NCBI RefSeq assembly: GCF_002896875.1
Contig: NZ_CP023278.1
Coordinates: 3,782,001 to 3,846,000, forward strand
DNA: 64,000 bases
Direction of reading: 5' to 3'
DNA from: Nostoc sp. CENA543
GTDB taxonomy: Bacteria > Cyanobacteriota > Cyanobacteriia > Cyanobacteriales > Nostocaceae
Position numbers and translations under genes: made by a program. Each line of letters begins with the position of its first letter. Positions within the stretch are counted from its first letter, which is position 1. The notes under the pieces are model-generated. The model did not search any database. It saw only the letters and a program-made list of their open reading frames with translations, and had not been told where the DNA came from. Shown in pieces: positions 1-64,000 of this stretch.

Positions 1-559
1 AGTTGGTTTACTGCGGGGTGGAAAACGTACAGCTACAGTGCGTGTCACCAAAAACTCAGAAGTGAAAGTGATGGTGATTGAGGAAGAATTATTTCAGTTG
101 TTTGTGAATAACTCAGAGTTGACTAGTAATGATGTCGTGCGTCGTTTGCATCAACGGGTAATGACAAGTCATTTATCCAAAGCTTTACCTAATGTCGATC
201 CATCAGAAATTGTGGCGATCGCTTCTCAATCTAAGGGAAGTCAATACAAAGCCAATTCTATTATTGTTCAACAAGGCGAATTTGGCGATCGCGTCTACTT
301 GATATTAGAGGGAGAAGTAGAAATATCTGTGATTGATCAAGGGGAATCTAGAACAATTCAACTCAAATCAGGTGAATATTTTGGTAATTTACAACTTTCC
401 GGTGGTCAAAATTATCCTGTTAATCTTCGAGCTATAGCCTGTACTGACGTTGAATTGATGGCAATTAATCGAGACAGTTTTTGTAATTTAATTTTAAAAT
501 CCAATACAAATTCCGATACCGTAGCCTCTGTACTCCACCACCAATTTCTCAACTTTTGA
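1..559 (+). CDS. Cyclic nucleotide-binding domain protein, 3' part
   Basis: The reading frame is open from base 2 to the TGA at 557-559, so the gene is cut by the window edge. The first visible residues (VGLLRGGKRTATVRV) look like the end of one cNMP-binding fold, where a GE-x-ALL-x(n)-RTATVRA motif is usual. A second cNMP-binding domain follows at about residues 65-165, with GDRVYLILEGEVEI and SGEYFGNL. The protein therefore carries at least two such domains in tandem. The partner domain (channel, transporter, kinase or protease) lies outside the window, so the function of the whole cannot be given. No DNA-binding helix-turn-helix follows the last domain, which argues against a plain CRP-type regulator. 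Confidence 0.75.
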   Translation, partial: VGLLRGGKRTATVRVTKNSEVKVMVIEEELFQLFVNNSELTSNDVVRRLHQRVMTSHLSKALPNVDPSEIVAIASQSKGSQYKANSIIVQQGEFGDRVYLILEGEVEISVIDQGESRTIQLKSGEYFGNLQLSGGQNYPVNLRAIACTDVELMAINRDSFCNLILKSNTNSDTVASVLHHQFLNF

Positions 560-593
560 TATCAATTTAGTAGAACAGGGTAAATAATTAAAG

Positions 594-668
594 GTTTGTA
601 GTGAGAACTTTAGTTCCCTCTAAGAGACGCTCCGCGAACAAAAAAGGACTAAAGTCCTTACTACGAAC
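594..668. repeat. Palindromic repeat element, copy 1
   Basis: A 75-base segment whose ends are inverted (GTTTGTAGTGAG... and ...CTTACTACGAAC). It has inner near-palindromes around ACTTTAGT and GGACTAAAGTCC. A related copy lies at 31659-31736. It sits between two convergent genes and could serve as a terminator, but its recurrence marks it as a dispersed small repeat. Confidence 0.7.
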
Positions 669-722
669 TGAATTCTAGTATTTTTACATTGCTTAATTAT
701 AGTTTGGTTTTTTCTATTCGTT

Positions 723-1919
723 CTACTTAATCTGAATTGATGCTCTAACTTGTAACTTATTCAGTGTTCTCACACGTTCACTGTCATCGGGACGCAGGCG
801 AATTTTCACTTTCACGATTCTAACATCGGCTTTGGCGGTGGGATCATCATTAATGATTCCTGGCTGTTCAATTTGCAATCCAATTTGATCTACCTCTCCT
901 TTAATTTCTCCAGTAAATCCACCATATTCACTGACAATTTTTGCTTCCTGACCGATTTTTACATAATGAATATCACTTTCGTAAACTTCAGCAATCACAT
1001 ACATTTGTTGTGTTTGTCCGATATCAACAATCCCTTTACTACTGACAACTTCACCGACTCTGGTATTGATATTTAAAATTTGCCCAGCTACAGGTGCTTT
1101 CACATAAAGAGATTCTAGGTCAACTTTTGCCTTTTCTAATTGAGATAAGGACTCATTTAATTCTGCTTTGGCGACTAAAATATCTGTGGGTTTGACATGA
1201 TCTAAACTATCTAATGTAGCTTCAGCAGCTTTTACACGTTCCTCACCTGTACTAACTTGTTCACGGAGGTTAGCTTGGGCTTCTTGCAATTTTTGCTGCT
1301 CAATTTCCACTTGCAAACGTCTAGTTTCTGTATCAGAAACAGACACTGCTCCTTTATCCAACAAATCTTTGTAGCGTTGATAATTATCTTTAGCTTTGAG
1401 TAATTCCAGTTGTTGACGAGCAACTACAGATTGTTGTACCTTAACACCTTCAACTAATTGTGATTGTGTTTCTGCAACTTTTTGGCGTTGAGCTTCAATT
1501 TGTCCAGATTCTTCACCAGCTTGCACTTGAGCTAAACGCGATCGCGCTACATTTACTTTGGCTTTAGCATTTTCTACAGCCGCTTGATATTGACTCACAT
1601 TATCCATAACTGCAATAATTTGGTCTGCACTCACTTGTTCACCTTCTTTTACCAACAGTTTCGCCAAACGTTGATTTGCGCCTGTCGCAGACAGGTGAAT
1701 AATATCGCCTTGTGGTTCTAATCTGCCTAAAGCTGTAATACGAACTATAGACTGTTGATTATTTGATATTGCTGGTAAATTATTCTGACTGGTGTTTGTT
1801 GATTGCCTACGTAAATTCACAGCCCAGAGAATACCAATACTGCTAATAATAGACAAAATTAAAGTAATTGTCCTCAGACTAAATATCCATTTATTCTGAC
1901 CAGATGCTATTTTAAACAT
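723..1919 (-). CDS. DevB-type ABC exporter membrane fusion protein
   Basis: HlyD/DevB-family periplasmic adaptor of about 398 residues. It has a short cytoplasmic N-terminus, one membrane segment (about residues 18-38), a lipoyl-like half (RLEPQGDIIHLSA), a long coiled-coil hairpin rich in Gln, Ala and Glu, and the second half with APVAGQIL followed by the beta-barrel region. In heterocyst-forming cyanobacteria DevB works with DevC and DevA and TolC to export envelope glycolipid; other paralogues export unknown substrates. No permease or ATPase gene lies next to it, so it is an orphan subunit here. The ATG at 1919 was chosen over an upstream TTG at 1931. Family assignment is firm, substrate unknown. 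Confidence 0.85.
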   Translation of the reverse strand: MFKIASGQNKWIFSLRTITLILSIISSIGILWAVNLRRQSTNTSQNNLPAISNNQQSIVRITALGRLEPQGDIIHLSATGANQRLAKLLVKEGEQVSADQIIAVMDNVSQYQAAVENAKAKVNVARSRLAQVQAGEESGQIEAQRQKVAETQSQLVEGVKVQQSVVARQQLELLKAKDNYQRYKDLLDKGAVSVSDTETRRLQVEIEQQKLQEAQANLREQVSTGEERVKAAEATLDSLDHVKPTDILVAKAELNESLSQLEKAKVDLESLYVKAPVAGQILNINTRVGEVVSSKGIVDIGQTQQMYVIAEVYESDIHYVKIGQEAKIVSEYGGFTGEIKGEVDQIGLQIEQPGIINDDPTAKADVRIVKVKIRLRPDDSERVRTLNKLQVRASIQIK

Positions 1920-1931
1920 GATTTTCACCAA

Positions 1932-2257
1932 GGAACTATTTGGTCATTTATGCCATTGTTTAAATAATCAAAGTAGTTTTTGGTATTAGACTGACTGCCA
2001 TAAAATTTTTCATACAGGATATTATTCTCAGTCTTCCCGTAAACGTAGCTTCTCTAACAATTGTGATCATAATGTCTCCTACTCTCTGCCGTAATATGCG
2101 CTGGATTTTGGGCATTTGTAGACAGATATGAATGAGTCAAGAAATCAGCGATCGCAATATAAATATTAAATTTTTATTAAAAAATGTAAAATAAAGACAG
2201 TCACACAAAATTCATTCATCTAAAAATTTGGGGAATTTTGAATTATTAATTGTGAAT
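1932..2257. other. Intergenic region, no gene seen
   Basis: About 325 bases between two divergent genes. It contains one HIP1-like GCGATCGC site and AT-rich sequence suitable for promoters in both directions. No repeat, RNA gene or riboswitch was recognised. Confidence 0.5.
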
Positions 2258-2971
2258 ATGTCATCTGCTTATCTCCTTGTATCCCACGGCAGTCGTGATC
2301 CTCGTCCTGAAATAGCTATGCAGCAACTAGCAAAACTGGTGGCTGAAAAACTGCAAATATCAGAAAAATTTGTGGGTATTGCGTGTTTAGAAGTTAGTCC
2401 CGAACCTTTACATCAGCAAATCCAAAACTTTGCCCAAAATGCCGTGTTTTTGGGATGTCGTCACCTGAAAATTGTGCCGATATTTCTGCTAGCAGGTGTC
2501 CATGTGATGACGGATATTCCGGCTGAGGTCGCACTAGCAAAACAGACTATCGGTGAAGATATCACAATTGACCTACAACCATATTTAGGCAGTCATCCCG
2601 ATTTACAGAGGTTTTTTCAACAGCAAATCAATACTATTAAAGCCGACGCAGGAATTTTGTTAGCACATGGTAGCCGTCGTCCTGGTTCACAACAGCCAGT
2701 AGAAACTATGGCGGCGAATTTGGGTTTAGTTACCGCTTATTGGTCTGTCGCACCAACTTTAGAATCACGGGTACAAGAGTTAGTGAGTTTTGGCAAGCAA
2801 GCAATTGCCATTTTGCCATACTTTCTTTTCTCTGGGGGTATAACAGATGCGATCGCTCAAGCTGTTGACGAGTTAAAATTACAATTTCCTGGGGTGAACT
2901 TTTACCTAGCACCACCTCTAGGCGCGAGTGACGAATTAGCTATTTTGATTGAGGATTTAATTCACCCATGA
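2258..2971 (+). CDS. sirB: Sirohydrochlorin ferrochelatase SirB (CbiX-type)
   Basis: About 237 residues made of two similar halves, each opening with a His-Gly-Ser-Arg metal-site signature: SHGSRDPRP near the N-terminus and AHGSRRPGS in the second half. This is the long, two-domain form of CbiX/SirB chelatases, which insert iron into sirohydrochlorin (or cobalt for cobalamin) using active-site histidines. ATG 2258 was preferred because MSSAYLLVSHGSR is the usual short lead; an upstream TTG at 2228 would add ten residues. The stop overlaps the next start by four bases (ATGA), showing translational coupling to the uroporphyrinogen methyltransferase that makes its substrate. Together they supply siroheme for nitrite and sulfite reductases. 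Confidence 0.9.
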   Translation: MSSAYLLVSHGSRDPRPEIAMQQLAKLVAEKLQISEKFVGIACLEVSPEPLHQQIQNFAQNAVFLGCRHLKIVPIFLLAGVHVMTDIPAEVALAKQTIGEDITIDLQPYLGSHPDLQRFFQQQINTIKADAGILLAHGSRRPGSQQPVETMAANLGLVTAYWSVAPTLESRVQELVSFGKQAIAILPYFLFSGGITDAIAQAVDELKLQFPGVNFYLAPPLGASDELAILIEDLIHP

Positions 2972-3759
2972 ACCGCACAGACAATGAAGCACAAAACAGT
3001 TTCGGCAAAGTTTACTTAGTCGGTGCGGGGCCAGGTGATCCTGGACTAATGACCCTCAAGGGTAAGAGTATTTTAGAATGTGCCGATGTCGTAATTTATG
3101 ATGCCTTGGTGAGTCCGGCAATTTTAGCCATGATTAATCCCCAAGCGGAACAAATCAACGCTGGTAAGCGAAGGGGAAAACATTCACTGTTACAGGACGA
3201 AACCACCCAACTATTAATCGAGAAGGCACAGGAACACGCTATTATTGTACGTCTTAAAGGTGGCGATCCGTTTATTTTTGGTCGCGGTGGCGAAGAAATG
3301 GCTGATTTAGTCGCCGCAGGTATTCCTGTAGAAGTTGTGCCAGGAATTACATCTGGTATTGCTGCCCCAGCTTATGCAGGGATACCTTTAACCCACAGAT
3401 TATATAGTTCTTCTGTGACTTTTGTGACTGGTCACGAAGCCGCAGGTAAGTATAAACCGAAAGTAGATTGGCAAGCGATCGCCCACGGTTCAGAAACCAT
3501 CGTCATTTATATGGGAATTCACAATCTGTCTTACATCCTCGAAGAGTTGACCCAAGCGGGATTAAGTGCCGAAACACCCATTGCTTTAGTCCGTTGGGGG
3601 ACGCGTCCCGAACAGGAAGAGTTAATTGGGGAATTGAGAAATATTGTGGAACTAGTGGAGAAAACCGGATTTGAAGCCCCTGCGATCGCTGTAATTGGCT
3701 CAGTAGTAAATCTGCACAGTATTTTATCAGAAAGCCGTCCCAGAAAGACGGAGCTTTAA
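2968..3759 (+). CDS. cobA: Uroporphyrinogen-III C-methyltransferase
   Basis: A 263-residue S-adenosylmethionine-dependent methyltransferase that converts uroporphyrinogen III to precorrin-2. The family signatures are clear: VGAGPGDPGLMTLKG near residue 17, the KGGDPFIFGRGGEE loop, VVPGITSG and the GTRPEQ motif. Length matches single-domain SUMT enzymes; the CysG dehydrogenase/chelatase part is absent, which the upstream SirB compensates for at the chelation step. It overlaps sirB by four bases and is followed by the restriction-modification gene, which is probably a separate unit. Confidence 0.93.
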   Translation: MNRTDNEAQNSFGKVYLVGAGPGDPGLMTLKGKSILECADVVIYDALVSPAILAMINPQAEQINAGKRRGKHSLLQDETTQLLIEKAQEHAIIVRLKGGDPFIFGRGGEEMADLVAAGIPVEVVPGITSGIAAPAYAGIPLTHRLYSSSVTFVTGHEAAGKYKPKVDWQAIAHGSETIVIYMGIHNLSYILEELTQAGLSAETPIALVRWGTRPEQEELIGELRNIVELVEKTGFEAPAIAVIGSVVNLHSILSESRPRKTEL

Positions 3760-3845
3760 ACCCATTTTCTTGGTAAACTAAAACGCCACACATTTATCTT
3801 CTGTGCATTTTAGCTAAATAAAATTTCGGTCTAAAAGGTTGGGCA

Positions 3846-5177
3846 ATGGTAGAAACAGCACTAAACATTACTTTAGAATCTGAGACAATTCTGATTCAGC
3901 AGTTGGAGTTAATAGATCAGAATAACCCACAAACTTGGCAGAATAAGCTGATTCTCGGTGATTGTTTAGATGTTTTACGCAAGTTGCCTTCTGCAAGTAT
4001 TGATTTAATTGTCACTTCCCCTCCATATGCGGATAGTCGAAAAAAAACTTATGGAGGAATTGCGCCAGATGAATATACTGATTGGTTCCTCAAAAGAGCG
4101 TTAGAACTAAAAAGAGTTTTAAAACCTGAAGGTTCTTTCATTCTTAATATTAAAGAGAAGGTTGTTAATGGGGAAAGACATCCATACGTATTGCATTTAA
4201 TTTTAGGAATGCAGAAACAGGGATGGTTATGGACTGAAGAATATATCTGGCATAAAAAAAATAGTTATCCTGGTAAGTGGTCTAATCGCTTTCGTGATTC
4301 TTGGGAACGTTGTTTACATTTTAATAAGCAAAAGAAATTTAAGATGAATCAGGAATCTGTTATGGTTCCTATGGGAGATTGGGCAAAATCTCGGCTCAAA
4401 AATTTAAGTGAGACTGACAAAAGACGCGATAATTCTAAAGTTGAAAGTGGATTTGGTAAGAATATATCTAATTGGTTGGAGCGTAAAATGGCCTATCCAA
4501 CCAATGTTTTACATTTAGCAACTGAATGCGGCAATAAAAATCATAGTGCCGCTTTCCCTAAAGCTCTACCTTCATGGTTCATCAAATTATTTACTGATGT
4601 AGATGATGTAGTCCTTGATCCGTTTGCTGGTTCAGGCACGTCTTGTATATCTGCTAAAGAATTGGGTAGAAATTATGTAGGAATTGAGATTAAAAAAGAG
4701 TATTGTGAACTGGCAGCAATGAATATCACAGCAATAGTTATGAATACTCAACTTATGACAAACCGTCATCAGTACCATGAGGAGTTAAATGTGGCAGACC
4801 AAAATTATCAGATTTATCATGATTACTTAATTCAGCACGTCCTTACACCTTTCTATGATAAAAGATTTGAGAAATTGAGAAATTTAAAGCTTAAAAATGT
4901 TCTCAAACGTAAAAATCCTTATTTATTTAAAGCAAAAAATATTGAGCGCGCCCAAGATTTTGTTGATAGCATCATTACTGCATTTCTTTCATCACAAGAA
5001 GAAACAATTTTTGGGAATTTGTTGGAAGGATTTGCTATATATATCTCTGAATCTTTATATGGTGGTTTTAAGTCGAAACTCAACAGTGTTGATCTAGAGT
5101 TTGAGCGAAATGGAACATATTATATTGTAGGGATTAAATCTGGGACTAGTTGGGGCAATTCCGACCAGATTAGTTAA
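3846..5177 (+). CDS. DNA methyltransferase fused to a truncated endonuclease domain
   Basis: The first 300 residues or so are a permuted (beta-class) N4-cytosine/N6-adenine methyltransferase. Catalytic motif IV TSPPY lies at residues 57-61, before the AdoMet-binding motif DPFAGSGT at 258-265. After residue 310 the sequence changes to a helical region and a PD-(D/E)XK-like segment (DLEFERNGTYYIVGIKSG) resembling PmeII-family type II endonucleases. The frame stops at 5175-5177. The continuation of the endonuclease appears one frame over at once, so the C-terminus is lost through a one-base frameshift. The methyltransferase part looks intact and may act as a solitary protective or regulatory enzyme. 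Recognition sequence cannot be read from here. Confidence 0.85.
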   Translation: MVETALNITLESETILIQQLELIDQNNPQTWQNKLILGDCLDVLRKLPSASIDLIVTSPPYADSRKKTYGGIAPDEYTDWFLKRALELKRVLKPEGSFILNIKEKVVNGERHPYVLHLILGMQKQGWLWTEEYIWHKKNSYPGKWSNRFRDSWERCLHFNKQKKFKMNQESVMVPMGDWAKSRLKNLSETDKRRDNSKVESGFGKNISNWLERKMAYPTNVLHLATECGNKNHSAAFPKALPSWFIKLFTDVDDVVLDPFAGSGTSCISAKELGRNYVGIEIKKEYCELAAMNITAIVMNTQLMTNRHQYHEELNVADQNYQIYHDYLIQHVLTPFYDKRFEKLRNLKLKNVLKRKNPYLFKAKNIERAQDFVDSIITAFLSSQEETIFGNLLEGFAIYISESLYGGFKSKLNSVDLEFERNGTYYIVGIKSGTSWGNSDQIS

Positions 5178-5178
5178 G

Positions 5179-5652
5179 ATGAAAGATAATTTTAAAAAAG
5201 CCCGACAGTCATTGAGAAATAAAGGTATTACAAGTAATATCATAGCCGTTAACAGTTGTATGTATGGCAAGGATAGTAGCCCTTTTAAGGAAGATGTGGA
5301 TACAGATAAAACATACTTAAAGTATGCGGGACAAGAGTTTTGGGAATTTATTTCAGAAGATGCCAACCTTTATCAAGAAATTATTGTTCCTATTGGAGAG
5401 GAAGCCAAGAAAAAAGATGAAATTTTTAAGTCTACTCTTGATGCAAAAGTTAATGAAATGACTTTTGAATTTATACAGTATTTTACTACAAATGGTCGTA
5501 TTGATTGGATTAAACTATTTGATTATGTTTCTAAAAAAGGCGATGTCAAATTAGAAGCAATATCTCAACAGATGACATTAGAATTAGAAGATAGAGATGC
5601 AGATTTAGAAGAAACTCTAGATTTAGCAGATGCACTAGATGTTGAGGAATAG
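5179..5652 (+). pseudogene. Detached C-terminal part of the endonuclease domain
   Basis: This 157-residue frame begins MKDNFKKARQSL and directly continues the endonuclease domain of the upstream gene. Deleting one T from the TT at 5174-5175 gives an uninterrupted reading ...SDQISKMKDNFKKARQ.... It has its own ATG, but it lacks the catalytic Asp and Lys strand, which stays in the upstream frame. It is therefore best read as the broken tail of a roughly 600-residue methyltransferase-endonuclease fusion. The C-terminus is acidic (repeated Glu, Asp, Leu). A sequencing error could give the same picture. Confidence 0.75.
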
Positions 5653-5669
5653 AACACAAGAGGTTTCAA

Positions 5670-6359
5670 TCAGCGTTGAGTACCGACCAACAATTGAGCG
5701 ACCATCTCAGCACGAGATGAAACTTCCAGTTTACGGAACATTCGTTTTAAAGCTTGCTTTACAGAATTTTCCGTAATCCACAGTTCCGCCCCAATTTGAG
5801 CATTAGTTCGCCCTTGTGCTACTAATTGAGCAATTTGCATTTCACGGGGTGTTAATTGACGAGTGTTAGATTGTTGGTATACTAATTTACTTGGATTTAA
5901 ATTTAGGGATCTTACCGTTGCCACCCAAGTCGATAAATGCAGACATAGCGCGCTCACATCCAGCAAGTTCTGTGTATCAAATGCAGGCATCCCAATGGCA
6001 CGGGTAAAACCAATCACACCCACTAATTGACCTTGATTGACAATCGGCCCCACTAGAACGTGCCAATGATCAGCCCGTGGACAAATTAACTGCCATGCTT
6101 TCGGTGAAATTACTAAAGCCTCGTGAACAGGAGTATGTCTTTCTACTAAATAACGCACAACGGGATTACGTTTAGTAGATAAAGCAAACTGCATCACCTT
6201 TTGCAACCTGCTATCCAGCAAAGGGAGTTCCTCTAGAAAAAATAATCCTGAGCGTTTAGCCGCAAAATAATCACTCAATTCGGGGAAAAGCAGTGATTTT
6301 AATTCCTGTTCGTTTTTGGCGTGGATGATCCCTTGAAACAAAGATTGTAAGTTCGCCAT
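5670..6359 (-). CDS. LuxR-family regulator with GAF-like sensor domain
   Basis: A 229-residue transcription factor. The N-terminal 150 residues look like a GAF-type ligand or redox sensor. The last 60 hold a LuxR/NarL helix-turn-helix starting LTPREMQIAQLVAQGRT, with the recognition helix around ENSVKQALKRMFRKL. There is no receiver domain, so it is not a phosphorylated response regulator. It is transcribed away from the sulfurtransferase gene with about 120 bases between starts, and may regulate that gene or itself. Ligand unknown. Confidence 0.82.
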   Translation of the reverse strand: MANLQSLFQGIIHAKNEQELKSLLFPELSDYFAAKRSGLFFLEELPLLDSRLQKVMQFALSTKRNPVVRYLVERHTPVHEALVISPKAWQLICPRADHWHVLVGPIVNQGQLVGVIGFTRAIGMPAFDTQNLLDVSALCLHLSTWVATVRSLNLNPSKLVYQQSNTRQLTPREMQIAQLVAQGRTNAQIGAELWITENSVKQALKRMFRKLEVSSRAEMVAQLLVGTQR

Positions 6360-6478
6360 GATTCACAAAGTGTACTCGTTCGAGGACTAGGCTGAGTCAG
6401 GAAATGAGCCTAATTTTAACTGTGGACAGGAAATTATTTGAAAATTTACTGTCACACTTTAACATTTTGAGAAAAATC

Positions 6479-7300
6479 ATGTCCCAGTACGCTCATCCTG
6501 AAGTTGTAGTAGATACCGAATGGCTAGAAAATCATCTCCATGATCCCAATCTTCGCATTGTAGAAGTTGATACCAGTCCAGAACTATACAAAAATGCTCA
6601 CATTCCTGGGGCTGTATTTTGGCATATTTTCACAGATATATTATTACCGGATTTGAGTATAAATTTAGATGCGATCGCCTTTGCCAACTTGATGTCGCGT
6701 TCTGGTATCACTAAGGATACAACAGTGATTGCCTATGGTAGTTACCCAGGAACAGGAGGTTGGATTTTTTGGCTATTAAAATTATTTGGACACAATCATG
6801 TCAAAGTTCTCAATGGTGGATATCAAAAATGGAAATCAGAAAATCGTCCCCTGTCCCCAGAATTATCGACCTTTTCATCAGTTCCCTACGAAGCTCAAAC
6901 GCCTGATCCTCAGTTACGAGTATTGCATACAGAAGTTCAAGCTTCTATGAATAGAAAAAATACCATCCTATTGGATGTCCGCACGCCTCAAGAATACAGT
7001 GGTGAATGGTTTTTCAATCAACCCCCAAAAAAGAATGAACGTGCTGGACATATTCCTGGCGCAGTTAATATTGAACACATTCTGACTTTAAATGAGGATG
7101 GCACTTTCAAATCATTGCCTGAATTGAAAAGTCTTTATGAAAGTCAAGACATCACATCTGATCAGGAAATATTTCCCTATTGTGCTATTGGTGGGCGTTC
7201 TGGATACATCTGGTTCGTCTTAAAGTATTTACTCGGCTATCCCCAAGTTCGCAACTATGACGGTTCCTGGAATCAATGGAGTCGTCTTTCCAATGTTTAG
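6479..7300 (+). CDS. Sulfurtransferase with two rhodanese domains
   Basis: About 273 residues forming two rhodanese domains. The N-terminal one (VVVDTEWLENHLHDPNLRIV, HIPGAVFWH) is structural. The C-terminal one carries the active-site loop YCAIGGRSG with the persulfide-forming cysteine, after LLDVRTPQEYSGE. The architecture matches thiosulfate:cyanide or 3-mercaptopyruvate sulfurtransferases; the loop sequence does not decide between substrates. ATG 6479 (MSQYAHPEVVVD) was chosen because the 25 residues upstream of it do not resemble the family. Confidence 0.88.
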   Translation: MSQYAHPEVVVDTEWLENHLHDPNLRIVEVDTSPELYKNAHIPGAVFWHIFTDILLPDLSINLDAIAFANLMSRSGITKDTTVIAYGSYPGTGGWIFWLLKLFGHNHVKVLNGGYQKWKSENRPLSPELSTFSSVPYEAQTPDPQLRVLHTEVQASMNRKNTILLDVRTPQEYSGEWFFNQPPKKNERAGHIPGAVNIEHILTLNEDGTFKSLPELKSLYESQDITSDQEIFPYCAIGGRSGYIWFVLKYLLGYPQVRNYDGSWNQWSRLSNV

Positions 7301-7474
7301 AAATCTAAGGGTTAATACCAATTCACAATGGGCTAACGCCTCGCTTCTCTACGAGACGCTACCGCGTAGCTTGCTTCCACGGAGTGGTACGCTAACGCAA
7401 TTAAAAAACTGAGATGCAGCAAAACTATGGTCAACTCTCCTCTTGTGAGTACCCCGAATGATTATCTTCTGTGC

Positions 7475-8737
7475 TTAGTATAGAGGCAAAAAAACTTGTA
7501 AAGTTGTACCCTCTTTAAAGGTGCTATTAATTCTCACCTTGCCTCCGTGGGATTGAACTATTTGTTGGACTATAGCTAAACCCAAACCAAATCCCCCTGT
7601 TTTACGAGAGCGTTTTTTATCTACTCGATAAAAACGTTCAAAAATGTATGGTAAATCAGTTTCAGGAATACCAATGCCGTTATCTACAATTTGAATTACA
7701 GCCCAATGTGATTGAGTAAATAACTGTAAATAAACTTGACCACCAGCATGAGTATATTTACAAGCATTACTCAGTAAGTTGATAACTGCCTGCCGGAGCA
7801 AGTTAGCATCACCCAACACAGTTATACTATTACTTGGCAGTTTGGCAACAAGACTCAAATGTTGTGCATCTGGTTGATTAGCATAATCATCTGTTATCTG
7901 TGCAAGTAATTGATTTAGGTCGATTTTGTGTAAAAATTCTGTAGGTAAGTGACCTTGATAACGTGCTAAAAATAGTAAATCATTTACCAAAGCACTCATT
8001 GATTTGGCAATATCAAAAATCTTTTGGAAACGCTGACGTTGTCCCTCTAAATCAGCCGATTTAGACAGCAAGCCGTACTGAGCATTATTAATAATTGCTG
8101 TCAAAGGCGATCGCAATTCATGAGAAGCATCAGCTGTAAATCTTTGCAGATAATCGTAACTATGGCGAATTGGTTGCATTGCTAGTCCTCCCAACCACCA
8201 ACCAGTCAAAGCAACTACAGCTAAAGTAATAGGCACAGCAATAGCCAAAACTAGCCGAAATTCCGCTAAAGTATTTTCCATAGCGGTCATCGGCATTCTT
8301 GCTTGTAAATAACCGATTAATAAACCATGCTGGTAAACTGGCAATGTCACCTGACGCAACCAGACTTGACTATCGGTCTTGATAGTATCAAATCCACCGG
8401 ACACTAACAGGCGATCGCTCTTAACTTTACCGAAAAATTGTACCAGTTGCTTTTGGCGATCGTACCAACCTGCATACACCAATTCACTATCCGGCAATGG
8501 TTGTACCATACTTCCTAACAATGGTACGTGTTCTAAGTCTAGTTGTTGTTGACCATCGTGCATTTCCAACTTAACACTTGCTACCATCACACTGGCTTTT
8601 TTATAAAGTAATCGATCCAGTCCTTCCAACTCATCTACAACTTTTAAATAGTAAACTACTGCCGCAAACACAACTAAAATACTCCCCATTGCTAGGGTGA
8701 ACCAACTTGCGAGATTGCGACGGCTACGATTAAACAT
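7475..8737 (-). CDS. rppB: Sensor histidine kinase, RppB-like
   Basis: About 420 residues with membrane segments near 12-32 and 161-183 enclosing a periplasmic sensor loop. A HisKA domain follows with phosphoacceptor His206 in DASHELRSPLT, then a HATPase domain with N box NLLSNACKYTH, G1 DNGIGIP and G2 GFGLGLAIVQ. It lies downstream of an OmpR-type regulator on the same strand, the order seen for RppA/RppB (NrsR/NrsS), which in Synechocystis has been linked to redox control of photosystem genes and nickel response. ATG 8737 gives the usual MFNRSRRNL start. The 200-base gap to the regulator is filled with repeats. Confidence 0.85.
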   Translation of the reverse strand: MFNRSRRNLASWFTLAMGSILVVFAAVVYYLKVVDELEGLDRLLYKKASVMVASVKLEMHDGQQQLDLEHVPLLGSMVQPLPDSELVYAGWYDRQKQLVQFFGKVKSDRLLVSGGFDTIKTDSQVWLRQVTLPVYQHGLLIGYLQARMPMTAMENTLAEFRLVLAIAVPITLAVVALTGWWLGGLAMQPIRHSYDYLQRFTADASHELRSPLTAIINNAQYGLLSKSADLEGQRQRFQKIFDIAKSMSALVNDLLFLARYQGHLPTEFLHKIDLNQLLAQITDDYANQPDAQHLSLVAKLPSNSITVLGDANLLRQAVINLLSNACKYTHAGGQVYLQLFTQSHWAVIQIVDNGIGIPETDLPYIFERFYRVDKKRSRKTGGFGLGLAIVQQIVQSHGGKVRINSTFKEGTTLQVFLPLY

Positions 8738-8796
8738 AAGTAAGTCGATATAAATATTGATCATTAGGATAAAGCAGAAGGCAGGAAGCTAATCAA

Positions 8797-8943
8797 TTCA
8801 AAATTCAAAATTCAAAATTAAATAATTGCTTACTCCCCACTCCCCACATTCAGCACGGGCTAAACGCCCCGCTTCCGCTAACAGCACCCAGCACCGGCTA
8901 AACGCCGCGCTAACACTAACAGGACTCACTACTCACCACTCAA
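8797..8943. repeat. Composite repeat between RppA and RppB genes
   Basis: Three parts in a row: a heptamer array of TTCAAAA units at 8797-8819, a hairpin-like GCACGGGCTAAACGCCCCG segment with a partial second copy, and an ACTCACCACTC array up to the end of rppA. The same three parts, in the same order relative to transcription, fill the gap between the rcaE-like and rcaF genes at 49201-49336. Confidence 0.75.
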
Positions 8944-8946
8944 TAC

Positions 8947-9630
8947 TCACCACTCATATATTTCTGGTTTCAAACGATAACCCATACCATATACTGTCCT
9001 AATCCAGTCTCCTGCACCTAATATCTGCAAACGGTGTCGTAACTTGCGTACTAGAACAGTTAAGGCATTGCTTTCTGGCTCCGTACCGCACTCCCATAAA
9101 GCTTCTTCCAGTTGATTACGAGTCAAAACTTGATTAGGGTGACGCATCAAGTATTCTAGCAATTGTGCTTCACGGGGAGATAATTCTACTTTTACCTGAT
9201 TCCGTTCTATGCTTAATTCAGCTAAATGTAACTGTAAATCTGCGATTCGTAAGCTATCCCCCTGCCAATTAGGGACTCTGCGTCCCAAAGCACGTACTCG
9301 TGCCAAAAGTTCCACTAAATCAGCAGGTTTAACTAGATAATCATCTGCTCCTGCATCTAAACCCATAACTTTGTCGGGTGTAGTATCTTTCGCAGTTAAC
9401 ATCAATACTGGTGCCGTCTTACCTGAGAGACGATATTGACGACATAAACTCAAGCCACTGATTGTTGGTAACATCCAGTCAATAATTAATAAATCGTAAT
9501 CTTTTTGCGAAATCAACCACTGGGCTATTTCACCATCTTCCGCAGCATCAACAGTATATCCAGCCTCAGACAAAATACCTTGTAGTGGTTCTAATTGTTC
9601 AAAGTCATCTTCTACTAATAAAATTTGCAT
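8947..9630 (-). CDS. rppA: OmpR-family response regulator RppA
   Basis: A 227-residue regulator with an N-terminal receiver (acidic pair VEDD, phosphoacceptor Asp51 in LLIIDWMLP, Lys in LVKPAD) and a C-terminal winged-helix DNA-binding domain (LSPREAQLLEYLMRHPNQVL, VRKLRHRLQ, YGMGYRLKP). The WMLP after the Asp and the pairing with an RppB-like kinase support RppA. It is transcribed before the kinase gene. Upstream, 167 bases separate it from a divergent hypothetical membrane protein gene that could be a target. Confidence 0.86.
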   Translation of the reverse strand: MQILLVEDDFEQLEPLQGILSEAGYTVDAAEDGEIAQWLISQKDYDLLIIDWMLPTISGLSLCRQYRLSGKTAPVLMLTAKDTTPDKVMGLDAGADDYLVKPADLVELLARVRALGRRVPNWQGDSLRIADLQLHLAELSIERNQVKVELSPREAQLLEYLMRHPNQVLTRNQLEEALWECGTEPESNALTVLVRKLRHRLQILGAGDWIRTVYGMGYRLKPEIYEW

Positions 9631-9797
9631 AAAACTTTCTCGCTGACAGCCTTGTAATCAAGTCACTAAACCTCTTTTAAAATTAGAAAGGCTAACTAGC
9701 TTTATGTCTTCTATCTAATTTGAGATTTTAATTTTCAAACTTTGACGGTAAGGTATAAAGTATACCTGCCAATGGGTATAGTCATCTGATTGTATTT

Positions 9798-10430
9798 ATG
9801 ACCAATTTACGTACACAAATTTTGATATTTTTTATAGCTTTATTACTAGTAGGGACTGGCTTTTGGTATGGTGGACATTTACTCACAAAGCAGTTATTAA
9901 GCTTTTCCTACAGAACAATAGATAAATTGCAAGTTGATACATTTCCGCAAGTCTTAATCACCCTAGATTTTAAAATAGTTGATTTGAAGATAGATGCCAA
10001 AGAAAAGTTTACTCAAGTTGAGATAAAAACAACAGATTCGATGCTGAAACGATTAGAATTAGAAATTTCCAACTCTCAATTTTCAAAACTAGCGATCGCA
10101 AAAGCAATAGGATTGGAAGATCCAGTTAAAAAACTAGAAATAAATCAACAAGTACAGGTAAAAATACCCTTGGATTTGACGGCAATCAAAACCAGGATTC
10201 AAAAAGAACAAGGACTGAGTTTGATTGAGGTGAGAACCGCTAACCATGCCGTGAAAAAGCTGAATTTTGTACTACCTATTACGGAACTTAAAATACTAGA
10301 ATCAGCAATTGCTCAGTTACTTAATTTGTCTTTAGAAGATGTCAGAAAACTGACTAGTTATCAAGTTAAAGATTCATCTTATTTTCCTCATGAGAAGCTA
10401 TCTCACTCCAGACACATACCATATAATTAG
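9798..10430 (+). CDS. Hypothetical single-span membrane protein
   Basis: A 210-residue protein not assigned to a family here. One N-terminal membrane segment (about residues 8-28) is followed by a soluble part with alternating hydrophobic and charged strands (QVLITLDFKIVDLKID) and a Lys-rich middle. It is divergent from rppA, so the two may share a control region. No catalytic motif was recognised. Confidence 0.6.
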   Translation: MTNLRTQILIFFIALLLVGTGFWYGGHLLTKQLLSFSYRTIDKLQVDTFPQVLITLDFKIVDLKIDAKEKFTQVEIKTTDSMLKRLELEISNSQFSKLAIAKAIGLEDPVKKLEINQQVQVKIPLDLTAIKTRIQKEQGLSLIEVRTANHAVKKLNFVLPITELKILESAIAQLLNLSLEDVRKLTSYQVKDSSYFPHEKLSHSRHIPYN

Positions 10431-10765
10431 CAAGCTCAAATAGATGATGATTCTATTTCCAACGTAAATCAATTGATACAAGTCATATTCGTGGTAACGC
10501 ATAGTCAGTTTGTCGAATAGTAGTAGCACATCCACTCTGAGATATAGAAATCAATACTATTCGGAGTATAAGTGATCATACTGCTGTCGGAACAGATTGT
10601 GATCAGCATTCTTATGCTCACTTTCTGTTCACATTCATTTTATAAATTTAACATCAATGTAATTGAAACTGAATAAATCCTCAATAGATTATTAGTTAAT
10701 AGTTGCGATTTTATATAAAAAGTCAACGAAATATGGATGAGTAGAGGCTATAAGAGGCAAATAGT
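10431..10765. other. Intergenic region, no gene seen
   Basis: About 335 bases without a convincing frame. Two TGATCA palindromes about 30 bases apart lie at roughly 10573 and 10600. No terminator or RNA gene was recognised. Confidence 0.4.
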
Positions 10766-11203
10766 ATGTCAGTCAATGGAATCTTGAAAGAATATATAAT
10801 AGAGAAGTCTAATTCTCATTTAGAATTGAGTGAAATAAAGTTGTCTCAATTAAATTCAATTGTAAATAATAATGATGCTGAAAAAACAAGTTTAGAGACA
10901 ACAGTTGATGCAAAAAATCCATATCCTAGCCTAATTAGCACTATTATTTTTTTATCGACAATGAGTAGTATAGTGATTTTTCACAAAATTAAGCTGTATC
11001 ATCAGGCTCAAAAACTCAAAAGTTTAGATAGTTCTCCTTGTAAGAAATGCCGTTTCTTTGCAGACAATAGCTATCTCAAATGTGCAGTCAATCCTTGTAC
11101 AGTTCTGACAGCATCAGCAATTAATTGTCATGATTACCAACCATTAAAGAATAAAACCAAATCTGGTTTTCCGAATTGGCGGAATATAAAGAAAGTTAAC
11201 TAA
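10766..11203 (+). CDS. Hypothetical protein with one membrane span and a cysteine cluster
   Basis: A 145-residue protein of unknown function. A membrane segment at about residues 52-72 separates a polar N-terminal half from a short Cys-rich tail. The tail has CKKC, then KCAVNPC, then a further Cys-His pair, suggesting a small metal site or disulfides. It is followed 17 bases later by a small membrane protein gene and then a superoxide dismutase gene on the same strand, so the three may form a transcript. Confidence 0.55.
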   Translation: MSVNGILKEYIIEKSNSHLELSEIKLSQLNSIVNNNDAEKTSLETTVDAKNPYPSLISTIIFLSTMSSIVIFHKIKLYHQAQKLKSLDSSPCKKCRFFADNSYLKCAVNPCTVLTASAINCHDYQPLKNKTKSGFPNWRNIKKVN

Positions 11204-11220
11204 TAACTAGAGGACTGATT

Positions 11221-11574
11221 ATGACAGGTTTTATCATTACGTGGTTAGTTACTACTGTCAGTTTTTTAATCATTGCTAAACTGCCATTTTTGGGCATCGA
11301 AGTAGACAGTCTGGCTAAAGCGGCGATTTCTGCCATAGTATTTGGCATTTTGAATGCTATTTTGCTGCCCATTTTGACTTTTTTCACCTTTCCTTTCATT
11401 ATCCTGACTTTGGGATTATTTTTCTTTGTCTTAAATTCCATTATCTTTGGGCTGTCAGCGTTAATTGTTCCTGGTTTTAGATTACGTTATGGTTTTTGGA
11501 GTGCAATGCTAGGTTCTATTGCTTTAGCAATTATCAATTCAATTCTATTAAGAGTAGTGGCTCCATTTACCTAA
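11221..11574 (+). CDS. Phage holin family 4 / YvlD-like membrane protein
   Basis: A 117-residue, strongly hydrophobic protein with about four membrane helices. The pattern of Gly-rich helices and the ending LRYGFWSAMLGSIALAIINSIL are typical of the YvlD group, annotated as phage holin family but mostly chromosomal proteins of unknown role. No phage genes are nearby, so a lysis function is unlikely. Confidence 0.75.
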   Translation: MTGFIITWLVTTVSFLIIAKLPFLGIEVDSLAKAAISAIVFGILNAILLPILTFFTFPFIILTLGLFFFVLNSIIFGLSALIVPGFRLRYGFWSAMLGSIALAIINSILLRVVAPFT

Positions 11575-11611
11575 AAAATAGTTGATTTTATCCTAGTAGG
11601 AAAATTTATTC

Positions 11612-12421
11612 ATGAAAAAATTTTTTAAGCAGCCAGTTATGTGGTTTTGTACAACAATTTTGCTAGTTTCTACTCTGTTTGCTTGTCAAACTCAACAAGC
11701 AGCAGAGTTATCGGAAACGCCTTTAGCAAATCCTGTACAAACATCTGCACCTGTGGTAAATACACGCCCTGTAGCTTTTGTAGATCGCCAGTTAAGCACT
11801 AATCCTGCTGAGTTACCGCCATTACCTTATGCTTATAATGCCCTAGAAAAAGCAATTGATGCAGAAACAATGAAGCTGCATCATGACAGGCATCATGCAA
11901 CTTATGTCAATAACCTCAACAATGCTTTAAAAAAATATCCACAACTACAAAACAGCAGCGTGGAAGCTTTGCTTCAGGATTTGAATAGCATTCCTGAAGA
12001 TATTCGGACAACAGTACGAAATAATGGCGGAGGTCATCTTAACCATACAATCTTTTGGCAAATTATGAGTCCTGATGGTGGGGGAGAACCTACAGGAGAA
12101 ATTGCCCAAGAAATTAATCAAAGCTTTGGTAGTTTTGATGCTTTTAGAAAACAGTTTAATGAGGCAGGAGGCGATCGCTTTGGTAGTGGTTGGGTTTGGT
12201 TAGTCCGAAACGCCCAAGGTCAATTGCAAATCACCTCAACACTCAATCAAGATAATCCCATCTCTGATGGAGCATATCCGATTATGGGAAATGATGTCTG
12301 GGAACACGCTTATTATCTGAGATACCAAAATCGCCGTGCCGATTATTTAAATAATTGGTGGAATGTGGTCAACTGGACGGAAGTAAATAGACGCGCCCAA
12401 GCTTCACGCCAAAACAGTTAG
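11612..12421 (+). CDS. sodA: Membrane-anchored Mn/Fe superoxide dismutase
   Basis: A 269-residue superoxide dismutase with an N-terminal lipoprotein or anchor segment (lipobox-like LFAC ending at Cys25) and a proline- and threonine-rich linker to about residue 65. The catalytic domain then shows the metal-ligand regions: [27 protein letters not shown] and the C-terminal [15 protein letters not shown]. The GGG and DVWEHAYY context fits the Mn-type enzymes. Thylakoid- or plasma-membrane-bound MnSOD is known in Nostoc/Anabaena. It would protect the membrane or periplasmic side from superoxide. Confidence 0.9.
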
Positions 12422-12482
12422 AGTTGTTCGGGGATGCCTTCATTCTTCAGCCATTTATAAATTTGCATCAAGGAGGTGTCTT

Positions 12483-13880
12483 TTGGCAGAGAATCCGCCT
12501 TCCTCTTTCCCACAAACGAGGATTTCCCGACAAGAACTTGTAGACTTAGTGCGTTCTCAATTAGAAGCACTACTACAACAAGAAAACTTTCAAGGTGCAA
12601 AAGCTTTATTAGTACCTGTACAACCTGCGGATATTGCCCAAGCTATCGAGTATCTGCCAGAAAAAATGCAGGCGATCGCTTTCCGCTTACTATCAAAACA
12701 GGAAGCGATCGAAGTCTATGAATATCTCGATTCTAGTGTGCAGCAGTCCTTGATTGCAGAATTTAAGCATCAAGAAGTTCTCGACGTAATAGATAAGATG
12801 TCGCCAGATGACAGAGCGCGACTATTTGACGAGTTACCCGCTAAAGTCGTCCAACGTCTACTGCAACAACTCAGCCCAACTGAACGTGAAGCTACTGCCC
12901 TGATTTTAGGCTATAAAGAGGCTACGGCTGGGCGGATCATGACCACAGAATATCTTTCTGTGAAGGAGGATTTAACAGTTACCCAAGCCATTGAGAGAAT
13001 TCGCGCTTTAGCTAGTACCAGCGAAATGATCTACTATCTCTATGTGACTGATAGAGAACGTCGCCTCACTGGGACTGTGTCTTTTCGAGATTTAGTGATT
13101 GCCCAGCCAGAGCAAAGGCTGGGCGAAATTATGACCCGTGATTTGGTATTAGTCCACACAGATACAGACCAAGAAGAAGTAGCGCAAACTATCCAACGCT
13201 ACGACTTAGTAGCTTTGCCTGTAGTCGATACGGAAGAACGTCTAGTCGGGATTGTAACTGTGGATGATGTGCTGGATGTTTTAGAGCAAGAAACCACAGA
13301 AGATATTTACAAGCTAGGTGGGTTAGAGGCTGGAGGCGATAGCTATTTCCAGACAGACGTATTGACAGCAGCTCGTAAACGGGTTGTGTGGTTGTTTGTT
13401 TTGTTAATTGCTAATACTGGCACGACTGCTGTGATTAGCTCTCAGGAGGGTGTTTTAGAAAAAGTTGTGGCTTTAGCTGCCTTTATTCCCTTGTTGATTG
13501 ACGCAGGCGGAAATGTCGGAGCGCAGTCATCAACTGTGGTGATTCGAGGTCTGAATCTCAAGGAAGTTGGCATCAAAAAAGCTTTGCAGGTGATTACACG
13601 AGAAACTATAACTGGCGTGCTATTAGGACTAATGCTAGGTATAGCAGTGATTTTCTGGGCTTACTTCCTAGAAGGTAATTTGCAAATAGCAATTACTGTA
13701 GGGACGAGTTTATTAGCGATCGTGATTTTAGCGGCTATTTCTGGTTCTGGCTTACCTTTTTTATTTGGTGCCATTGGTTTAGATCCAGCCTTGATGTCAG
13801 CCCCGTTTATTACCTCTGTAGTGGATGTTTTAGGAGTCTTTATTTATCTCATGCTGGCAAGAGCAATTTTACAAATTTGA
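12483..13880 (+). CDS. mgtE: Magnesium transporter MgtE
   Basis: A 465-residue MgtE channel: N-terminal helical superfamily domain (residues 20-140), two CBS domains (about 150-270; GRIMTTEYLSV and EIMTRDLVLVHTDTD) that sense cytosolic Mg, a plug helix and five membrane helices from residue 300 on, including the conserved pore stretch IDAGGNVGAQSSTVVIRGL. Translation begins at a TTG at 12483, supported by a strong AAGGAGG six bases upstream (12470-12476) and the lack of a later in-frame ATG before the domain. No Mg riboswitch is evident in the 60-base leader. Confidence 0.92.
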   Translation: MAENPPSSFPQTRISRQELVDLVRSQLEALLQQENFQGAKALLVPVQPADIAQAIEYLPEKMQAIAFRLLSKQEAIEVYEYLDSSVQQSLIAEFKHQEVLDVIDKMSPDDRARLFDELPAKVVQRLLQQLSPTEREATALILGYKEATAGRIMTTEYLSVKEDLTVTQAIERIRALASTSEMIYYLYVTDRERRLTGTVSFRDLVIAQPEQRLGEIMTRDLVLVHTDTDQEEVAQTIQRYDLVALPVVDTEERLVGIVTVDDVLDVLEQETTEDIYKLGGLEAGGDSYFQTDVLTAARKRVVWLFVLLIANTGTTAVISSQEGVLEKVVALAAFIPLLIDAGGNVGAQSSTVVIRGLNLKEVGIKKALQVITRETITGVLLGLMLGIAVIFWAYFLEGNLQIAITVGTSLLAIVILAAISGSGLPFLFGAIGLDPALMSAPFITSVVDVLGVFIYLMLARAILQI

Positions 13881-13897
13881 GGCTAAATTCAGCTGCT

Positions 13898-14707
13898 TCA
13901 GGCAGACCAAGCTTCGCGGAAGTCAGCGTATAGGGTTAGTCCACCATCAATAAATAGGGTTTGTCCCGTGATATATGCGGCTTCGTCAGAGGCTAAAAAG
14001 GCTACGGCTGCTGCCATTTCTGCCGATGTTCCCGCACGACCCATCGGGATATGACTTTCAACAACTGCTTTCTTGTCTGGGTCGTCTATCCAATCTTCAT
14101 TGATGGGGGTAATGGTTGCTCCTGGTGCGATCGCATTTACCCGAATCCCTCGGTTAGCATATTCCAAGGCCAAAGTTTTGGTCATATTTTCCATGCCGCC
14201 TTTGCTGATGGAGTAGCTGACATACATCGGTCGGGGAATAATTTCGTGAACGCTGGAAATATTAATGATGATTCCCGGCCGATTTTGGGCGAGAAATTGT
14301 TTGATGGTTTCACGGGCGCAGATATAAGCCCCACGCAGATTTACCCCAATCACTCGGTCGAAGTCTTCTGTTTTGACTTCGTGGGATGGGCCTTCGGTTT
14401 GAACGCCGGCATTATTAATCAAAATATCAATACTGCCCCATTTGTCAACTACCGTATTGACCATTTCCACAATGTCTTCTTCTTGGGAGACATCCCCTTG
14501 TATCAGTAGAGACTGAACACCACAGTTATTGACATCGCCACAAGCTTTTTGCATAGCGATTTCTTCTGTATCTTCCGCACCTTCCGGGCTTTTGCGGTAA
14601 TTGATGGCGATATTGCAACCTTCTTGAGCTAGGCGAATGGCGATCGCTTGTCCAATCCCTGAACTGCCACCTGTAATCAAGGCATTTTTCCCTTTTAATC
14701 CTTTCAT
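13898..14707 (-). CDS. Short-chain dehydrogenase, glucose 1-dehydrogenase type
   Basis: A 269-residue classical SDR. It has the NAD(P)-binding TGGSSGIG near residue 12, NNAG, the Ser-Tyr-Lys catalytic set (ISSVHE; YSISKGG) and a C-terminal DGGLTLYADF typical of glucose 1-dehydrogenase-like members. It is followed upstream, on the same strand and only 12 bases away, by a PQQ-type sugar dehydrogenase gene, so both probably belong to one transcript for aldose oxidation. SDR substrate calls from sequence alone are loose. Confidence 0.8.
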   Translation of the reverse strand: MKGLKGKNALITGGSSGIGQAIAIRLAQEGCNIAINYRKSPEGAEDTEEIAMQKACGDVNNCGVQSLLIQGDVSQEEDIVEMVNTVVDKWGSIDILINNAGVQTEGPSHEVKTEDFDRVIGVNLRGAYICARETIKQFLAQNRPGIIINISSVHEIIPRPMYVSYSISKGGMENMTKTLALEYANRGIRVNAIAPGATITPINEDWIDDPDKKAVVESHIPMGRAGTSAEMAAAVAFLASDEAAYITGQTLFIDGGLTLYADFREAWSA

Positions 14708-14719
14708 GGTATTTTTCCT

Positions 14720-15946
14720 TTATTTAGTAATACGGAGAATCTTGTCCCGTTGTTGTGGGCAATTGCCTCGGCCATCGCAGTTACTAGTTGTCACATATAA
14801 TTCACCATCTGGCCCCATAATTGCCTCTCGCAGTCGTCCATATTTACCTTGTAAATACACCTCATGACGCTCGACTTGTTGGGGAGATTGAGGATTGAAG
14901 ACGACGCGCTGCAAGTGTTCTGAACGAAGCGTGGCAATAATCAAGCTACCTTTCCATTCAGGAATAGCATTACCTGTATAAATTGCTGCTCCCCCAGGCG
15001 GCAGAGCTTCACGCCAAACAATCGAGGGAGTCACAAATCCTTCTCCTGATTCACAACGGTAGATAGTAGGCCAGCCAAGGTTATCGCCTGCTCTGGCTAG
15101 ACTGAGTTTATCGTGACCTCTTCTGCCTAAATCGCCGCTAGGGCCGTGGTCTGTTACCCATAGGGTTGATTGATCCCGCCAATCAAACCCCTGAGTGTTG
15201 CGAATTCCAGTGATATATACAGGATTTTTCTCAAAGGGATTGTCTTGTGGTACTTGTCCATCAGGAGTCACACGCAGAATTTTTCCAGCTAGGCTATTAA
15301 CATCCTGGGAAATTTGTGGATTCCTAGCATCGCCAGTCCCGATGTATAACATTCCATCAGGGCCAAAGCGAATGCGACCCCCATTGTGAAATTGCGCTAC
15401 AGGAATATCGTCAACAATTACCCTATCTGGTGAAGCACTGAGTCCGTTCTCAGATAGTCGCCATCGTTCAACACGATTCACCTGCGAACCATTTCTATCA
15501 GCAGTATAGTAAACGTAAAAAAATCTGTTTTCGGCAAAGTTGGGATGAGTTGCAATCCCCAGTAAACCATCTTCGCCGCTCTCAGTAACATTAATTGTAG
15601 CTACTGGCTGAGAAACAAGTTTACCATCCCGCACCAGGCGAACTCGTCCAGGGCGTTCAGTCACTAACATATCTCGATTTGGCAGAAAAGCGATTCCCCA
15701 AGGGACTTCTAAACCTGTTACTACTTCTTCAGCACGCAGATTTACCTTTCCTGGCGAACCGAAGCCATTTTCTACGAGAGTGCAGGCTTGATTGTTAGCA
15801 GTAGTTTGTTGACTAATTGGTGCGGCTGCTTGCGTTTCTTGATTGCTATTATCTGCGGACTCAGTTGTGGGTAAGTTACAAGCAGAAAGTCCCAGCAAAA
15901 CCATGCCAAAAAGTAATTTTTTAGCAAGAGGGTTTCTCAGTTGCAT
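14720..15946 (-). CDS. PQQ-dependent aldose sugar dehydrogenase, lipoprotein
   Basis: A 408-residue six-bladed beta-propeller of the soluble glucose dehydrogenase/Asd family. The N-terminus is a lipoprotein signal (GLSACN, Cys23), then a low-complexity linker rich in Gln, Ala and Thr. The catalytic propeller starts with VPWGIAFLPNRDMLVTERPG and contains HNGGRIRFGPDGMLYIGTGD, WVTDHGP and a C-terminal GPDGELYVTTSNCDGRG. The enzyme would oxidise sugars outside the plasma membrane. PQQ synthesis genes are not in the window, so cofactor supply cannot be judged. Confidence 0.88.
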   Translation of the reverse strand: MQLRNPLAKKLLFGMVLLGLSACNLPTTESADNSNQETQAAAPISQQTTANNQACTLVENGFGSPGKVNLRAEEVVTGLEVPWGIAFLPNRDMLVTERPGRVRLVRDGKLVSQPVATINVTESGEDGLLGIATHPNFAENRFFYVYYTADRNGSQVNRVERWRLSENGLSASPDRVIVDDIPVAQFHNGGRIRFGPDGMLYIGTGDARNPQISQDVNSLAGKILRVTPDGQVPQDNPFEKNPVYITGIRNTQGFDWRDQSTLWVTDHGPSGDLGRRGHDKLSLARAGDNLGWPTIYRCESGEGFVTPSIVWREALPPGGAAIYTGNAIPEWKGSLIIATLRSEHLQRVVFNPQSPQQVERHEVYLQGKYGRLREAIMGPDGELYVTTSNCDGRGNCPQQRDKILRITK

Positions 15947-16195
15947 GATTTATTCTCTCCAAAAAATCGCTGCTTGCATGGTCTAGTATCTAGCTTATGT
16001 TAAGTTTTTGAAACCATGACAAATTTAATGTCTACTGGTAGTAATAACCATCAATATTGTATTTTACACTAAGCAATAAAACCTCCATCTATGGGTTTAT
16101 ATCAAATAAATTTACTATGATCAAAATAGATTTATCAAGCAATTTCATACTAGCAATTTTCGATAAATATTAGGTTTAATTCCTATTTGTCAAAA

Positions 16196-17563
16196 TTATT
16201 CCATCTCAAAACTAATTAGTTCTAAATGGCTAGGATTAGCCATTAACTCTTTTGCTACTATGAATGCAGCAATCGTCCAAGCTTGATATTGTCTAGATTG
16301 TTTACCAATGAGACGAGCATTCTTACCGTCGTAGTATTCTGGCCATCCATCCTGACGTAAACGTTTTTCTGCAATATCAATAGCTTTTTCGGCAATGTCT
16401 AAACGATTTGTTTTGTGCGCTGCTGCTGTAAGTAACCACAATAAAACCGGCCAATTCCCACCGTTGTGATAAGACCAAGGCATATTTTTGGGATCGCTAC
16501 CTGTGATAATTTGCCAATCTCTACCTTCTAGGGCTGGATAACAGAGTTTCATGGGCATATATCCAATTAAATCTTGCCAACGATACTCAATGAGATTCAT
16601 AATTTTTTGAGATTCTGCTTCACTGGCTAAAGCAGTGATAATTGCCATAAGATTTCCCAGTGCAAAGAACCGAAAATCCATCCGTCCAGGGCCAAGATTA
16701 CCCGCTAGATAACCACCATTATCCGGTAGCCATTCTGTTAACCAATCAGGAATTGATTCAGGATAAATATTAAATCTATTGGCTATTTCTTGACCAAATT
16801 CATCACCCTTAAAACGATAAATTTCATTTAAACGATTTAAATCAATCCAGTAATATTCTCGCAAATGATAGGTAAGAGGTTGTAAACGTTGAGTTACGCT
16901 ATTGGAACAAGAAAGGTTAGCATCATTTGGGAGCAGAAGTTCCTTAGCTGCACGTAAAGCCGCATAAAATAGCACTTGAATTTCTAGAGGATGTTCATAG
17001 ACTCCCATACGTCGGTCAATCATAAAAGCACCATCGGGAACTAACATTGTGGGGTACATAGCAAACCGATGTGCAAGACACATTTCTAAAATTAATTTGA
17101 TTCCCTGTTGAAATTCACTTTGGTGAGCCAGTGCAGTATCACCTGTAGCTTTTACATAAGCCCGTAGTAAAATAATCCACCACAAGCAAGAATCAACAGG
17201 TGGAACTCTAGCGATCGCGTGTTCTCCAAAATCAGCAGTTAAATACTCTTCACCATCTTTAACCACTACTTTAAAACTAGCTGGCATGAGTCCTGGCCCT
17301 GGTTTAAAGGAATCCATTTGCGGTTCATGACTCTGTAAATGCAAAGTTCCAATCAAGAAATTACGGACAATTTCCGGTTTACCACTAATCAAAAAAGCCA
17401 ACGCTGATAAGACAAAATCCCGAACAAAACATTGGTCATAATTTAGTGCATCTGACCCAGCTTCTAAAGCTGCTACTGTACCAATCGGACGATTACGATA
17501 ATAAATAATTGACTTTTCTATTAATGTCCAAGCTTCGGCAATTAAATCATGTTTTGTTTTCAT
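16196..17563 (-). CDS. Alkaline/neutral invertase, GH100
   Basis: About 455 residues of the glycoside hydrolase 100 family, which splits sucrose into glucose and fructose in the cytoplasm. Typical stretches are [67 protein letters not shown] and [16 protein letters not shown]. Cyanobacterial InvA/InvB are well documented in Anabaena and Nostoc. ATG 17563 was preferred over the GTG at 17587; an AAGGAG lies about 12 bases upstream of the ATG. Confidence 0.9.
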
Positions 17564-17597
17564 GATTGACAGTATCTCCTTAATCACTGCTACATCT

Positions 17598-17753
17598 TTA
17601 TGGAAGTTGAGAAACAGGAGGATATAATATTTCGCGCTCTATATTTGTTTCTCTTGGGCCGGGACGATATTGCAACCAAGCAAACAAAGCCGCAGTACCA
17701 AGAAAAATCAAGGTGATAGCTGCTACTAATTGCAGCATGATACTGTAACGCAT
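17598..17753 (-). CDS. Small membrane protein, 51 residues
   Basis: A short frame beginning [17 protein letters not shown] and ending YPPVSQLP. One hydrophobic helix (about residues 5-25) is followed by an Arg/Pro/Glu tail, so it would be a single-span membrane peptide. It lies 35 bases upstream of the invertase start region on the same strand. It is not a shadow of any other gene, but there is no family to compare with; the start could also be the inner ATG five codons later. Confidence 0.45.
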
Positions 17754-17905
17754 ACAAAGATTTCCGCAATTTATATTTTGTGTATTAAAATCAAGATTTT
17801 ATCGTCAATCAAGTACAAATATTATGAGTGCATTTATCAAATAACATCTCGATTGAAAATATCTAAATCAAGTATGACCGATCAAATAGCAACCTGTAAA
17901 TTAAG

Positions 17906-19306
17906 TTAAACAAGGTTGTAATGTTCCATATGGATGTGAGTGACAGGTACTTCTAATTCATGTAAAGCTCTCTCTACTTGATCCATCATTTTTGGTACAG
18001 CACAAATGAAGTAATTTCGAGTTGCCGGACGCTTAGGAATGTAGCGTTCTAGTATTTCCTGATCAATATAGCCCCTTTCTCCTGACCAATCTTCAGGAGG
18101 TTCTTTGAGAACGTGAATAACTGTTAGGTCTAATTGTTTTTTTAAGTCTTCAATTTCTTCTCGATAAGTGATATCTTCCCAAGTTTTACTGGCGTAAATT
18201 AAGAGTAAGGGACGCTCATCTTGACGGTCTGCTAAGGTAAACAGCATACTGATGATTGGTGTGATGCCGATACCACCAGCAATAAACACAAACCCGGCAG
18301 TATTTTCATAGCGGTCTGTGGTGAAAACTCCGTAAGGGCCATCAAGAAAGGCTTTAGTGCCTGGTTGCACATCTTTGATGGTGTTTGTAAAGTCTCCTAA
18401 AGCCTTAATACCAAACTGAATGCGTTGGCTACTCCCGCCGCAGGCATCGCTATGTTCTGCACTAGAAGCAAAAGAAAATGGATGTTCCCGCATTCTAAAG
18501 GGCGAAATTTCTAAAGTTAACCAAGCAAATTGACCTGGTTGGAAATTAATGCCTGCGTGTCCTCTGGGACGCAAGACTAAATTCCACACATTGCCTCTTT
18601 GGGGAATCACAGCTTCGACTAAGTAAGGTTTTTTCTGCATAAAGTAAGGCTTAACTAAGCGGACATAAACCAACAACCACAATGCCGCTATGGCAATCCC
18701 ACTCCAAATCACTGCTTTCCAAAATAGTCCTAAGTAATTAGCCACACCCAAGGCGTGTCCCAAGCCAAAAGTAACGATAATCACAGCTAAGGTGCCATGA
18801 GCTATACGCCAAGGTTCATAGGGAATGTTCAGTTGTTTGCGCCAAATGGAAGTAATAATAATTGCCATGAGTGCCAAAGTAGCTATTACTGCCGCCCTAG
18901 CTCGCCACGGTGCTGTCAAGAAATTCAATAGTTGTAGCGTCTCTGGATTATTAATAAACAAAATTATAGGGTGAGCCAGAATGAAGAAGAAAGCTACTAT
19001 TGAGGTGTAGCGGTGAAACTGAAGAATTAAGTCTACACCGTAGGAAGCTTCAATGCGATTAATCCTAGCAGTCAGAGCAAATTGCATTGCCATCATTGCT
19101 AAACCAATGAAACCCAAAGCCGCAGAAAATTCTAATAAAAAACTACGTTCATCGCTGGGTGTAGGTGGATATAAAAGTAATATCAATAGGGGAAACAAGA
19201 TAATCACAATATATGCAGCTATCCAAGATGCCCCTATAACTATGGGATTCTTCATCAATAGACTTCTCATCAGCCCATACCTCTTAGCTTGATTGTGGCG
19301 ATACAA
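17906..19306 (-). CDS. Ferric reductase-like flavocytochrome (NOX/FRE type)
   Basis: About 466 residues. The N-terminal half has five to six membrane helices with histidines (RYTSIVAFFFILAHPIILF, WRIAHGTLAVIIV, LGHALG) that would bind heme. The C-terminal half is a ferredoxin-reductase-like module with FAD motif REHPFSFAS and NAD(P) motif GGIGITPIISML, ending in CAVPKMM. It transfers electrons from NAD(P)H across the membrane to metal or oxygen. Exact acceptor unknown. An internal ATG a few residues in could be the true start. Confidence 0.82.
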   Translation of the reverse strand: MYRHNQAKRYGLMRSLLMKNPIVIGASWIAAYIVIILFPLLILLLYPPTPSDERSFLLEFSAALGFIGLAMMAMQFALTARINRIEASYGVDLILQFHRYTSIVAFFFILAHPIILFINNPETLQLLNFLTAPWRARAAVIATLALMAIIITSIWRKQLNIPYEPWRIAHGTLAVIIVTFGLGHALGVANYLGLFWKAVIWSGIAIAALWLLVYVRLVKPYFMQKKPYLVEAVIPQRGNVWNLVLRPRGHAGINFQPGQFAWLTLEISPFRMREHPFSFASSAEHSDACGGSSQRIQFGIKALGDFTNTIKDVQPGTKAFLDGPYGVFTTDRYENTAGFVFIAGGIGITPIISMLFTLADRQDERPLLLIYASKTWEDITYREEIEDLKKQLDLTVIHVLKEPPEDWSGERGYIDQEILERYIPKRPATRNYFICAVPKMMDQVERALHELEVPVTHIHMEHYNLV

Positions 19307-19476
19307 TTTGCGATAACCTGTTTATTTCCGGCTAGTTCACCGTCAAAATGCCAAAAACTGCGGCTGTAATTAACAATTTCCGCAAGTTTTCCTTTTCGGC
19401 TCCTGTCAGCTTATTTTTATTATTTGTGATGAATGTGAGTAAAAAGTGACAATTACTATGCTGTTACTGATTTTGC

Positions 19477-20526
19477 TCACTGAGGACTTGCTGCTCTGTT
19501 TCCTCTAACTTCTTCAATCTCACCAACTTCAAAAATTAAAGTAAACGGTTGACCCATTTCTTTGGCTAAAAAGTCTTCTAACAGCGTCACTTGTGTTGGT
19601 GTTATGGGTTCTTTAGTCCTAACGCTCAAACGGACTTTTGGGGGATTACTTAACCAATTGACATCACTATTAAGCAATACCATACGCTGAAAGGTAACAG
19701 TTCTATTGAGTAATGCTTGTCTCAAACTGACTTCCAGTCTGCTTTGCCTAATTAACTGGAAAAAGCTGACGCTTAAGGGAATGAGAATTATAAATGTTAA
19801 AACTAATGTCCAACCAAGGGCTTTTTTCGCACCTTTAAATGAGGCGCAACCCGTGAGTAAAAAAGTCAGCATACAAGAAAGGGTAATACCTAATAAATTG
19901 GTGAGGTAAAGTATAGTTGCACCGGTACTCAGTGACCAATTTACTTGTGATAAACCTAAGCCAATGACACAAATTGGCGGCATCAGGGCAACTGCGATCG
20001 CTGTTCCTGCTAAACTTTCAGAAATTTTGGGTTGTACTTTAGCAAAACCACTAATTCCCCCTGCTGCTACGGCAATTCCTAAATCTAATAAAGTAGGTCG
20101 AGAACGACTAATAATTTCACTACCAAATTGTGGCAGTGCCAGAAAGTAACCAATGAACCAAGCTAAAGCAATTGCCAAAATAGTACCAATGATAATAGCA
20201 GCCAAAGCTTTACGAAATAATATGAAGTTACCTTCTAAAGCTCCAAATGCTAACCCCCGAATTGGTAACATTAAGGGTGCAATAATCATTGCCCCAATAA
20301 TCACAGCAGCACTATTAGAAATTAACCCTAATGTTGCAATTATACAAGAACCAATAATTAGTACAAGATAATTACTATTGATTGTGGATTCTTCTAAAAG
20401 TCCATTGCGGATTTCTTGTAATTGCAGTAGCGATACTCGCCGCTTTTTAAAATTATTAAACCGATTGCGGATACCTTTTATTTTCAGCACAATACCTCGC
20501 AGGCTAATAACTTTTTCTAAAGCCAA
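19477..20526 (-). CDS. DUF389 family membrane protein
   Basis: A 349-residue protein with about six membrane helices in the first 250 residues. It carries the DUF389 hallmark AAVIIGAMIIAPLMLPIRGLAFG, with a second similar helix pair at SLAGTAIAVALMPPICVIGLGL. The soluble C-terminal 80 residues are predicted alpha/beta. The family's function is not established. Genes on either side are also membrane proteins in the same direction. Confidence 0.82.
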   Translation of the reverse strand: MALEKVISLRGIVLKIKGIRNRFNNFKKRRVSLLQLQEIRNGLLEESTINSNYLVLIIGSCIIATLGLISNSAAVIIGAMIIAPLMLPIRGLAFGALEGNFILFRKALAAIIIGTILAIALAWFIGYFLALPQFGSEIISRSRPTLLDLGIAVAAGGISGFAKVQPKISESLAGTAIAVALMPPICVIGLGLSQVNWSLSTGATILYLTNLLGITLSCMLTFLLTGCASFKGAKKALGWTLVLTFIILIPLSVSFFQLIRQSRLEVSLRQALLNRTVTFQRMVLLNSDVNWLSNPPKVRLSVRTKEPITPTQVTLLEDFLAKEMGQPFTLIFEVGEIEEVRGNRAASPQ

Positions 20527-20727
20527 TATAAATAAATTTTATCTACATAGCAAATATATATCAAAGATTAAACAAAAAATTATCAAAATCATCTATCTTC
20601 GGAAATAAATATTTTATCTTATACTATAACTATAGACTGAGAAAGTATTTACAAACTTAGAGCAGATTCTTTTTAACTCTCCTCGCTAAAATGAAATTAT
20701 AAGATATTTATTTCACTTAAAAATCTC

Positions 20728-21741
20728 TTACTGCTCTGATTTTAACTCATTCATTTCAAATAAACTAATAATCACTCCAGCAACGGGAACTGCCAGAAAA
20801 ACTCCTAGTAGTCCTGCGACTCTCGCACCTATTAATAAGGCAAAAAACATCACTACTGGATTAATATTTAAAGAGCCTTGCATAATCCGAGGCATCAACA
20901 AATTTTCTTCGACCTGTTGCAGTAAAATACAACCAACTAATACCTTAATACTCACCCAAATTCCTTGCGGTAAAACAATCAAAGCGACAATGCTAATACC
21001 TAATGTAGCTCCAATACCTGGAATCAAATCAAAAACACCGGCAATGGTAGCTAAAATTAATGTATAAGGCACTTGTAAAATTAAAAAGACAATAAATGTA
21101 GAAACTCCAAAGAAAACTGATAAAATTAGCCGTCCCCAAAAAAAGCCTAAAAAGTTGCGCTGAATAGAACTGGTGATTTTACTACGCAGGTGTTCGGGAA
21201 AAAGTTTTAGAAAGAAATTCCACAGATTTGCACCATTGAGCAACATAAAAAAAGCTACAACAGCAATCAGAATTAGATCAACTAAGTTGGCGAGTAATCT
21301 TTGAGCAGTCCCTAAACCTACAGCGATTCCCGCTAAAGCTTGATTGCGAATTTCTTCTTCAATAGCACTAAAATCTACTTGCAAGTTCCACTGTTGTAGT
21401 AAAGTTTGTAGTCGTTCTAATAAAGATATAACGAAATTAATAAAATCTGGAGATTGTTGGAGTAATTGTTGTCCTTGAGATAAAGCTGCAAAACCAATTG
21501 TCAATGTAAAACCAATCAGAATTAAGAGACTGAGTAGAAAAACTATAATCACTGCTACAGTATGAGGTAAAAAACGCTGCATCCACTGCACAGGATAATT
21601 GAGTAAAAAAGCTACAACTGCTGCCAAAGTAAAAATGACGATTACCGTGGAAAAGTAAGCTAAAACTTGGACTATTCCCCACCCAAGGGCGAAGAGTAGT
21701 AAGTAGCGGAATAATTTGTTGGTACTTATTTGTTCTAACAA
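20728..21741 (-). CDS. AI-2E family transporter (PerM/TqsA-like)
   Basis: A 337-residue protein with about eight membrane helices in the AI-2E/PerM arrangement: two N-terminal pairs, a central amphipathic region (LLERLQTLLQQWNLQVDFSAIEEE) and the C-terminal block FDLIPGIGATLGISIVALIVLPQG with LIGARVAGLLGVFLAVP. The name reflects one E. coli member; cyanobacterial substrates are unknown. It lies 35 bases downstream of the mechanosensitive channel gene, likely one operon. Confidence 0.85.
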   Translation of the reverse strand: MLEQISTNKLFRYLLLFALGWGIVQVLAYFSTVIVIFTLAAVVAFLLNYPVQWMQRFLPHTVAVIIVFLLSLLILIGFTLTIGFAALSQGQQLLQQSPDFINFVISLLERLQTLLQQWNLQVDFSAIEEEIRNQALAGIAVGLGTAQRLLANLVDLILIAVVAFFMLLNGANLWNFFLKLFPEHLRSKITSSIQRNFLGFFWGRLILSVFFGVSTFIVFLILQVPYTLILATIAGVFDLIPGIGATLGISIVALIVLPQGIWVSIKVLVGCILLQQVEENLLMPRIMQGSLNINPVVMFFALLIGARVAGLLGVFLAVPVAGVIISLFEMNELKSEQ

Positions 21742-21776
21742 TTTATTTAATATGAAATTGATTGATGGGTTGTTAA

Positions 21777-23138
21777 TTAGTTTGGCTTTTCAGAATTAAT
21801 ATGATGGTTATCACTAAATTGTGCTAAACCACGTAACCTAACGGTATAAATATCTGTTGGCATCTCAATTCCTGCTTGCATTAATGTCTCTTTAACGGCT
21901 TGTGCTACTAGAGAAGTTATTTCTAAAAATGTCAAACGCCGTGAATTAACCCAAAATCGCACTTCCACATTTACTGTACTTGTCGCCAGTTCGCGCACCA
22001 AAATTTCTGGTTGTGGCTGTGTTTCTACTCCTTCTACTGCCAAAACCGCATCATGAATAATTTTTTTGGTTTTAGTGATATCTGAGCCATAATCAATACC
22101 AACCATGATGGAACTACGGCGATGAGTGCAGGCAGTATTATTAGTAATGATAGCGGTGAAAACTTCCTGATTCGGAATGTAAACTACACGCCCATCATAG
22201 GTTTTTAAGGTTGTGGCTCGTAATTGAATTTGAGTCACTGTCCCTTCAAAGTCTTGAATGACAATTTGATCACCCAAACGAAAGGGACGGGATGCTAGCA
22301 AAATAATTCCAGAGAAATAGTTACTCAAGACATCTCGCAAACTAAACCCAATGGCGACACTGGTTAGTCCCAAAGTTCCTACTAATGTGGCAAAATCAAG
22401 CCCCAAAACTCCTAAAGCCACAACTGTACCAACAACCCATACACTGCCATAGACTAGCCGACTGACAAGAATTTTAGAGTTGCGGTCAACTTCCCAATGT
22501 CGTGAACCAAATAGGGTAAGACGACGTAGACTAACAGCAATTATCCAAGTAGCAAGCAATGCTAGAGATGCACCCAAAAACGACGGTAGGTTATCAACTG
22601 TGTCTCGCTGGAATTCGCGTACAGTGCTGTACAACCTTTGCCCGACATCAATAACTAACGGCGGTTGTGCAAAGGCACGCTCTAGTTGATTTGCCCACTG
22701 TTGTGCGAGGTTTTCTACTGGTAGATTAAAGTCTTGAGCATCCTGTTGGGTAACAGTCATTAACACTCGATTACCCACTTGCAAGGTAGCGATCGCCCGT
22801 GATGGATCAGGTACAACAGTCACATTTCTATCTGTTTGACGTTGTGCCAAAATACCTGCTAGACGACGGTTAACGATTTGTGCGCGTTGTGTAGCACTCA
22901 CGTCTCCCACGCTACCAACCTGAAAGATGGGCTGTCCCCTAACGATAATATCAGCGAAAAATAGCCCATCTGTGGGGATTGTTTCTATATCAGGCGGTTG
23001 AGTTGTTACAGGAGTAATGGGAGGCTCCTCCTGTGCTAATGCTGTTCCAGAAGTTATCATCAATGGACAGGAAACAATAAGTACAGCGATCGCTGCCACA
23101 AATCTGCGTTCACCAGAAGAAAAAACGTGAATCATCAT
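21777..23138 (-). CDS. MscS-family mechanosensitive channel
   Basis: A 453-residue protein with a signal peptide (to about residue 36, ...GTALAQEEP) and a periplasmic domain of some 140 residues. Membrane helices follow, and the MscS core has pore helix and beta domain: VAIGFSLRDVLSNYFSGIIL, ASRPFRLGDQIVI and TTLKTYDGRVVYIPNQ. The vestibule-forming C-terminus holds VEVRFWVNSR. It would release solutes under hypo-osmotic stress. The large periplasmic N-domain is characteristic of cyanobacterial paralogues. Confidence 0.9.
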   Translation of the reverse strand: MMIHVFSSGERRFVAAIAVLIVSCPLMITSGTALAQEEPPITPVTTQPPDIETIPTDGLFFADIIVRGQPIFQVGSVGDVSATQRAQIVNRRLAGILAQRQTDRNVTVVPDPSRAIATLQVGNRVLMTVTQQDAQDFNLPVENLAQQWANQLERAFAQPPLVIDVGQRLYSTVREFQRDTVDNLPSFLGASLALLATWIIAVSLRRLTLFGSRHWEVDRNSKILVSRLVYGSVWVVGTVVALGVLGLDFATLVGTLGLTSVAIGFSLRDVLSNYFSGIILLASRPFRLGDQIVIQDFEGTVTQIQLRATTLKTYDGRVVYIPNQEVFTAIITNNTACTHRRSSIMVGIDYGSDITKTKKIIHDAVLAVEGVETQPQPEILVRELATSTVNVEVRFWVNSRRLTFLEITSLVAQAVKETLMQAGIEMPTDIYTVRLRGLAQFSDNHHINSEKPN

Positions 23139-23628
23139 CTATATCAATAAAACAGAACTGCTGCCAAGGGGCAGTTTTGTCGATCAGGAAAGTTCCAGAA
23201 CATAACCGATAGAGCCGATTCCAGCACAGACAACAAAATCAACATTAAATGTAGTGCATTTTGTAAATTATAGAAGCGATATTCGTTAATTTTATAGGTT
23301 TATTCGTAGCCTAAAGGTTTATTTTCAAATCATCATCCTTCTACTGAAGGAACTATTAATTATTTTTGTGCATAGAAATCATCTTACTTAGATAAGATAT
23401 TCAAACTATCTAAAATCAAGAAAAATCCTTGACTTTGTTAATAATTGATTTTTGGTATGGTGAGAGTAAATATATATTTTGATATAAGTAAAATGGAGTA
23501 GATTAATTAATAAGCTCATACCTAAGAACTATTATTTTTGTTTTGTGTTTTAAATTTGCATATTGTCACTTTTAAATCACTTTTGCTGTTCACTATAAAG
23601 ATACAAGAATACAAAGGAAAGAATACTC
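23139..23628. other. Intergenic region, AT-rich, no gene seen
   Basis: About 490 bases between divergent genes. It is AT-rich, without repeats or stable hairpins that stand out, and presumably holds promoters for the channel gene and for the outer-membrane protein gene. Confidence 0.4.
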
Positions 23629-24315
23629 ATGAACCATAATTTTTTACAAACCACTTCTACTTTATTAGCTCTTACCAGTGTCACTTTTATTTGGTCAAGT
23701 TTACCTGCTCGCGCCGAAAATACAAATTTTACTGCTGTCAATGAAGCTAATTCTGCGAATAATGTGATCATCAATCAGCCAGAATCAATCAATACAAATA
23801 CTGATAATTCTCCATCTACTTTTACAAATGAAACAATACAACCTCAAACTGTACAAACTCCATCCAACATTGAATCTCAGGAAGTAGCTCAAACTTTTGC
23901 GCCTGGTAGAGCCACCCGTTCTGGTGCTAGTTATATTGGTGTTGGCGGTAATATTGGTATTACTGGTAATACACGGGTGGGTGAAAGTTCATTTTCTGTA
24001 ATTAGTAAAATCGGACTTACCCGTAATTTATCCGTACGTCCTGCTGCTTTAGTTGGAGATAATACAGTGTTTCTGGTACCGCTAACGGTAGATTTTCCCC
24101 AAGAGAATTTGGAAACCACTCAATTGCGAGTAGCACCCTACATTGGTGGTGGTGTAGCAATTTCTACGGGTAGAGATAGCACTGTTGGAGCATTAATTAC
24201 TGGCGGTGTCGATGTTCCTTTATCTTCACAAATTACAGCAACGGGTGGGGTAAATGTCAGTTTTATTGATGAAACTGATGTAGGTATATCAGTAGGTGTG
24301 GGCTACAACTTCTAA
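23629..24315 (+). CDS. Secreted beta-barrel-like protein
   Basis: A 228-residue protein with a clear signal peptide (cleavage after SLPARA, about residue 29) and a low-complexity Asn/Thr/Gln linker to about residue 90. Gly-rich alternating strands then end in the aromatic-terminated VGISVGVGYNF, as in outer-membrane barrels (final Phe). Repeats such as YIGVGGNIGITGNTRVG and YIGGGVAISTGRDS suggest eight short strands. Probably a small outer-membrane porin-like protein; no specific family named. Confidence 0.65.
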   Translation: MNHNFLQTTSTLLALTSVTFIWSSLPARAENTNFTAVNEANSANNVIINQPESINTNTDNSPSTFTNETIQPQTVQTPSNIESQEVAQTFAPGRATRSGASYIGVGGNIGITGNTRVGESSFSVISKIGLTRNLSVRPAALVGDNTVFLVPLTVDFPQENLETTQLRVAPYIGGGVAISTGRDSTVGALITGGVDVPLSSQITATGGVNVSFIDETDVGISVGVGYNF

Positions 24316-24447
24316 TTATTCTCAGACCTTTTTAAAGTCAACAGTTATCAGTTATTAGTAAGCTATTGAGCCTTGGAGTCTGAGCTTCTTACCATCCGAC
24401 TGATAACTGATAACTGATTAAGTATTCATTCGTTAGGAAAAACGGCC

Positions 24448-25155
24448 TTGGTTCCACTGCGAGATAATAACCCGACGATAATTACCCCTTATGTCACCTA
24501 TGGGATAATTATTGCTAATATTCTTGTTTTTATTTATCAACTGAACCTGAACCCGCAACAGTTACAAGGGTTTTTCTACACTGCGGCATTAGTACCATGT
24601 CAACTTTCAAATACCTGCCCTAGTGCTTTAGGTAATCAGCTTATACCTGAGTGGATGACCTTAATTACATCGCAATTTTTACATGGTGGTTTGCTGCACC
24701 TAGCGGGTAATATGCTATTTTTATGGGTTTTTGGGAATAACATTGAAGACCGATTGGGTCATGTGAAATACCTGATTTTTTATCTCACTTGCGGTGTTTT
24801 AGCTGCATTATCTCAATGGTTTTTTTCACAAAATTCCACGATTCCTTCCTTGGGTGCTAGTGGTGCTATCGCCGGAGTTTTAGGTGCATATATTCTGCGT
24901 TTTCCTAAAGCCGAAATTCTCACCTTAGTTCCCTTGGGTTTTTTCATCACTACAATCAGAGTTCCTGCATTTTTCTTCCTTGGGTTTTGGTTTTTTCAGC
25001 AAGCTTTTTATGGTATTGCTAGTTTACAAGCTCGCTCTAATATTGGGATGGAAAGCGGGGGAATCGCTTATTGGGCGCACGCGGGAGGCTTTGTCTTTGG
25101 GGCAATGCTTGCTCCTCTATTCGGTTTGTATAGGCGCGATCGCTATCACAGGTAA
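24448..25155 (+). CDS. Rhomboid-family intramembrane serine protease
   Basis: A 235-residue membrane protein with six to seven helices. The catalytic Ser is in GASGAIAGVLGAY, and the His in the last helix is in AHAGGFVFGAM. The first loop carries the helix with HGGLLHLAGNMLFLWVFG. It starts at TTG 24448, which gives the usual cyanobacterial lead (M)VPLRDNNPTIITPYVTY. An AGGA lies about ten bases upstream. Confidence 0.9.
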   Translation: MVPLRDNNPTIITPYVTYGIIIANILVFIYQLNLNPQQLQGFFYTAALVPCQLSNTCPSALGNQLIPEWMTLITSQFLHGGLLHLAGNMLFLWVFGNNIEDRLGHVKYLIFYLTCGVLAALSQWFFSQNSTIPSLGASGAIAGVLGAYILRFPKAEILTLVPLGFFITTIRVPAFFFLGFWFFQQAFYGIASLQARSNIGMESGGIAYWAHAGGFVFGAMLAPLFGLYRRDRYHR

Positions 25156-25191
25156 TTCGTGTTTGCTTAAAGGCTTATAATTAAGGCTGCA

Positions 25192-25288
25192 AGGGTGTGT
25201 CAGTATGGGTAATGGCTTGTATAGCTAGTTTTTATCACACTGACGCACACCCTACATTTTGGATATTTCTTTATTTCTAAGTCTCCTA
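25192..25288. repeat. Palindromic element between convergent genes, copy 1
   Basis: Imperfect inverted ends AGGGTGTGTCAGTATG and CACACTGACGCACACCCT enclose about 30 bases and are followed by a shared flank TTTGGATATTTCTTTA. A related copy lies at 36649-36743. Both sit between converging genes and could end transcription from both sides. Confidence 0.7.
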
Positions 25289-25308
25289 TTCTCTGGTGTA
25301 TTTTTACA

Positions 25309-28035
25309 TTAGTCAAGCGGGTCAAATTTGTTGACGAGTGTGGCTACTATAATCATTGGTAAACCCACAACTAAGCAAATTAACCATTGATTCAAATTCA
25401 GGGGAGCAGTGGAAAATAAGTTATTCATTAAGCTCCACTGACTGAAAACTATTTGTAATACTATCGTAGTAGCAATGCCAATTCCAATAGCTGAAGCATC
25501 GGTGAATGTTTGTCTAATTCCTCGTAATTGATTAATTAGAAAAACGCCTAATTGGCTAATACTTAAAAGATAAAATAGCCTACCAGCTACTAAAGCTTGA
25601 ATTGCCATTGTTCGACCTAAATCAATATCGCCTGTGGTTTGTTTGATCCATTCAAATACACCAAAAATTAAAATCCAGTTAAAGATAGAAATGGCCACAA
25701 TGCGCTTGACTAAACTTTTAGAAAGTAAAGGTTCACGGGGGTTACGTGGTGGTTGTTGCATAACCCGTTGAGATTTTGGCTCAAAGGCTAGGGGTACAGT
25801 CATGGCAATGGAGTTAACCATATTTAGCCACAAGACTTGTAAAGATAAAATTGGTAATTCTCTGGCAAATAAGACGCTAATTAAAATCGTCATTGATTCA
25901 CCACCGTTAACAGGTAGGATAAAGGCGATCGCTTTCAATAAATTCCGGTAAACAGTCCGCCCTTCTTCCACCGCCGCTTCTATGGAGGCGAAGTTATCAT
26001 CGGTCAAAATCATGTCTGAGGCTTCTTTAGCTACCTCTGTACCCGCACCCCCCATTGCAATGCCAATGTCTGCTTGTCTTAAGGCTGGTGCATCATTGAC
26101 ACCATCCCCCGTCATTGCCACTATCTCACCTTTCGATTGCAAAGCTTCAACGAGGCGGAGTTTCTGTTCTGGTGCAACACGAGCAAATACTGAACCATCT
26201 TCTATGGCGGTAACTAGTTCTGATTGCTCCATTTGGGCAAGTTGACTACCCGTAAAAGCCAACACTTCACCATTTTTATTAAAGCCCATGCGCTGGGCGA
26301 TCGCTCTCGCTGTTACTGCATGGTCGCCGGTAATCATTTTGACTTGAATACCTGCACTCTGACAGGCTTCTACCGCCTTAATCGCCTCTGCTCTAGGCGG
26401 ATCAATCATTCCTTGCAATCCCAAAAATACCAAATCCTGCTCGATATCTGCATGGTCGAGGGTATCTTGAGTAGCTGAGACAGATTTTTTCGCCAATGCC
26501 AGCACCCGTAAACCCAGGTTCGCCATCACATCAACTTCTTGATGTATAGTGTCTGCATCAACAGAGGTTTTGTTACCCTCCACATCTAGCATCTGCTGAC
26601 AACGTTTGAGAATGGCTTCTACCGAACCTTTAACATAGATGGTTCTTTGGGAGGAACTTCCGCCCTCATGCAAGGTTGCCATATATTGAAACTCGGACTC
26701 AAACGGGATAACATCTATTCTGGGGATTTGAGTATCTAAGTTGCTGCGATGCAGTCCCACTTTATGAGCAGCAGTAATTAATGCTCCCTCAGTAGGATCG
26801 CCCACAACCTGCCATTGTCCATCCTTTTGTTCTAGGTGGGAGTCATTACATAACAATCCAGCTTTGAGACATTCTGCTAACACAGGGAAATTTTGCCAAT
26901 CTATAGGCTGTTCATCTGCTAAAATTTCTCCCTCTGGGGTGTAGCCTGTACCTGTGACTGTATATTGTTCACCACCTGCATAAATTGCTTGTACAGTCAT
27001 CTGGTTTTCGGTGAGCGTCCCTGTTTTATCAGAGCAGATGACTGTAGCACCGCCCAAAGTTTCCACGGCTGGCAATTTCCGCACGATCGCATGACGGCGA
27101 GCCATACGGGAAACACCGATAGCTAATGTCACCGTGACTACTGCTGGCAATCCTTCAGGAATCGCACTCACAGCAAAAGCTACAGCCGCCTCAAACATTC
27201 CTGCCCAGGAATTGCCGTATGCTAACCCGACTGCAAACGTCAGCGCAGCGATGCCCAGAATAATGTACAGCAACGTGCGGCTAAATTTATCAAATTTTCG
27301 CGTCAAAGGAGTTTTTAAACTCGTTCCTTGTTCAATCAGTTGGGAGATACGCCCAGTTTCTGTGGCTTCGCCAATGGCAACGACAATTCCCTTACCAGTG
27401 CCAAACGTTACAAAGCTACCAGCATAAGCCATGTTAGCCCGTTCTGCTAAAACTGCATCTACTTCAACAGGTGCGGTATTTTTTTCAATAGCGACTGACT
27501 CACCCGTGAGTGCTGATTCATTAACTTGCAGATTGCGAGATTTTATCAAACGCAAATCCGCCGGGACTTTATCGCCAGAAGTGAGTAAGACAATATCTCC
27601 TGGTACTAACTCTGTCGAGGGAACTTGTACCTTTTGACCGTTGCGGAGGATAGTGGCATTGGTCTGGACTGAAGAAGCTAAAGCTGCGATCGCACTTTCG
27701 GCTTTCGATTCTTGAATAAAACCGATAATGGCGTTAATCAAAGTTACGCCCCAAATTACCCCAGCATTTACCCACTGTCCAATTAAAGCTTTAATTGCAC
27801 CCGCAATTAGCAAAATGTATAGTAATGGTTGGTTAAATTGCAATAGAAATCTGATTATTGGGTTCGTCCCAGATTTACCCTTAAGTTCATTAGTACCGTA
27901 ACGTTCTCGTCGTTTTAGTACCTCATCTGAAGTTAAACCTGTTTCTGGATTAATGTTTAAGTTCTGAGCTACCTTTGAAGCTGATAAATTGTGCCATTGC
28001 TTTGGCTGCGTGTTGATTTCAGATGTTGCTGTCAT
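25309..28035 (-). CDS. P-type cation-transporting ATPase (P2 class)
   Basis: A 908-residue cation pump. Domain order: N-terminal cation ATPase domain, M1-M2, actuator with LTGES at 176-180, M3-M4 with AIPEGLPAVV at 292-301, and the phosphorylation motif DKTGTLTEN with Asp336. Then come nucleotide-binding KGSVEAILKRC, the hinge TGDGVNDAPALRQADIGIAM and six C-terminal helices. PEGLP in M4 places it with calcium/sodium-type P2 ATPases (PacL/PMA1-like), not heavy-metal pumps. Ion specificity is not decided by sequence alone. It is transcribed alone; the 730 bases upstream hold its promoter. Confidence 0.9.
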   Translation of the reverse strand: MTATSEINTQPKQWHNLSASKVAQNLNINPETGLTSDEVLKRRERYGTNELKGKSGTNPIIRFLLQFNQPLLYILLIAGAIKALIGQWVNAGVIWGVTLINAIIGFIQESKAESAIAALASSVQTNATILRNGQKVQVPSTELVPGDIVLLTSGDKVPADLRLIKSRNLQVNESALTGESVAIEKNTAPVEVDAVLAERANMAYAGSFVTFGTGKGIVVAIGEATETGRISQLIEQGTSLKTPLTRKFDKFSRTLLYIILGIAALTFAVGLAYGNSWAGMFEAAVAFAVSAIPEGLPAVVTVTLAIGVSRMARRHAIVRKLPAVETLGGATVICSDKTGTLTENQMTVQAIYAGGEQYTVTGTGYTPEGEILADEQPIDWQNFPVLAECLKAGLLCNDSHLEQKDGQWQVVGDPTEGALITAAHKVGLHRSNLDTQIPRIDVIPFESEFQYMATLHEGGSSSQRTIYVKGSVEAILKRCQQMLDVEGNKTSVDADTIHQEVDVMANLGLRVLALAKKSVSATQDTLDHADIEQDLVFLGLQGMIDPPRAEAIKAVEACQSAGIQVKMITGDHAVTARAIAQRMGFNKNGEVLAFTGSQLAQMEQSELVTAIEDGSVFARVAPEQKLRLVEALQSKGEIVAMTGDGVNDAPALRQADIGIAMGGAGTEVAKEASDMILTDDNFASIEAAVEEGRTVYRNLLKAIAFILPVNGGESMTILISVLFARELPILSLQVLWLNMVNSIAMTVPLAFEPKSQRVMQQPPRNPREPLLSKSLVKRIVAISIFNWILIFGVFEWIKQTTGDIDLGRTMAIQALVAGRLFYLLSISQLGVFLINQLRGIRQTFTDASAIGIGIATTIVLQIVFSQWSLMNNLFSTAPLNLNQWLICLVVGLPMIIVATLVNKFDPLD

Positions 28036-28765
28036 TTTTTTGTATCAAGATTAACTATAGGCGGAGTAAATTTAAATGATTAGCTATGTGGTTTTTAAAT
28101 GTTGCTTGAAAAATGATTAACTGTGACTCTGAAATATTTGTTGATTCACCCTAGCCTGAAAAAGAGGGAAAAGTTTAATCAAAGTCCCCATTTTTCAGGG
28201 GAGTCACTGCGTTACGGAAGACAGTTGCGTGGGCAAGTTTCCCCGTTTTAGCAAGTGATATGGATTGAGAGGGATCTATAAATGATTTGAGGCATGATTA
28301 AGTGCTTTTAGAATACCTCTTAGCTAATCAGTAAGATTATGAAAAATAAATGTGATCAAAAAGTGACTAAAATGTTTATCCTGCAAACATTTCAATCCAC
28401 TAATATTGCCAATGTGACTATAACCATAAGTTCGCCCTGTGATTCGTTGCTTGAAATGAGTATTTGGGACTTAAAGTAAATCATGGACTCAATTGAAAAA
28501 TTATTCACTAAAATCATGAAACAGATTCAAATCCAGAAATTCTGGCCTTGCTGATTAAGGGGATGATTGATGTTTTGCATATACCGCTAAAGCAAAACCC
28601 TTTCGCATTAGCATCTTTAAAGGAGAAGATTAGGCGCATACCGCTAAAGCGGAACCCGCAGGGTAGACGCAAAAAATCGGTAGTTTACTTTGCTAGAAAG
28701 GCTTAATTCATCCCGCATTTATGCAATACCGGATTTATTAATTTTGAATTTTTATCACTTCTACT
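28036..28765. other. Long intergenic region with small repeats
   Basis: About 730 bases without a convincing gene. It contains two copies of CATACCGCTAAAGC (near 28577 and 28636) and a palindrome-like stretch near 28190-28245 (GGGGAGTCACTGC... with ...TTTCCCCG). These look like dispersed intergenic repeats; no riboswitch or RNA was recognised. Confidence 0.4.
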
Positions 28766-29134
28766 TCAACCTTGAATGACGCTTAATAAATCTTCTACGA
28801 CAAAAGGCCGAGTAAAGTAAGCATCCACACCTTGTTTTCTCGCCCAAATTCTATGAGTTTCTTGATGATGTGCGCTACAAACCACTATCGGTATATTTTG
28901 ATAAGTATAATGACTTTTAAAAAAGCGACATAATTCAAATCCACTTCTTCCTGGTATCACTACATCAGTGACAACTGCACTCAGTCTAACTTCTAAAGCA
29001 ATTTCTATCCCAGCTTTAGTTGTATGAGTCTTAATAATTTGGTAGCCCTGTGATTCTAAATAACTACTGATGAAATCTAACTCACTCAGGGAGTCTTGAA
29101 TAATTAAAACTTTGCCTACCCAAGTAATACTCAA
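28766..29134 (-). CDS. CheY-like receiver protein, atypical
   Basis: A 122-residue stand-alone receiver. Phosphoacceptor Asp57 is present (VVTDVVIPG), but the acidic pocket has only one Asp (IIQDS), and the normally invariant Lys of the KP motif is Arg109 (YFTRPF). Phosphorylation or output may thus be altered. It follows a PatA-like regulator gene on the same strand by about 60 bases, the arrangement of the first two genes of cyanobacterial taxis-like operons. CheW, receptor and CheA genes are missing. Confidence 0.8.
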   Translation of the reverse strand: MSITWVGKVLIIQDSLSELDFISSYLESQGYQIIKTHTTKAGIEIALEVRLSAVVTDVVIPGRSGFELCRFFKSHYTYQNIPIVVCSAHHQETHRIWARKQGVDAYFTRPFVVEDLLSVIQG

Positions 29135-29193
29135 TCCTGAATCTCCATGATAATCAGAAGGTGATATCAGGTATTTAACTTTGTAACCGATAA

Positions 29194-30294
29194 TTAAACA
29201 ATATGTTTAAAAATTACTTTAAGTAAATCACTGTGAGTGAATGGTTTAATTAAATATCCTGATGACCCGACTATTTTAGCTCTAGCTCGGTCAATTAGAC
29301 TGGCTTTTGCTGTCATCATAATAATAGGAGTATTTTTAAAATGAGAATGTTTTCGCAATAAAGAACACAATTCATAGCCATCTAAATCTGGCAAATCAAC
29401 ATCTAGTAAAATGATGTCTGGCTTGGTATGCAGTATTTCCATCAACGCTTTCAGAGAATTTGTAGCCCCAATTATGGAAAAAATTTGCTCATCTAAAAAA
29501 TTCTTAATACTATTTAATACAACTAGATTATCATCTATACAAAATATTTTATAAATCTTTCTGTCAGAATCATTTGATGAATTTGACTGATAGTGATGAT
29601 TATTATTTAAGGGCTGAGATGGATAGCGTTTAGTATCTATTTTGGGGAGTCTTGGTTCTGGTTTGGGTTTAGTGTAGTTCTGATAGTTAACTCTATGATT
29701 TACGGATGATTGCATACTATTTTTGTACAAATCGGCAATATCCATTTCCTTTTTGAACCCTTCAGATGCGTGTCCCCGTTGTTGACAATGTTCTACTAAT
29801 AAGCGCAAATTTAAGTAACAAAACTTAGGTAAGTCATCTAAAAAACTCTCAGGTATAAACTCATAACTACCTTCCTCTAACACTAAAAATGTCTGTAAAA
29901 CTTCCAACGCCAAATGTTCTATAAGTATGGCGGCTTGTGAGGGACTGATATATTTTTGATTAACTAACCAACAAATAGCCAAATAATCGGGATTAGGAAT
30001 AGATTGATTTTCTATATCTGTCTCAAAAATTACCCGTAACTGGTCGTTAATTTCTCTAGGGAGGGTGGTAATTTCCTGGCTCAAAGTCTGTAAGTGCCGA
30101 TAAAGCGGCTCAAACATTCTTTCTGAGTAACAAGCGTAAATTAGTCTACCCTCGTCTACATAAATTGACCAAGCACCGGATGTACTGAATACCTGTAAAC
30201 AGCCAGTTACAGTTTTACCAGTGATTTTTTTTAACAGTGATAGCGGTTGTATTTTCTGGAAAAATCTGTATCTACTAATAGGTAGTGTTTTCAT
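29194..30294 (-). CDS. PatA-type response regulator
   Basis: A 366-residue protein: an N-terminal PATAN/DUF4388-like domain (KTVTGCLQVFSTSGAWSIYVDEGRLIYACY), a helical middle, a low-complexity Asn/Ser linker at about 205-245, and a C-terminal receiver with CIDDN, phosphoacceptor in DIILLDVDLPD, and KPF. This is the PatA/PixG/HmpA layout, acting in phototaxis, pili or heterocyst pattern. It has no DNA-binding domain. With the next receiver gene it forms an incomplete chemotaxis-like cassette. Confidence 0.85.
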   Translation of the reverse strand: MKTLPISRYRFFQKIQPLSLLKKITGKTVTGCLQVFSTSGAWSIYVDEGRLIYACYSERMFEPLYRHLQTLSQEITTLPREINDQLRVIFETDIENQSIPNPDYLAICWLVNQKYISPSQAAILIEHLALEVLQTFLVLEEGSYEFIPESFLDDLPKFCYLNLRLLVEHCQQRGHASEGFKKEMDIADLYKNSMQSSVNHRVNYQNYTKPKPEPRLPKIDTKRYPSQPLNNNHHYQSNSSNDSDRKIYKIFCIDDNLVVLNSIKNFLDEQIFSIIGATNSLKALMEILHTKPDIILLDVDLPDLDGYELCSLLRKHSHFKNTPIIMMTAKASLIDRARAKIVGSSGYLIKPFTHSDLLKVIFKHIV

Positions 30295-30913
30295 AGTGGC
30301 ACTCAGCGAAAAAAAAATTTAATATTATATAAATATGAATTCGGAGAAAATTTGCCGGATTTTTAGGTATGTTTGTATAACTGCGATCGCTCAATCAACG
30401 CAGCCAGCAAAGTTATAGTCAGCACAGTTTTTGCAGCTTACAGTTTTCTAATTTGTGTAAGCAACTAGCACTAACATTGATTAATGCAAATTACTGGGAA
30501 AGTAATTGCACTCCCTTATTAAACAGCAAAGTATTTACTGATTACCAGGAAGAATTTTCCCAAAAATCAGCTATCTTTTCTGTATCTTTAGTTAATCTCA
30601 CTCATCTAACAGTACAGCAATTCCTAAAATTAGAGATATTGGCTCAAACCCATCAGTAGCAAAAAACTATTTCTCATTGTTATTACTTAATTAAAAATCA
30701 CCAAAAATAGGGACTTATAGCAAGATTACTTAACACAATTAAGTGTTTTAAAACACACCCGAAAAAGTTTTTCAACCAAAGAATCGCGGTGTTAAAAGCT
30801 GCCATTGGTGAAATCACAGCCGCAATAGGAGTTTCGGGAGAATATAACGCGGTAGTTTTGTGATGTAATTCGTTAAAATTAACCAAGCCACTTGTGAATC
30901 CGGGATTATAGCA
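30295..30913. other. Intergenic region with a perfect palindrome
   Basis: About 620 bases. A 68-residue frame at 30453-30659 from a TTG has no support and is not called. A perfect 14-base palindrome GTGTTTTAAAACAC lies at 30743-30756. Between 30711 and 30865 a plus-strand frame stays open without a start codon and may be a gene remnant. Confidence 0.35.
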
Positions 30914-31630
30914 ATGGTTACTCAGTTACCATCTTCCACATCAAAAGGCATCATCTACCCCGAAAGTGACGGACAGCCAATGGCGGACAATACCAAGCAG
31001 TTTGAGTTAATTGTACTGATCAAGAAAAACTTAGACTTATTGTTTGCTAACGATGCTAATGTTTTTGTTGCTGGTGACTTATTATGGTATCCCGTGGAAG
31101 GTGATAATACTAACCGTCGTGCGCCCGATGTCATGGTAATTTTCGGTAGACCAAAAGGTGATAGAGGTTCTTATAAGCAGTGGGAAGAAGGTAATATTCC
31201 CCCACAAGTGGTATTTGAAATTCTTTCCCCTAGCAATACTGTCAAAGAAATGATTGTCAAATACAAGTTTTACGAACAGTATGGGGTAGAAGAATATTAT
31301 CTCTATGATCCAGATAAATATGAGTTAAGTGGTTGGTTACGTTCTCATGATCAACTCGCAGAAATTTCCCAAATGACTGGTTGGGTGAGTCCCCGTCTCG
31401 GTATCCGCTTTGAATTGTCGGATGGAGAACTGCAAATTTATCGTCCCGACGGACAGCCATTTCTGACATACTTAGAACTAGCCCAACAAATAGAACAAAC
31501 ACAATTGGAATTAGCACAAGAACGCCAACGCACCGAACAAGAACGTCAACGCGCCGAACAAGCACAAAGCCAACTAGAAGCACTCCGCACTTTACTACAA
31601 GCTAAAGGAATTAATCCCGACGAACTTTAA
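30914..31630 (+). CDS. Uma2 family (DUF820) putative endonuclease
   Basis: A 238-residue member of the Uma2 group, very common in Nostocales and folded like PD-(D/E)XK nucleases. Visible signatures are APDVMVIFGRPKGDRGSYKQ, PPQVVFEILSPSN and YYLYDPDKYELSGW. The last 55 residues form a charged Gln/Glu/Arg heptad coiled coil, usual for this subgroup. The biological role is unsettled. A second, shorter Uma2 gene lies at 57434-58006. Confidence 0.85.
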   Translation: MVTQLPSSTSKGIIYPESDGQPMADNTKQFELIVLIKKNLDLLFANDANVFVAGDLLWYPVEGDNTNRRAPDVMVIFGRPKGDRGSYKQWEEGNIPPQVVFEILSPSNTVKEMIVKYKFYEQYGVEEYYLYDPDKYELSGWLRSHDQLAEISQMTGWVSPRLGIRFELSDGELQIYRPDGQPFLTYLELAQQIEQTQLELAQERQRTEQERQRAEQAQSQLEALRTLLQAKGINPDEL

Positions 31631-31658
31631 AAAAATCACGATAAATTATGGGAATCTA

Positions 31659-31736
31659 GTTCGTAGTAAGGACTTTAGTCCTTATCTTTCCCTGCGGTTG
31701 TTTCTGTAAGAGAGGACTGAAGTCCTCACTACGAAC
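31659..31736. repeat. Palindromic repeat element, copy 2
   Basis: Inverted ends GTTCGTAGTAAGGACTTTAG and GACTGAAGTCCTCACTACGAAC, each with an inner palindrome (GGACTTTAGTCC, GGACTGAAGTCC). It is related to the element at 594-668. It lies just after the Uma2 stop codon and could act as its terminator. Confidence 0.75.
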
Positions 31737-31766
31737 CTTTAATTATTTCACTGGAATTGCGACTCA

Positions 31767-32696
31767 ATGGTGAACAATTTCTTTTTACAAGTCGAAGAAG
31801 ATAGCGCACGTCTTGACCGTTACCTTGCAGATGAGTTACCAGATTTATCTCGGTCTCGCATTCAGCAGCTAATTGAACAAAGCAAGGTGCAAATTAATGG
31901 TCATGTCTGCACATCTAAAAAGATAAATGTAAAAGTAGGCGATCGCATCACTTTAGAAATTCCTGAAGTGCAACCATTAGAACTGCAAGCGGAAAATATC
32001 CCTTTAGATATTCTCTACGAAGATGAGCAGTTACTTATTCTCAACAAACCAGCCGGTTTAGTCGTTCATCCCGCACCAGGACATCCCGACGGGACATTGG
32101 TCAATGCTTTACTCGCACATTGTTCTAGCCTTCCTGGGATTGGTGGTGTGCAAAGGCCAGGAATCGTCCATCGTTTAGATAAAGATACCACAGGGGCGAT
32201 CGCGATCGCTAAAACCGACATCGCCTATCAACATCTACAAGCCCAACTCCAAGCCAAAACCGCACGCCGAGAATATTTAGGTGTAGTTTATGGTGCGCCA
32301 AAAACTACCAACGGCACAATAGATTTACCCATCGGTCGCCACCCTCAAGACCGCAAAAAAATGGCCGTTGTCCCCGTAGAACAAGGGGGAAGAACAGCTA
32401 TTACCCATTGGCAAATTCAAGAACGTTTGGGTAACTATACATTAATTCATTTTCAACTCGAAACTGGGCGCACTCACCAAATCCGCGTCCATAGTGCTAA
32501 GATTGGTCATCCGATAGTTGGTGATCCCCTTTATGCTTCCGGTCGTTCTGTGGGAGTAAACTTACCAGGTCAAGCACTCCACGCTTGGCGGTTGAAGTTA
32601 CAACATCCCATTTCCCAAGAATGGATTGAAGTTACAGCAACGCCTCCACCAACTTTTACAACTCTGGTGGAAGTTCTGAGACGCAGAGCAATGTAA
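31767..32696 (+). CDS. RluA/RluD-family pseudouridine synthase
   Basis: A 309-residue enzyme with an N-terminal S4 RNA-binding domain (RLDRYLADELPDLSRSRIQQ) and the catalytic RluA domain with HRLDKDTTGAIAIA (catalytic Asp), NKPAGLVVHPAPGH and the later GRTHQIRVHSAKIGHPIVGD. It most resembles RluD, which modifies 23S rRNA helix 69. No operon partner is evident; an XRE-type gene follows after 79 bases. Confidence 0.9.
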   Translation: MVNNFFLQVEEDSARLDRYLADELPDLSRSRIQQLIEQSKVQINGHVCTSKKINVKVGDRITLEIPEVQPLELQAENIPLDILYEDEQLLILNKPAGLVVHPAPGHPDGTLVNALLAHCSSLPGIGGVQRPGIVHRLDKDTTGAIAIAKTDIAYQHLQAQLQAKTARREYLGVVYGAPKTTNGTIDLPIGRHPQDRKKMAVVPVEQGGRTAITHWQIQERLGNYTLIHFQLETGRTHQIRVHSAKIGHPIVGDPLYASGRSVGVNLPGQALHAWRLKLQHPISQEWIEVTATPPPTFTTLVEVLRRRAM

Positions 32697-32775
32697 CCTA
32701 TCACCCGTAAAGATTATGCCTAATATCTTGGATTCCGCTATATTGTAGATATTTAGATTTTCCTGATACCGAAAA

Positions 32776-33198
32776 ATGCCAGCAAGGTTGCAAATAAAAG
32801 CTGAAGATTGCTCCCCTTTAGGACGATTCATTCTTCAATACTTGGAAGAACAAGGTATCAGTATGAATCGTCTGGCGGATTTGTCTGGTGTTCCTCAACC
32901 AAGATTGAGAGGTGCTTGCTTTAAGGGGACTTGTCCTACCCCTGAAACTTTAAGAAAACTAGCTAGAGTGATGGGAAAACATCACCTAGAACTTTATACC
33001 TTAGCCTACGAAGCCAGAATTCAGCCTATTCCTGAAGATGCAGAGAATACTTCCCTTGATATATTAATGCGAGATTTATTTGAAACCGCCAGAGAAATGG
33101 GACTAACTGTCCCTAAAGTGCGCCCTTCTAAAGCCAAAATCCGTAAAGCACTTTTGGAATTAGGATTTAGCTCCGACAATAGTGATGAGTGTGCCTAA
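32776..33198 (+). CDS. XRE-type helix-turn-helix protein
   Basis: A 140-residue protein with a Cro/C1-type HTH at about residues 22-75 (LEEQGISMNRLADLSGVPQPRLRG split by a turn) and a C-terminal region rich in Lys and Arg. It lacks any partner toxin. It converges on cpcG, the two sharing the terminator hairpin at 33258-33296. A regulator role is inferred; targets unknown. Confidence 0.7.
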   Translation: MPARLQIKAEDCSPLGRFILQYLEEQGISMNRLADLSGVPQPRLRGACFKGTCPTPETLRKLARVMGKHHLELYTLAYEARIQPIPEDAENTSLDILMRDLFETAREMGLTVPKVRPSKAKIRKALLELGFSSDNSDECA

Positions 33199-33257
33199 TT
33201 ACCGGAGATTTATATTTTTACTTTTGAACCTGGAATTTTCTATCTAAAATCCATCTT

Positions 33258-33296
33258 GGAAAGTCTGATTGAAGGAAATCTCCAATCAGACTTTCC
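33258..33296. terminator. Bidirectional terminator hairpin
   Basis: A perfect 14-base-pair stem: GGAAAGTCTGATTG at 33258-33271 and CAATCAGACTTTCC at 33283-33296, with an 11-base loop. It lies between converging cpcG and the XRE-type gene. The T-rich side on the minus strand is modest. Confidence 0.75.
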
Positions 33297-33338
33297 GCAA
33301 AATTTAAAATCTCATATTGAGTGAGGTTTCAGATTTTA

Positions 33339-34094
33339 TTATTTGCCGCGATAAGGAACGGAACGTTCAATATCAATGTTTTGTACAGAAAGACGTTGAG
33401 GAGGGTTAACTTGGGGATTAATACTCCGCGCCATATCTAAGAACAGAGAGGGGCTACCAGCTTTGGGCTGTCTGTCTGGAGATGCGTAGGTGCGGACAGA
33501 AGTTTGCCAAATGAATTGAGGGAAGCCAAGTTTCGCACGATAGTATTCGTCGTAGCGAGGAGATGTGATGTTGAAAGGCCGTTCACCTTCTGAGCGTCCA
33601 GGTAGGACTCTACGACGTTGGTAAGGTACGATATCATACCCGAAAGCGTCTAGATATTCATCAGAGTTGAGTAGGTCATCAACGAAGCCTTTAATACCTT
33701 TGGTAGCTACGACAATTGACCAAGCTAATTTTTCTCGGTTATCATACACATCACGACCGAGAACACGCTGTACTGTTTGTTCTACAAAACGGTAGTTGCT
33801 GTTGAGGTCGTAGAAACTACGCTTGTAGGTGTTAGATAATAACAATCCGCGAATAAAATCACGTACTGTAATTTGACCACTACGCAGCTGAGATTCTAAA
33901 AAACGCTCTCTATCAGCAGCAAAAGCATGGAAGAAAATCTGGCGATAGGCGGCTTCAATCAGATTATCTAAATCAGTAGAAGAAAGCAGGTTTTCTGTAG
34001 AGTAGACCCTTGGTTGTTCATCACCAGGAACTTCATAACCGCTTACTCGTTGGTTTTGAGACTTAGGGGAATATTCTAAAAGAGGAAGTGCCAC
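33339..34094 (-). CDS. cpcG: Phycobilisome rod-core linker CpcG
   Basis: A 251-residue linker that joins phycocyanin rods to the allophycocyanin core. It opens [17 protein letters not shown], has the PF00427 linker domain (about residues 25-165; [49 protein letters not shown]), and ends with a soluble tail ([16 protein letters not shown]) typical of core-attaching CpcG1-type proteins. Usually cpcG copies sit at the end of the main cpc operon; here it stands alone downstream of cpcL. Confidence 0.9.
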
Positions 34095-34476
34095 GGATAC
34101 AAAATCTCCCTTTTCCTTAACGAAATCTTACAAAGTTATCATAATCATAAAGGAGAAGGGAAAGAATTATTCGATTTAGTTTGATAAAAATTACATAACT
34201 TAATTAAGTAGTTGCGAATGCCTGAAAGGTTGACGCAACAAGCTTTGAAAGCTTCACAGGTGAACCAAGGCAAGTACAATAGCACTTACCAAGTGAGGAA
34301 ATTGGCGATCGCTCTCAATCACTCCAGATGAGAATTGTATCAAGATAGACTACAAAATGTTTGTATTGGACAACACTAAAAAGGGTCAATAGTCAATAGT
34401 CATTAGTCATTAGTCATTACTCCTACTTGTCTTCCTTCCCCTGCACCCTGCCCCCTGCCCTCCTCTTGCCCAATTC
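34095..34476. other. Intergenic region with ATTAGTC tandem repeats
   Basis: About 380 bases between cpcL and cpcG. It holds an AGTCATT-type heptamer array at about 34386-34420 and a short C-rich CCTGCCC array at about 34440-34460. A palindromic AAGCTTTGAAAGCTT lies near 34240. The cpcG promoter is presumably at 34100-34250. Confidence 0.5.
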
Positions 34477-35232
34477 CTATCCCCAGAACAAGATATTGGC
34501 TTCTGCAAATAGAACAAACAGAACTGCCAAGGTGATGAAAAGGGCTATGAGACCAAAACTGGTATTCCAATTTGCCCTTTGGATGAAGGTATCAATATGA
34601 AATGGTTCAAATTCGTCAAACATACCGGTGGGAATGGGACGGACGGGACGACGAGGTAGGGGTAATTTGTTGCGATAATCTTCGCCGTAACGTGACATCC
34701 GTGCAAAGGGTAGTTCACCTTGAGCATGTTGTGGTAAGATGCGACGGCGTTGATAGGGAACGGTATCATAACCAAAATTGCTGAGGTATTCTTCTGTATT
34801 GATTAAAGTATCAATGAAACCTTGTAGCCCTTTGGTAGCTAGTACAGTAGACCAAGCTAATTTTTCGCGATCGCTATATACATTACGACCTAAAAGTCTC
34901 TGAATACAAATTTCTACAAACCGATAGTTATTATTGCTGTCGTAAACTAGTCGTCGAAAGGAATCACAACTAACTAGTCCTCGGATAAAGTCTCTCACTG
35001 TAATTTGACCAGCTCTTAACTGAGACTCTAAAAATCGCTGGCGATGATTATCTAACATCTGCTGTTCATTAAAAATCTGCCGATAGGCTGACATGATTAA
35101 CATATCCATATCGGAAGCAGTTAGCAGATTCTCTGTAGTGTAAATTCTTGGTTGCTCATCGCCAGGAATCTCAAACCCTGCAACACGATGATTTTGTGAT
35201 AAAGGTGCGTACTCTAATAAAGGAATCGACAT
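34477..35232 (-). CDS. cpcL: Membrane-anchored rod linker CpcL (CpcG2-type)
   Basis: About 251 residues. The N-terminal linker domain resembles CpcG ([47 protein letters not shown]). The C-terminus ends in a hydrophobic helix (about 25 residues from [20 protein letters not shown]), which is the mark of CpcL. CpcL builds rod-shaped, core-less phycobilisomes that bind photosystem I. In several cyanobacteria it is controlled by CcaS/CcaR in green light. An AGGAAGG lies just upstream; the start may also be ATG 35238. Confidence 0.92.
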
Positions 35233-35238
35233 AACCAT

Positions 35239-35945
35239 CCTTCCTAATCAGCTAAATCTCAATTGTTGACTGTTGACTAATGTCCGGACGGGTTTAAGCA
35301 AAATATCTGTTGTCAAGAGTAAATGTCGTATCAAACCCGCCCCTGTTGACTGTTGACTGGGAAGAGAGAATTTAAAGCCAATTTAGACGCAAATTGCCTA
35401 TTTTCGCCACTATTGTCTTAAATCAGATGAAGAGTGTACAAAATGGCTTAAAAACAATGCAAAATTACTTAACGTTGACTATTTTCTCAATGCAGAGAGT
35501 CAACGCAACGGAAAGAATTACTTCCTTCTCTACAGCCTCTCAGCCTAGATCATCTCATACCATCAGTAAGGAAACTGGTGAGAAAATGGTAAAAAAATCG
35601 GAAATAATTGGCAAAATCAACAAATCTTGATGTTTTGACGGTCAAAGGTCAATAGTCCATAGTCCATAGTCATTAGTCATTAGTTAGTAGGGGCGGTTTT
35701 TGTAAGATTTTTACCTATAAATACAGATATTTTGGTTAAATAAGCCCATAAAACAGTCATTAGTTAACAATCAATGAATTTTCTTCAAATTGTCATTGGT
35801 GAGCTATCCTTACAAGCATTAAAAATTAAGCTGATAAGAGTCTCTGCTAGTTCAAACTTGGAATTTCCTAGCTAATCCCTAGTTAGGTTGAACACCAAGT
35901 GGAATTATGGGTGGCTGTCTTTAATTTTGAATTTTGAATTGATTC
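35239..35945. other. Divergent control region between cpcL and the CcaR-like gene
   Basis: About 700 bases. Contents seen: GTTGACT repeats, an inverted repeat GGACGGGTTT (about 35284) with AAACCCGCCCC (about 35333), an AGTCATT/AGTCCAT tandem array at about 35648-35685, and the candidate G-box at 35595-35616. A 78-residue frame at 35394-35630 lacks support and is not called. Confidence 0.45.
35595..35616 (-). promoter_or_regulatory. Possible degenerate CcaR G-box
   Basis: On the minus strand two 11-base units adjoin: TTTTGCCAATT and ATTTCCGATTT. The known CcaR G-box unit is CTTTNCNATTT in direct repeat. Matches to the nine fixed bases are seven and eight. It lies about 360 bases upstream of cpcL in the correct orientation, in an AT-rich region where such matches arise by chance. 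Confidence 0.3.
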
Positions 35946-36635
35946 ATGAGGATTCTTCTGGTTGAAGATGATGTCATTCTGGCAGAAAACTTAGTAGATG
36001 CTTTGACTTCTCAGCGTTATGTGGTTGATGTTGTGCATGATGGCGAAGCAGCTTGGCATCAAGTGAAGGCTCTGAATTATGATTTACTGTTATTGGATGT
36101 TATGTTACCTGTGTTGGATGGGATGAGTTTGTGTCATCGTTTGCGATCGCACGGTTATCATTGGCCTATCTTGATGCTCAGTGCTTGTAACAACATCAAC
36201 AATGAAATTAATGGTTTAGATGCAGGTGCGGATGATTACTTAGTTAAACCATTCGATTTACAAAAACTATTAGCGCGGATTCGTGCTTTGCTACGTCGAG
36301 GATTTCTGACATCACCACCGATTCTGACATGGGGTGAGTTACATCTGAATCCTAGCACCTATGAAGTTACCTACGACTCAACTCCTATTTATTTGACACC
36401 CAAAGAGTACAGCATTTTAGAATTACTATTGCGAAATGGTCGGCGTGTTCTCAGTCGGCGTGTGATTATTGAACATATTTGGGCTTTAGAATCTTCCCCC
36501 GAAGAACACACTGTGAAAGTTCACATTCGCAGTCTACGGCAGAAAATTAAAGCAGCCGGAGCAAAAGAAGACTTAATTGAGACGGTTCACAGCATAGGTT
36601 ATCGTCTCCATCAGCATCAAGATAAAATCAGCTAA
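35946..36635 (+). CDS. OmpR-family response regulator, CcaR-like
   Basis: A 229-residue regulator. The receiver has acidic VEDD, phosphoacceptor Asp51 in LLLLDVMLPVLDGMSLC and Lys in LVKPFD. The winged-helix DNA-binding domain has LTPKEYSILELLLRNGRRVLS, VKVHIRSLRQKIKAAGAK and HSIGYRLHQ. It is strikingly similar to the N-terminal half of the RcaC protein encoded at 49731-51680 (same LTWGE/DLxLNPSTxEV stretch). Its place next to cpcL and near the cpe operon suggests CcaR, the activator of green-light phycobilisome genes. The partner kinase CcaS is not in the window, so the name is inferred. Confidence 0.75.
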   Translation: MRILLVEDDVILAENLVDALTSQRYVVDVVHDGEAAWHQVKALNYDLLLLDVMLPVLDGMSLCHRLRSHGYHWPILMLSACNNINNEINGLDAGADDYLVKPFDLQKLLARIRALLRRGFLTSPPILTWGELHLNPSTYEVTYDSTPIYLTPKEYSILELLLRNGRRVLSRRVIIEHIWALESSPEEHTVKVHIRSLRQKIKAAGAKEDLIETVHSIGYRLHQHQDKIS

Positions 36636-36648
36636 GGGAACAGCTTAG

Positions 36649-36743
36649 TAGGGTGCGTCAGTATGAATAATCTCTTGGTATAGTTAGCTTTTCTCACACT
36701 GACGCACCCTACAGTTTGGATATTTTTTGATCTGGAAGTCCCT
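36649..36743. repeat. Palindromic element between convergent genes, copy 2
   Basis: Inverted ends TAGGGTGCGTCAGTATGA and TCACACTGACGCACCCTA with 29 bases between, followed by CAGTTTGGATATTTTTTG and TGGAAGTCCCTA. Related to 25192-25288. The flank part TGGAAGTCCCTA recurs at about 62479-62507 (inverted) and near 62592. Confidence 0.75.
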
Positions 36744-36752
36744 AAACCACAT

Positions 36753-37136
36753 TTAGGTTTGAGAAGAATTTTGCCTTTTCCACGAAAAGTAAAAGTGCAA
36801 ATCTTTGCTACTTGCCATATATATCAAAATTACGGCACTCAGAGCAGCCATAATTAAACTTCCTACGATGAGGACAGTAGAAAGCTTTGCTTTTAGTGCA
36901 ATCACCATTGCAACTAGAGCAACCACCAAAAAACTACAGATAGCCATCATGAGCCACTTCGCCCATTTTTGCCCCTGTAGAACAAAGTACATAACTACGA
37001 TGGTGAATAAAATCCGTCCAATCGCCCATCTATCCCGTGCTAGAAAAACTAGCGTAGCATCTAGAATACAAAGCACCACAAACATAGCCATTAATGTATT
37101 GCGTGCTTTCAAAGCAGATTCATCGATTTGGAGCAT
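36753..37136 (-). CDS. Four-helix membrane protein at the end of the cpe operon
   Basis: A 127-residue protein with four predicted membrane helices (about residues 12-32, 40-58, 62-84, 88-110) and a short polar C-terminus. It has no recognised domain. It starts 27 bases after the cpeR stop on the same strand, so it is probably co-transcribed with phycoerythrin genes. A link to the photosynthetic membrane is only inferred. Confidence 0.65.
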   Translation of the reverse strand: MLQIDESALKARNTLMAMFVVLCILDATLVFLARDRWAIGRILFTIVVMYFVLQGQKWAKWLMMAICSFLVVALVAMVIALKAKLSTVLIVGSLIMAALSAVILIYMASSKDLHFYFSWKRQNSSQT

Positions 37137-37163
37137 AGGTTTCTACATCACAAAAAAATAACT

Positions 37164-37529
37164 TCACGCTTGTGCGTCAAATCGGGTGCGAAAGCTGCCG
37201 TATTTCAGCCAATATTGTTTCAAGTTATGGCAAGGGGTATGTAAACTTGCCTTAGCCTGATAGAGAATTACTTGCCGATGATCACCCATCCAAATTTTGT
37301 CAATCGGATCAACTGATATGACTGTACCTCCTAAAGCTTCCACACATTGAGAAAATCTCTCAACGGCACTGTAATCTACAGTTTCAAACACAAAAAAATT
37401 ACCTGAACAAATTAAATGCCTGCTGCGAATCCAGCACTGCATTTTTTTCTGCGCTTCTGGGGGCAGCATATTTGGTTTGAGAGATTCCAGATCCGGCAGG
37501 GAAAGATCATAGGATATTTGGGACTTCAT
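37164..37529 (-). CDS. cpeR: Phycoerythrin operon activator CpeR
   Basis: About 121 residues, basic, with the compact CpeR core (MLPPEAQKKMQCWIRSRHLI, CSGNFFVFETVDYSAVERFS, GGTVISVDPIDKIWMGDHRQ). CpeR is the last gene of the cpeCDESTR operon in Fremyella diplosiphon and is needed for expression of cpeBA. ATG 37529 has a GAGAG element just upstream and overlaps the cpeT end by 23 bases; the longer frame to 37607 would overlap it by 100. Under this order CpeR is made only when the linker operon is on, giving a green-light relay to cpeBA, which lies outside the window. Confidence 0.9.
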   Translation of the reverse strand: MKSQISYDLSLPDLESLKPNMLPPEAQKKMQCWIRSRHLICSGNFFVFETVDYSAVERFSQCVEALGGTVISVDPIDKIWMGDHRQVILYQAKASLHTPCHNLKQYWLKYGSFRTRFDAQA

Positions 37530-38130
37530 GAGCGAAACTCTCCCGCTTTTTAAACCGCAATGGCCCATGTGTAGATCCCCAAACTTGTTGGTGGGTGTTG
37601 ATGTCAAGACCTTTATCGAGACTTACCCAGGTGCTTTCTGTGATTTCCACATAGCTATCTAAATAAGTCTGACAGCCATTTTTTTCTATTAAGCAGAGGT
37701 TGCCGGGTTCGACACTACCTTGAAAGCGATCGCCTTCTCGTTTAAAAATCATTGAGCAGTGATATCGCCGTTCAATACAGTCGGGAGTAATGGTTTTCAG
37801 AATATTTAAATCCCGCGCCGCACCCGCATAGAACATGGCATTTTTTAAGCTGTAGTTTTCGATATAAATTTGATCACCTTGCTCAACTAGACGATGCACA
37901 CCCTGACGATACGGTCGCCACAAGTCATAGTCATAAACTTGTTCAGAATACATCCCAATGCCAGAGAAGAATTCAAAAGGTAAGGGACGAAAAAAAACGT
38001 GAATATGGGCGTACTCTTTCGGACTTTCAAATGCCTGTTGTTGATTGCTGAAATCCCCTGCCATCCAACGAGCTAGGGTAATTAAATTATTTGACGTTGT
38101 TGCACAAATAGGTGTGATGGAAGAAGTCAC
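37507..38130 (-). CDS. cpeT: CpeT-type bilin lyase
   Basis: A 207-residue T-type lyase. Characteristic stretches are LARWMAGDFSNQQQAF, HIHVFFRPLPFEFFSGIGMY, EQVYDYDLWRPYRQGVHRL and the ending STWVSLDKGLD with GPLRFKKRESF. T-type lyases attach bilins to Cys155-type sites of beta subunits; CpeT has a calycin-like barrel. It lies between cpeS and cpeR as in F. diplosiphon. Confidence 0.92.
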   Translation of the reverse strand: MTSSITPICATTSNNLITLARWMAGDFSNQQQAFESPKEYAHIHVFFRPLPFEFFSGIGMYSEQVYDYDLWRPYRQGVHRLVEQGDQIYIENYSLKNAMFYAGAARDLNILKTITPDCIERRYHCSMIFKREGDRFQGSVEPGNLCLIEKNGCQTYLDSYVEITESTWVSLDKGLDINTHQQVWGSTHGPLRFKKRESFAHEVPNIL

Positions 38131-38288
38131 TTCACTTTACTCCAAATTCAAAATTCAAAATTAATTACCTTCGTTTTCAGGCGTAAATAAAAACAATTCG
38201 CAATTCGCAATAAACAGAGAAAACAATGAAAATCTATGATTTTAACGGTATTTTTTTGATACTATTGTGGGTTGGAATTAGCTGTAAT

Positions 38289-38825
38289 TTAATTCTGGAC
38301 ACCCTGCCGAATTTCTGAAGAAAACGAGGCGGTAACAACTCCTGTTCCAGCACTGGTTTTAATCAAAGAAACCCGACATCGGACATTAGGATTGACAAAC
38401 CAAATTTTTTCCTCGGCGGCGGCGCGTTCGTAGGCGGTAGTTAAGACAAATGTACCGTCAGCTGTTAAGTAATAGTCACCGGCGGCGGCGATGGTTTCTG
38501 CATAGCCTTGATCACGCAGGAGTTTACCGCGATGAGCCGCATCATCAGGATCAGGTATAGGAACTAGAACACAAGTACCTTTGACTTCTCCATCATCCCA
38601 ATCTGATTGACCTTCCCAACTCATACGGAATGGGGAAACTGCTGTCTGGGGGTCGATGTCATAACTTTTGCACAAGTCAATGACTGCTGGATCATCAATA
38701 GAAAGAGCCTCAATCTCAATTTCTGACTGTACAGCTTCAAAGTGACTGAAGGCTAAATGATGTGCGCTACGTTGCGATCGCCAACGTCCAATGGAATTTT
38801 TAACAAACTCTTGAATATCCATCAA
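38289..38825 (-). CDS. cpeS: CpeS-type bilin lyase
   Basis: A 178-residue S-type lyase of the lipocalin-like CpcS/CpeS family: GRWRSQRSAHHLAFSHFE, MSWEGQSDWDDGEVKGTCVL, GKLLRDQGYAETIAAAGDYY, EKIWFVNPNVRCRVSLIK and a final ASFSSEIRQG. CpeS attaches phycoerythrobilin to Cys82 of beta-phycoerythrin (CpeB). It follows the CpcD-domain gene by about 190 bases and precedes cpeT. The ATG at 38822 is equally possible. Confidence 0.92.
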   Translation of the reverse strand: MMDIQEFVKNSIGRWRSQRSAHHLAFSHFEAVQSEIEIEALSIDDPAVIDLCKSYDIDPQTAVSPFRMSWEGQSDWDDGEVKGTCVLVPIPDPDDAAHRGKLLRDQGYAETIAAAGDYYLTADGTFVLTTAYERAAAEEKIWFVNPNVRCRVSLIKTSAGTGVVTASFSSEIRQGVQN

Positions 38826-39015
38826 TTTTTGATTTTTTTATAGTTATTCGCTTTTGAAGGCAGTATAAAAAATTGGGTTTCTTAAATAAGAAATCCTGGT
38901 TGTAATGTAAGACAAAAAGAAAAGGTAAAAAGGCAAAATAAACAGCAATAAAATTTCTCAACAATCGTACTTTGATTGTAATTGATTTTATTACTTTTGA
39001 CTTTTTACTTGTTAA

Positions 39016-39450
39016 TTACCACTCATCGATGAAGGTGTAATCACCGGATTGAAAAACTGCGATCGCTCTAGGTTTTTGCTCTGGTGAAACCGTAATTAAT
39101 TCGTTCTTTTCAGATGTTGTATCAGGGTGATTTTCTACCTCTACTTGAGGTGCTAATTCAGTAGGATGTACTGAATCTAGAATATCCATTGCAGCTATTG
39201 TAGATAGTGGCTGTTCTTCGCACTCAATTTGGGAAACTGGAGTCTGGGAAGTTAATAAGGTAATTTGGGTAATTTTTCCCCCAAGGCGATGAATACTCTG
39301 AATTGTTTGAGACAGACAATTATAAGGAATTGTCTTTGTATATTTGCCTTTCCTCATTATCCCTTGATCACAGCCACCTGTGACTGTAATCTTGACTCGG
39401 CAACTACTGTATTCACTAAAATTGCCAGGAGCAATAATTGTGGTTGCCAT
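39016..39450 (-). CDS. CpcD-domain protein in the cpe operon
   Basis: About 144 residues. The N-terminal 55 form a CpcD-like linker-cap domain (CRVKITVTGGCDQG; KTIPYNCLSQTIQSIHRLGG; KITQITLL), comparable to the C-terminal domain of CpeC/D/E. The rest is an acidic, low-complexity tail rich in Glu, Pro, Thr and Val ending AVFQSGDYTFIDEW. It lacks the large PF00427 linker domain. ATG 39450 has an AAGGTGA seven bases upstream. It stands between cpeE and cpeS, a position not occupied in the F. diplosiphon cpeCDESTR operon as I know it. A capping or stoichiometry role for phycoerythrin rods is inferred. Confidence 0.75.
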   Translation of the reverse strand: MATTIIAPGNFSEYSSCRVKITVTGGCDQGIMRKGKYTKTIPYNCLSQTIQSIHRLGGKITQITLLTSQTPVSQIECEEQPLSTIAAMDILDSVHPTELAPQVEVENHPDTTSEKNELITVSPEQKPRAIAVFQSGDYTFIDEW

Positions 39451-39716
39451 ACAAATCACCTTTAAATTTGATGTTGTCAGCAACTTATCATCAACTGTAA
39501 TTTGTGGACAAGCGAAGCAATCACTAAATAAATTGCTGCTTGATCACCAGTGATCACAATGCCAAATTCACTCATTAAGAAATTTAACAAAATCTAGCTT
39601 TTTTCAGACTTAGTGTATGTGAATGAATTTTGCCAAACTGTGATTGATTAGCAGTAGTTTTGTCAGTGGCTTTTTGGTAACAAACCATCTATCTACAAAC
39701 TTTTAGCGGTTCTGCC

Positions 39717-40472
39717 CTAAGCTATTTCTGTAATGCTCAGAATCTTACCGCCAGTTTTTTGGATGCTCTGAATTTTTTGTGATAGTTGGTTGTATCCCAC
39801 ATCAAAGGTAGCCATGCTTTGAGTTACCCGACGACCAAAATTAGCCTTGGATACAGCCACACGGAATCTTTTTTCTCTGTTACCTACAGCACCACCGCCT
39901 AAAGGGGCAATAATTTTGGTTGCGAGGTTACTACCAATATCACCAATTAATTTGGCTGATTTACCCACATCGTTAGCAGCAAATCCCCGCATTAAAGCAA
40001 AGGTGCGATTGAAACCAACATTCTTCACCCCAGTTTGGGTACGATTACCACGGGCAGAGGGTGTAACATTATCGCCAAAACTTCTGACATATTCATCACT
40101 GTCTATGTAAGAGTTGATTTCAGCTTCGTAGCCCTGGGTGTTGTAAATCTGTACGTGTTCTGCAATTTCTGCTTGATCTTGTGGGGCGCGTCCCAACAGA
40201 TGTTTGAAATTCAATTCAATGAAACGGTAGGGCGAAGAAGTTTCAAAAAACAAAGAGCGATATAAGTCAGATTGAGCTACCGCACGGACAAACTCTCTGA
40301 CGGTAATATCGCCATTACGTAATTGAGACTCTGCATTGGTGAGGCGTTGGCTATCAAAGATGTGAGCATTACCCAACACCTGCCGATACACGGCGCGGAT
40401 GATGGTTTGTAGATCATCTTCGCTGGCGTTGGCGCGTAATTCTACGGACTCGGCTTCTATCCAAAGTGCCAT
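39717..40472 (-). CDS. cpeE: Phycoerythrin rod linker CpeE
   Basis: A 251-residue linker: PF00427 domain in residues 15-150 ([55 protein letters not shown]) and a C-terminal CpcD domain ([33 protein letters not shown]). It places phycoerythrin hexamers at the outer rod. It is third in the cpeC-D-E series. A hairpin at 40532-40552 lies between cpeD and this gene and may lower its expression. Confidence 0.9.
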
Positions 40473-40531
40473 ATATCAGCCTCCTAAATTGAGGATTGTT
40501 TATTTGTGTTTTATTAAAAAAGCATGATTTG

Positions 40532-40552
40532 AGGATGGGCTACGCCCATCCT
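40532..40552 (-). terminator. Intercistronic hairpin between cpeD and cpeE
   Basis: A nine-base-pair stem AGGATGGGC/GCCCATCCT with a three-base loop, nine bases after the cpeD stop. In the transcript a run of six U follows about 13 bases later. It may act as partial terminator, a stabiliser of the cpeCD message, or be a dispersed repeat. Confidence 0.65.
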
Positions 40553-40560
40553 GTTAAATT

Positions 40561-41310
40561 TTACGCAATTTCAGTAATGCTGACGATTTTGCCAGAAGTA
40601 CGATTAATGCGTTGAATTTGTGGGGTCATTTTACTCGCAGGGACGATGTACTCATTGGTACTGATGCGTCGGGGACTGTCGAATTTAGAACCTTTAACCA
40701 CAATTTTGAAGCGTTTTTCAGTGCCAGAACCAATGACAGTAGCTGAAGAAGGTTTAATGTCATTTGCACTGTTGGTAGCAACTGCGTAGACTAATTGAGC
40801 AGATTTGACTGCGCTATCAATCTGAGCAGGGCCGCGATCGAGGGCAAATATGCGATTGTAGCCAACTTGCTTGCTATTGGCTTCGCTGTTTTTACCACGA
40901 TAGTAGGGGACTACGTTTTCACCAAAGGCGGCTTGATATTCAGCACTATCGATATAAGAATCGATTTCAGCTTCATAGCCTTCAGCTACAGTCCGAACGA
41001 TGTGTTCAGAAACTTCTCTTTGGTCTTGGGGTGCGCGACCAAGTAAGTGGAGGAAGTTGAGTTCTACAAACCGATAGGGGGCGCAAGACTCGAAGTAGCG
41101 GGTACGATAAAACTCAGACTTGGCAACGATGCGGACAAACTCTCGCACAGTGATGGAGCGATCGCACAATTGTGATTCTGCTGTCACCAACCGCTCACTC
41201 TCCATGATGTGAGGATTGCCTAACACTTGTTTGTAAACTGCACGGATGATAGTTTGAACTTCTTCTAAACTACCACTAGGCCACAGTTCCAGGATTGTCT
41301 GGGTTGCCAT
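40561..41310 (-). CDS. cpeD: Phycoerythrin rod linker CpeD
   Basis: A 249-residue linker with the PF00427 domain ([51 protein letters not shown]) and a C-terminal CpcD domain (KRFKIVVKGSKFDSP; TPQIQRINRTSGKIVS). The shared order with cpeC and cpeE and sequence closeness to both support CpeD. Starts 42 bases after cpeC. Confidence 0.9.
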   Translation of the reverse strand: MATQTILELWPSGSLEEVQTIIRAVYKQVLGNPHIMESERLVTAESQLCDRSITVREFVRIVAKSEFYRTRYFESCAPYRFVELNFLHLLGRAPQDQREVSEHIVRTVAEGYEAEIDSYIDSAEYQAAFGENVVPYYRGKNSEANSKQVGYNRIFALDRGPAQIDSAVKSAQLVYAVATNSANDIKPSSATVIGSGTEKRFKIVVKGSKFDSPRRISTNEYIVPASKMTPQIQRINRTSGKIVSITEIA

Positions 41311-41351
41311 AGGAATCTATCTCCTCAGTATGTTATTAGTTTGCAGCCGAT

Positions 41352-42212
41352 TTATACAGCAGTAATACTGGCAATCACGCCACCTTGTTGGTGAATGCGC
41401 TGATACTCTTGAGAGAGCTTATCGTATGGCACCAGAAATACTTGGTTGGCACGGCGGAATTTAGAAATGTTATTGAAGGTTTTGGCACGATAACCTGTGA
41501 CTTCAATGCGGTAAACTTTACCACCTGCACTCGCATCAACACCATGACGGCTACGAGAAGCCACAGGCGGTGTGCGGAAGGTTGCACCATCGCCAGCAGG
41601 AGAAATTACTGGTGTAGCTGTAGATTGAATCACCAAAGCATTGAGTTTGGGACTCTTACCTGCGAGGTCTCCTTTCAAGCTACTGCTAGCAGCACCCCGT
41701 ACCAATTGGAAAGTATGGGTAAATTGCACCATGCTTGTGCAAGCTTCTGTTTTGTAACCCCGAATGTAGGGAACAATGTTTTCTCCAAAGGTAGATTGAT
41801 ACTCATCGCTGTCGATATAAGAATCAATCTCAGCTTCAAACCCTTGGGTGTCAAGAATGGTGCTATGTCCGCGCATTTCTTCTAAATCTAGTGGCGCACG
41901 ACCCAACAGATGGCGGAAGTTGAGTTCAATTGCTCGGTAGCGCGCACAGTTTGTGAAAAAGCGAGAGCTATAGAGTTCGGATTTAGCTACTGCGCGCACA
42001 AACTCACGAACGCTCAATTCACCCGATTTAAACTTGGATTCTGGTACGGAGAGCCTTTCACTTTCCATGACATAGGCATTACCCAATACTTGCCTATAGA
42101 CTGCGCGAATGATTGTTTCGGCTTCTTCTTGTGAGCGGCCGGGTACCCACTCAACGGGAGGGGTTTCATCAAACAGGCTGACTCCCAGACGAGAAGCTGG
42201 TCCAAATGGCAT
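41352..42212 (-). CDS. cpeC: Phycoerythrin rod linker CpeC
   Basis: A 286-residue linker and first gene of the operon. It opens MPFGPASRLGVSLFDETPPV. The PF00427 domain covers about 25-160 ([35 protein letters not shown]). A Ser/Ala/Pro-rich connector and a C-terminal CpcD domain (KVYRIEVTGYRAKTFN; DKLSQEYQRIHQQGGVIASI) follow. CpeC links the innermost phycoerythrin hexamer to phycocyanin. The 386 bases upstream hold an inverted L box and a perfect dyad. Confidence 0.93.
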   Translation of the reverse strand: MPFGPASRLGVSLFDETPPVEWVPGRSQEEAETIIRAVYRQVLGNAYVMESERLSVPESKFKSGELSVREFVRAVAKSELYSSRFFTNCARYRAIELNFRHLLGRAPLDLEEMRGHSTILDTQGFEAEIDSYIDSDEYQSTFGENIVPYIRGYKTEACTSMVQFTHTFQLVRGAASSSLKGDLAGKSPKLNALVIQSTATPVISPAGDGATFRTPPVASRSRHGVDASAGGKVYRIEVTGYRAKTFNNISKFRRANQVFLVPYDKLSQEYQRIHQQGGVIASITAV

Positions 42213-42330
42213 TAATTCTATCTCCTGTTAACGAAAGAGGTTCAGAAAATTGTTTCAAAATGTAAAGAAATTTCAGATTGTGCATCCAGACAAACCAGAT
42301 CAATCGATTGATTTGCTTGAACCTGAACGA

Positions 42331-42349
42331 CTATTTTCACGGAAAATAG
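42331..42349. promoter_or_regulatory. Perfect 8-bp dyad upstream of cpeC
   Basis: CTATTTTC-ACG-GAAAATAG, two perfect 8-base arms with a three-base spacer, 119 bases before the cpeC start and between it and the L box. It could be an operator for a dimeric regulator or a 5'-leader hairpin. Confidence 0.5.
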
Positions 42350-42473
42350 CAATTCTAATTCCCTAGATGCTCAAGCCTTTTAGGCGTTTTATACGCTTTG
42401 TTATGATCAATTTTCTTATGAGGAAGCAAAGATGAGCGTCAAGATTTGTAAATATTGATATAGTTGTAGCGTT

Positions 42474-42491
42474 TTGCACTTATTTTGCACA
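42474..42491 (+). promoter_or_regulatory. L box (RcaC site), inverted relative to cpeC
   Basis: TTGCACT-TATT-TTGCACA: a direct repeat with four-base spacer matching the RcaC-bound L box TTGCACA-N4-TTGCACA at 13 of 14 fixed bases. It reads on the plus strand while cpeC is on the minus strand, about 260 bases upstream of it. An opposite-oriented L box is associated with red-light repression of cpeC in F. diplosiphon. Confidence 0.8.
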
Positions 42492-42550
42492 AACGATTTT
42501 GATCTGGGGGATTGGGGATTGGGCATTGGGCATTGGGAATTGGGCATTTA

Positions 42551-42598
42551 CCCCTGCGCCCCTGCACCCCTGCCCCCTGCCCCCCTGCCCCCCTGCCC
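42551..42598. repeat. C-rich heptamer-type tandem array
   Basis: A run of CCCCTGC-like units, ending exactly at the stop region of the HEAT-repeat gene; a GGGATTGG/GGGCATTG-type array precedes it at about 42508-42546. Similar arrays occur near 43313-43340 and 55861-55910. Confidence 0.8.
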
Positions 42599-43276
42599 TC
42601 AAAACTCCTTGGGCAAACTCCCCTCCAGGGCGGCGGCGACAACGTAATGATTTTCGTCTTGTTGGAGTTGGGCTAGTAATAGTTTGGCTCTGGGGTCTGA
42701 TGACAAACTCAGGGCTGTAGCGGTTCGCCAGCGATCGCGCCAATCTTTTGCCTGTGCTAATTCTGTAAGTAAATCTAGGGCTTGTTGCTGCAAATTCCCT
42801 TTGAGTAAACTGCCCAGTGCTAAAATTCCAGTTTCTTTGACTGTTTGTGTTTCGTCTTGTAAAGCTTGGCGAATTACGGCTAGCAGCACTTCGTCTTGAT
42901 TGGCTTCCATGAGAATCGAGATAATCGTCTGGCGAGTCAACCAATGGCGATCGCGCTCAAACAACTGTTGTAGTAACGGTACAGATTCATTACCAAATTC
43001 AAACAGTGAATTGGCAATTTCCGCTAGTACATTATGGTCAGACTCTTCTTGTAGTAACTCTTTGAGGATTTGTAAGGATGCGGCTGTGCGATGATTCCCC
43101 AAGCCCATCACTGCCAAACGACGACACAGAAAGTCTTGATCAACCGCCAGTTTTTGCAAAATAGGCAGAGCTAAATCAGCCGGACATTGTGCTAATTCAT
43201 CTAAAGCAGCTTTACGCTGGTCAAGCGCGCCAGACCTCAGTAAAGTTTCTAGTTCAGTGAGGCGATCGTTATTCAT
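42599..43276 (-). CDS. HEAT-repeat protein, bilin lyase/NblB-like
   Basis: A 225-residue all-helical protein made of five to six HEAT repeats (ALPILQKLAVDQDFLCRRLA; LAEIANSLFEFGNESVPLL; DRHWLTRQTIISILMEA). The fold is shared by E/F-type phycobilin lyases, CpeZ-like chaperones and NblB. It resembles the plus-strand gene at 60371-61030 in length and repeat sequence. It is first upstream of cpeC on the same strand, so a phycoerythrin maturation role is plausible but unproven. Confidence 0.75.
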   Translation of the reverse strand: MNNDRLTELETLLRSGALDQRKAALDELAQCPADLALPILQKLAVDQDFLCRRLAVMGLGNHRTAASLQILKELLQEESDHNVLAEIANSLFEFGNESVPLLQQLFERDRHWLTRQTIISILMEANQDEVLLAVIRQALQDETQTVKETGILALGSLLKGNLQQQALDLLTELAQAKDWRDRWRTATALSLSSDPRAKLLLAQLQQDENHYVVAAALEGSLPKEF

Positions 43277-43345
43277 AAATTGTTACATGATTAAAAGCCT
43301 ACCCTTAACATCCCCCTGCACCCCTGCCCCCTGCCCCCTACCTCT

Positions 43346-44050
43346 TCACTCCGTCGCCCCAGCTTGAATTAACAATTCCACTGCTTGAGCAGAACGAAAG
43401 GAATTACGAGCTTCACTCAAGGCTGTTGCACCCCAGCGATTTTGCGGACGGAAATCTGCACCATTGGCTAACAACAGTGTCATAGTTTCTAAATCGCCCC
43501 TCGCAGATGCCATCATTAAAGGAGTCCAACCGCCCAAGTTTGCGGTATTTACTGTTGCGCCCAGTTCAATCAATGCCTTAACTGTGTAAGTATGACCATT
43601 ATCTGTGGCTAAGTATAAAGCTGTGTCACCGATTTTATTTACGGCATCCACCTCAGCACCCATTTTTACTAGACGTTGGACAATATCCGTTTGACCACGG
43701 CGCGCCATTGTCATTAATATAGTTTCCTCGTAGGAATTGCGATCGCTAATATTCGCGCCATGATCTAGGAGTAGCGAAACAATATTGCGGCGATCGCACT
43801 CCGCCGCAAACATTAACGGTGTGTAACCTGCGGGATTTTTAGTATTGACATCAGCATTATGTGCCAACAACAATTCCACAATTTCCAGATAACCTTCTGT
43901 AGCCGCCCACATCAAAGCTGTATTACTAGCTCCCACGGCTGTCACACCCCCCGTAGTATTGGGATCTGCGCCTTGAGCTAATAAGCTTTCGACAGCAGCA
44001 GTATCACCTTTGACAATCATGCGGATGAGGTTTTCGTTAAGAGAAGCCAT
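43346..44050 (-). CDS. Ankyrin-repeat protein
   Basis: About 234 residues with six ankyrin repeats (units such as GYTPLMFAAECDRRNIVSLL and GWTPLMMASARGDLETMTLL). ATG 44050 (MASLNENLIRMIVKGD) marks where family-like sequence begins; the frame further upstream is repeat-derived. It is placed between the HEAT-repeat and DUF2656 genes on one strand. Its ligand is unknown; a protein-protein adaptor for phycobiliprotein assembly is only a guess from context. Confidence 0.8.
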   Translation of the reverse strand: MASLNENLIRMIVKGDTAAVESLLAQGADPNTTGGVTAVGASNTALMWAATEGYLEIVELLLAHNADVNTKNPAGYTPLMFAAECDRRNIVSLLLDHGANISDRNSYEETILMTMARRGQTDIVQRLVKMGAEVDAVNKIGDTALYLATDNGHTYTVKALIELGATVNTANLGGWTPLMMASARGDLETMTLLLANGADFRPQNRWGATALSEARNSFRSAQAVELLIQAGATE

Positions 44051-44241
44051 TTTTATAAAGGAAAAAGGAAAAAGGCAAAAGGTAAAAGTACAGAAAGCTG
44101 AGTTTTGATGAGATGTTACACCCATAAGTTGCATAATTTCATTAGTCGAGAAAAGCTGTAAACTCTCTCCCTTGCACCCTGCCCCCCTGCGAATATTAAT
44201 ATGCAACTTAAAAGTACAACAGCTTGATCTTAGACTGGGTG

Positions 44242-44694
44242 TCAGACCTCTTTGAGTTCAACTTTGAAAATACTATCGGCTGGTTTTTGGGCAATGGTAG
44301 AGTCCCAAGCGATTCCTTGTAAAAATGCTGCACCAGAGTTAGTTTCTACCACATCTACGCCCCAGTTTCCTGGTTGGAGTGCATCAGGAGAATCACTGGT
44401 GGGTGGTGTCGTTTTAATCCCACCTAAGACTAGGATTTCTGGAAGCGGGGCTGTGTCTGTTTGCTGCGATCGCCTTTTTTCTGCTAAAGCTTGCGCGCAA
44501 AGTTTTCCGACTTGCTCAGGGGAAAATTCGTCGGTAGGGAATAAAATTTCTACAGTCCAATGGGGATGATTCACTAATCTACATTGCAGAGTTTTATAGT
44601 TACTTAAACCCACTTGAAAAACTGCGGCAAATTCTTCTCTGCTGAGGGCTGGTACGCTGTCATCAGCAACATTAAAATTATGGGCAAGCAGCAT
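44242..44694 (-). CDS. DUF2656 protein
   Basis: About 150 residues of DUF2656: MLLAHNFNVADDSVPALSRE, EFAAVFQVGLSNYKTLQCRL, HPHWTVEILFPTDEFSP and LVLGGIKTTPP. The family is found in phycobilisome-containing cyanobacteria, often in phycoerythrin gene regions, without a known function. ATG 44694 was chosen; a TTG at 44718 would add eight residues. Confidence 0.8.
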   Translation of the reverse strand: MLLAHNFNVADDSVPALSREEFAAVFQVGLSNYKTLQCRLVNHPHWTVEILFPTDEFSPEQVGKLCAQALAEKRRSQQTDTAPLPEILVLGGIKTTPPTSDSPDALQPGNWGVDVVETNSGAAFLQGIAWDSTIAQKPADSIFKVELKEV

Positions 44695-44763
44695 CCGCCC
44701 CGTAATATCTGTATTCAAAATAGCTAAATTTGTTGATAAAAGTTTGTAGGTTTCATTCTATAT

Positions 44764-46008
44764 CTATTTAGCGATCGCTGAATCATCAACAAAAGTAGCG
44801 TTAACGTCGTGGTTTAGAATGTCACATTCATTCAGCACACAAGCTAATCTTTCAATATCCTGCGACGACATCCCAACGTAAACGGGAAGATAAAGCAACT
44901 GCTCAAAAAACTGTTGAGCTGCTACTGGATTCATCTCAGGACGATGGGCTGGCGGTTCGACCACAGATAGACTAGAGCCTCCCTGAGTTGCATCAAAACC
45001 TTGACTCCATAAATAGTGCATCAACTTTTCTGGAGAATCGCACAGTATGGGGAAAACCCAGTGAGTATGCTTGATTGCTTGACTTCCTGGACGTTGTAAA
45101 GAAGGTGTGAGTTTGATTAAATACTCGGCCAGTTTGGCGCGTTCTACAATTTTATCGGGGTCGAATTTGCGGATACGACGTTCCATAAGTGATAACAAAG
45201 CAGAGGAAGGTCTTTGACGAATCTGTCTCAAGAAGTTGTCGCCGGAAAATCCCCGCACACTTTGACTAATCAGGCGATCGTGATTCAGCTTGAATAAAGA
45301 GCATGAAGCAAGAAAAATGCTGTAAGTCAAGCGATAAGAAAGGAATATTAATATAGAATATTTCAAAATTCTGGTGAGAAAACGCCAGCGACTTTGTACA
45401 GGCCACTGTTCCTGATATAAACGGGTTGCATGACAAAGTGAAGCATCTCGAAACTGGAGAATTCCCCCAGCTAATGCTGTTGCAGTCTTGATAGGGCCGA
45501 AACTAAATAAACTCACATCACTTTGGGGATGTCCCCGATACTCATTACCTACATAAGCCTGGGCGCAATCTTCAATGACGAGGAGATTATGCGCCTGAGC
45601 AAACTGTAGAATCGGCTCCATTGGCATATAACTACCAAACAAGTGAGCCACTAAAATAGCCTTTGTGCGGGGAGTTACAGCTTTAGCCATTGACTCAGGA
45701 CGCACTATCAGGTGCTTGCAATCGATATCTATGGGAACAGCAACCAGCCCGTGAGCCTCGATAATGCGCGTCATTCCGCGAATGGTGATAGCTGAAACTA
45801 AAATCTCCGTTCCAGGTTCAAAGTTAAGTGCTTGTAAGAGTGCGTCAAAGCCACTACGCACCGAAAGACAAGGGAGAATAGACCCTTTCTCAGACCATAA
45901 ACGCTCAATTCTCTGCTCAACCATCTCACGGTTTGGCGATCGCAGACAATATCCAATTCCTGACACCATATCAGCCCAAGTAATGTCAAGACGTTTACGG
46001 GGAATCAC
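44764..46008 (-). CDS. DegT/DnrJ/EryC1-type PLP aminotransferase
   Basis: A 414-residue PLP-dependent enzyme of the DegT group that normally aminates nucleotide-sugars. Key points: VEDCAQAYVG region, Lys174 in SLFSFGPIKTATALAGG as the Schiff-base residue, and the C-terminal LYLPVYVGMSSQDIERLACVL. No sugar-nucleotide genes are nearby. It is the upstream-most gene of the minus-strand block ending in cpeC but is separated from DUF2656 by 69 bases. Confidence 0.82.
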   Translation of the reverse strand: MIPRKRLDITWADMVSGIGYCLRSPNREMVEQRIERLWSEKGSILPCLSVRSGFDALLQALNFEPGTEILVSAITIRGMTRIIEAHGLVAVPIDIDCKHLIVRPESMAKAVTPRTKAILVAHLFGSYMPMEPILQFAQAHNLLVIEDCAQAYVGNEYRGHPQSDVSLFSFGPIKTATALAGGILQFRDASLCHATRLYQEQWPVQSRWRFLTRILKYSILIFLSYRLTYSIFLASCSLFKLNHDRLISQSVRGFSGDNFLRQIRQRPSSALLSLMERRIRKFDPDKIVERAKLAEYLIKLTPSLQRPGSQAIKHTHWVFPILCDSPEKLMHYLWSQGFDATQGGSSLSVVEPPAHRPEMNPVAAQQFFEQLLYLPVYVGMSSQDIERLACVLNECDILNHDVNATFVDDSAIAK

Positions 46009-46316
46009 GGTTTCATGCTCCTTTCAACTCAGTTCTGACTAATACAGCTAAATTTTAGCGATCACTCAATCACGTATAGAAGCGACTTTTGCAAGGGTTG
46101 CTTAAACTCACACTGCTTTTAAAGATTAATTAGCCACGGACAAATTCAGACTACTGGCAGGTAACTTCAAGGTCAGTTAACCTTGAACACCGAAAGAAGG
46201 ATGTAAAAACAACCGTAATTTATACTAGTGTACTTAAGTAAGGCTGTAAAGCTGTTCATCGTCCGTATAAGATTAGGTCGTCAGGAAAATATATCAGATA
46301 TGATATAAGTAACGGC
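46009..46316. other. Divergent intergenic region with a palindromic operator
   Basis: About 300 bases. A near-perfect 18-base palindrome TATATCAGATATGATATA at 46290-46307 lies ten bases before the toxin start and is a good candidate for the autoregulatory operator of the toxin-antitoxin pair. Confidence 0.5.
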
Positions 46317-46658
46317 ATGGATGAAGCAGATAAACCTTTGCTCTGGTTGCATGGTGAGATTAAAACACCTCCATTTAGCCAAGAAGCCCGAATAGAAACT
46401 GGGGTACTATTGAGACGGTTGCAGCAGGGTGAAAACTTGGGACTGCCTCACTCAAGACCAATGCCAAGTATTGGGTCACGCTGTCATGAACTACGGATTC
46501 GGGATGCAGACAAGAATTGGAGAATTATTTACAGAATTGATGATGATGCGATTTTGATTCTGGAAGTGTTTAACAAAACAACTAGAGCAACACCAACCAG
46601 TGTGATCGATACGTGCCAAAAACGACTTAGCAAGTACGACAAGGACACTCAGAATTAA
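46317..46658 (+). CDS. HigB/Gp49-like toxin
   Basis: A 113-residue protein of the RelE/HigB (Gp49, PF05973) toxin group. It carries PPFSQEARIETGVLLRRLQQ, CHELRIRDADKNWRIIYRID and VFNKTTRATP, the usual core with basic and aromatic residues for ribosome-dependent mRNA cleavage. It precedes the antitoxin gene by five bases, the order seen in HigBA systems. Confidence 0.85.
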   Translation: MDEADKPLLWLHGEIKTPPFSQEARIETGVLLRRLQQGENLGLPHSRPMPSIGSRCHELRIRDADKNWRIIYRIDDDAILILEVFNKTTRATPTSVIDTCQKRLSKYDKDTQN

Positions 46659-46663
46659 CGTTT

Positions 46664-46978
46664 ATGGAAGAAAGCAAAAGAAAAAAGCTTGAAGAGAACG
46701 GTTGGAAAATGGGAACTGTTTCAGAATTTCTAGACCTTACCCCAGAAGAAACGACACTCATTGAAATTAAGCTGGCTCTGAGCCGCCATCTCAAAGAACG
46801 ACGACAACAATCAATGACCCAAGCAGAACTAGCAGGAAAATTACACTCCAGTCAACCCCGAATTGCTAAGGCCGAAAATGGGGATGCTTCAGTTTCTATC
46901 GAATTACTAATTCGAGCAATGCTAGCCACAGGCGCAACTCCTCAAGAAATCGGGCAAGTTATTGCACAAGTGAGCTAG
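46664..46978 (+). CDS. HigA-like XRE antitoxin
   Basis: A 104-residue antitoxin with an HTH_XRE domain at about residues 42-95 (MTQAELAGKLHSSQPRIAKA). It pairs with the toxin five bases upstream and probably represses the shared promoter through the palindrome at 46290-46307. The pair sits just upstream of the chromatic acclimation kinase gene. Confidence 0.85.
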   Translation: MEESKRKKLEENGWKMGTVSEFLDLTPEETTLIEIKLALSRHLKERRQQSMTQAELAGKLHSSQPRIAKAENGDASVSIELLIRAMLATGATPQEIGQVIAQVS

Positions 46979-47112
46979 AGCCGGAGAAAATAGAGACCAT
47001 AACTAAAGTTATGTTAGCCAAATGTTAAATTTTCCAACATTAACTTTATAAAATTTGAAGTTTTGATCGCTTAAGTAAACAATGGAAATGTCCCCCTGAA
47101 GTATGGATGTAG

Positions 47113-49215
47113 GTGTCTAAACGTTCTTCTAAGCGGCACTCAGGCGCAAAAAAATCTCAACATCACCAAAAAGCTTACAAGCGTCTGATTAAAACTTTGT
47201 TTCAGAACGCCCATGATGCAGTTGCGCTCATTGATGATCAAGGTTGTCTGATTGAGATGAACAATGCTGTTTGCAATTTGCTAGGGCTACCGCGTAAAAA
47301 GCTGAAAAAGCAAGCCTTATCTAATTTCATTGTTGCTGGGGATAACTTGGAGAGTTTTCCACTACCACAATCATTGATGGGAGAACTCTTAATCTCATCT
47401 GCTAGTCATGTTCAGCAAGAGGTGGAATATACCTTAACACCAAATGTTCTACCCGACTGTCATTTACTGCTGTTACGAGATATTAGTCAGCGTCGGGAAT
47501 CTATACAAGCAGAATTAAAACAGCAGCAGCAGCGAGTGGAACTATTTTCGGAAGTCACGCTCAAAATTCGCCAGTCGCTACAACTTAAGGAAATCCTACA
47601 TACCACTGTTACGGAAGTGCAACGGATTCTCAAGGCCGATCGCGTGTTAATTTACCAGGTATTACCAGACGGTACAGGTAAAACCATCAGTGAAGCGGTT
47701 GTTCCAGATTATCCCTCGCTGATAGATATGGAATTTCCGCCAGAAGTGTTTCCCCAAGAGTATCAACAACTGTATGCTCAAGGCAGAGTCAGAGCCATCA
47801 CCGATGTTCATGATCCGGCGGCGGGTTTAGCAGATTGTTTGGTGGAATTTGTCGAGCAATTCGATATTCAAGCGAAGCTGATTGTCCCCATTGTGCAAAG
47901 TCTCAACACTGCTCAAAATCATCTGTGGGGATTATTAATTGCTCATCAATGTAACAGCGATCGCCATTGGGTAGATTTTGAGTTGGAATTGATGCAACAA
48001 TTAGCCGACCAAATCAGTATCGCTCTATCTCAGGCGCAATTACTAGAACATTTAGAAGAAGTTGTCGCAGCACGCACCGCCGAATTACAAGAGGAAATCA
48101 ATGTCAGAATGCAGGCGGAAGCAGCTTTGCGCCAAAACGAAGAGCAACTGCGCCTAATTACCAACGCCTTACCAGTATTGATTGCCTATGTAGATGACCA
48201 ACAATGTTATCGCTTCAATAACCAAGCCTATCATGATTGGCTGGGGCAGTCTCCTGGCGAAATTTACGGTTTTCATTTGCGACAGGTGTGGGGAGAAGAT
48301 TGTTACCGGAGAATGCGCGTATATGTGGAAGTCGCTTTATCCGGGCAAGCCGTCACCTATGAGAATGAAATAGTCTTGAAAGATGGGAATTTGCGATCAG
48401 TTGATGTTACTTATATCCCTCATCTAGATGAGCAGAATATGGTGAAGGGATTTTTTGCCTTAAGTAGTGATATAAGCGATCGCAAAGCCATTGAACGCAT
48501 GAAAGACGAATTCATCTCTGTGATTAGTCATGAACTGCGGACTCCCCTGACATCATTACATAGTGCGTTGAAAATCTTGGCGACAGGCAAATTAGGCAAT
48601 CTTTCCAGTGAAGGACAACAAATGCTGTCTATTGCTGATGAAAGTACAGAAAGACTGGTGCGATTAGTCAATAATGTGCTGGACTTACAAAGGATTGAAT
48701 CCGGTAAAGTCGTCATGGAACGACAAGCTTGCAATGCGGCGAATTTAATTACCCAAGCCGCAGAAGCAATGCAAGCAATGGCACAGCAGCATGAAGTCAC
48801 TTTAGTAAAACAACCACAGGAAATCTCTGTTTGGGCTGATGCTGACTATATATTGCAAGCCTTAACCAATTTAATTAGCAATGCCATTAAATTTTCATCA
48901 CCAGGAGGTACTGTTTGGCTAACCGTTGAACAGGGGGCTAGGGATTGGGGACTGGGGATTGGGGACTGGGAAGTTATTTTTCGGGTGCGGGATGAAGGAC
49001 AAGGTATACCAGCTGATCAACTAGAAAAGATATTTGAACGCTTTCAACAAGTTGACTCATCAGATTCTCGCAAAAAAGGCGGTACTGGTTTAGGACTAAC
49101 TATCTGTCGCAAAATTATCGAACAACACAATGGGAGAATTTGGGCTGAAAGTAACCCAGGGTGTGGGAGTACCTTTGCATTCACATTACCCAATTCGGTG
49201 AGGAGTGTGGAGTGA
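47113..49215 (+). CDS. rcaE: Bilin-GAF sensor histidine kinase, RcaE-like
   Basis: A 700-residue soluble kinase. Domain order: PAS (about 20-125), GAF (about 140-312), coiled coil, PAS (about 340-455), HisKA with phosphoacceptor His473 (ISHELRTPLT) and HATPase (NLISNAIKFS, DEGQGIP, GTGLGLTICRK). The GAF has a candidate chromophore cysteine, Cys242 in AGLADCLVEF, at the place of Cys198 in F. diplosiphon RcaE, the green/red sensor of CA3. Genes for RcaF and RcaC follow directly. A heptad-repeat insertion at residues 608-620 splits two strands of the ATPase domain. The start is a TTG or GTG-type codon at 47113. The identity rests on context plus domain layout. Confidence 0.8.
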   Translation: MSKRSSKRHSGAKKSQHHQKAYKRLIKTLFQNAHDAVALIDDQGCLIEMNNAVCNLLGLPRKKLKKQALSNFIVAGDNLESFPLPQSLMGELLISSASHVQQEVEYTLTPNVLPDCHLLLLRDISQRRESIQAELKQQQQRVELFSEVTLKIRQSLQLKEILHTTVTEVQRILKADRVLIYQVLPDGTGKTISEAVVPDYPSLIDMEFPPEVFPQEYQQLYAQGRVRAITDVHDPAAGLADCLVEFVEQFDIQAKLIVPIVQSLNTAQNHLWGLLIAHQCNSDRHWVDFELELMQQLADQISIALSQAQLLEHLEEVVAARTAELQEEINVRMQAEAALRQNEEQLRLITNALPVLIAYVDDQQCYRFNNQAYHDWLGQSPGEIYGFHLRQVWGEDCYRRMRVYVEVALSGQAVTYENEIVLKDGNLRSVDVTYIPHLDEQNMVKGFFALSSDISDRKAIERMKDEFISVISHELRTPLTSLHSALKILATGKLGNLSSEGQQMLSIADESTERLVRLVNNVLDLQRIESGKVVMERQACNAANLITQAAEAMQAMAQQHEVTLVKQPQEISVWADADYILQALTNLISNAIKFSSPGGTVWLTVEQGARDWGLGIGDWEVIFRVRDEGQGIPADQLEKIFERFQQVDSSDSRKKGGTGLGLTICRKIIEQHNGRIWAESNPGCGSTFAFTLPNSVRSVE
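48941..48968 (+). repeat. Four heptamers inside the kinase gene
   Basis: GGGATTG-GGGACTG-GGGATTG-GGGACTG in direct tandem within the HATPase coding region, encoding Trp-Gly-Leu-Gly-Ile-Gly-Asp-Trp. The same heptamers are normally intergenic in this window (for example inverted near 51785-51815). Confidence 0.9.
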
Positions 49216-49336
49216 AGAGTGCTGAGTGCTGTTAGCGGAAGCAGGGCGTTTAGCCCGTGCTGAGTGAAGAGTGGTGAGTGAAGAGTGGTGAGTGATTTAA
49301 GCAGCTCTTTAATTTTGAATTTTGAATTTTGAATTT
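49201..49336. repeat. Composite repeat between rcaE and rcaF
   Basis: GAGTG/AAGAGTGGTGAGT units, then a GCTGTTAGCGGAAGC-GGGCGTTTAGCCCG hairpin part, then an array of TTTTGAA heptamers. It is the same composite as 8797-8943, in the same sense relative to transcription. Confidence 0.8.
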
Positions 49337-49350
49337 AGTAGAGGGGTGTT

Positions 49351-49722
49351 ATGGCTAAAAGAATTTTAATTATTGATGATGAGGAAACTATTCAAACTGT
49401 TGTGCAGTTTGGCATCAAAATGGCGGCGGGATGGGAGGTTTTCACCGCTAGTTCTGGTTCAGAAGGTATTCAAACTGCTCAAACCGAAAAACCTGATGTC
49501 ATTTTGTTAGATGTAATGATGCCAGAAATGGATGGTATTGCTACATTTAAAGAACTCCAGTCACGCACCGAAACAGAAAAAATTCCTGTCATCCTCCTAA
49601 CTGCTAAAGCACAAACTGCGGAAAAGCGTCAGTTTAATGATTTGGGAGTCAGTGGAGTGATTACTAAACCCTTCAATTCTTTGGATTTGCCAGAGCAAAT
49701 TACTAGAATTCTCCATTGGTAG
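49351..49722 (+). CDS. rcaF: CheY-like response regulator RcaF
   Basis: A 123-residue single receiver: acidic pair Asp9/Asp10 (LIIDDEE), phosphoacceptor Asp54 (VILLDVMMPEMDG), Thr in LLTAKAQ and Lys in ITKPFNS. RcaF is the intermediate carrier from RcaE to RcaC in the CA3 phosphorelay. It ends eight bases before rcaC, so the two are co-translated or coupled. A good ribosome site is not obvious in the repeat-derived leader. Confidence 0.87.
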   Translation: MAKRILIIDDEETIQTVVQFGIKMAAGWEVFTASSGSEGIQTAQTEKPDVILLDVMMPEMDGIATFKELQSRTETEKIPVILLTAKAQTAEKRQFNDLGVSGVITKPFNSLDLPEQITRILHW

Positions 49723-49730
49723 CTTCATTA

Positions 49731-51680
49731 ATGAAAATCTTGCTTGTGGAAGATGATGATTTACTAATTAAAGTCCTCACCAGAAATTTAACCGCCCATC
49801 ACTATATTGTGGATACTGTTAAGGACGGGGAAATGGGATGGACTTATGGGTCTACTTTTGAGTATGACCTCATTGTCTTGGATATCATGTTACCCAAGTT
49901 AGATGGTATTAGCTTGTGTAAGCGTTTCCGCACACAGGGATACACCCTGCCAATCCTTTTACTCACGGCTCAAGATACAATCACAGCCAAAGTCCAGGGA
50001 TTGGATGCAGGCGCAGATGATTATGTAGTCAAACCTTTTGATCCTGTAGAACTCATAGCGAGAATTCGCGCATTAGTGAGGCGAGGTAGTGCTAATCCTT
50101 TTCCTTTGCTGACTTGGGGTGATTTACTCCTCAATCCCAGCACTTGTGAAGTGAGTTACAATGGTCGTCCTTTGAACTTGACGACGATGGAATACGATTT
50201 GCTGGAAGTTTTGTTACGAGACTGTCAGCACGTTTTCAGCACTGAAGAACTTTTAGATAGATTATGGTCTTCAGAAGAATTTCCCTCCGAAGCCACGGTA
50301 CGTTCCCATATTCGGCGGGTGCGACATAAATTAGTCGCTGCGGGTGCGCCCCATGATTTTATTGCTACTATGCACGGTCGGGGTTACTATCTCAAAGCAC
50401 CCAGCACGGAAGAATCAACTAATCGTGCTACGACAACTCCAGAACAGAATCTGCGGGGTATAGCTAAATCGAAAGCAACTCTGAGTAATTCCCCACAGCA
50501 TCTACCGCCACCAGATTCTCAGCAACAATATCTGGCTTTTCTCAACGAAACTTGGACAACAACTAAACCCAAAAGTCTTGACCAGATGACATTTTTGTTA
50601 CAAACTGTCAGAGACTTACAAACTAATCAACTTACCTCTCCACAACAAGCACAGGCGCAACAGGTAGCACATAAACTTGCAGGGACTTTGGGAGTCTTTG
50701 GTTTAACCAAGACGATGCACATCGCCCGTCAATTAGAGTATTGGTTGGGAGGACGCGAACCTCTGCAACCGAAACACGCGCCATTGATGAAAACTCTGGT
50801 GACATCTCTCCAACAAGAAATTGAGCAGACAAACCTGATTCAAATGTCTCAACTTCCCTCTGGACAGTCACCCCTGTTACTGATTGTGAGTGGAGATATT
50901 GAGTTTAATCAATCTATAGTCAGTGTGGCAGCTAGTCGAGGAATTCGTCTAGAAATTGCGCCGGTGTTAGATGCGACTCAAGCTTTGCAGGTAACAGAGT
51001 CAGCTTTTGACACTTTAGGTCAAAATCCCGATGTCGTTTTGTTACGCTTTTCTCATACATTATCCCCATCAGCAGTAACAGAGCAATCAGCTTTTGAAGT
51101 CAGTAATTTTTGGGAGACATTGCAGACATTCAAACACCGTTATCCTGAAACACCAATTATTGTTATGGGCGATCGCGGGGAATTGAGCGATCGCTTGCAG
51201 GTCATGCGCCAAGGTGGAAAGCTGTTTTTAACTGCCCAAACCCCACCAGAGAAGGTAATGGATGCCGTAGTTAATTTGTTAAGAACTCCAGAAGTTCCCC
51301 ATAAAGTGATGATTTTAGACGATGATCAAGAATGGTTACGCACTCTACCCACCCTCCTCAAACCTTGGGGATTTAAAGTCACCACCCTAGCCGATCCGCA
51401 ACAATTTTGGAATGTCCTGCAAGCCGTTAGTCCTGATGCCTTAGTTTTAGATGTAAATATGCCCCAAATCAACGGCTTTGAACTCTGTCAGATTCTCCGC
51501 AGTGACCCCCATTGGCAGAGGTTGCCTGTATTATTCTTAAGTGTGTTAACAGACTCCAGCAGCCAAAATCAAGCTTTTAGCGTCGGTGCAGACGATTATT
51601 TGTGTAAACCCGTCATGGGAGTCGAACTAGCTAACCGCATTCTCCGGCGTTTACAAAGAGTCAAAGCATGGGCAAGTTAA
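49731..51680 (+). CDS. rcaC: Complex response regulator RcaC
   Basis: A 649-residue protein, close to the 651 of F. diplosiphon RcaC. Order: receiver 1 with Asp51 (LIVLDIMLPKLDG), OmpR/PhoB winged helix (LTTMEYDLLEVLLRD; VRSHIRRVRHKLVAAGA; HGRGYYLKAP), a linker, an HPt domain with His314 (VAHKLAGTLGVFGL), a degenerate receiver-like stretch at about 380-515, and receiver 2 with Asp574 (ALVLDVNMPQINGFELCQIL). In CA3 it binds L boxes when Asp51 is phosphorylated in red light, activating cpc2 and pcyA and repressing cpe genes. The ATG at 49731 gives the MKILLVEDD start. Confidence 0.93.
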   Translation: MKILLVEDDDLLIKVLTRNLTAHHYIVDTVKDGEMGWTYGSTFEYDLIVLDIMLPKLDGISLCKRFRTQGYTLPILLLTAQDTITAKVQGLDAGADDYVVKPFDPVELIARIRALVRRGSANPFPLLTWGDLLLNPSTCEVSYNGRPLNLTTMEYDLLEVLLRDCQHVFSTEELLDRLWSSEEFPSEATVRSHIRRVRHKLVAAGAPHDFIATMHGRGYYLKAPSTEESTNRATTTPEQNLRGIAKSKATLSNSPQHLPPPDSQQQYLAFLNETWTTTKPKSLDQMTFLLQTVRDLQTNQLTSPQQAQAQQVAHKLAGTLGVFGLTKTMHIARQLEYWLGGREPLQPKHAPLMKTLVTSLQQEIEQTNLIQMSQLPSGQSPLLLIVSGDIEFNQSIVSVAASRGIRLEIAPVLDATQALQVTESAFDTLGQNPDVVLLRFSHTLSPSAVTEQSAFEVSNFWETLQTFKHRYPETPIIVMGDRGELSDRLQVMRQGGKLFLTAQTPPEKVMDAVVNLLRTPEVPHKVMILDDDQEWLRTLPTLLKPWGFKVTTLADPQQFWNVLQAVSPDALVLDVNMPQINGFELCQILRSDPHWQRLPVLFLSVLTDSSSQNQAFSVGADDYLCKPVMGVELANRILRRLQRVKAWAS

Positions 51681-51681
51681 A

Positions 51682-51818
51682 CCAATTCGCAATTCGCAAT
51701 TCGCAATTCGCAATTCGCAATTTGCAGTTCGCAATTCCTTAGTTCTTCTATATTGTCTTCCCATGCCCAATGCCCAATGCCCCATTCCCAATCCCCAATC
51801 CCCAGTCCCCAATCCCAA
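51682..51818. repeat. CAATTCG tandem array and CCCAATC array
   Basis: At least six CAATTCG heptamers (51682-51738), then AATGCCC/CCCCAAT units to about 51815, filling the gap before the pcyA promoter. The first array recurs inverted at 57355-57391. Confidence 0.85.
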
Positions 51819-51820
51819 GA

Positions 51821-51838
51821 ATGCACACATTTTGCACG
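51821..51838 (+). promoter_or_regulatory. L box (RcaC site) upstream of pcyA
   Basis: ATGCACA-CATT-TTGCACG: 12 of 14 fixed bases of TTGCACA-N4-TTGCACA, in the direction of pcyA and 43 bases before its start. A possible -10 TATACT follows at 51862-51867. In F. diplosiphon pcyA is also an L-box gene. Confidence 0.7.
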
Positions 51839-51881
51839 AACAATAAGGTAAGTATTAATCCTATACTCAATAGAGAAGCGT

Positions 51882-52625
51882 ATGTTGAATTCTATGCAAG
51901 CGTCGTTAAGAAGCCGTCAGCATCGATTAATCCACAAGTTGGCGGATTCCATTGAAGAAATTTGGCAAAAATACCTGGATCTCTCCCCTTACTCGATTCC
52001 AGAAGGTTTGGGTTATGTTGAAGGTCATTTAGAAGGTGAACGGCTGATCATCGAAAATCATTGCTACCAAACCCCCCAGTTTCGCAAACTGCATTTAGAA
52101 TTGGCTCAGGTCGGTAATGGTTTAGATATTCTGCACTGTGTGATGTTCCCGAATCCTGAATACGCGATTCCTATCTTTGGTACAGATTTGGTAGGTGGAC
52201 GCGGTGGGGCAATTAGTGCGGCGATCGCGGATTTATCTCCCATTAGTAGCGATCGCACTCTCCCAGAACGCTACTATTCACAATTGTCGGTTTTGTCGGA
52301 ACTCCCGTTTTCCCAACCGCGAGATTTACCAGCTTGGGGTGATATTTTTTCAGAATTTTGTCTGTTTGTCCGTCCAGGAAACCCTGATGAAGAAGATATG
52401 TTTCTCAATCGGGTGCGGGATTTTCTCACTATCCATTGTCAAATCGCTAGTACAGAAACACCCCTAACCTCAAATCTCGACATCTCCAAGGTGTTAGCAG
52501 GACAACGCCACTACTGCACAAAGCAGCAACAAAATGATAAAACTCGGCGTGTGCTGGAGAAATCTTTTGGTACAGAGTGGGCAGATCGCTACATGACTAC
52601 TATGCTTTTCGATTATGTAGCTTGA
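51882..52625 (+). CDS. pcyA: Phycocyanobilin:ferredoxin oxidoreductase
   Basis: A 247-residue PcyA, which reduces biliverdin IX-alpha by four electrons to phycocyanobilin. Catalytic residues corresponding to Glu76, His88 and Asp105 of Synechocystis PcyA are at Glu73 (HLELAQVG), His85 (LDILHCVMFP) and Asp102 (FGTDLVGGRGG). The ending KQQQNDKTRRVLEKSFG is a family signature. Placed between rcaC and the cpc2-type operon, with its own L box, it would raise chromophore supply along with phycocyanin in red light. Confidence 0.95.
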   Translation: MLNSMQASLRSRQHRLIHKLADSIEEIWQKYLDLSPYSIPEGLGYVEGHLEGERLIIENHCYQTPQFRKLHLELAQVGNGLDILHCVMFPNPEYAIPIFGTDLVGGRGGAISAAIADLSPISSDRTLPERYYSQLSVLSELPFSQPRDLPAWGDIFSEFCLFVRPGNPDEEDMFLNRVRDFLTIHCQIASTETPLTSNLDISKVLAGQRHYCTKQQQNDKTRRVLEKSFGTEWADRYMTTMLFDYVA

Positions 52626-52651
52626 GATTATCCCCAATGAATTTTTTTCAT

Positions 52652-52697
52652 ACCAGGGTGGCTATCACGTTTGAGGATAGCTCATCGCCATCCTGGT
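52652..52697. repeat. Imperfect hairpin after pcyA
   Basis: ACCAGGGTGGCTATC (52652-52666) pairs with GATAGC and GCCATCCTGGT (52676-52697). It may end the pcyA transcript, though there is no T run; a related GGATGGGC hairpin stands at 40532. Confidence 0.5.
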
Positions 52698-52732
52698 AGT
52701 ATTGCTTTGGGAGATTAATAAAATAGTTGTAT

Positions 52733-52957
52733 ATGAGTAGTAACTTGAATGACACTCTAGTAGAAAAAACAGTAACCTACACACTTGAGATGAATGGTAA
52801 ATTTTACCTAATTGAAAATGTCCCTGCACGCATAAATCCCGAAACAGAAGAACAATTTTTTTCCCCATCTACGGTAGAGAGATTACAGCAGATTATTTAC
52901 GACCAACAAGAACCTATCCGCATTGTGGAAACGCCAGTGTATAATTTTGCAGCTTAA
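52733..52957 (+). CDS. YgiT/MqsA-like small protein without zinc site
   Basis: A 74-residue protein resembling the YgiT-type antitoxin domain: KTVTYTLEMNGKFYLIENVP, then INPETEEQFFSPSTVERLQQ. The family normally has two CxxC zinc pairs; here the cysteines are absent. No toxin gene is adjacent. It may be an orphan antitoxin or a repurposed small protein. Confidence 0.6.
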   Translation: MSSNLNDTLVEKTVTYTLEMNGKFYLIENVPARINPETEEQFFSPSTVERLQQIIYDQQEPIRIVETPVYNFAA

Positions 52958-53228
52958 TATCAGACAACAGGTCGTAACCCTATATTGAAATCAAATTACA
53001 TTTAAATTAAAAAGACATAACACAGCCATATACCCAAACACTTACAGCATTTGTTAATCAAGTCAAATAAAAATCATCCCAAGGGTGCAAGATATTGCGT
53101 CCCTATTCGTGTATTTCATCACCACGAGAACTGCTTATTGAGTCTTTCAGTCAGTGAAAACTCTGTACTTTTTAGACACAGAGTGAAATTGACATGACTT
53201 TACATATTCATATATAAATATGACTAAA

Positions 53229-53332
53229 TGTAACGATATTTTAAGTCTAAAAACTCCTTTAAAAATAGCAACTCTAAGCATCAAATCAAAATTGTGTCTA
53301 AATATTGCCAATTGTAACGATAATTAAAGTCT
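53229..53332 (+). repeat. Pair of 20-base direct repeats spaced 84 bases
   Basis: TGTAACGATATTTTAAGTCT (53229-53248) and TGTAACGATAATTAAAGTCT (53313-53332) agree at 18 of 20 bases. Start-to-start distance is 84 bases, eight helical turns. A partial inverted copy TTCAGACTTTA lies at 53376-53386. Confidence 0.7.
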
Positions 53333-53427
53333 GAAGACAAAATGAAAATAAAAACAATCCTTGAAATATAAGGCTTTCAGACTTTACTTAATATTTTTTA
53401 ACCTATTCTGTGGCGATACTTTAGAAA

Positions 53428-53445
53428 TTGCACAAAATTTGCACA
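53428..53445 (+). promoter_or_regulatory. L box (RcaC site) upstream of cpcB
   Basis: TTGCACA-AAAT-TTGCACA: a perfect match to the L-box direct repeat with four-base spacer, in the direction of the operon and about 360 bases before cpcB. It predicts red-light activation by phosphorylated RcaC. Confidence 0.9.
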
Positions 53446-53805
53446 AATGTATTGCTTTAATCAAATTCAGGTTCAAACGACTTCTGAACTCGTTGCCCCT
53501 GATGGAAAAAGTTCAGTGTCTTGAAACTTGATGAACAACTATTTCATTATCTGGGATTGTGAGTCTTAGGGAAATAGTTGTGAAAAAGCTTCGCAATATT
53601 GATTTATAGCTGTGCCGTAAGTTAATGGGAACTAGCTAAAAGTTAAATGGTGAATTCTGCCCTAATTCGCCGACTATTTAACTTGCTGATAACTTTTGGC
53701 CTGCTAATTTTCGACGAATGACGAAGCTGAAGTGACATCAAAGACTCAGACTTTGAACCGACGTGGAATAAACAGCATAGTAAATAGTGATTAGGAGAAG
53801 CTGGA

Positions 53806-54324
53806 ATGCTTGACGCTTTTACCAAGGTAGTTTCCCAAGCTGATACTAGAGGCTCATACGTTAGCGATGCAGAAATCGATGCTCTCAAAGATATGGTAGC
53901 TGCTGGTGCTAAACGCATGGATGTAGTTAACCGGATTACAGGCAATGCCTCTACAATCGTTGCCAATGCTGCACGGACATTGTTTGAAGAGCAACCCCAG
54001 TTGATTCAACCAGGTGGTAATGCTTACACAAACCGTCGCATGGCTGCTTGCTTACGCGACATGGAAATCATCTTACGCTATGTGACCTACGCTGTATTTA
54101 CAGGTGATGCTAGCGTTCTAGACGATCGCTGCTTGAACGGTCTACGGGAAACATATCAAGCATTGGGTGTTCCTGGCCCCTCTGTAGCGACTGGCGTGCA
54201 GAAAATGAAAGACGCGGCGATCGCGATCGCAAACGACCCCAATGGTGTAACCCGTGGTGATTGTAGCTCCTTAATGGCTGAATTGAGCAGCTACTTTGAT
54301 CGCGCTGCTGCCGCAGTTGGCTAA
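53806..54324 (+). CDS. cpcB: Phycocyanin beta subunit (red-light type)
   Basis: A 172-residue beta subunit. Bilin cysteines are Cys82 ([14 protein letters not shown]) and Cys153 ([10 protein letters not shown]); Asn72 ([10 protein letters not shown]) is the usual methylated Asn. It starts [16 protein letters not shown]; phycoerythrocyanin beta also starts MLDAF, but the N-A-Y-T-N-R-R region and helix E are phycocyanin-like. Order and linkers match cpcB2A2H2I2D2 of F. diplosiphon, so this is probably the inducible PC2 set. Confidence 0.93.
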
Positions 54325-54329
54325 ATACC

Positions 54330-54365
54330 AATTCAAAATTCAAAATGATTGCTGAATTTTGAAGA
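54330..54365. other. Inverted repeat between cpcB and cpcA
   Basis: TTCAAAATTCA and TGAATTTTGAA (11-base arms) at about 54332-54363 form a hairpin in the cpcB-cpcA gap; it is built from the TTCAAAA repeat unit common in this genome. Confidence 0.55.
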
Positions 54366-54441
54366 ATTGAGAGACAACGCCGACCACTAAAATCTTTTGT
54401 CTGACGCATAACTTTACATATTTGTTGAAAGGATCATCAGC

Positions 54442-54930
54442 ATGAAAACACCTTTAACCGAAGCAGTCGCTACCGCAGATTCTCAAGGACGCTTTCTCAG
54501 CTCCACAGAACTTCAAGTTGCCTTTGGTCGTTTCCGTCAAGCATCCGCTAGCTTAGATGCAGCTAAAGCATTAAGCAGCAAAGCTAGTAGTTTGGCTTCT
54601 GGTGCTGCTAACGCAGTTTACCAAAAGTTCCCCTATACCACCCAAATGCAAGGTAAGAACTTCGCATCTGACCAACGTGGTAAAGACAAGTGTGTACGTG
54701 ACATCGGTTACTACATTCGCATCATCACCTATTGTCTAATTGCTGGTGGTACAGGCCCATTAGATGACTATTTAATCGGTGGTTTGACAGAAATCAACCG
54801 CACCTTTGATTTGTCTCCTAGCTGGTATGTTGAAGCTCTCAAATACATCAAAGCTAATCACGGTTTGAGTGGCGATCCTGCTGTAGAAGCTAACTCCTAC
54901 ATTGACTACGCTATCAACGCTCTGAGCTAG
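54442..54930 (+). CDS. cpcA: Phycocyanin alpha subunit (red-light type)
   Basis: A 162-residue alpha subunit with the single bilin Cys84 in [17 protein letters not shown] and the usual ending [18 protein letters not shown]. It forms the trimer/hexamer with CpcB. It carries phycocyanobilin attached by CpcE/CpcF-type lyases, which are not next to this operon. A Shine-Dalgarno AAGGATC lies before the ATG. Confidence 0.95.
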
Positions 54931-54943
54931 ATTTTGCTTTCTG

Positions 54944-55018
54944 CCCAGAACAACTAAAAGCTGTGAATGCTGATTTGCTAGCAAGGGCAGTTTTTTGGGG
55001 TTCTGGGTATGTTTTTTT
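54944..55018 (+). terminator. Hairpin with T run between cpcA and first linker gene
   Basis: CCCAGAAC (54944-54951) pairs with GTTCTGGG (55000-55007), with GCCC/GGGC extension possible inside, and a run of seven T at 55012-55018 follows. It sits between subunit genes and linker genes and could make most transcripts stop after cpcA. Confidence 0.55.
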
Positions 55019-55045
55019 CCTTGCAAAAATTAAGGAGATTGACTC

Positions 55046-55855
55046 ATGACTAGTTCTACCGCAGCCAGTCAGCTAGGATTTGAGCCATTTGCCAGCACAC
55101 CCCCCACAGAGTTGCGGTCAAATGAAGATGTCAAAGCAGTAATTCATGCTGCTTACCGGCAGGTGTTTGGCAATGAACACTTGATGCAAAGCGAACGTCT
55201 CACCAGTGCAGAATCGTTATTGCAGCAAGGTAATATTAGCGTTAGGGATTTTGTGCGATTGTTAGCACAGTCTGAACTGTATCGCAATAAGTTTTTTTAC
55301 TCCACGCCCCAAGTTCGCTTCATCGAATTGAACTATAAGCATTTGCTTGGTCGTGCGCCCTACGATGAATCAGAGATTACCTACCACGTCAATCTCTATA
55401 TAGAAAAAGGGTACGAAGCTGAAATTGATTCTTATATAGATTCGCTGGAATATCAAGAAAACTTTGGAGAATCAATAGTTCCCCATTATCGCGGCTTTGC
55501 TACTCAAGCAGGACAAAAGACTGTAGGCTTTAACCGGATGTTTCAGATTTATCGGGGATATGCCAACAGCGATCGCTCCCAAGGTAAAAATAAATCTGCG
55601 TGGCTAACTAAGGATTTGGCTCAGAATTTAGCTAATCCCGTGCAGACTCCTAACTTCGGCAAGGGACTGACAGGTACAATTGCAGGCGATCGCGGTCAGC
55701 TTTACCGCATCCGATTTACCCAAGCAGATAGAGGACGAAATCCTCAAATCCGTCGCAGCATTAAGGAATATTTAGTCAGCTATGACCAACTCTCACCCAC
55801 TCTGCAAAGACTCAATCAGAGAGGTAGTCGAGTAGTAAATATTTCTCCAGCCTGA
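55046..55855 (+). CDS. cpcH: Phycocyanin rod linker CpcH
   Basis: A 269-residue linker: PF00427 domain ([55 protein letters not shown]) and a C-terminal CpcD domain ([33 protein letters not shown]). By position it corresponds to CpcH2 of F. diplosiphon. It is closest to the next gene, indicating tandem duplication. AAGGAG lies before the ATG. Confidence 0.88.
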
Positions 55856-55979
55856 TTGGAAGAGGCAGGGGGCAGAGGAGGCAGGGGGGCAGGGGAGCAG
55901 GGTGCAGGGGGAGAATGATTTTTATTAATCCCCAGTCCCCAGTCTCCAATAGTTTTGCAATATTCAAGGAGTCCTATTC

Positions 55980-56852
55980 GTGCCAATTACAACCGCCGCA
56001 TCTCGTTTGGGAACTACAGCTTTTGACCAAACACGCCCTGTGGAACTGCGTCCCAACTGGACAGCAGAAGATGCCAAAGCTGTGATCTGGGCTGTTTATC
56101 GTCAGGTCTTAGGTAACGACCACCTGATGCAATCAGAACGCCTCACCAGCTTAGAATCCTTGCTGACCAATGGCCAAATCAGCGTCCGGGATTTCGTGCG
56201 AGGAGTAGCTAAATCTGAACTATACAAAACCAAGTTTTTGTATCCCCATTTTCAAACTAGGGTCATCGAATTAAACTTTAAACACCTGTTGGGACGCGCT
56301 CCCTACGATGAAGCCGAAGTGATTGAGCATCTCGATCGCTACCAAAATCACGGCTTTGATGCAGACATCGATTCTTATATCGATTCTGTGGAATATGATA
56401 GCTATTTCGGAGATGCGATTGTTCCTTACTATCGGGACTTCGTCACTACAGGAGTAGGTCAAAAAACCGTTGGCTTTACGCGGATGTTCCGTCTTTATCG
56501 TGGCTATGCTAATAGCGATCGCTCGCAGTTAGCAGGTACAAGTTCTCGCCTAGCCACCGACTTAGCTAGAAATAGTGCTTCTGCGATCATTGCACCTTCC
56601 GGTGGAACTGAAGGTTGGGCTTACCAAGCTGCGAAAAAAGGCACTGCACCCGCCCGCACCTTTGGCAGATCCTCTCAAGGCTCTACTCCCCGGCTTTACC
56701 GCATTGAAGTTGCCGGAATTAGTCTGCCTAGATATCCCAAAGTACGTCGGAGCAATAAAGAGTTTATCGTCCCCTACGAACAACTATCCAGCACTTTGCA
56801 GCAAATCAATAAACTAGGCGGTAAGGTTGCTAGCATCACCATCGCACAATAG
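55980..56852 (+). CDS. cpcI: Phycocyanin rod linker CpcI
   Basis: A 290-residue linker with a GTG start ([20 protein letters not shown]). PF00427 domain ([55 protein letters not shown]) and CpcD domain ([39 protein letters not shown]). By order it matches CpcI2. An AGGAG lies just upstream. The gap to cpcH contains a GGGGGCAG-type purine array at 55861-55910. Confidence 0.88.
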
Positions 56853-56865
56853 GAGGTCAAGCATC

Positions 56866-57123
56866 ATGTTGGTACAGCCACGGATGAAAGCATCAACTTC
56901 AACTTCAGACAGTCGTGTTTTTGTCTATGAAGTAGAAGGATTAAAACAGAACGAGCAAACCGAGAACAATAAATATCAAGTTCGCAACAGCAGCACTGTT
57001 TTAATTCAAGTCCCCTACAGTCGTATGAATGATGAAATGCGACGCATTACCCGCTTAGGTGGCAAGATTGTCAACATTCGTCTCCTAAGTGAAAGTGGAA
57101 CAGCAGCTGAATCAGAAAATTAA
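56866..57123 (+). CDS. cpcD: Small rod-capping linker CpcD
   Basis: An 85-residue capping linker consisting mostly of the CpcD domain (SRVFVYEVEGL; STVLIQVPYSRMNDEMRRIT; RLGGKIVNIRLL). It ends phycocyanin rods. The ATG at 56866 follows AGGAGG by six bases. It is the last gene of the operon; the terminator is at 57201-57234. Confidence 0.93.
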   Translation: MLVQPRMKASTSTSDSRVFVYEVEGLKQNEQTENNKYQVRNSSTVLIQVPYSRMNDEMRRITRLGGKIVNIRLLSESGTAAESEN

Positions 57124-57200
57124 CGGATAAACGGCAAGATTAGCCACAAAGTTTAGCCGTATATCATGCTCCTTTGATATTTGCGATTTTTATAGGTGCT

Positions 57201-57234
57201 GGTGCAGAAAAGTAAAATTTTCTGCACCTTTTTT
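57201..57234 (+). terminator. Terminator of the cpc operon
   Basis: A perfect 11-base stem GGTGCAGAAAA (57201-57211) and TTTTCTGCACC (57218-57228), six-base loop, then six T. A classic intrinsic terminator about 78 bases after the cpcD stop. Confidence 0.92.
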
Positions 57235-57354
57235 ATGGAGTGAAAGCAAGCCCCTATATCAATTTTGGATTTTAGATTTTGGAATGGTTTACTGGTGAGC
57301 TTTTCAGAAATCCATTTGTCGCAATCATATCTCAAATTGGTATGAATTTCTTAA

Positions 57355-57391
57355 TTACGAATTGCGAATTGCGAATTGCGAATTGCGAATT
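57355..57391. repeat. CGAATTG tandem array
   Basis: Five CGAATTG heptamers, the reverse complement of the array at 51682. The two arrays bracket pcyA and the cpc operon in inverted orientation. Confidence 0.85.
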
Positions 57392-57433
57392 GGTGTTACC
57401 TATTCCCAATGCCCCATTCCCCATTCCCTCCCA

Positions 57434-58006
57434 TTAAGGAATTTTCGCTTCTTGGAAGATTTTTTGAGGTGTAAGTTCTAGCCCTTCGAGGAGGGAATCT
57501 GCCAAACTATCATTACCGCGTTTAGTTTCAGGAAGTGCGTCTGGATAAAAAATAGTGACTGTTTTCGCTTTAGTATCAATAATCCACACTCGTTGAACTT
57601 GAGCCTTTAAATAATCAGTGGCTTTTTCGGTCATTTCTCCAAAAGTTTGTCCAGGAGAAATAATTTCAATGACTAATTCTGGTGCGACTGGACAAGCTGT
57701 ATCTTCCATCCAATCGGCTGGAAGACGGTCATAGGAAATGTAAGTTAAATCAGCTACAGGAATCCAGTCTTGTTGATTGCGTGTGAGCTTAATTGCCCAT
57801 TCAATTACGACTCTTCCCTTGGCTTGCGCCCATGTAGATAGTAGTAAAAACAACGCACCTGTTACTGAGCTATGAAAAAATTTTGGTGGCATTTCGTCGT
57901 TTTTGAATTTAGGAATTGCTTCACCGTCAATTAATTCGTAGATGATATCTCCTTGGGGAAGTGCGAGAAATTCTTCCCAGGTAAGCGGCGTTTTTAACTG
58001 GGTCAT
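57434..58006 (-). CDS. Uma2 family (DUF820) putative endonuclease
   Basis: A 190-residue Uma2 protein: LTWEEFLALPQGDIIYELID, VADLTYISYDRLP, APELVIEIISPGQTFGEMTE and VWIIDTKAKTVTIFYPD. The conserved Asp and Glu-x-x-Ser-Pro fit the PD-(D/E)XK-like active site. It lacks the coiled-coil tail of the copy at 30914. Role unknown. Confidence 0.85.
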   Translation of the reverse strand: MTQLKTPLTWEEFLALPQGDIIYELIDGEAIPKFKNDEMPPKFFHSSVTGALFLLLSTWAQAKGRVVIEWAIKLTRNQQDWIPVADLTYISYDRLPADWMEDTACPVAPELVIEIISPGQTFGEMTEKATDYLKAQVQRVWIIDTKAKTVTIFYPDALPETKRGNDSLADSLLEGLELTPQKIFQEAKIP

Positions 58007-58087
58007 AGTTGCTTTGGCAGCAGGGGGATAACTCTATGTTAAATTTTTAAGAATGAATAGGGCTAACACCCGATTTTTGCCGACGAA

Positions 58088-58765
58088 ATGAATCAACACA
58101 GTTTAGAACAAATTGCCGCACAGTTAAATAGCTCAAATGTGAGCGATCGCATTTTAGCGATGATTGAACTGCAAAAAGAGACTATGCCAGCGCAAGATGC
58201 CTATCCATTAATTAAACAGGCGATTTATGATGAGAATGTGCAGGTGCGTGGTATGGCCGCTTTCTCTTTAGGTGTGAAACAAACTCCTGAAAATCGCGCA
58301 ATTTTGGTGAATGTGCTGGAAGCTGACCCTGACTATAATGTGAGAGCAATGGCAGCCGGGGCTTTAGGATATTTAGAGGATCAGCAAGCTTTAGCTCCTC
58401 TAACTCACGCTTTCTATGAAGATACTAGTTGGTTAGTTCAATTTAGTGCGGCTGTGGCTTTGGGTAACTTAAAGAATGTCCAAGCTCAAGCAGTTTTACT
58501 AGAAGCCCTGAATAGTAAAAATCCCCTATTGCAAGAAGCTGCAATTATGGCTCTAGGTGAGATTGGTGCTATAAGTGTGATTGATCGTCTGTTGCAATAT
58601 GTAAATGCTGACGATTGGATGCTACGGAAACGGTTAGCAGAAGCCTTGGGTAATCTTCCCGTTCCCCAAAGCCAAGCCGCACTGAACGACTTACAGCAAG
58701 ATAGTAATCCCTTAGTGGTCGAAGCTGCTGTGCGATCGCAGCAAAAGTTAGCGAAATTGCTTTAA
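58088..58765 (+). CDS. HEAT-repeat protein, NblB/lyase-like
   Basis: A 225-residue protein of about six HEAT repeats (DENVQVRGMAAFSLG; DPDYNVRAMAAGALGYLE; DTSWLVQFSAAVALGNL; DWMLRKRLAEALGNLP). Similar proteins are called NblB, a phycobilisome degradation factor, or E/F-type lyase relatives. Its last bases overlap the convergent phycobiliprotein-like gene by 18 bases, an intimate pairing. Confidence 0.78.
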   Translation: MNQHSLEQIAAQLNSSNVSDRILAMIELQKETMPAQDAYPLIKQAIYDENVQVRGMAAFSLGVKQTPENRAILVNVLEADPDYNVRAMAAGALGYLEDQQALAPLTHAFYEDTSWLVQFSAAVALGNLKNVQAQAVLLEALNSKNPLLQEAAIMALGEIGAISVIDRLLQYVNADDWMLRKRLAEALGNLPVPQSQAALNDLQQDSNPLVVEAAVRSQQKLAKLL

Positions 58766-59329
58766 TTGCTCAATCAAATGCTCAAAATAAGGCGCAAGGG
58801 TTGCTTGCTGCTCTGGTTCTGTACGCTTGAGGCTGGCGGCTTTAATACCTTCTAGTCCTACTACCATCGCATCTAATGGTACTTGCAATTCTTTATACAG
58901 TAATTGCATATAATGTAAACCTTCGGGGCTTGTGTAGTCGGTATGTTGACCAGCGATACCATAAGTAATGCAGCGTAGGAAGTGCCAAAAATCACGCCAA
59001 CAGGCATCTGCCCTAACTGCTGGGTAGAGTCCACCACCTGGTTGAGTAATATCGGGAAATTTAGCTAAGACATCATTTCTGGCTTCATCCACGATTTCCG
59101 TGACGCGATCGCGCAGATTTTGAGTAACTGTGATCAATGCTGTAGTTGCAGGTGCTAGCTGTTGTATTTGCTGCAAATCTTCATCAGTGAGGTAACGTCC
59201 CTCATTATCTGCACTCTGAAAAAGCTCAATCGCCTCTGGTGGATGGGTATTTGTCCAAGTAGCAAAACTGACAATCCGCGACTTCTGGATAAGTTCGCGT
59301 ACTTTGTCACTCAATTGTGGCTGAGTCAT
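58748..59329 (-). CDS. Orphan phycobiliprotein-like protein
   Basis: A 193-residue protein with the phycobiliprotein globin-like fold visible. The helix-E stretch DACWRDFWHFLRCITYGIAG (Cys110, Cys120) aligns with [21 protein letters not shown] of CpcB, so the Cys82/84-type bilin site is kept. PGGGLYPAVRAD matches the loop before it, and LLYKELQVPLDAMVVGLEGI matches the GH helices. The N-terminus is about 20 residues longer and the rest is diverged, with the second bilin site missing. It is not a standard rod or core subunit. It may be a bilin carrier, sensor or degradation factor. Confidence 0.7.
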   Translation of the reverse strand: MTQPQLSDKVRELIQKSRIVSFATWTNTHPPEAIELFQSADNEGRYLTDEDLQQIQQLAPATTALITVTQNLRDRVTEIVDEARNDVLAKFPDITQPGGGLYPAVRADACWRDFWHFLRCITYGIAGQHTDYTSPEGLHYMQLLYKELQVPLDAMVVGLEGIKAASLKRTEPEQQATLAPYFEHLIEQLKQFR

Positions 59330-59448
59330 AGAATATAAATCGACTTACTAAAAGTTAAAACCCCTGGCAAATTTGAGGAGTATGGAAATAGTTCTGTTGG
59401 TTTAATTAACCTATGATTAACACTGTAGCGGTAGTTTCTTGAGAAACT

Positions 59449-60240
59449 ATGAACAATTCAGAAGACTACACATTTAATAATCTAGATTTCTACAGAAAAC
59501 ATCATGGTCAACAACTTTACTATCGATGGGAAGGGGAAATCTGGTGGCAAGAATCGAGCCAGAGTGAATGGCAGAAGTTATTTTCTATCATCGGCATGAA
59601 TGCCACCAAGGTTTTCATTCGTCCCGATTCTGAGTTTGAGCAAGTAGGTTATCGAATTAATCGGGAATTAGGTTTATTTTGTCATCCACAGACACAAGAA
59701 ATCCTGCACACATGGCAACCCGACGCAACCCGTCCGGCTGTACCCATCGTACATATAGCCAATCGTATAGTACAAGGCTCTGTCAGACCAAGGCTGACGG
59801 TAATTCCTCAAGGGCAAGACTATGTTACCTCTGTTGTAGAAATCCCCTTAACTTATCCTCATCCCTTAGCAGGAGATCCCCAATACCGAGATTATTGTCC
59901 TGGTGAAACCTTTAATGGCACGGAGTATTTCACCAGCCACATTAGTCGTCCAGAAGTCAAGGATCTTCCTCCCGCAACTTGGGCGCGAAACTGTCCTTGG
60001 CTACCCTGGATGAAACTAGGCTACGGTCATCCAGCACGCTTAAGATTTGAGACGACAACAGCTCGTATTGACTCCTTTGAACAATTACATCCGAATTTAA
60101 TACAACTAATTCGTCAACAAGTGCCGATTTATGAATTTACTCCCGACCACAGTGATGAAGCAAATATGACAAGTACGTTATATTTTAAGCAACACTTTGA
60201 CGCTTACTTACGAGGAGAAAGTTTTCCAGTTGCAGAATAG
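59449..60240 (+). CDS. DUF1838-like protein
   Basis: A 263-residue protein with features of DUF1838: LYYRWEGEIWWQ, KLFSIIGMNATKVF, GYRINRELGLFCHPQTQEIL and VPIVHIANRIVQGSV. No membrane segment or signal peptide. The family has no established function. Placed between the phycobiliprotein-like and the second HEAT gene, it may serve bilin handling, which is inference from context. Confidence 0.65.
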   Translation: MNNSEDYTFNNLDFYRKHHGQQLYYRWEGEIWWQESSQSEWQKLFSIIGMNATKVFIRPDSEFEQVGYRINRELGLFCHPQTQEILHTWQPDATRPAVPIVHIANRIVQGSVRPRLTVIPQGQDYVTSVVEIPLTYPHPLAGDPQYRDYCPGETFNGTEYFTSHISRPEVKDLPPATWARNCPWLPWMKLGYGHPARLRFETTTARIDSFEQLHPNLIQLIRQQVPIYEFTPDHSDEANMTSTLYFKQHFDAYLRGESFPVAE

Positions 60241-60360
60241 TCATTAGTCATTAGTCAATGGTCATTAGTCATTAGTCATTAGTCATTAGTTTTTGTCCCT
60301 TACACCCCTATACCCCTAAACCCTTACACCCCTACACCCTTACACCCCTACACCCCTATT
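60241..60360. repeat. ATTAGTC array followed by CCCCTACACC array
   Basis: AGTCATT heptamers at 60239-60290, then CCCTTACACC/CCCCTACACC units at 60297-60358. A complementary GGGTGTAAGGGTGTAAGGG array lies just beyond the next gene at 61030-61066, so the HEAT gene is flanked by inverted arrays. Confidence 0.85.
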
Positions 60361-60370
60361 TCTTACTCTT

Positions 60371-61030
60371 ATGGATCTCAGCCAAATTGAAACTAATCTG
60401 CAAAACGCTGATTTTCAATATCGTCTCAAGGCTATCTCTGCTCTTCAAGATTATCCTACTGATGTTGCTGTACCTTTACTCAGTCGCCATGTCCAAGACC
60501 CTGAGTTTTTGGTGCGAACTTTTGTTGCTAGGGAGTTGGGTAAGCAAAAAACATCGGAATCTTTTGCGGCTTTGTTGCAAATCATGAAGTTAGATAACAC
60601 GCCTAATGTCAGGGCAGAGGCGGCTAATTCTCTCTCTTTGTTTGGGCGAATTTCTGTGTCTCATCTAGTGCAGACGTTTGCTCGTGATGACCATTGGTTG
60701 GTACGTCGCAGTATTTTGGCTGCTTTGGTAGAAATGGATTGTCCTGAAGAGGTTTTAGAGGTTTGTGTGATTGGGTTAGCAGGGGATGATGCAGCAGTAC
60801 AGGAAGCCTCTGTGGATGCGTTAGGAGCATTAGTAAATTCCCGTCAGTCACAGGCTGCTTTATCTCAACTCCTGATTCTCAAAAATTCTGAGTTTGAATA
60901 TATTCGGGTTAGGGTTGCCTATGCTCTGAAAAATTTTGATGACCCGACGGCTAAGGCGGCTCTTGCAGAACTGAGAAATGATCCAGACTACCGTGTAGTA
61001 GGGGCTGCAATGGAAGATTTAATCCATTAG
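60371..61030 (+). CDS. HEAT-repeat protein, lyase-like
   Basis: A 219-residue protein of about six HEAT repeats (DPEFLVRTFVARELGKQ; NVRAEAANSLSLFGRISVS; DDHWLVRRSILAALVEM; EYIRVRVAYALKNFDD; DYRVVGAAMEDL). It is more similar to the minus-strand gene at 42599 than to the one at 58088 (shared DHWL-x-R and lengths). Candidate bilin lyase or chaperone for a phycobiliprotein. Confidence 0.75.
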   Translation: MDLSQIETNLQNADFQYRLKAISALQDYPTDVAVPLLSRHVQDPEFLVRTFVARELGKQKTSESFAALLQIMKLDNTPNVRAEAANSLSLFGRISVSHLVQTFARDDHWLVRRSILAALVEMDCPEEVLEVCVIGLAGDDAAVQEASVDALGALVNSRQSQAALSQLLILKNSEFEYIRVRVAYALKNFDDPTAKAALAELRNDPDYRVVGAAMEDLIH

Positions 61031-61416
61031 GGGTGTAAGGGTGTAAGGGTATGAGGGTATAGGGGTTGAAAATGTTGGGCGAGGATGGGAAAAGAACCCA
61101 ACACGGTTGCCCCAATGGGCAAGGCTTTTAACCCTTGGATTGTTGGCTGTTCTTTCTTCCAATACACCCCTACACCCCTACACTCGCCCCAACGGGCTTG
61201 GTAATAGGTTTTTCTCCTCTGCTGCTTCCGTCACTCCATAATTGCGCGCCATCTTAAAAAATACGCCTCTCAGTCATGTCTAGCTGAGTTAGATGTCTCT
61301 ATAATGTATCTAGGCTTGACAACAAAAAAACACAAAAGTCTAGATATACAGGCTGGCAGAATTGGACAATATCTCATCTATACCGAGTAGTTATATTTGC
61401 TCGACAGGAGAAAAAT
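61031..61416. other. Intergenic region with short hairpins
   Basis: About 385 bases. After the GGGTGTAA array there are small hairpins TTGCCCCAATGGGCAA (about 61107) and GCCCCAACGGGC (about 61186). A promoter for the next small gene is likely near 61300-61390. Confidence 0.4.
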
Positions 61417-61623
61417 ATGGCGGAAATTCCCAGTGGTGGTCAGATGCTCTGGAAATTGGAAGGATCTGATCGGGTTCTGCACCTGCGACATGATTCGTCA
61501 GAGCCGTGGCTTCCCTATGAAGAGTTCCCACAGTATGTACTACCCGATCCTCCTGGATTTTCTAAAGGAATTGCCACTTTTCTAGCGTTGCTCAAAAAAG
61601 AGTGGACAGTGATTAAATCTTAA
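61417..61623 (+). CDS. Small conserved-looking hypothetical protein
   Basis: A 68-residue protein (MAEIPSGGQMLWKLEGSDRV; LPDPPGFSKGIATFLALLKK). Good start context with AGGAG before the ATG. Unknown function; it does not show membrane segments. Confidence 0.55.
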   Translation: MAEIPSGGQMLWKLEGSDRVLHLRHDSSEPWLPYEEFPQYVLPDPPGFSKGIATFLALLKKEWTVIKS

Positions 61624-61627
61624 GTAG

Positions 61628-62431
61628 TTAACTTTCTAGGCTGGCTCTTGTAGTTTTGCGAGTTAAGGCGTGGGGTGTATCTAATTCTTGTGCAGGCTGA
61701 CTGAGAAGACGCGATCGCATTTCATCACTTAACCCTTGAACATGACTAAAGTCTGCACCAGCAATACTTTCTAACTGCTCAAATTCCACACCAGTCATAT
61801 CTGCGGCACGCAAATCTGCTCCCGCTAAGTTAGCCCCATTTATTCGTGCATGACGTAAATAAGCTCCCGTCAAACAAGCTTTCCGTAAATCGGCTTGGCT
61901 GAGGCGCGCGCCTTGAAGATTCACCAAAGTTAAATCAGCACCCCCCAAATAAGCACCCAATAAACTCGCACCCTGTAAATCCGCATGGCGTAGGTTGGCT
62001 GTATTCAACTGCGCCCCATTTAAATTGGCCTTTGGGCCAATTGCACCTGAAGATTTATAAGCGAAGTCTTCAGGAAACAGCGTTTGACTATCGTACCTTG
62101 CTCCTAGCAACTTAATCTCAGTTAAATTAGCTCCCCGTAAATCTGCGCCACTTAAATCAGCTCGATACAAATAGGCTGCTTGTAAATTAGCATTACGTAA
62201 AATAGCTTGACTCAGATCGGCTCCTCTTAAATCGGCTTGGCTCAGATCCGCTTCCGAAAGATTAGCTTGGCTGAGATTGGCTCGAATCAAAGTGGCTCGA
62301 TGTAGCTGCGCCTTCGATAAATCAAATCCACTGAGATTGAATTGATACAAATCTTCCTGAGCCAAAGCCAGTCCCGCTTTCAGGATAGCCAAAACGTCTT
62401 GAGGTGTCTTGTAAGTCTCCTTGCTGATCAT
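61628..62431 (-). CDS. Pentapeptide-repeat protein
   Basis: A 267-residue protein with long runs of A(D/N)LXX pentapeptides (ANLSQANLSEADLSQADLRG and similar) in two blocks at about 38-115 and 140-225, interrupted by KLLGARYDSQTLFPEDFAYK, a spacer seen in many cyanobacterial members. It forms a right-handed quadrilateral helix. Function unknown; very numerous in Nostocales. Confidence 0.9.
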   Translation of the reverse strand: MISKETYKTPQDVLAILKAGLALAQEDLYQFNLSGFDLSKAQLHRATLIRANLSQANLSEADLSQADLRGADLSQAILRNANLQAAYLYRADLSGADLRGANLTEIKLLGARYDSQTLFPEDFAYKSSGAIGPKANLNGAQLNTANLRHADLQGASLLGAYLGGADLTLVNLQGARLSQADLRKACLTGAYLRHARINGANLAGADLRAADMTGVEFEQLESIAGADFSHVQGLSDEMRSRLLSQPAQELDTPHALTRKTTRASLES

Positions 62432-62873
62432 AGATTGAAATTTAGAGATTATTTAGGGGTATTCTACCGCGACACATCTAGGGACTTCCAACTTAAAAAA
62501 TATCCTATCACTGTGTAGGCAGAGGGGCAGGGGGCAGGGTGCAGGGAGAAAAGAACGATGTCTTATCTCGGAAATTGGATAATTCATTTTCTGGAAGTCC
62601 CCTACCGAAAATTTATAACTTTCGTCTACAGGATGGTAGAGAAAGATATTTTATCTGTTTGACTATGAGATTGATTTTGTCAGTATGTAGTAGCAAAATC
62701 ACTGTTATCTCCAGTAAAAAAACTCAAGCATATGGGATTTTTCAAAGTATTTACTCAGAACAATTACTCTAATTTTTATTAATACTCAATTTCTACAAAT
62801 ATCTTAAAATCCACGGCAATTTTCTCAACTCTTAGATATACTCAAAATCACAACCTCAACAGACATAAACATT
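62432..62873. other. Intergenic region with repeat remnants
   Basis: About 440 bases. TAGGGACTTCCAACTT at 62479-62494 with AAAAAATATCC is the inverted flank of the element at 36649; GGAAGTCCCC recurs near 62592. A short GGGGCAGGGGGCAGGG run is at about 62523. No convincing gene. Confidence 0.45.
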
Positions 62874-64000
62874 ATGTTAGATTGGTTAGCTGTTTGGGGC
62901 ATAACTCAAGCTGTCGGGTTTGCTTTTAAGTCGATTTTTGAAGACTTAGCCAAAGACGCTGCAAAAGACTGGGCAAAAGATTTATTAAAAAGTGTTCCTG
63001 GTAACATTTTACAGCAACTCCAACCAGAAGATATTGACATTGCTGCTGGCAAAGCCTTAAAAGAATTTTTGCAACTCATGCAGCAAGAATTAGAAGATGC
63101 GGAGTTAGAAGAAACGGAACTACAAACATATAATCAGACTTTAAAACAATTTCTCAGTCATAAATCTGTTAGACAGATTTTAGGGAAACCTTTCGTACCA
63201 GACTGCCACACGCTAGATTTTCAAATCTTGACTAAAATTTGGTATGAAATGAAATTACCTAATCTTCCGCAAGAATTTGATTGGGAAAGATTAGCTAAAC
63301 GTTATCTTAAAAAGGTGAAGGCGATTATTCGAGAATCTGATCAACTACGACCTATTTTAGATTCTCAGCATTTAGAATCAATCAATCATAACTTACTAGA
63401 AATTCAAGGCATTACCCCTGATTTTGACTTAAAAAAGTACCAAGAGGGAATACGTGAAAGATACGGAAATCTGAAATTAGATAGTCTGGATACTACGGGT
63501 TACGCCTATAATGAATTAAAGCTATGGCGGATGTTTATTCCTCAACACGTCCGGGAAGTGCATCAAGTGTTAGCACAGGTACATGAACTACCTAAAGAAC
63601 ATCTCAAGCAGCTACGAGAAAGTCAGCAACTAGATGAAGAAATTACTCCAGAGGCTCTAGAATACTACAAACAAATTTACTTTGAACAGCCTACTATTTC
63701 CGTTTTAGATATTATTAACGATACGCAATCTCATAAATATGTAGTTATTTTAGGAGATCCAGGTTCAGGGAAATCGACGTTACTGCAATTTTTAGCTTTA
63801 AACTGGGCAGAAACACCCCTAAATAATGTCATCTCTTCCCCAATCCCATTATTAATTGAACTGCGGACATATATCCGGCGCAGAGAAAATAATGAATGTC
63901 AGAATTTTTTAGAATTTTTTCATAAGTGTAGTGGTATAGTTCATCATCTCAACCAAAATAAGCTCCATGAACAACTCAAAGCTGGCAATGCTTTAGTCAT
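62874..64000 (+). CDS. NACHT-domain NTPase, 5' part
   Basis: A frame open from ATG 62874 to the window end (375 codons). The first 250 residues are helical (MLDWLAVWGITQAVGFAFKS; AKDAAKDWAKDLLKS), resembling NACHT N-terminal helical regions. Then comes the NTPase with Walker A GDPGSGKST at residues 294-302 and IPLLIELRTYIRR. Such STAND NTPases act as immune-like sensors in some bacteria, with a C-terminal repeat sensor not visible here. The downstream part is needed to judge function. Confidence 0.85.
   Translation, partial: MLDWLAVWGITQAVGFAFKSIFEDLAKDAAKDWAKDLLKSVPGNILQQLQPEDIDIAAGKALKEFLQLMQQELEDAELEETELQTYNQTLKQFLSHKSVRQILGKPFVPDCHTLDFQILTKIWYEMKLPNLPQEFDWERLAKRYLKKVKAIIRESDQLRPILDSQHLESINHNLLEIQGITPDFDLKKYQEGIRERYGNLKLDSLDTTGYAYNELKLWRMFIPQHVREVHQVLAQVHELPKEHLKQLRESQQLDEEITPEALEYYKQIYFEQPTISVLDIINDTQSHKYVVILGDPGSGKSTLLQFLALNWAETPLNNVISSPIPLLIELRTYIRRRENNECQNFLEFFHKCSGIVHHLNQNKLHEQLKAGNALV

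Follow-up and report, generated by a model that had tools for sequence, protein, structure and literature searches.

Gene clusters for chromatic acclimation (CA) were reportedly described by Hirose in 2019. For type III chromatic acclimation (CA3), passages of PMC8256508 describe an inverted L box at a repressed operon. Light-harvesting genes gained as blocks appear in passages on the CA4 island of marine Synechococcus and on regained phycocyanin in Acaryochloris (PMC3877281, PMC11633204), and in a report of phycoerythrin cluster transfer in Planktothrix cited in PMC13022049. We analysed a stretch of 64,000 nucleotides of Nostoc sp. CENA543 (the window), which by homology carries a CA3 locus of predicted ordinary function. 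It resembles the CA3 systems of Fremyella diplosiphon and Synechococcus PCC 7335 in having the same RcaE-RcaF-RcaC proteins, the same kinds of target and the L box.

Gene content of the locus

Genes were called from Pfam, NCBIfam and PDB matches. RcaE, RcaF, RcaC, PcyA and the cpc2-type and cpeC-type operons were all present where a sequence-only reading had placed them. That reading had also confined the locus to 36753-57123; its genes lie there, but the conserved unit is longer, from about 32.7 to 62.5 kb. The features are as follows.

31767..32696, + strand: pseudouridine synthase (Pfam), native left flank
32776..33198, + strand: HTH protein (Pfam), adjoining CpcG in G422 and G088 too
33339..34094, - strand: CpcG-type rod-core linker (Pfam)
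36648..36712, no strand: inverted repeat, piece of a dispersed element of ~105 bp, outside the unit
36753..37136, - strand: small hydrophobic protein, no Pfam family
37164..37529, - strand: CpeR-like regulator, probable start 37529, named by its position after cpeT and similarity to G107 cpeR2
37507..38130, - strand: CpeT (Pfam)
38289..38825, - strand: CpeS (Pfam)
39016..39483, - strand: CpcD-domain small linker (Pfam)
39717..40472, - strand: CpeE-type rod linker (Pfam)
40561..41310, - strand: CpeD-type rod linker (Pfam)
41352..42212, - strand: CpeC-type rod linker (Pfam)
42599..43276, - strand: HEAT-repeat protein (Pfam), conserved neighbour
43346..44206, - strand: ankyrin-repeat protein (Pfam), conserved neighbour
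44242..44718, - strand: DUF2656 protein (Pfam), conserved neighbour
44764..46008, - strand: DegT-type aminotransferase (Pfam), in the same place in G000, G396 and G107
46317..46978, + strand: HigBA-like toxin-antitoxin pair (Pfam), an insert also present in G396
47113..49215, + strand: RcaE sensor kinase, PAS-GAF-PAS-HisKA-HATPase
49351..49722, + strand: RcaF receiver (Pfam)
49716..51680, + strand: RcaC, receiver-OmpR DNA-binding-Hpt-receiver
51882..52625, + strand: PcyA (NCBIfam equivalog, 351 bits vs a cut-off of 206)
53806..57123, + strand: cpcB2A2H2I2D2 operon (Pfam)
58088..58765, + strand: HEAT-repeat protein (Pfam)
58748..59329, - strand: divergent allophycocyanin-like (ApcL-like) phycobiliprotein (Pfam)
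59449..60240, + strand: DUF1838 protein (Pfam)
60371..61030, + strand: HEAT-repeat protein (Pfam), conserved in the supercluster
61628..62431, - strand: pentapeptide-repeat protein (Pfam), outer end of the conserved block

The PDB matches of the sensor, 7ckv 'RcaE' (E 5.7e-84) and 8k9o (4.1e-99), identify it by homology as an RcaE-type green/red CBCR kinase. Its kinase His473 and its GAF Cys242, which we take to be the bilin-binding cysteine, are invariant across 11 aligned rows. The domain set of RcaC in CA3 is complete, with a receiver, a DNA-binding domain, Hpt and a second receiver identified by Pfam. The cpeC-type operon runs from 42212 down to 37164 in the order cpeC, cpeD, cpeE, CpcD-domain ORF, cpeS, cpeT and the cpeR-like ORF, to which the Pfam scan assigned no family. 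A four-cpcG array like that of G394 is absent from the window genome. Two further components lie outside the window, a cpeBA pair at 0.126 Mb of the genome and a pebA/B-like bilin reductase gene at 4.94 Mb, and the trait is therefore not on one piece. As a marker of CA3 the ApcL-like protein was rejected, as it occurs in 76 of 388 genomes; a full-length RcaC match at ≥54% identity is found in at least 26.

L boxes and the predicted light switch

We take the L box to be TTGCAC-N5-TTGCAC. As the sequence-only reading had proposed, each of three targets is preceded by one.

42474..42490, + strand: L box of cpeC, perfect, inverted relative to the gene
51821..51837, + strand: L box of pcyA, one mismatch, along the gene
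53428..53444, + strand: L box of cpc2, perfect, along the gene

At up to one mismatch the window holds three L boxes vs 0.46 expected, and none of 100 shuffles contained three or more. The whole 7.2 Mb genome has only two perfect boxes, both within the window. We then counted boxes across genomes, again at up to one mismatch and with duplicate contigs removed. The box ran along the gene at 23 of 30 pcyA genes with their own promoter and at 25 of 28 cpc2 operons, and was opposite at none of either; no box was found at the other cpc operons (0/19). At cpeC the box was opposite in 11 of 14 cases, at a distance of 266-278 bp, and never along the gene. Random 500-bp stretches contained a box in 5.5% of cases at the looser limit of two mismatches. 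A single orientation rule describes these genomes: along the gene at pcyA and cpc2, inverted at cpeC. That the rule extends across orders supports one binding site serving activation or repression.

In the switch that we propose, RcaE would autophosphorylate in red light and its phosphate would pass via RcaF to RcaC. Phosphorylated RcaC would bind the L boxes, turning on pcyA and cpc2, where the box runs along the gene, and repressing cpeCDESTR through the inverted box about 270 bp upstream. CpeR would consequently be missing and phycoerythrin would stay off, with the opposite state expected in green light. We infer both the light response and the CpeR step from sequence.

Distribution and origin of the antenna genes

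Linkage was counted at 29 RcaE loci with full flanks. Within 10 kb of RcaE we found RcaF in 29, RcaC in 25, PcyA in 21, cpc2 in 16 and cpeC in 7, so this arrangement is not peculiar to the window genome; linkage of RcaEFC, pcyA and cpc2 is widespread and occurs in two gene orders. One genome, G084, has a single run of cpc1, cpc3, bilin reductases, PentaP, HEAT, ApcL, cpc2, pcyA and RcaC-F-E, in which no close cpeC was found. Within the genus the distribution is all-or-none: RcaE is present in 4 of 13 congeners and CpeB in the same four. The linkage and co-inheritance that the sequence-only reading had claimed are thus borne out, and the gene-order comparison that it had set as a test did not find a scattered order in all relatives without co-inheritance.

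The two groups of congeners share a chromosomal site but differ in the rod genes that occupy it. A cpc or pec gene of the family type adjoins the pseudouridine synthase in all nine non-CA3 congeners, and the HTH-CpcG pair does so in all four CA3 congeners, whose rod genes there are of foreign type. Nucleotide matches of the nine end at window positions 32632-32690, the end of the pseudouridine synthase.

Gene trees conflict with the core-gene (RpoB) tree, in which family f1 is one clade (100/100). A single f1 clade was rejected for RcaE (p 2.6e-4 with G436 left out; p 4.8e-4 under a site-mixture model without the long row G237), in a tree from which identity and coverage cut-offs removed G180, G190, G224, G088 and others that had no good match in their stretch. 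It was rejected for RcaC as well (p 4e-12; 8e-9 under the mixture model). Trees of RpoB, PcyA and cpc were built only under LG+G4 with no site mixture, a model more open to long-branch error; under it one f1 clade was rejected for cpc2 BA (G436 included, p 2.4e-4) and for all cpcBA (p 5.8e-5), and the conflict was not significant for PcyA (p 0.096). In the all-cpcBA tree a 100/100 clade unites 21 native pairs and contains none of the 24 pairs from f1 genomes that hold RcaE. Each of the window genome's three cpc copies groups with copies from G084, and two of them also with G180, both genomes of other orders. In their own trees, RcaE and RcaC from this group are nested among sequences of families f30 and f38.

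The most likely history is lateral entry into the genus with replacement of native rod genes. The CA3 locus forms the centre of a more extensive phycoerythrin/CA3 rod-antenna set that is found in other orders and would here have displaced the native pec/cpc/cpcG genes at their site. Recombination through shared cpc genes would offer a possible route; this route and the direction of transfer are what we infer. Lateral movement of the gene set, as the sequence-only reading had suggested, is supported by the RcaE, RcaC and cpc trees set against RpoB. Its further suggestion of movement as a unit overstates the case: two components, cpeBA and the pebA/B-like gene, are located elsewhere in this genome, and congeners differ in where the supercluster is interrupted.

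Six cpc pairs from f1 genomes scored without RcaE also lie outside the native clade, and the two antenna types could therefore be ancient paralogs lost differentially. A phycoerythrin/CA3 set ancestral in the family, lost in most lineages while pec/cpc were kept, would fit these pairs, the PcyA result and G436, which combines a CA3-type cpc2 with another cpc. We regard it as unlikely, though worth serious consideration: it requires numerous parallel losses, and against it stand the nesting among f30 and f38 and the nucleotide identities of G129, whose RcaE and RcaF are nearer to G397 and G413 (86.4-92.0%) than is its RpoB (83.2 and 77.2%). Despite these suggestive identities we do not claim separate acquisitions within the genus (G129 vs G000), because one clade for the CA3 congeners was not rejected (p 0.052 for RcaE, 0.32 for RcaC, 0.075 for ten genes, 0.136 for RcaEFC). 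It seems improbable that clustering reflects selection for co-regulation and co-loss only, with no transfer into the genus; the widespread linkage in two gene orders would suit this, but it leaves unexplained the three phycocyanin copies outside the native clade and the native genes at the same site in nine congeners, and the transfer seen in the RcaE, RcaC and cpc trees weighs against it as sole cause. A mobile island bracketed by higBA and inverted repeats, hinted at by the sequence-only reading, is very hard to credit and was rejected: both elements exist, but HigBA sits within the locus, and across the 54 stretches compared its only matches were in G000 and G396 (a single congener, G396, shares it). 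The repeat belongs to a genome-wide family whose listing spans many places in 10 of 13 congeners. A scan of 50 of the 85 listed window ORFs hit no integrase or transposase family, and the window has no tRNA.

Within this genus close relatives differ at a single chromosomal site in a whole block, comprising the colour switch, the rod-core linkers and the phycocyanin rods, and a handful of strains would therefore suffice to test antenna replacement.

The CcaR end and comparison with known systems

Beside the cpeC operon lie parts of a second light-sensing module.

34477..35238, - strand: CpcL-type rod-membrane linker, hydrophobic C-terminus judged by eye
35388..35478, - strand: remnant of cpeR2, a second cpeR intact in G107 (blastn 78% over 93 bp)
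35584..35605, - strand: paired G-box-like putative CcaR site, both half-sites differing from G107 at the leading C
35946..36635, + strand: OmpR response regulator of CcaR type, lacking a CcaS partner, 74-75% to regulators adjoining CcaS in L211 and L204

The paired site is named after what we take to be the G-box motif, and the block at 35515-35637 is 85% identical to G107. In G107, ccaR, the second cpeR, cpcL and ccaS adjoin the cpeC operon, and L204, L208, L211, L214 and L216 hold modules that resemble it. Full-length CcaS was found in one of 13 congeners (G107) and not in the window genome. In the window genome the green-light CcaSR module has lost its sensor, leaving CcaR and cpcL orphaned, a natural experiment in light-sensing rewiring. 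Between G000 and G396, ccaR shows 10 nonsynonymous and 7 synonymous differences vs 80.5 and 282.5 in 16 other locus genes (Fisher p 0.0016); relaxed selection on the orphan is only a hint, because CpeD has a ratio of 8.5 to 7.5. With CcaS gone, it is conceivable, if rather unlikely, that RcaE (or RcaF), the closest remaining green/red relative, now phosphorylates the orphan CcaR. Control of cpcL and of rod-shaped phycobilisomes would then pass to RcaE with reversed light polarity, on in red and not in green light, and a single sensor would govern the phycoerythrin switch as well as the rod-shaped antenna.

Most CA3 parts of the window genome, save cpeBA and the pebA/B-like gene, share one stretch of ~30 kb. 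Of the CcaS-CcaR-cpcL module of CA1/CA2, the window has a CcaR-type regulator and cpcL, with the putative G box altered as described; unlike G107, the window genome has no ccaS and retains cpeR2 as a remnant only. The locus is like the CA4 island and the Planktothrix and Acaryochloris cases in that light-harvesting genes were probably acquired as a block, and unlike them in that congeners carry another phycocyanin rod set at the corresponding place in the chromosome.

Gene content and L boxes of the locus

We annotated open reading frames of the window with Pfam (50 of the 85 listed) and NCBIfam (ten). RcaE, RcaF, RcaC, PcyA, cpcB2A2H2I2D2 and the cpeC-type operon were all found, in the order that a sequence-only reading had stated, and by homology the biochemistry of the locus is that of ordinary type III chromatic acclimation (CA3). 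The genome holding it (G000; other genomes compared carry G numbers and further stretches L numbers) measures 7.2 Mb, and the window covers 3782001-3846000 of its contig 1. In rcaE, the part coding for an ATPase-domain loop (~48932-48973) carries an insert resembling a dispersed repeat (GARDWGLGIGDWE); RcaE of G006, G015, G145, G283 and G084 has unrelated extra residues in this loop. Other genes observed in the window were as follows.

3846-5177 (+): single open reading frame, N6/N4 DNA methylase fused to an EcoO109I-type restriction endonuclease domain
30914-31630 (+): Uma2-family putative endonuclease gene, left of the conserved block
57434-58006 (-): Uma2-family putative endonuclease gene, beside cpc2, inside the conserved block
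58748-59329 (-): divergent allophycocyanin-like protein (ApcL), 193 aa

ApcL retains a cysteine in the chromophore region and shows a weak likeness to ApcD (74 bits); of 388 genomes in the class, 76 hold a close relative of it.

The L boxes noticed before three targets were confirmed at 42474, 51821 and 53428. Only two perfect L boxes occur in the whole genome, both within this locus; with up to one mismatch, the genome has 27 sites versus 11 for a reversed control pattern. In relatives, we counted sites with at most one mismatch after removal of duplicate contigs, using genes from fetched stretches that lie mostly around RcaE or RcaC. The box ran along the gene before 23 of 30 pcyA genes with their own promoter and 25 of 28 cpc2 operons, and in the opposite direction before none of either; cpeC had an inverted box in 11 of 14 cases, at a distance of 266 to 278 bp, and none along the gene. 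All 19 of the other cpc operons lacked a box at this threshold, as did five further pcyA genes placed directly behind cpcD2. It was also absent before pcyA in G180, G237, G224, G190, one of two G088 copies, L194 and L145, before cpc2 in G424, L162 and one of two G180 copies so labelled, and before cpeC in G006, G088 and G122. Passages of PMC8256508 associate the L box with activation and the inverted L box with repression.

Linkage across relatives and signs of mobility

Linkage of the CA3 genes was scored in 50 stretches holding RcaE; flanks of 10 kb or more to the left and 9 kb or more to the right were available in 29. At no more than 10 kb from RcaE, these 29 held RcaF (29), RcaC (25), PcyA (21), cpc2 (16) and cpeC (7); all 50, cut contigs included, held 44, 36, 31, 22 and 14, respectively, and divergent copies count as misses under the set identity and coverage cut-offs. 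Two gene orders recurred: RcaE-F-C-pcyA-cpc2, and cpc2-pcyA-RcaE-F-C (Xenococcus, Hyella, Moorena and others). The stretches from Tolypothrix FACHB-123 (L138) and Calothrix brevissima NIES-22 (L139) showed RcaE-RcaF-pcyA and no RcaC match. In G084, G457 and G006 the cluster continues through cpc2, the allophycocyanin-like gene, a HEAT gene and a pentapeptide gene to further phycocyanin copies and bilin-reductase relatives, called pebA/B-like solely from weak similarity to PcyA. Since linkage is common and clusters can be larger, the compact locus is an arrangement of an already known kind in a conserved neighbourhood. Hirose and co-workers reportedly surveyed such CA gene clusters in 2019.

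The suggestion that the whole trait could move as one unit goes too far. Because the cut points of the larger phycoerythrin/CA3 rod-antenna gene run vary between congeners, the run does not form a fixed mobile unit today. G107 and G129 have the pentapeptide-HEAT-ApcL block apart from cpc2, and G107 retains it next to cpc1, cpc3 and a bilin-reductase relative; G000 and G396 have it attached to cpc2 and separated from those three. Congener matches to 62789-64000 fall at unrelated places. Neither proposed boundary supports a mobile unit: HigBA, instead of bracketing the locus, lies between RcaE and the DegT gene and, in a comparison of 54 stretches, is matched only in G000 and G396 (G390 has a HigA-like match at another place), and the inverted repeat at 36648-36712 belongs to a dispersed element with at least 11 further copies in G000 and copies in at least 10 of 13 congeners. 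Repeats of two other dispersed types, which occur many times in the genus, lie at 61026-61206 and 62480-62602.

Rod antenna genes in the genus

RcaE was found in four of the 13 congeners searched (G000, G107, G129 and G396), as was CpeB. In all nine non-CA3 congeners, pec or cpc adjoins the pseudouridine synthase gene (counterpart of 31767-32696), and their nucleotide matches stop at 32632-32690; in the four CA3 congeners, HTH and CpcG genes occupy that place (in G396, as read from matches of contig C140). G394 has four cpcG genes in a row, an arrangement not seen among the linkers listed for G000, G107 and G129. CpcB matches number only two in G129 versus three each in G000 and G107, and the cpc1 type seems to be missing from G129.

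The RpoB tree (28 rows) placed the 14 rows of the window's family, f1, in one clade (100/100). A single f1 clade was rejected for RcaE (25 rows; p 2.6e-4 without G436, 4e-47 with it), RcaC (28 rows; 4e-12 and 6e-9, respectively) and cpc2 BA (16 rows, G436 included; 2.4e-4). A site-mixture model gave p 4.8e-4 for RcaE (24 rows, leaving out G436 and the long row G237) and 8e-9 for RcaC without G436. Set against a core gene, as had been proposed, RcaE, RcaC and cpc2 BA thus conflict with RpoB, and PcyA does not significantly so (21 rows; p 0.096). For RcaE and RcaC, one group (G000, G396, G107, G129, G397, G413, G457 and G403) is embedded among rows from families f30 and f38, and a second (G424, G422, G423, G408 and G283) stands apart. 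With no root inferred, what the trees reveal is conflict rather than direction. RcaE and RcaF of G129 (G129:C1:167738-169891) are 87.7% and 92.0% similar to those of G397 (RpoB 83.2%) and 86.4% and 91.2% to those of G413 (RpoB 77.2%), a likeness that hints at exchange between genera.

A phycocyanin tree of 65 pairs, from which four pec pairs and one duplicate had been taken out beforehand, united 21 pairs of the family's own type in a clade (100/100) composed solely of genomes scored as lacking CA3; all 24 pairs from RcaE-holding f1 genomes fell outside it. Six f1 pairs scored as lacking CA3 (G398, G405, G381, G252, G401 and G191) also fell outside, where lacking means no RcaE match or, for some (G381 and G252 included), just no close RcaC match. 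These six keep alive ancient paralogy with differential loss as a source of the tree conflict. The evidence is good, though not final, that the genus replaced its own antenna rod genes with foreign ones at the original chromosomal site.

A CcaR-type regulator and known systems

In G107, ccaR, a G-box-like pair, a second cpeR, cpcL and ccaS adjoin the cpeC operon; this is the one congener of 13 with full-length CcaS. The window's genome retains ccaR and cpcL, most of the putative binding block (123 bp at 85% identity) and, of the second cpeR, a remnant of 93 bp; blastn gave no trace of ccaS between the window's linkers. Its response regulator keeps the Asp and Lys of the receiver and is 74-75% identical to regulators beside CcaS in L211 and L204. 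Passages of PMC9415938 describe no orphan CcaR, and descriptions may exist elsewhere. Section 3.1.2 of that paper lists three strains with CcaS and RcaE together among 65 genomes, and another passage concludes, from 16S and photoreceptor trees, that CA genes were gained by horizontal transfer.
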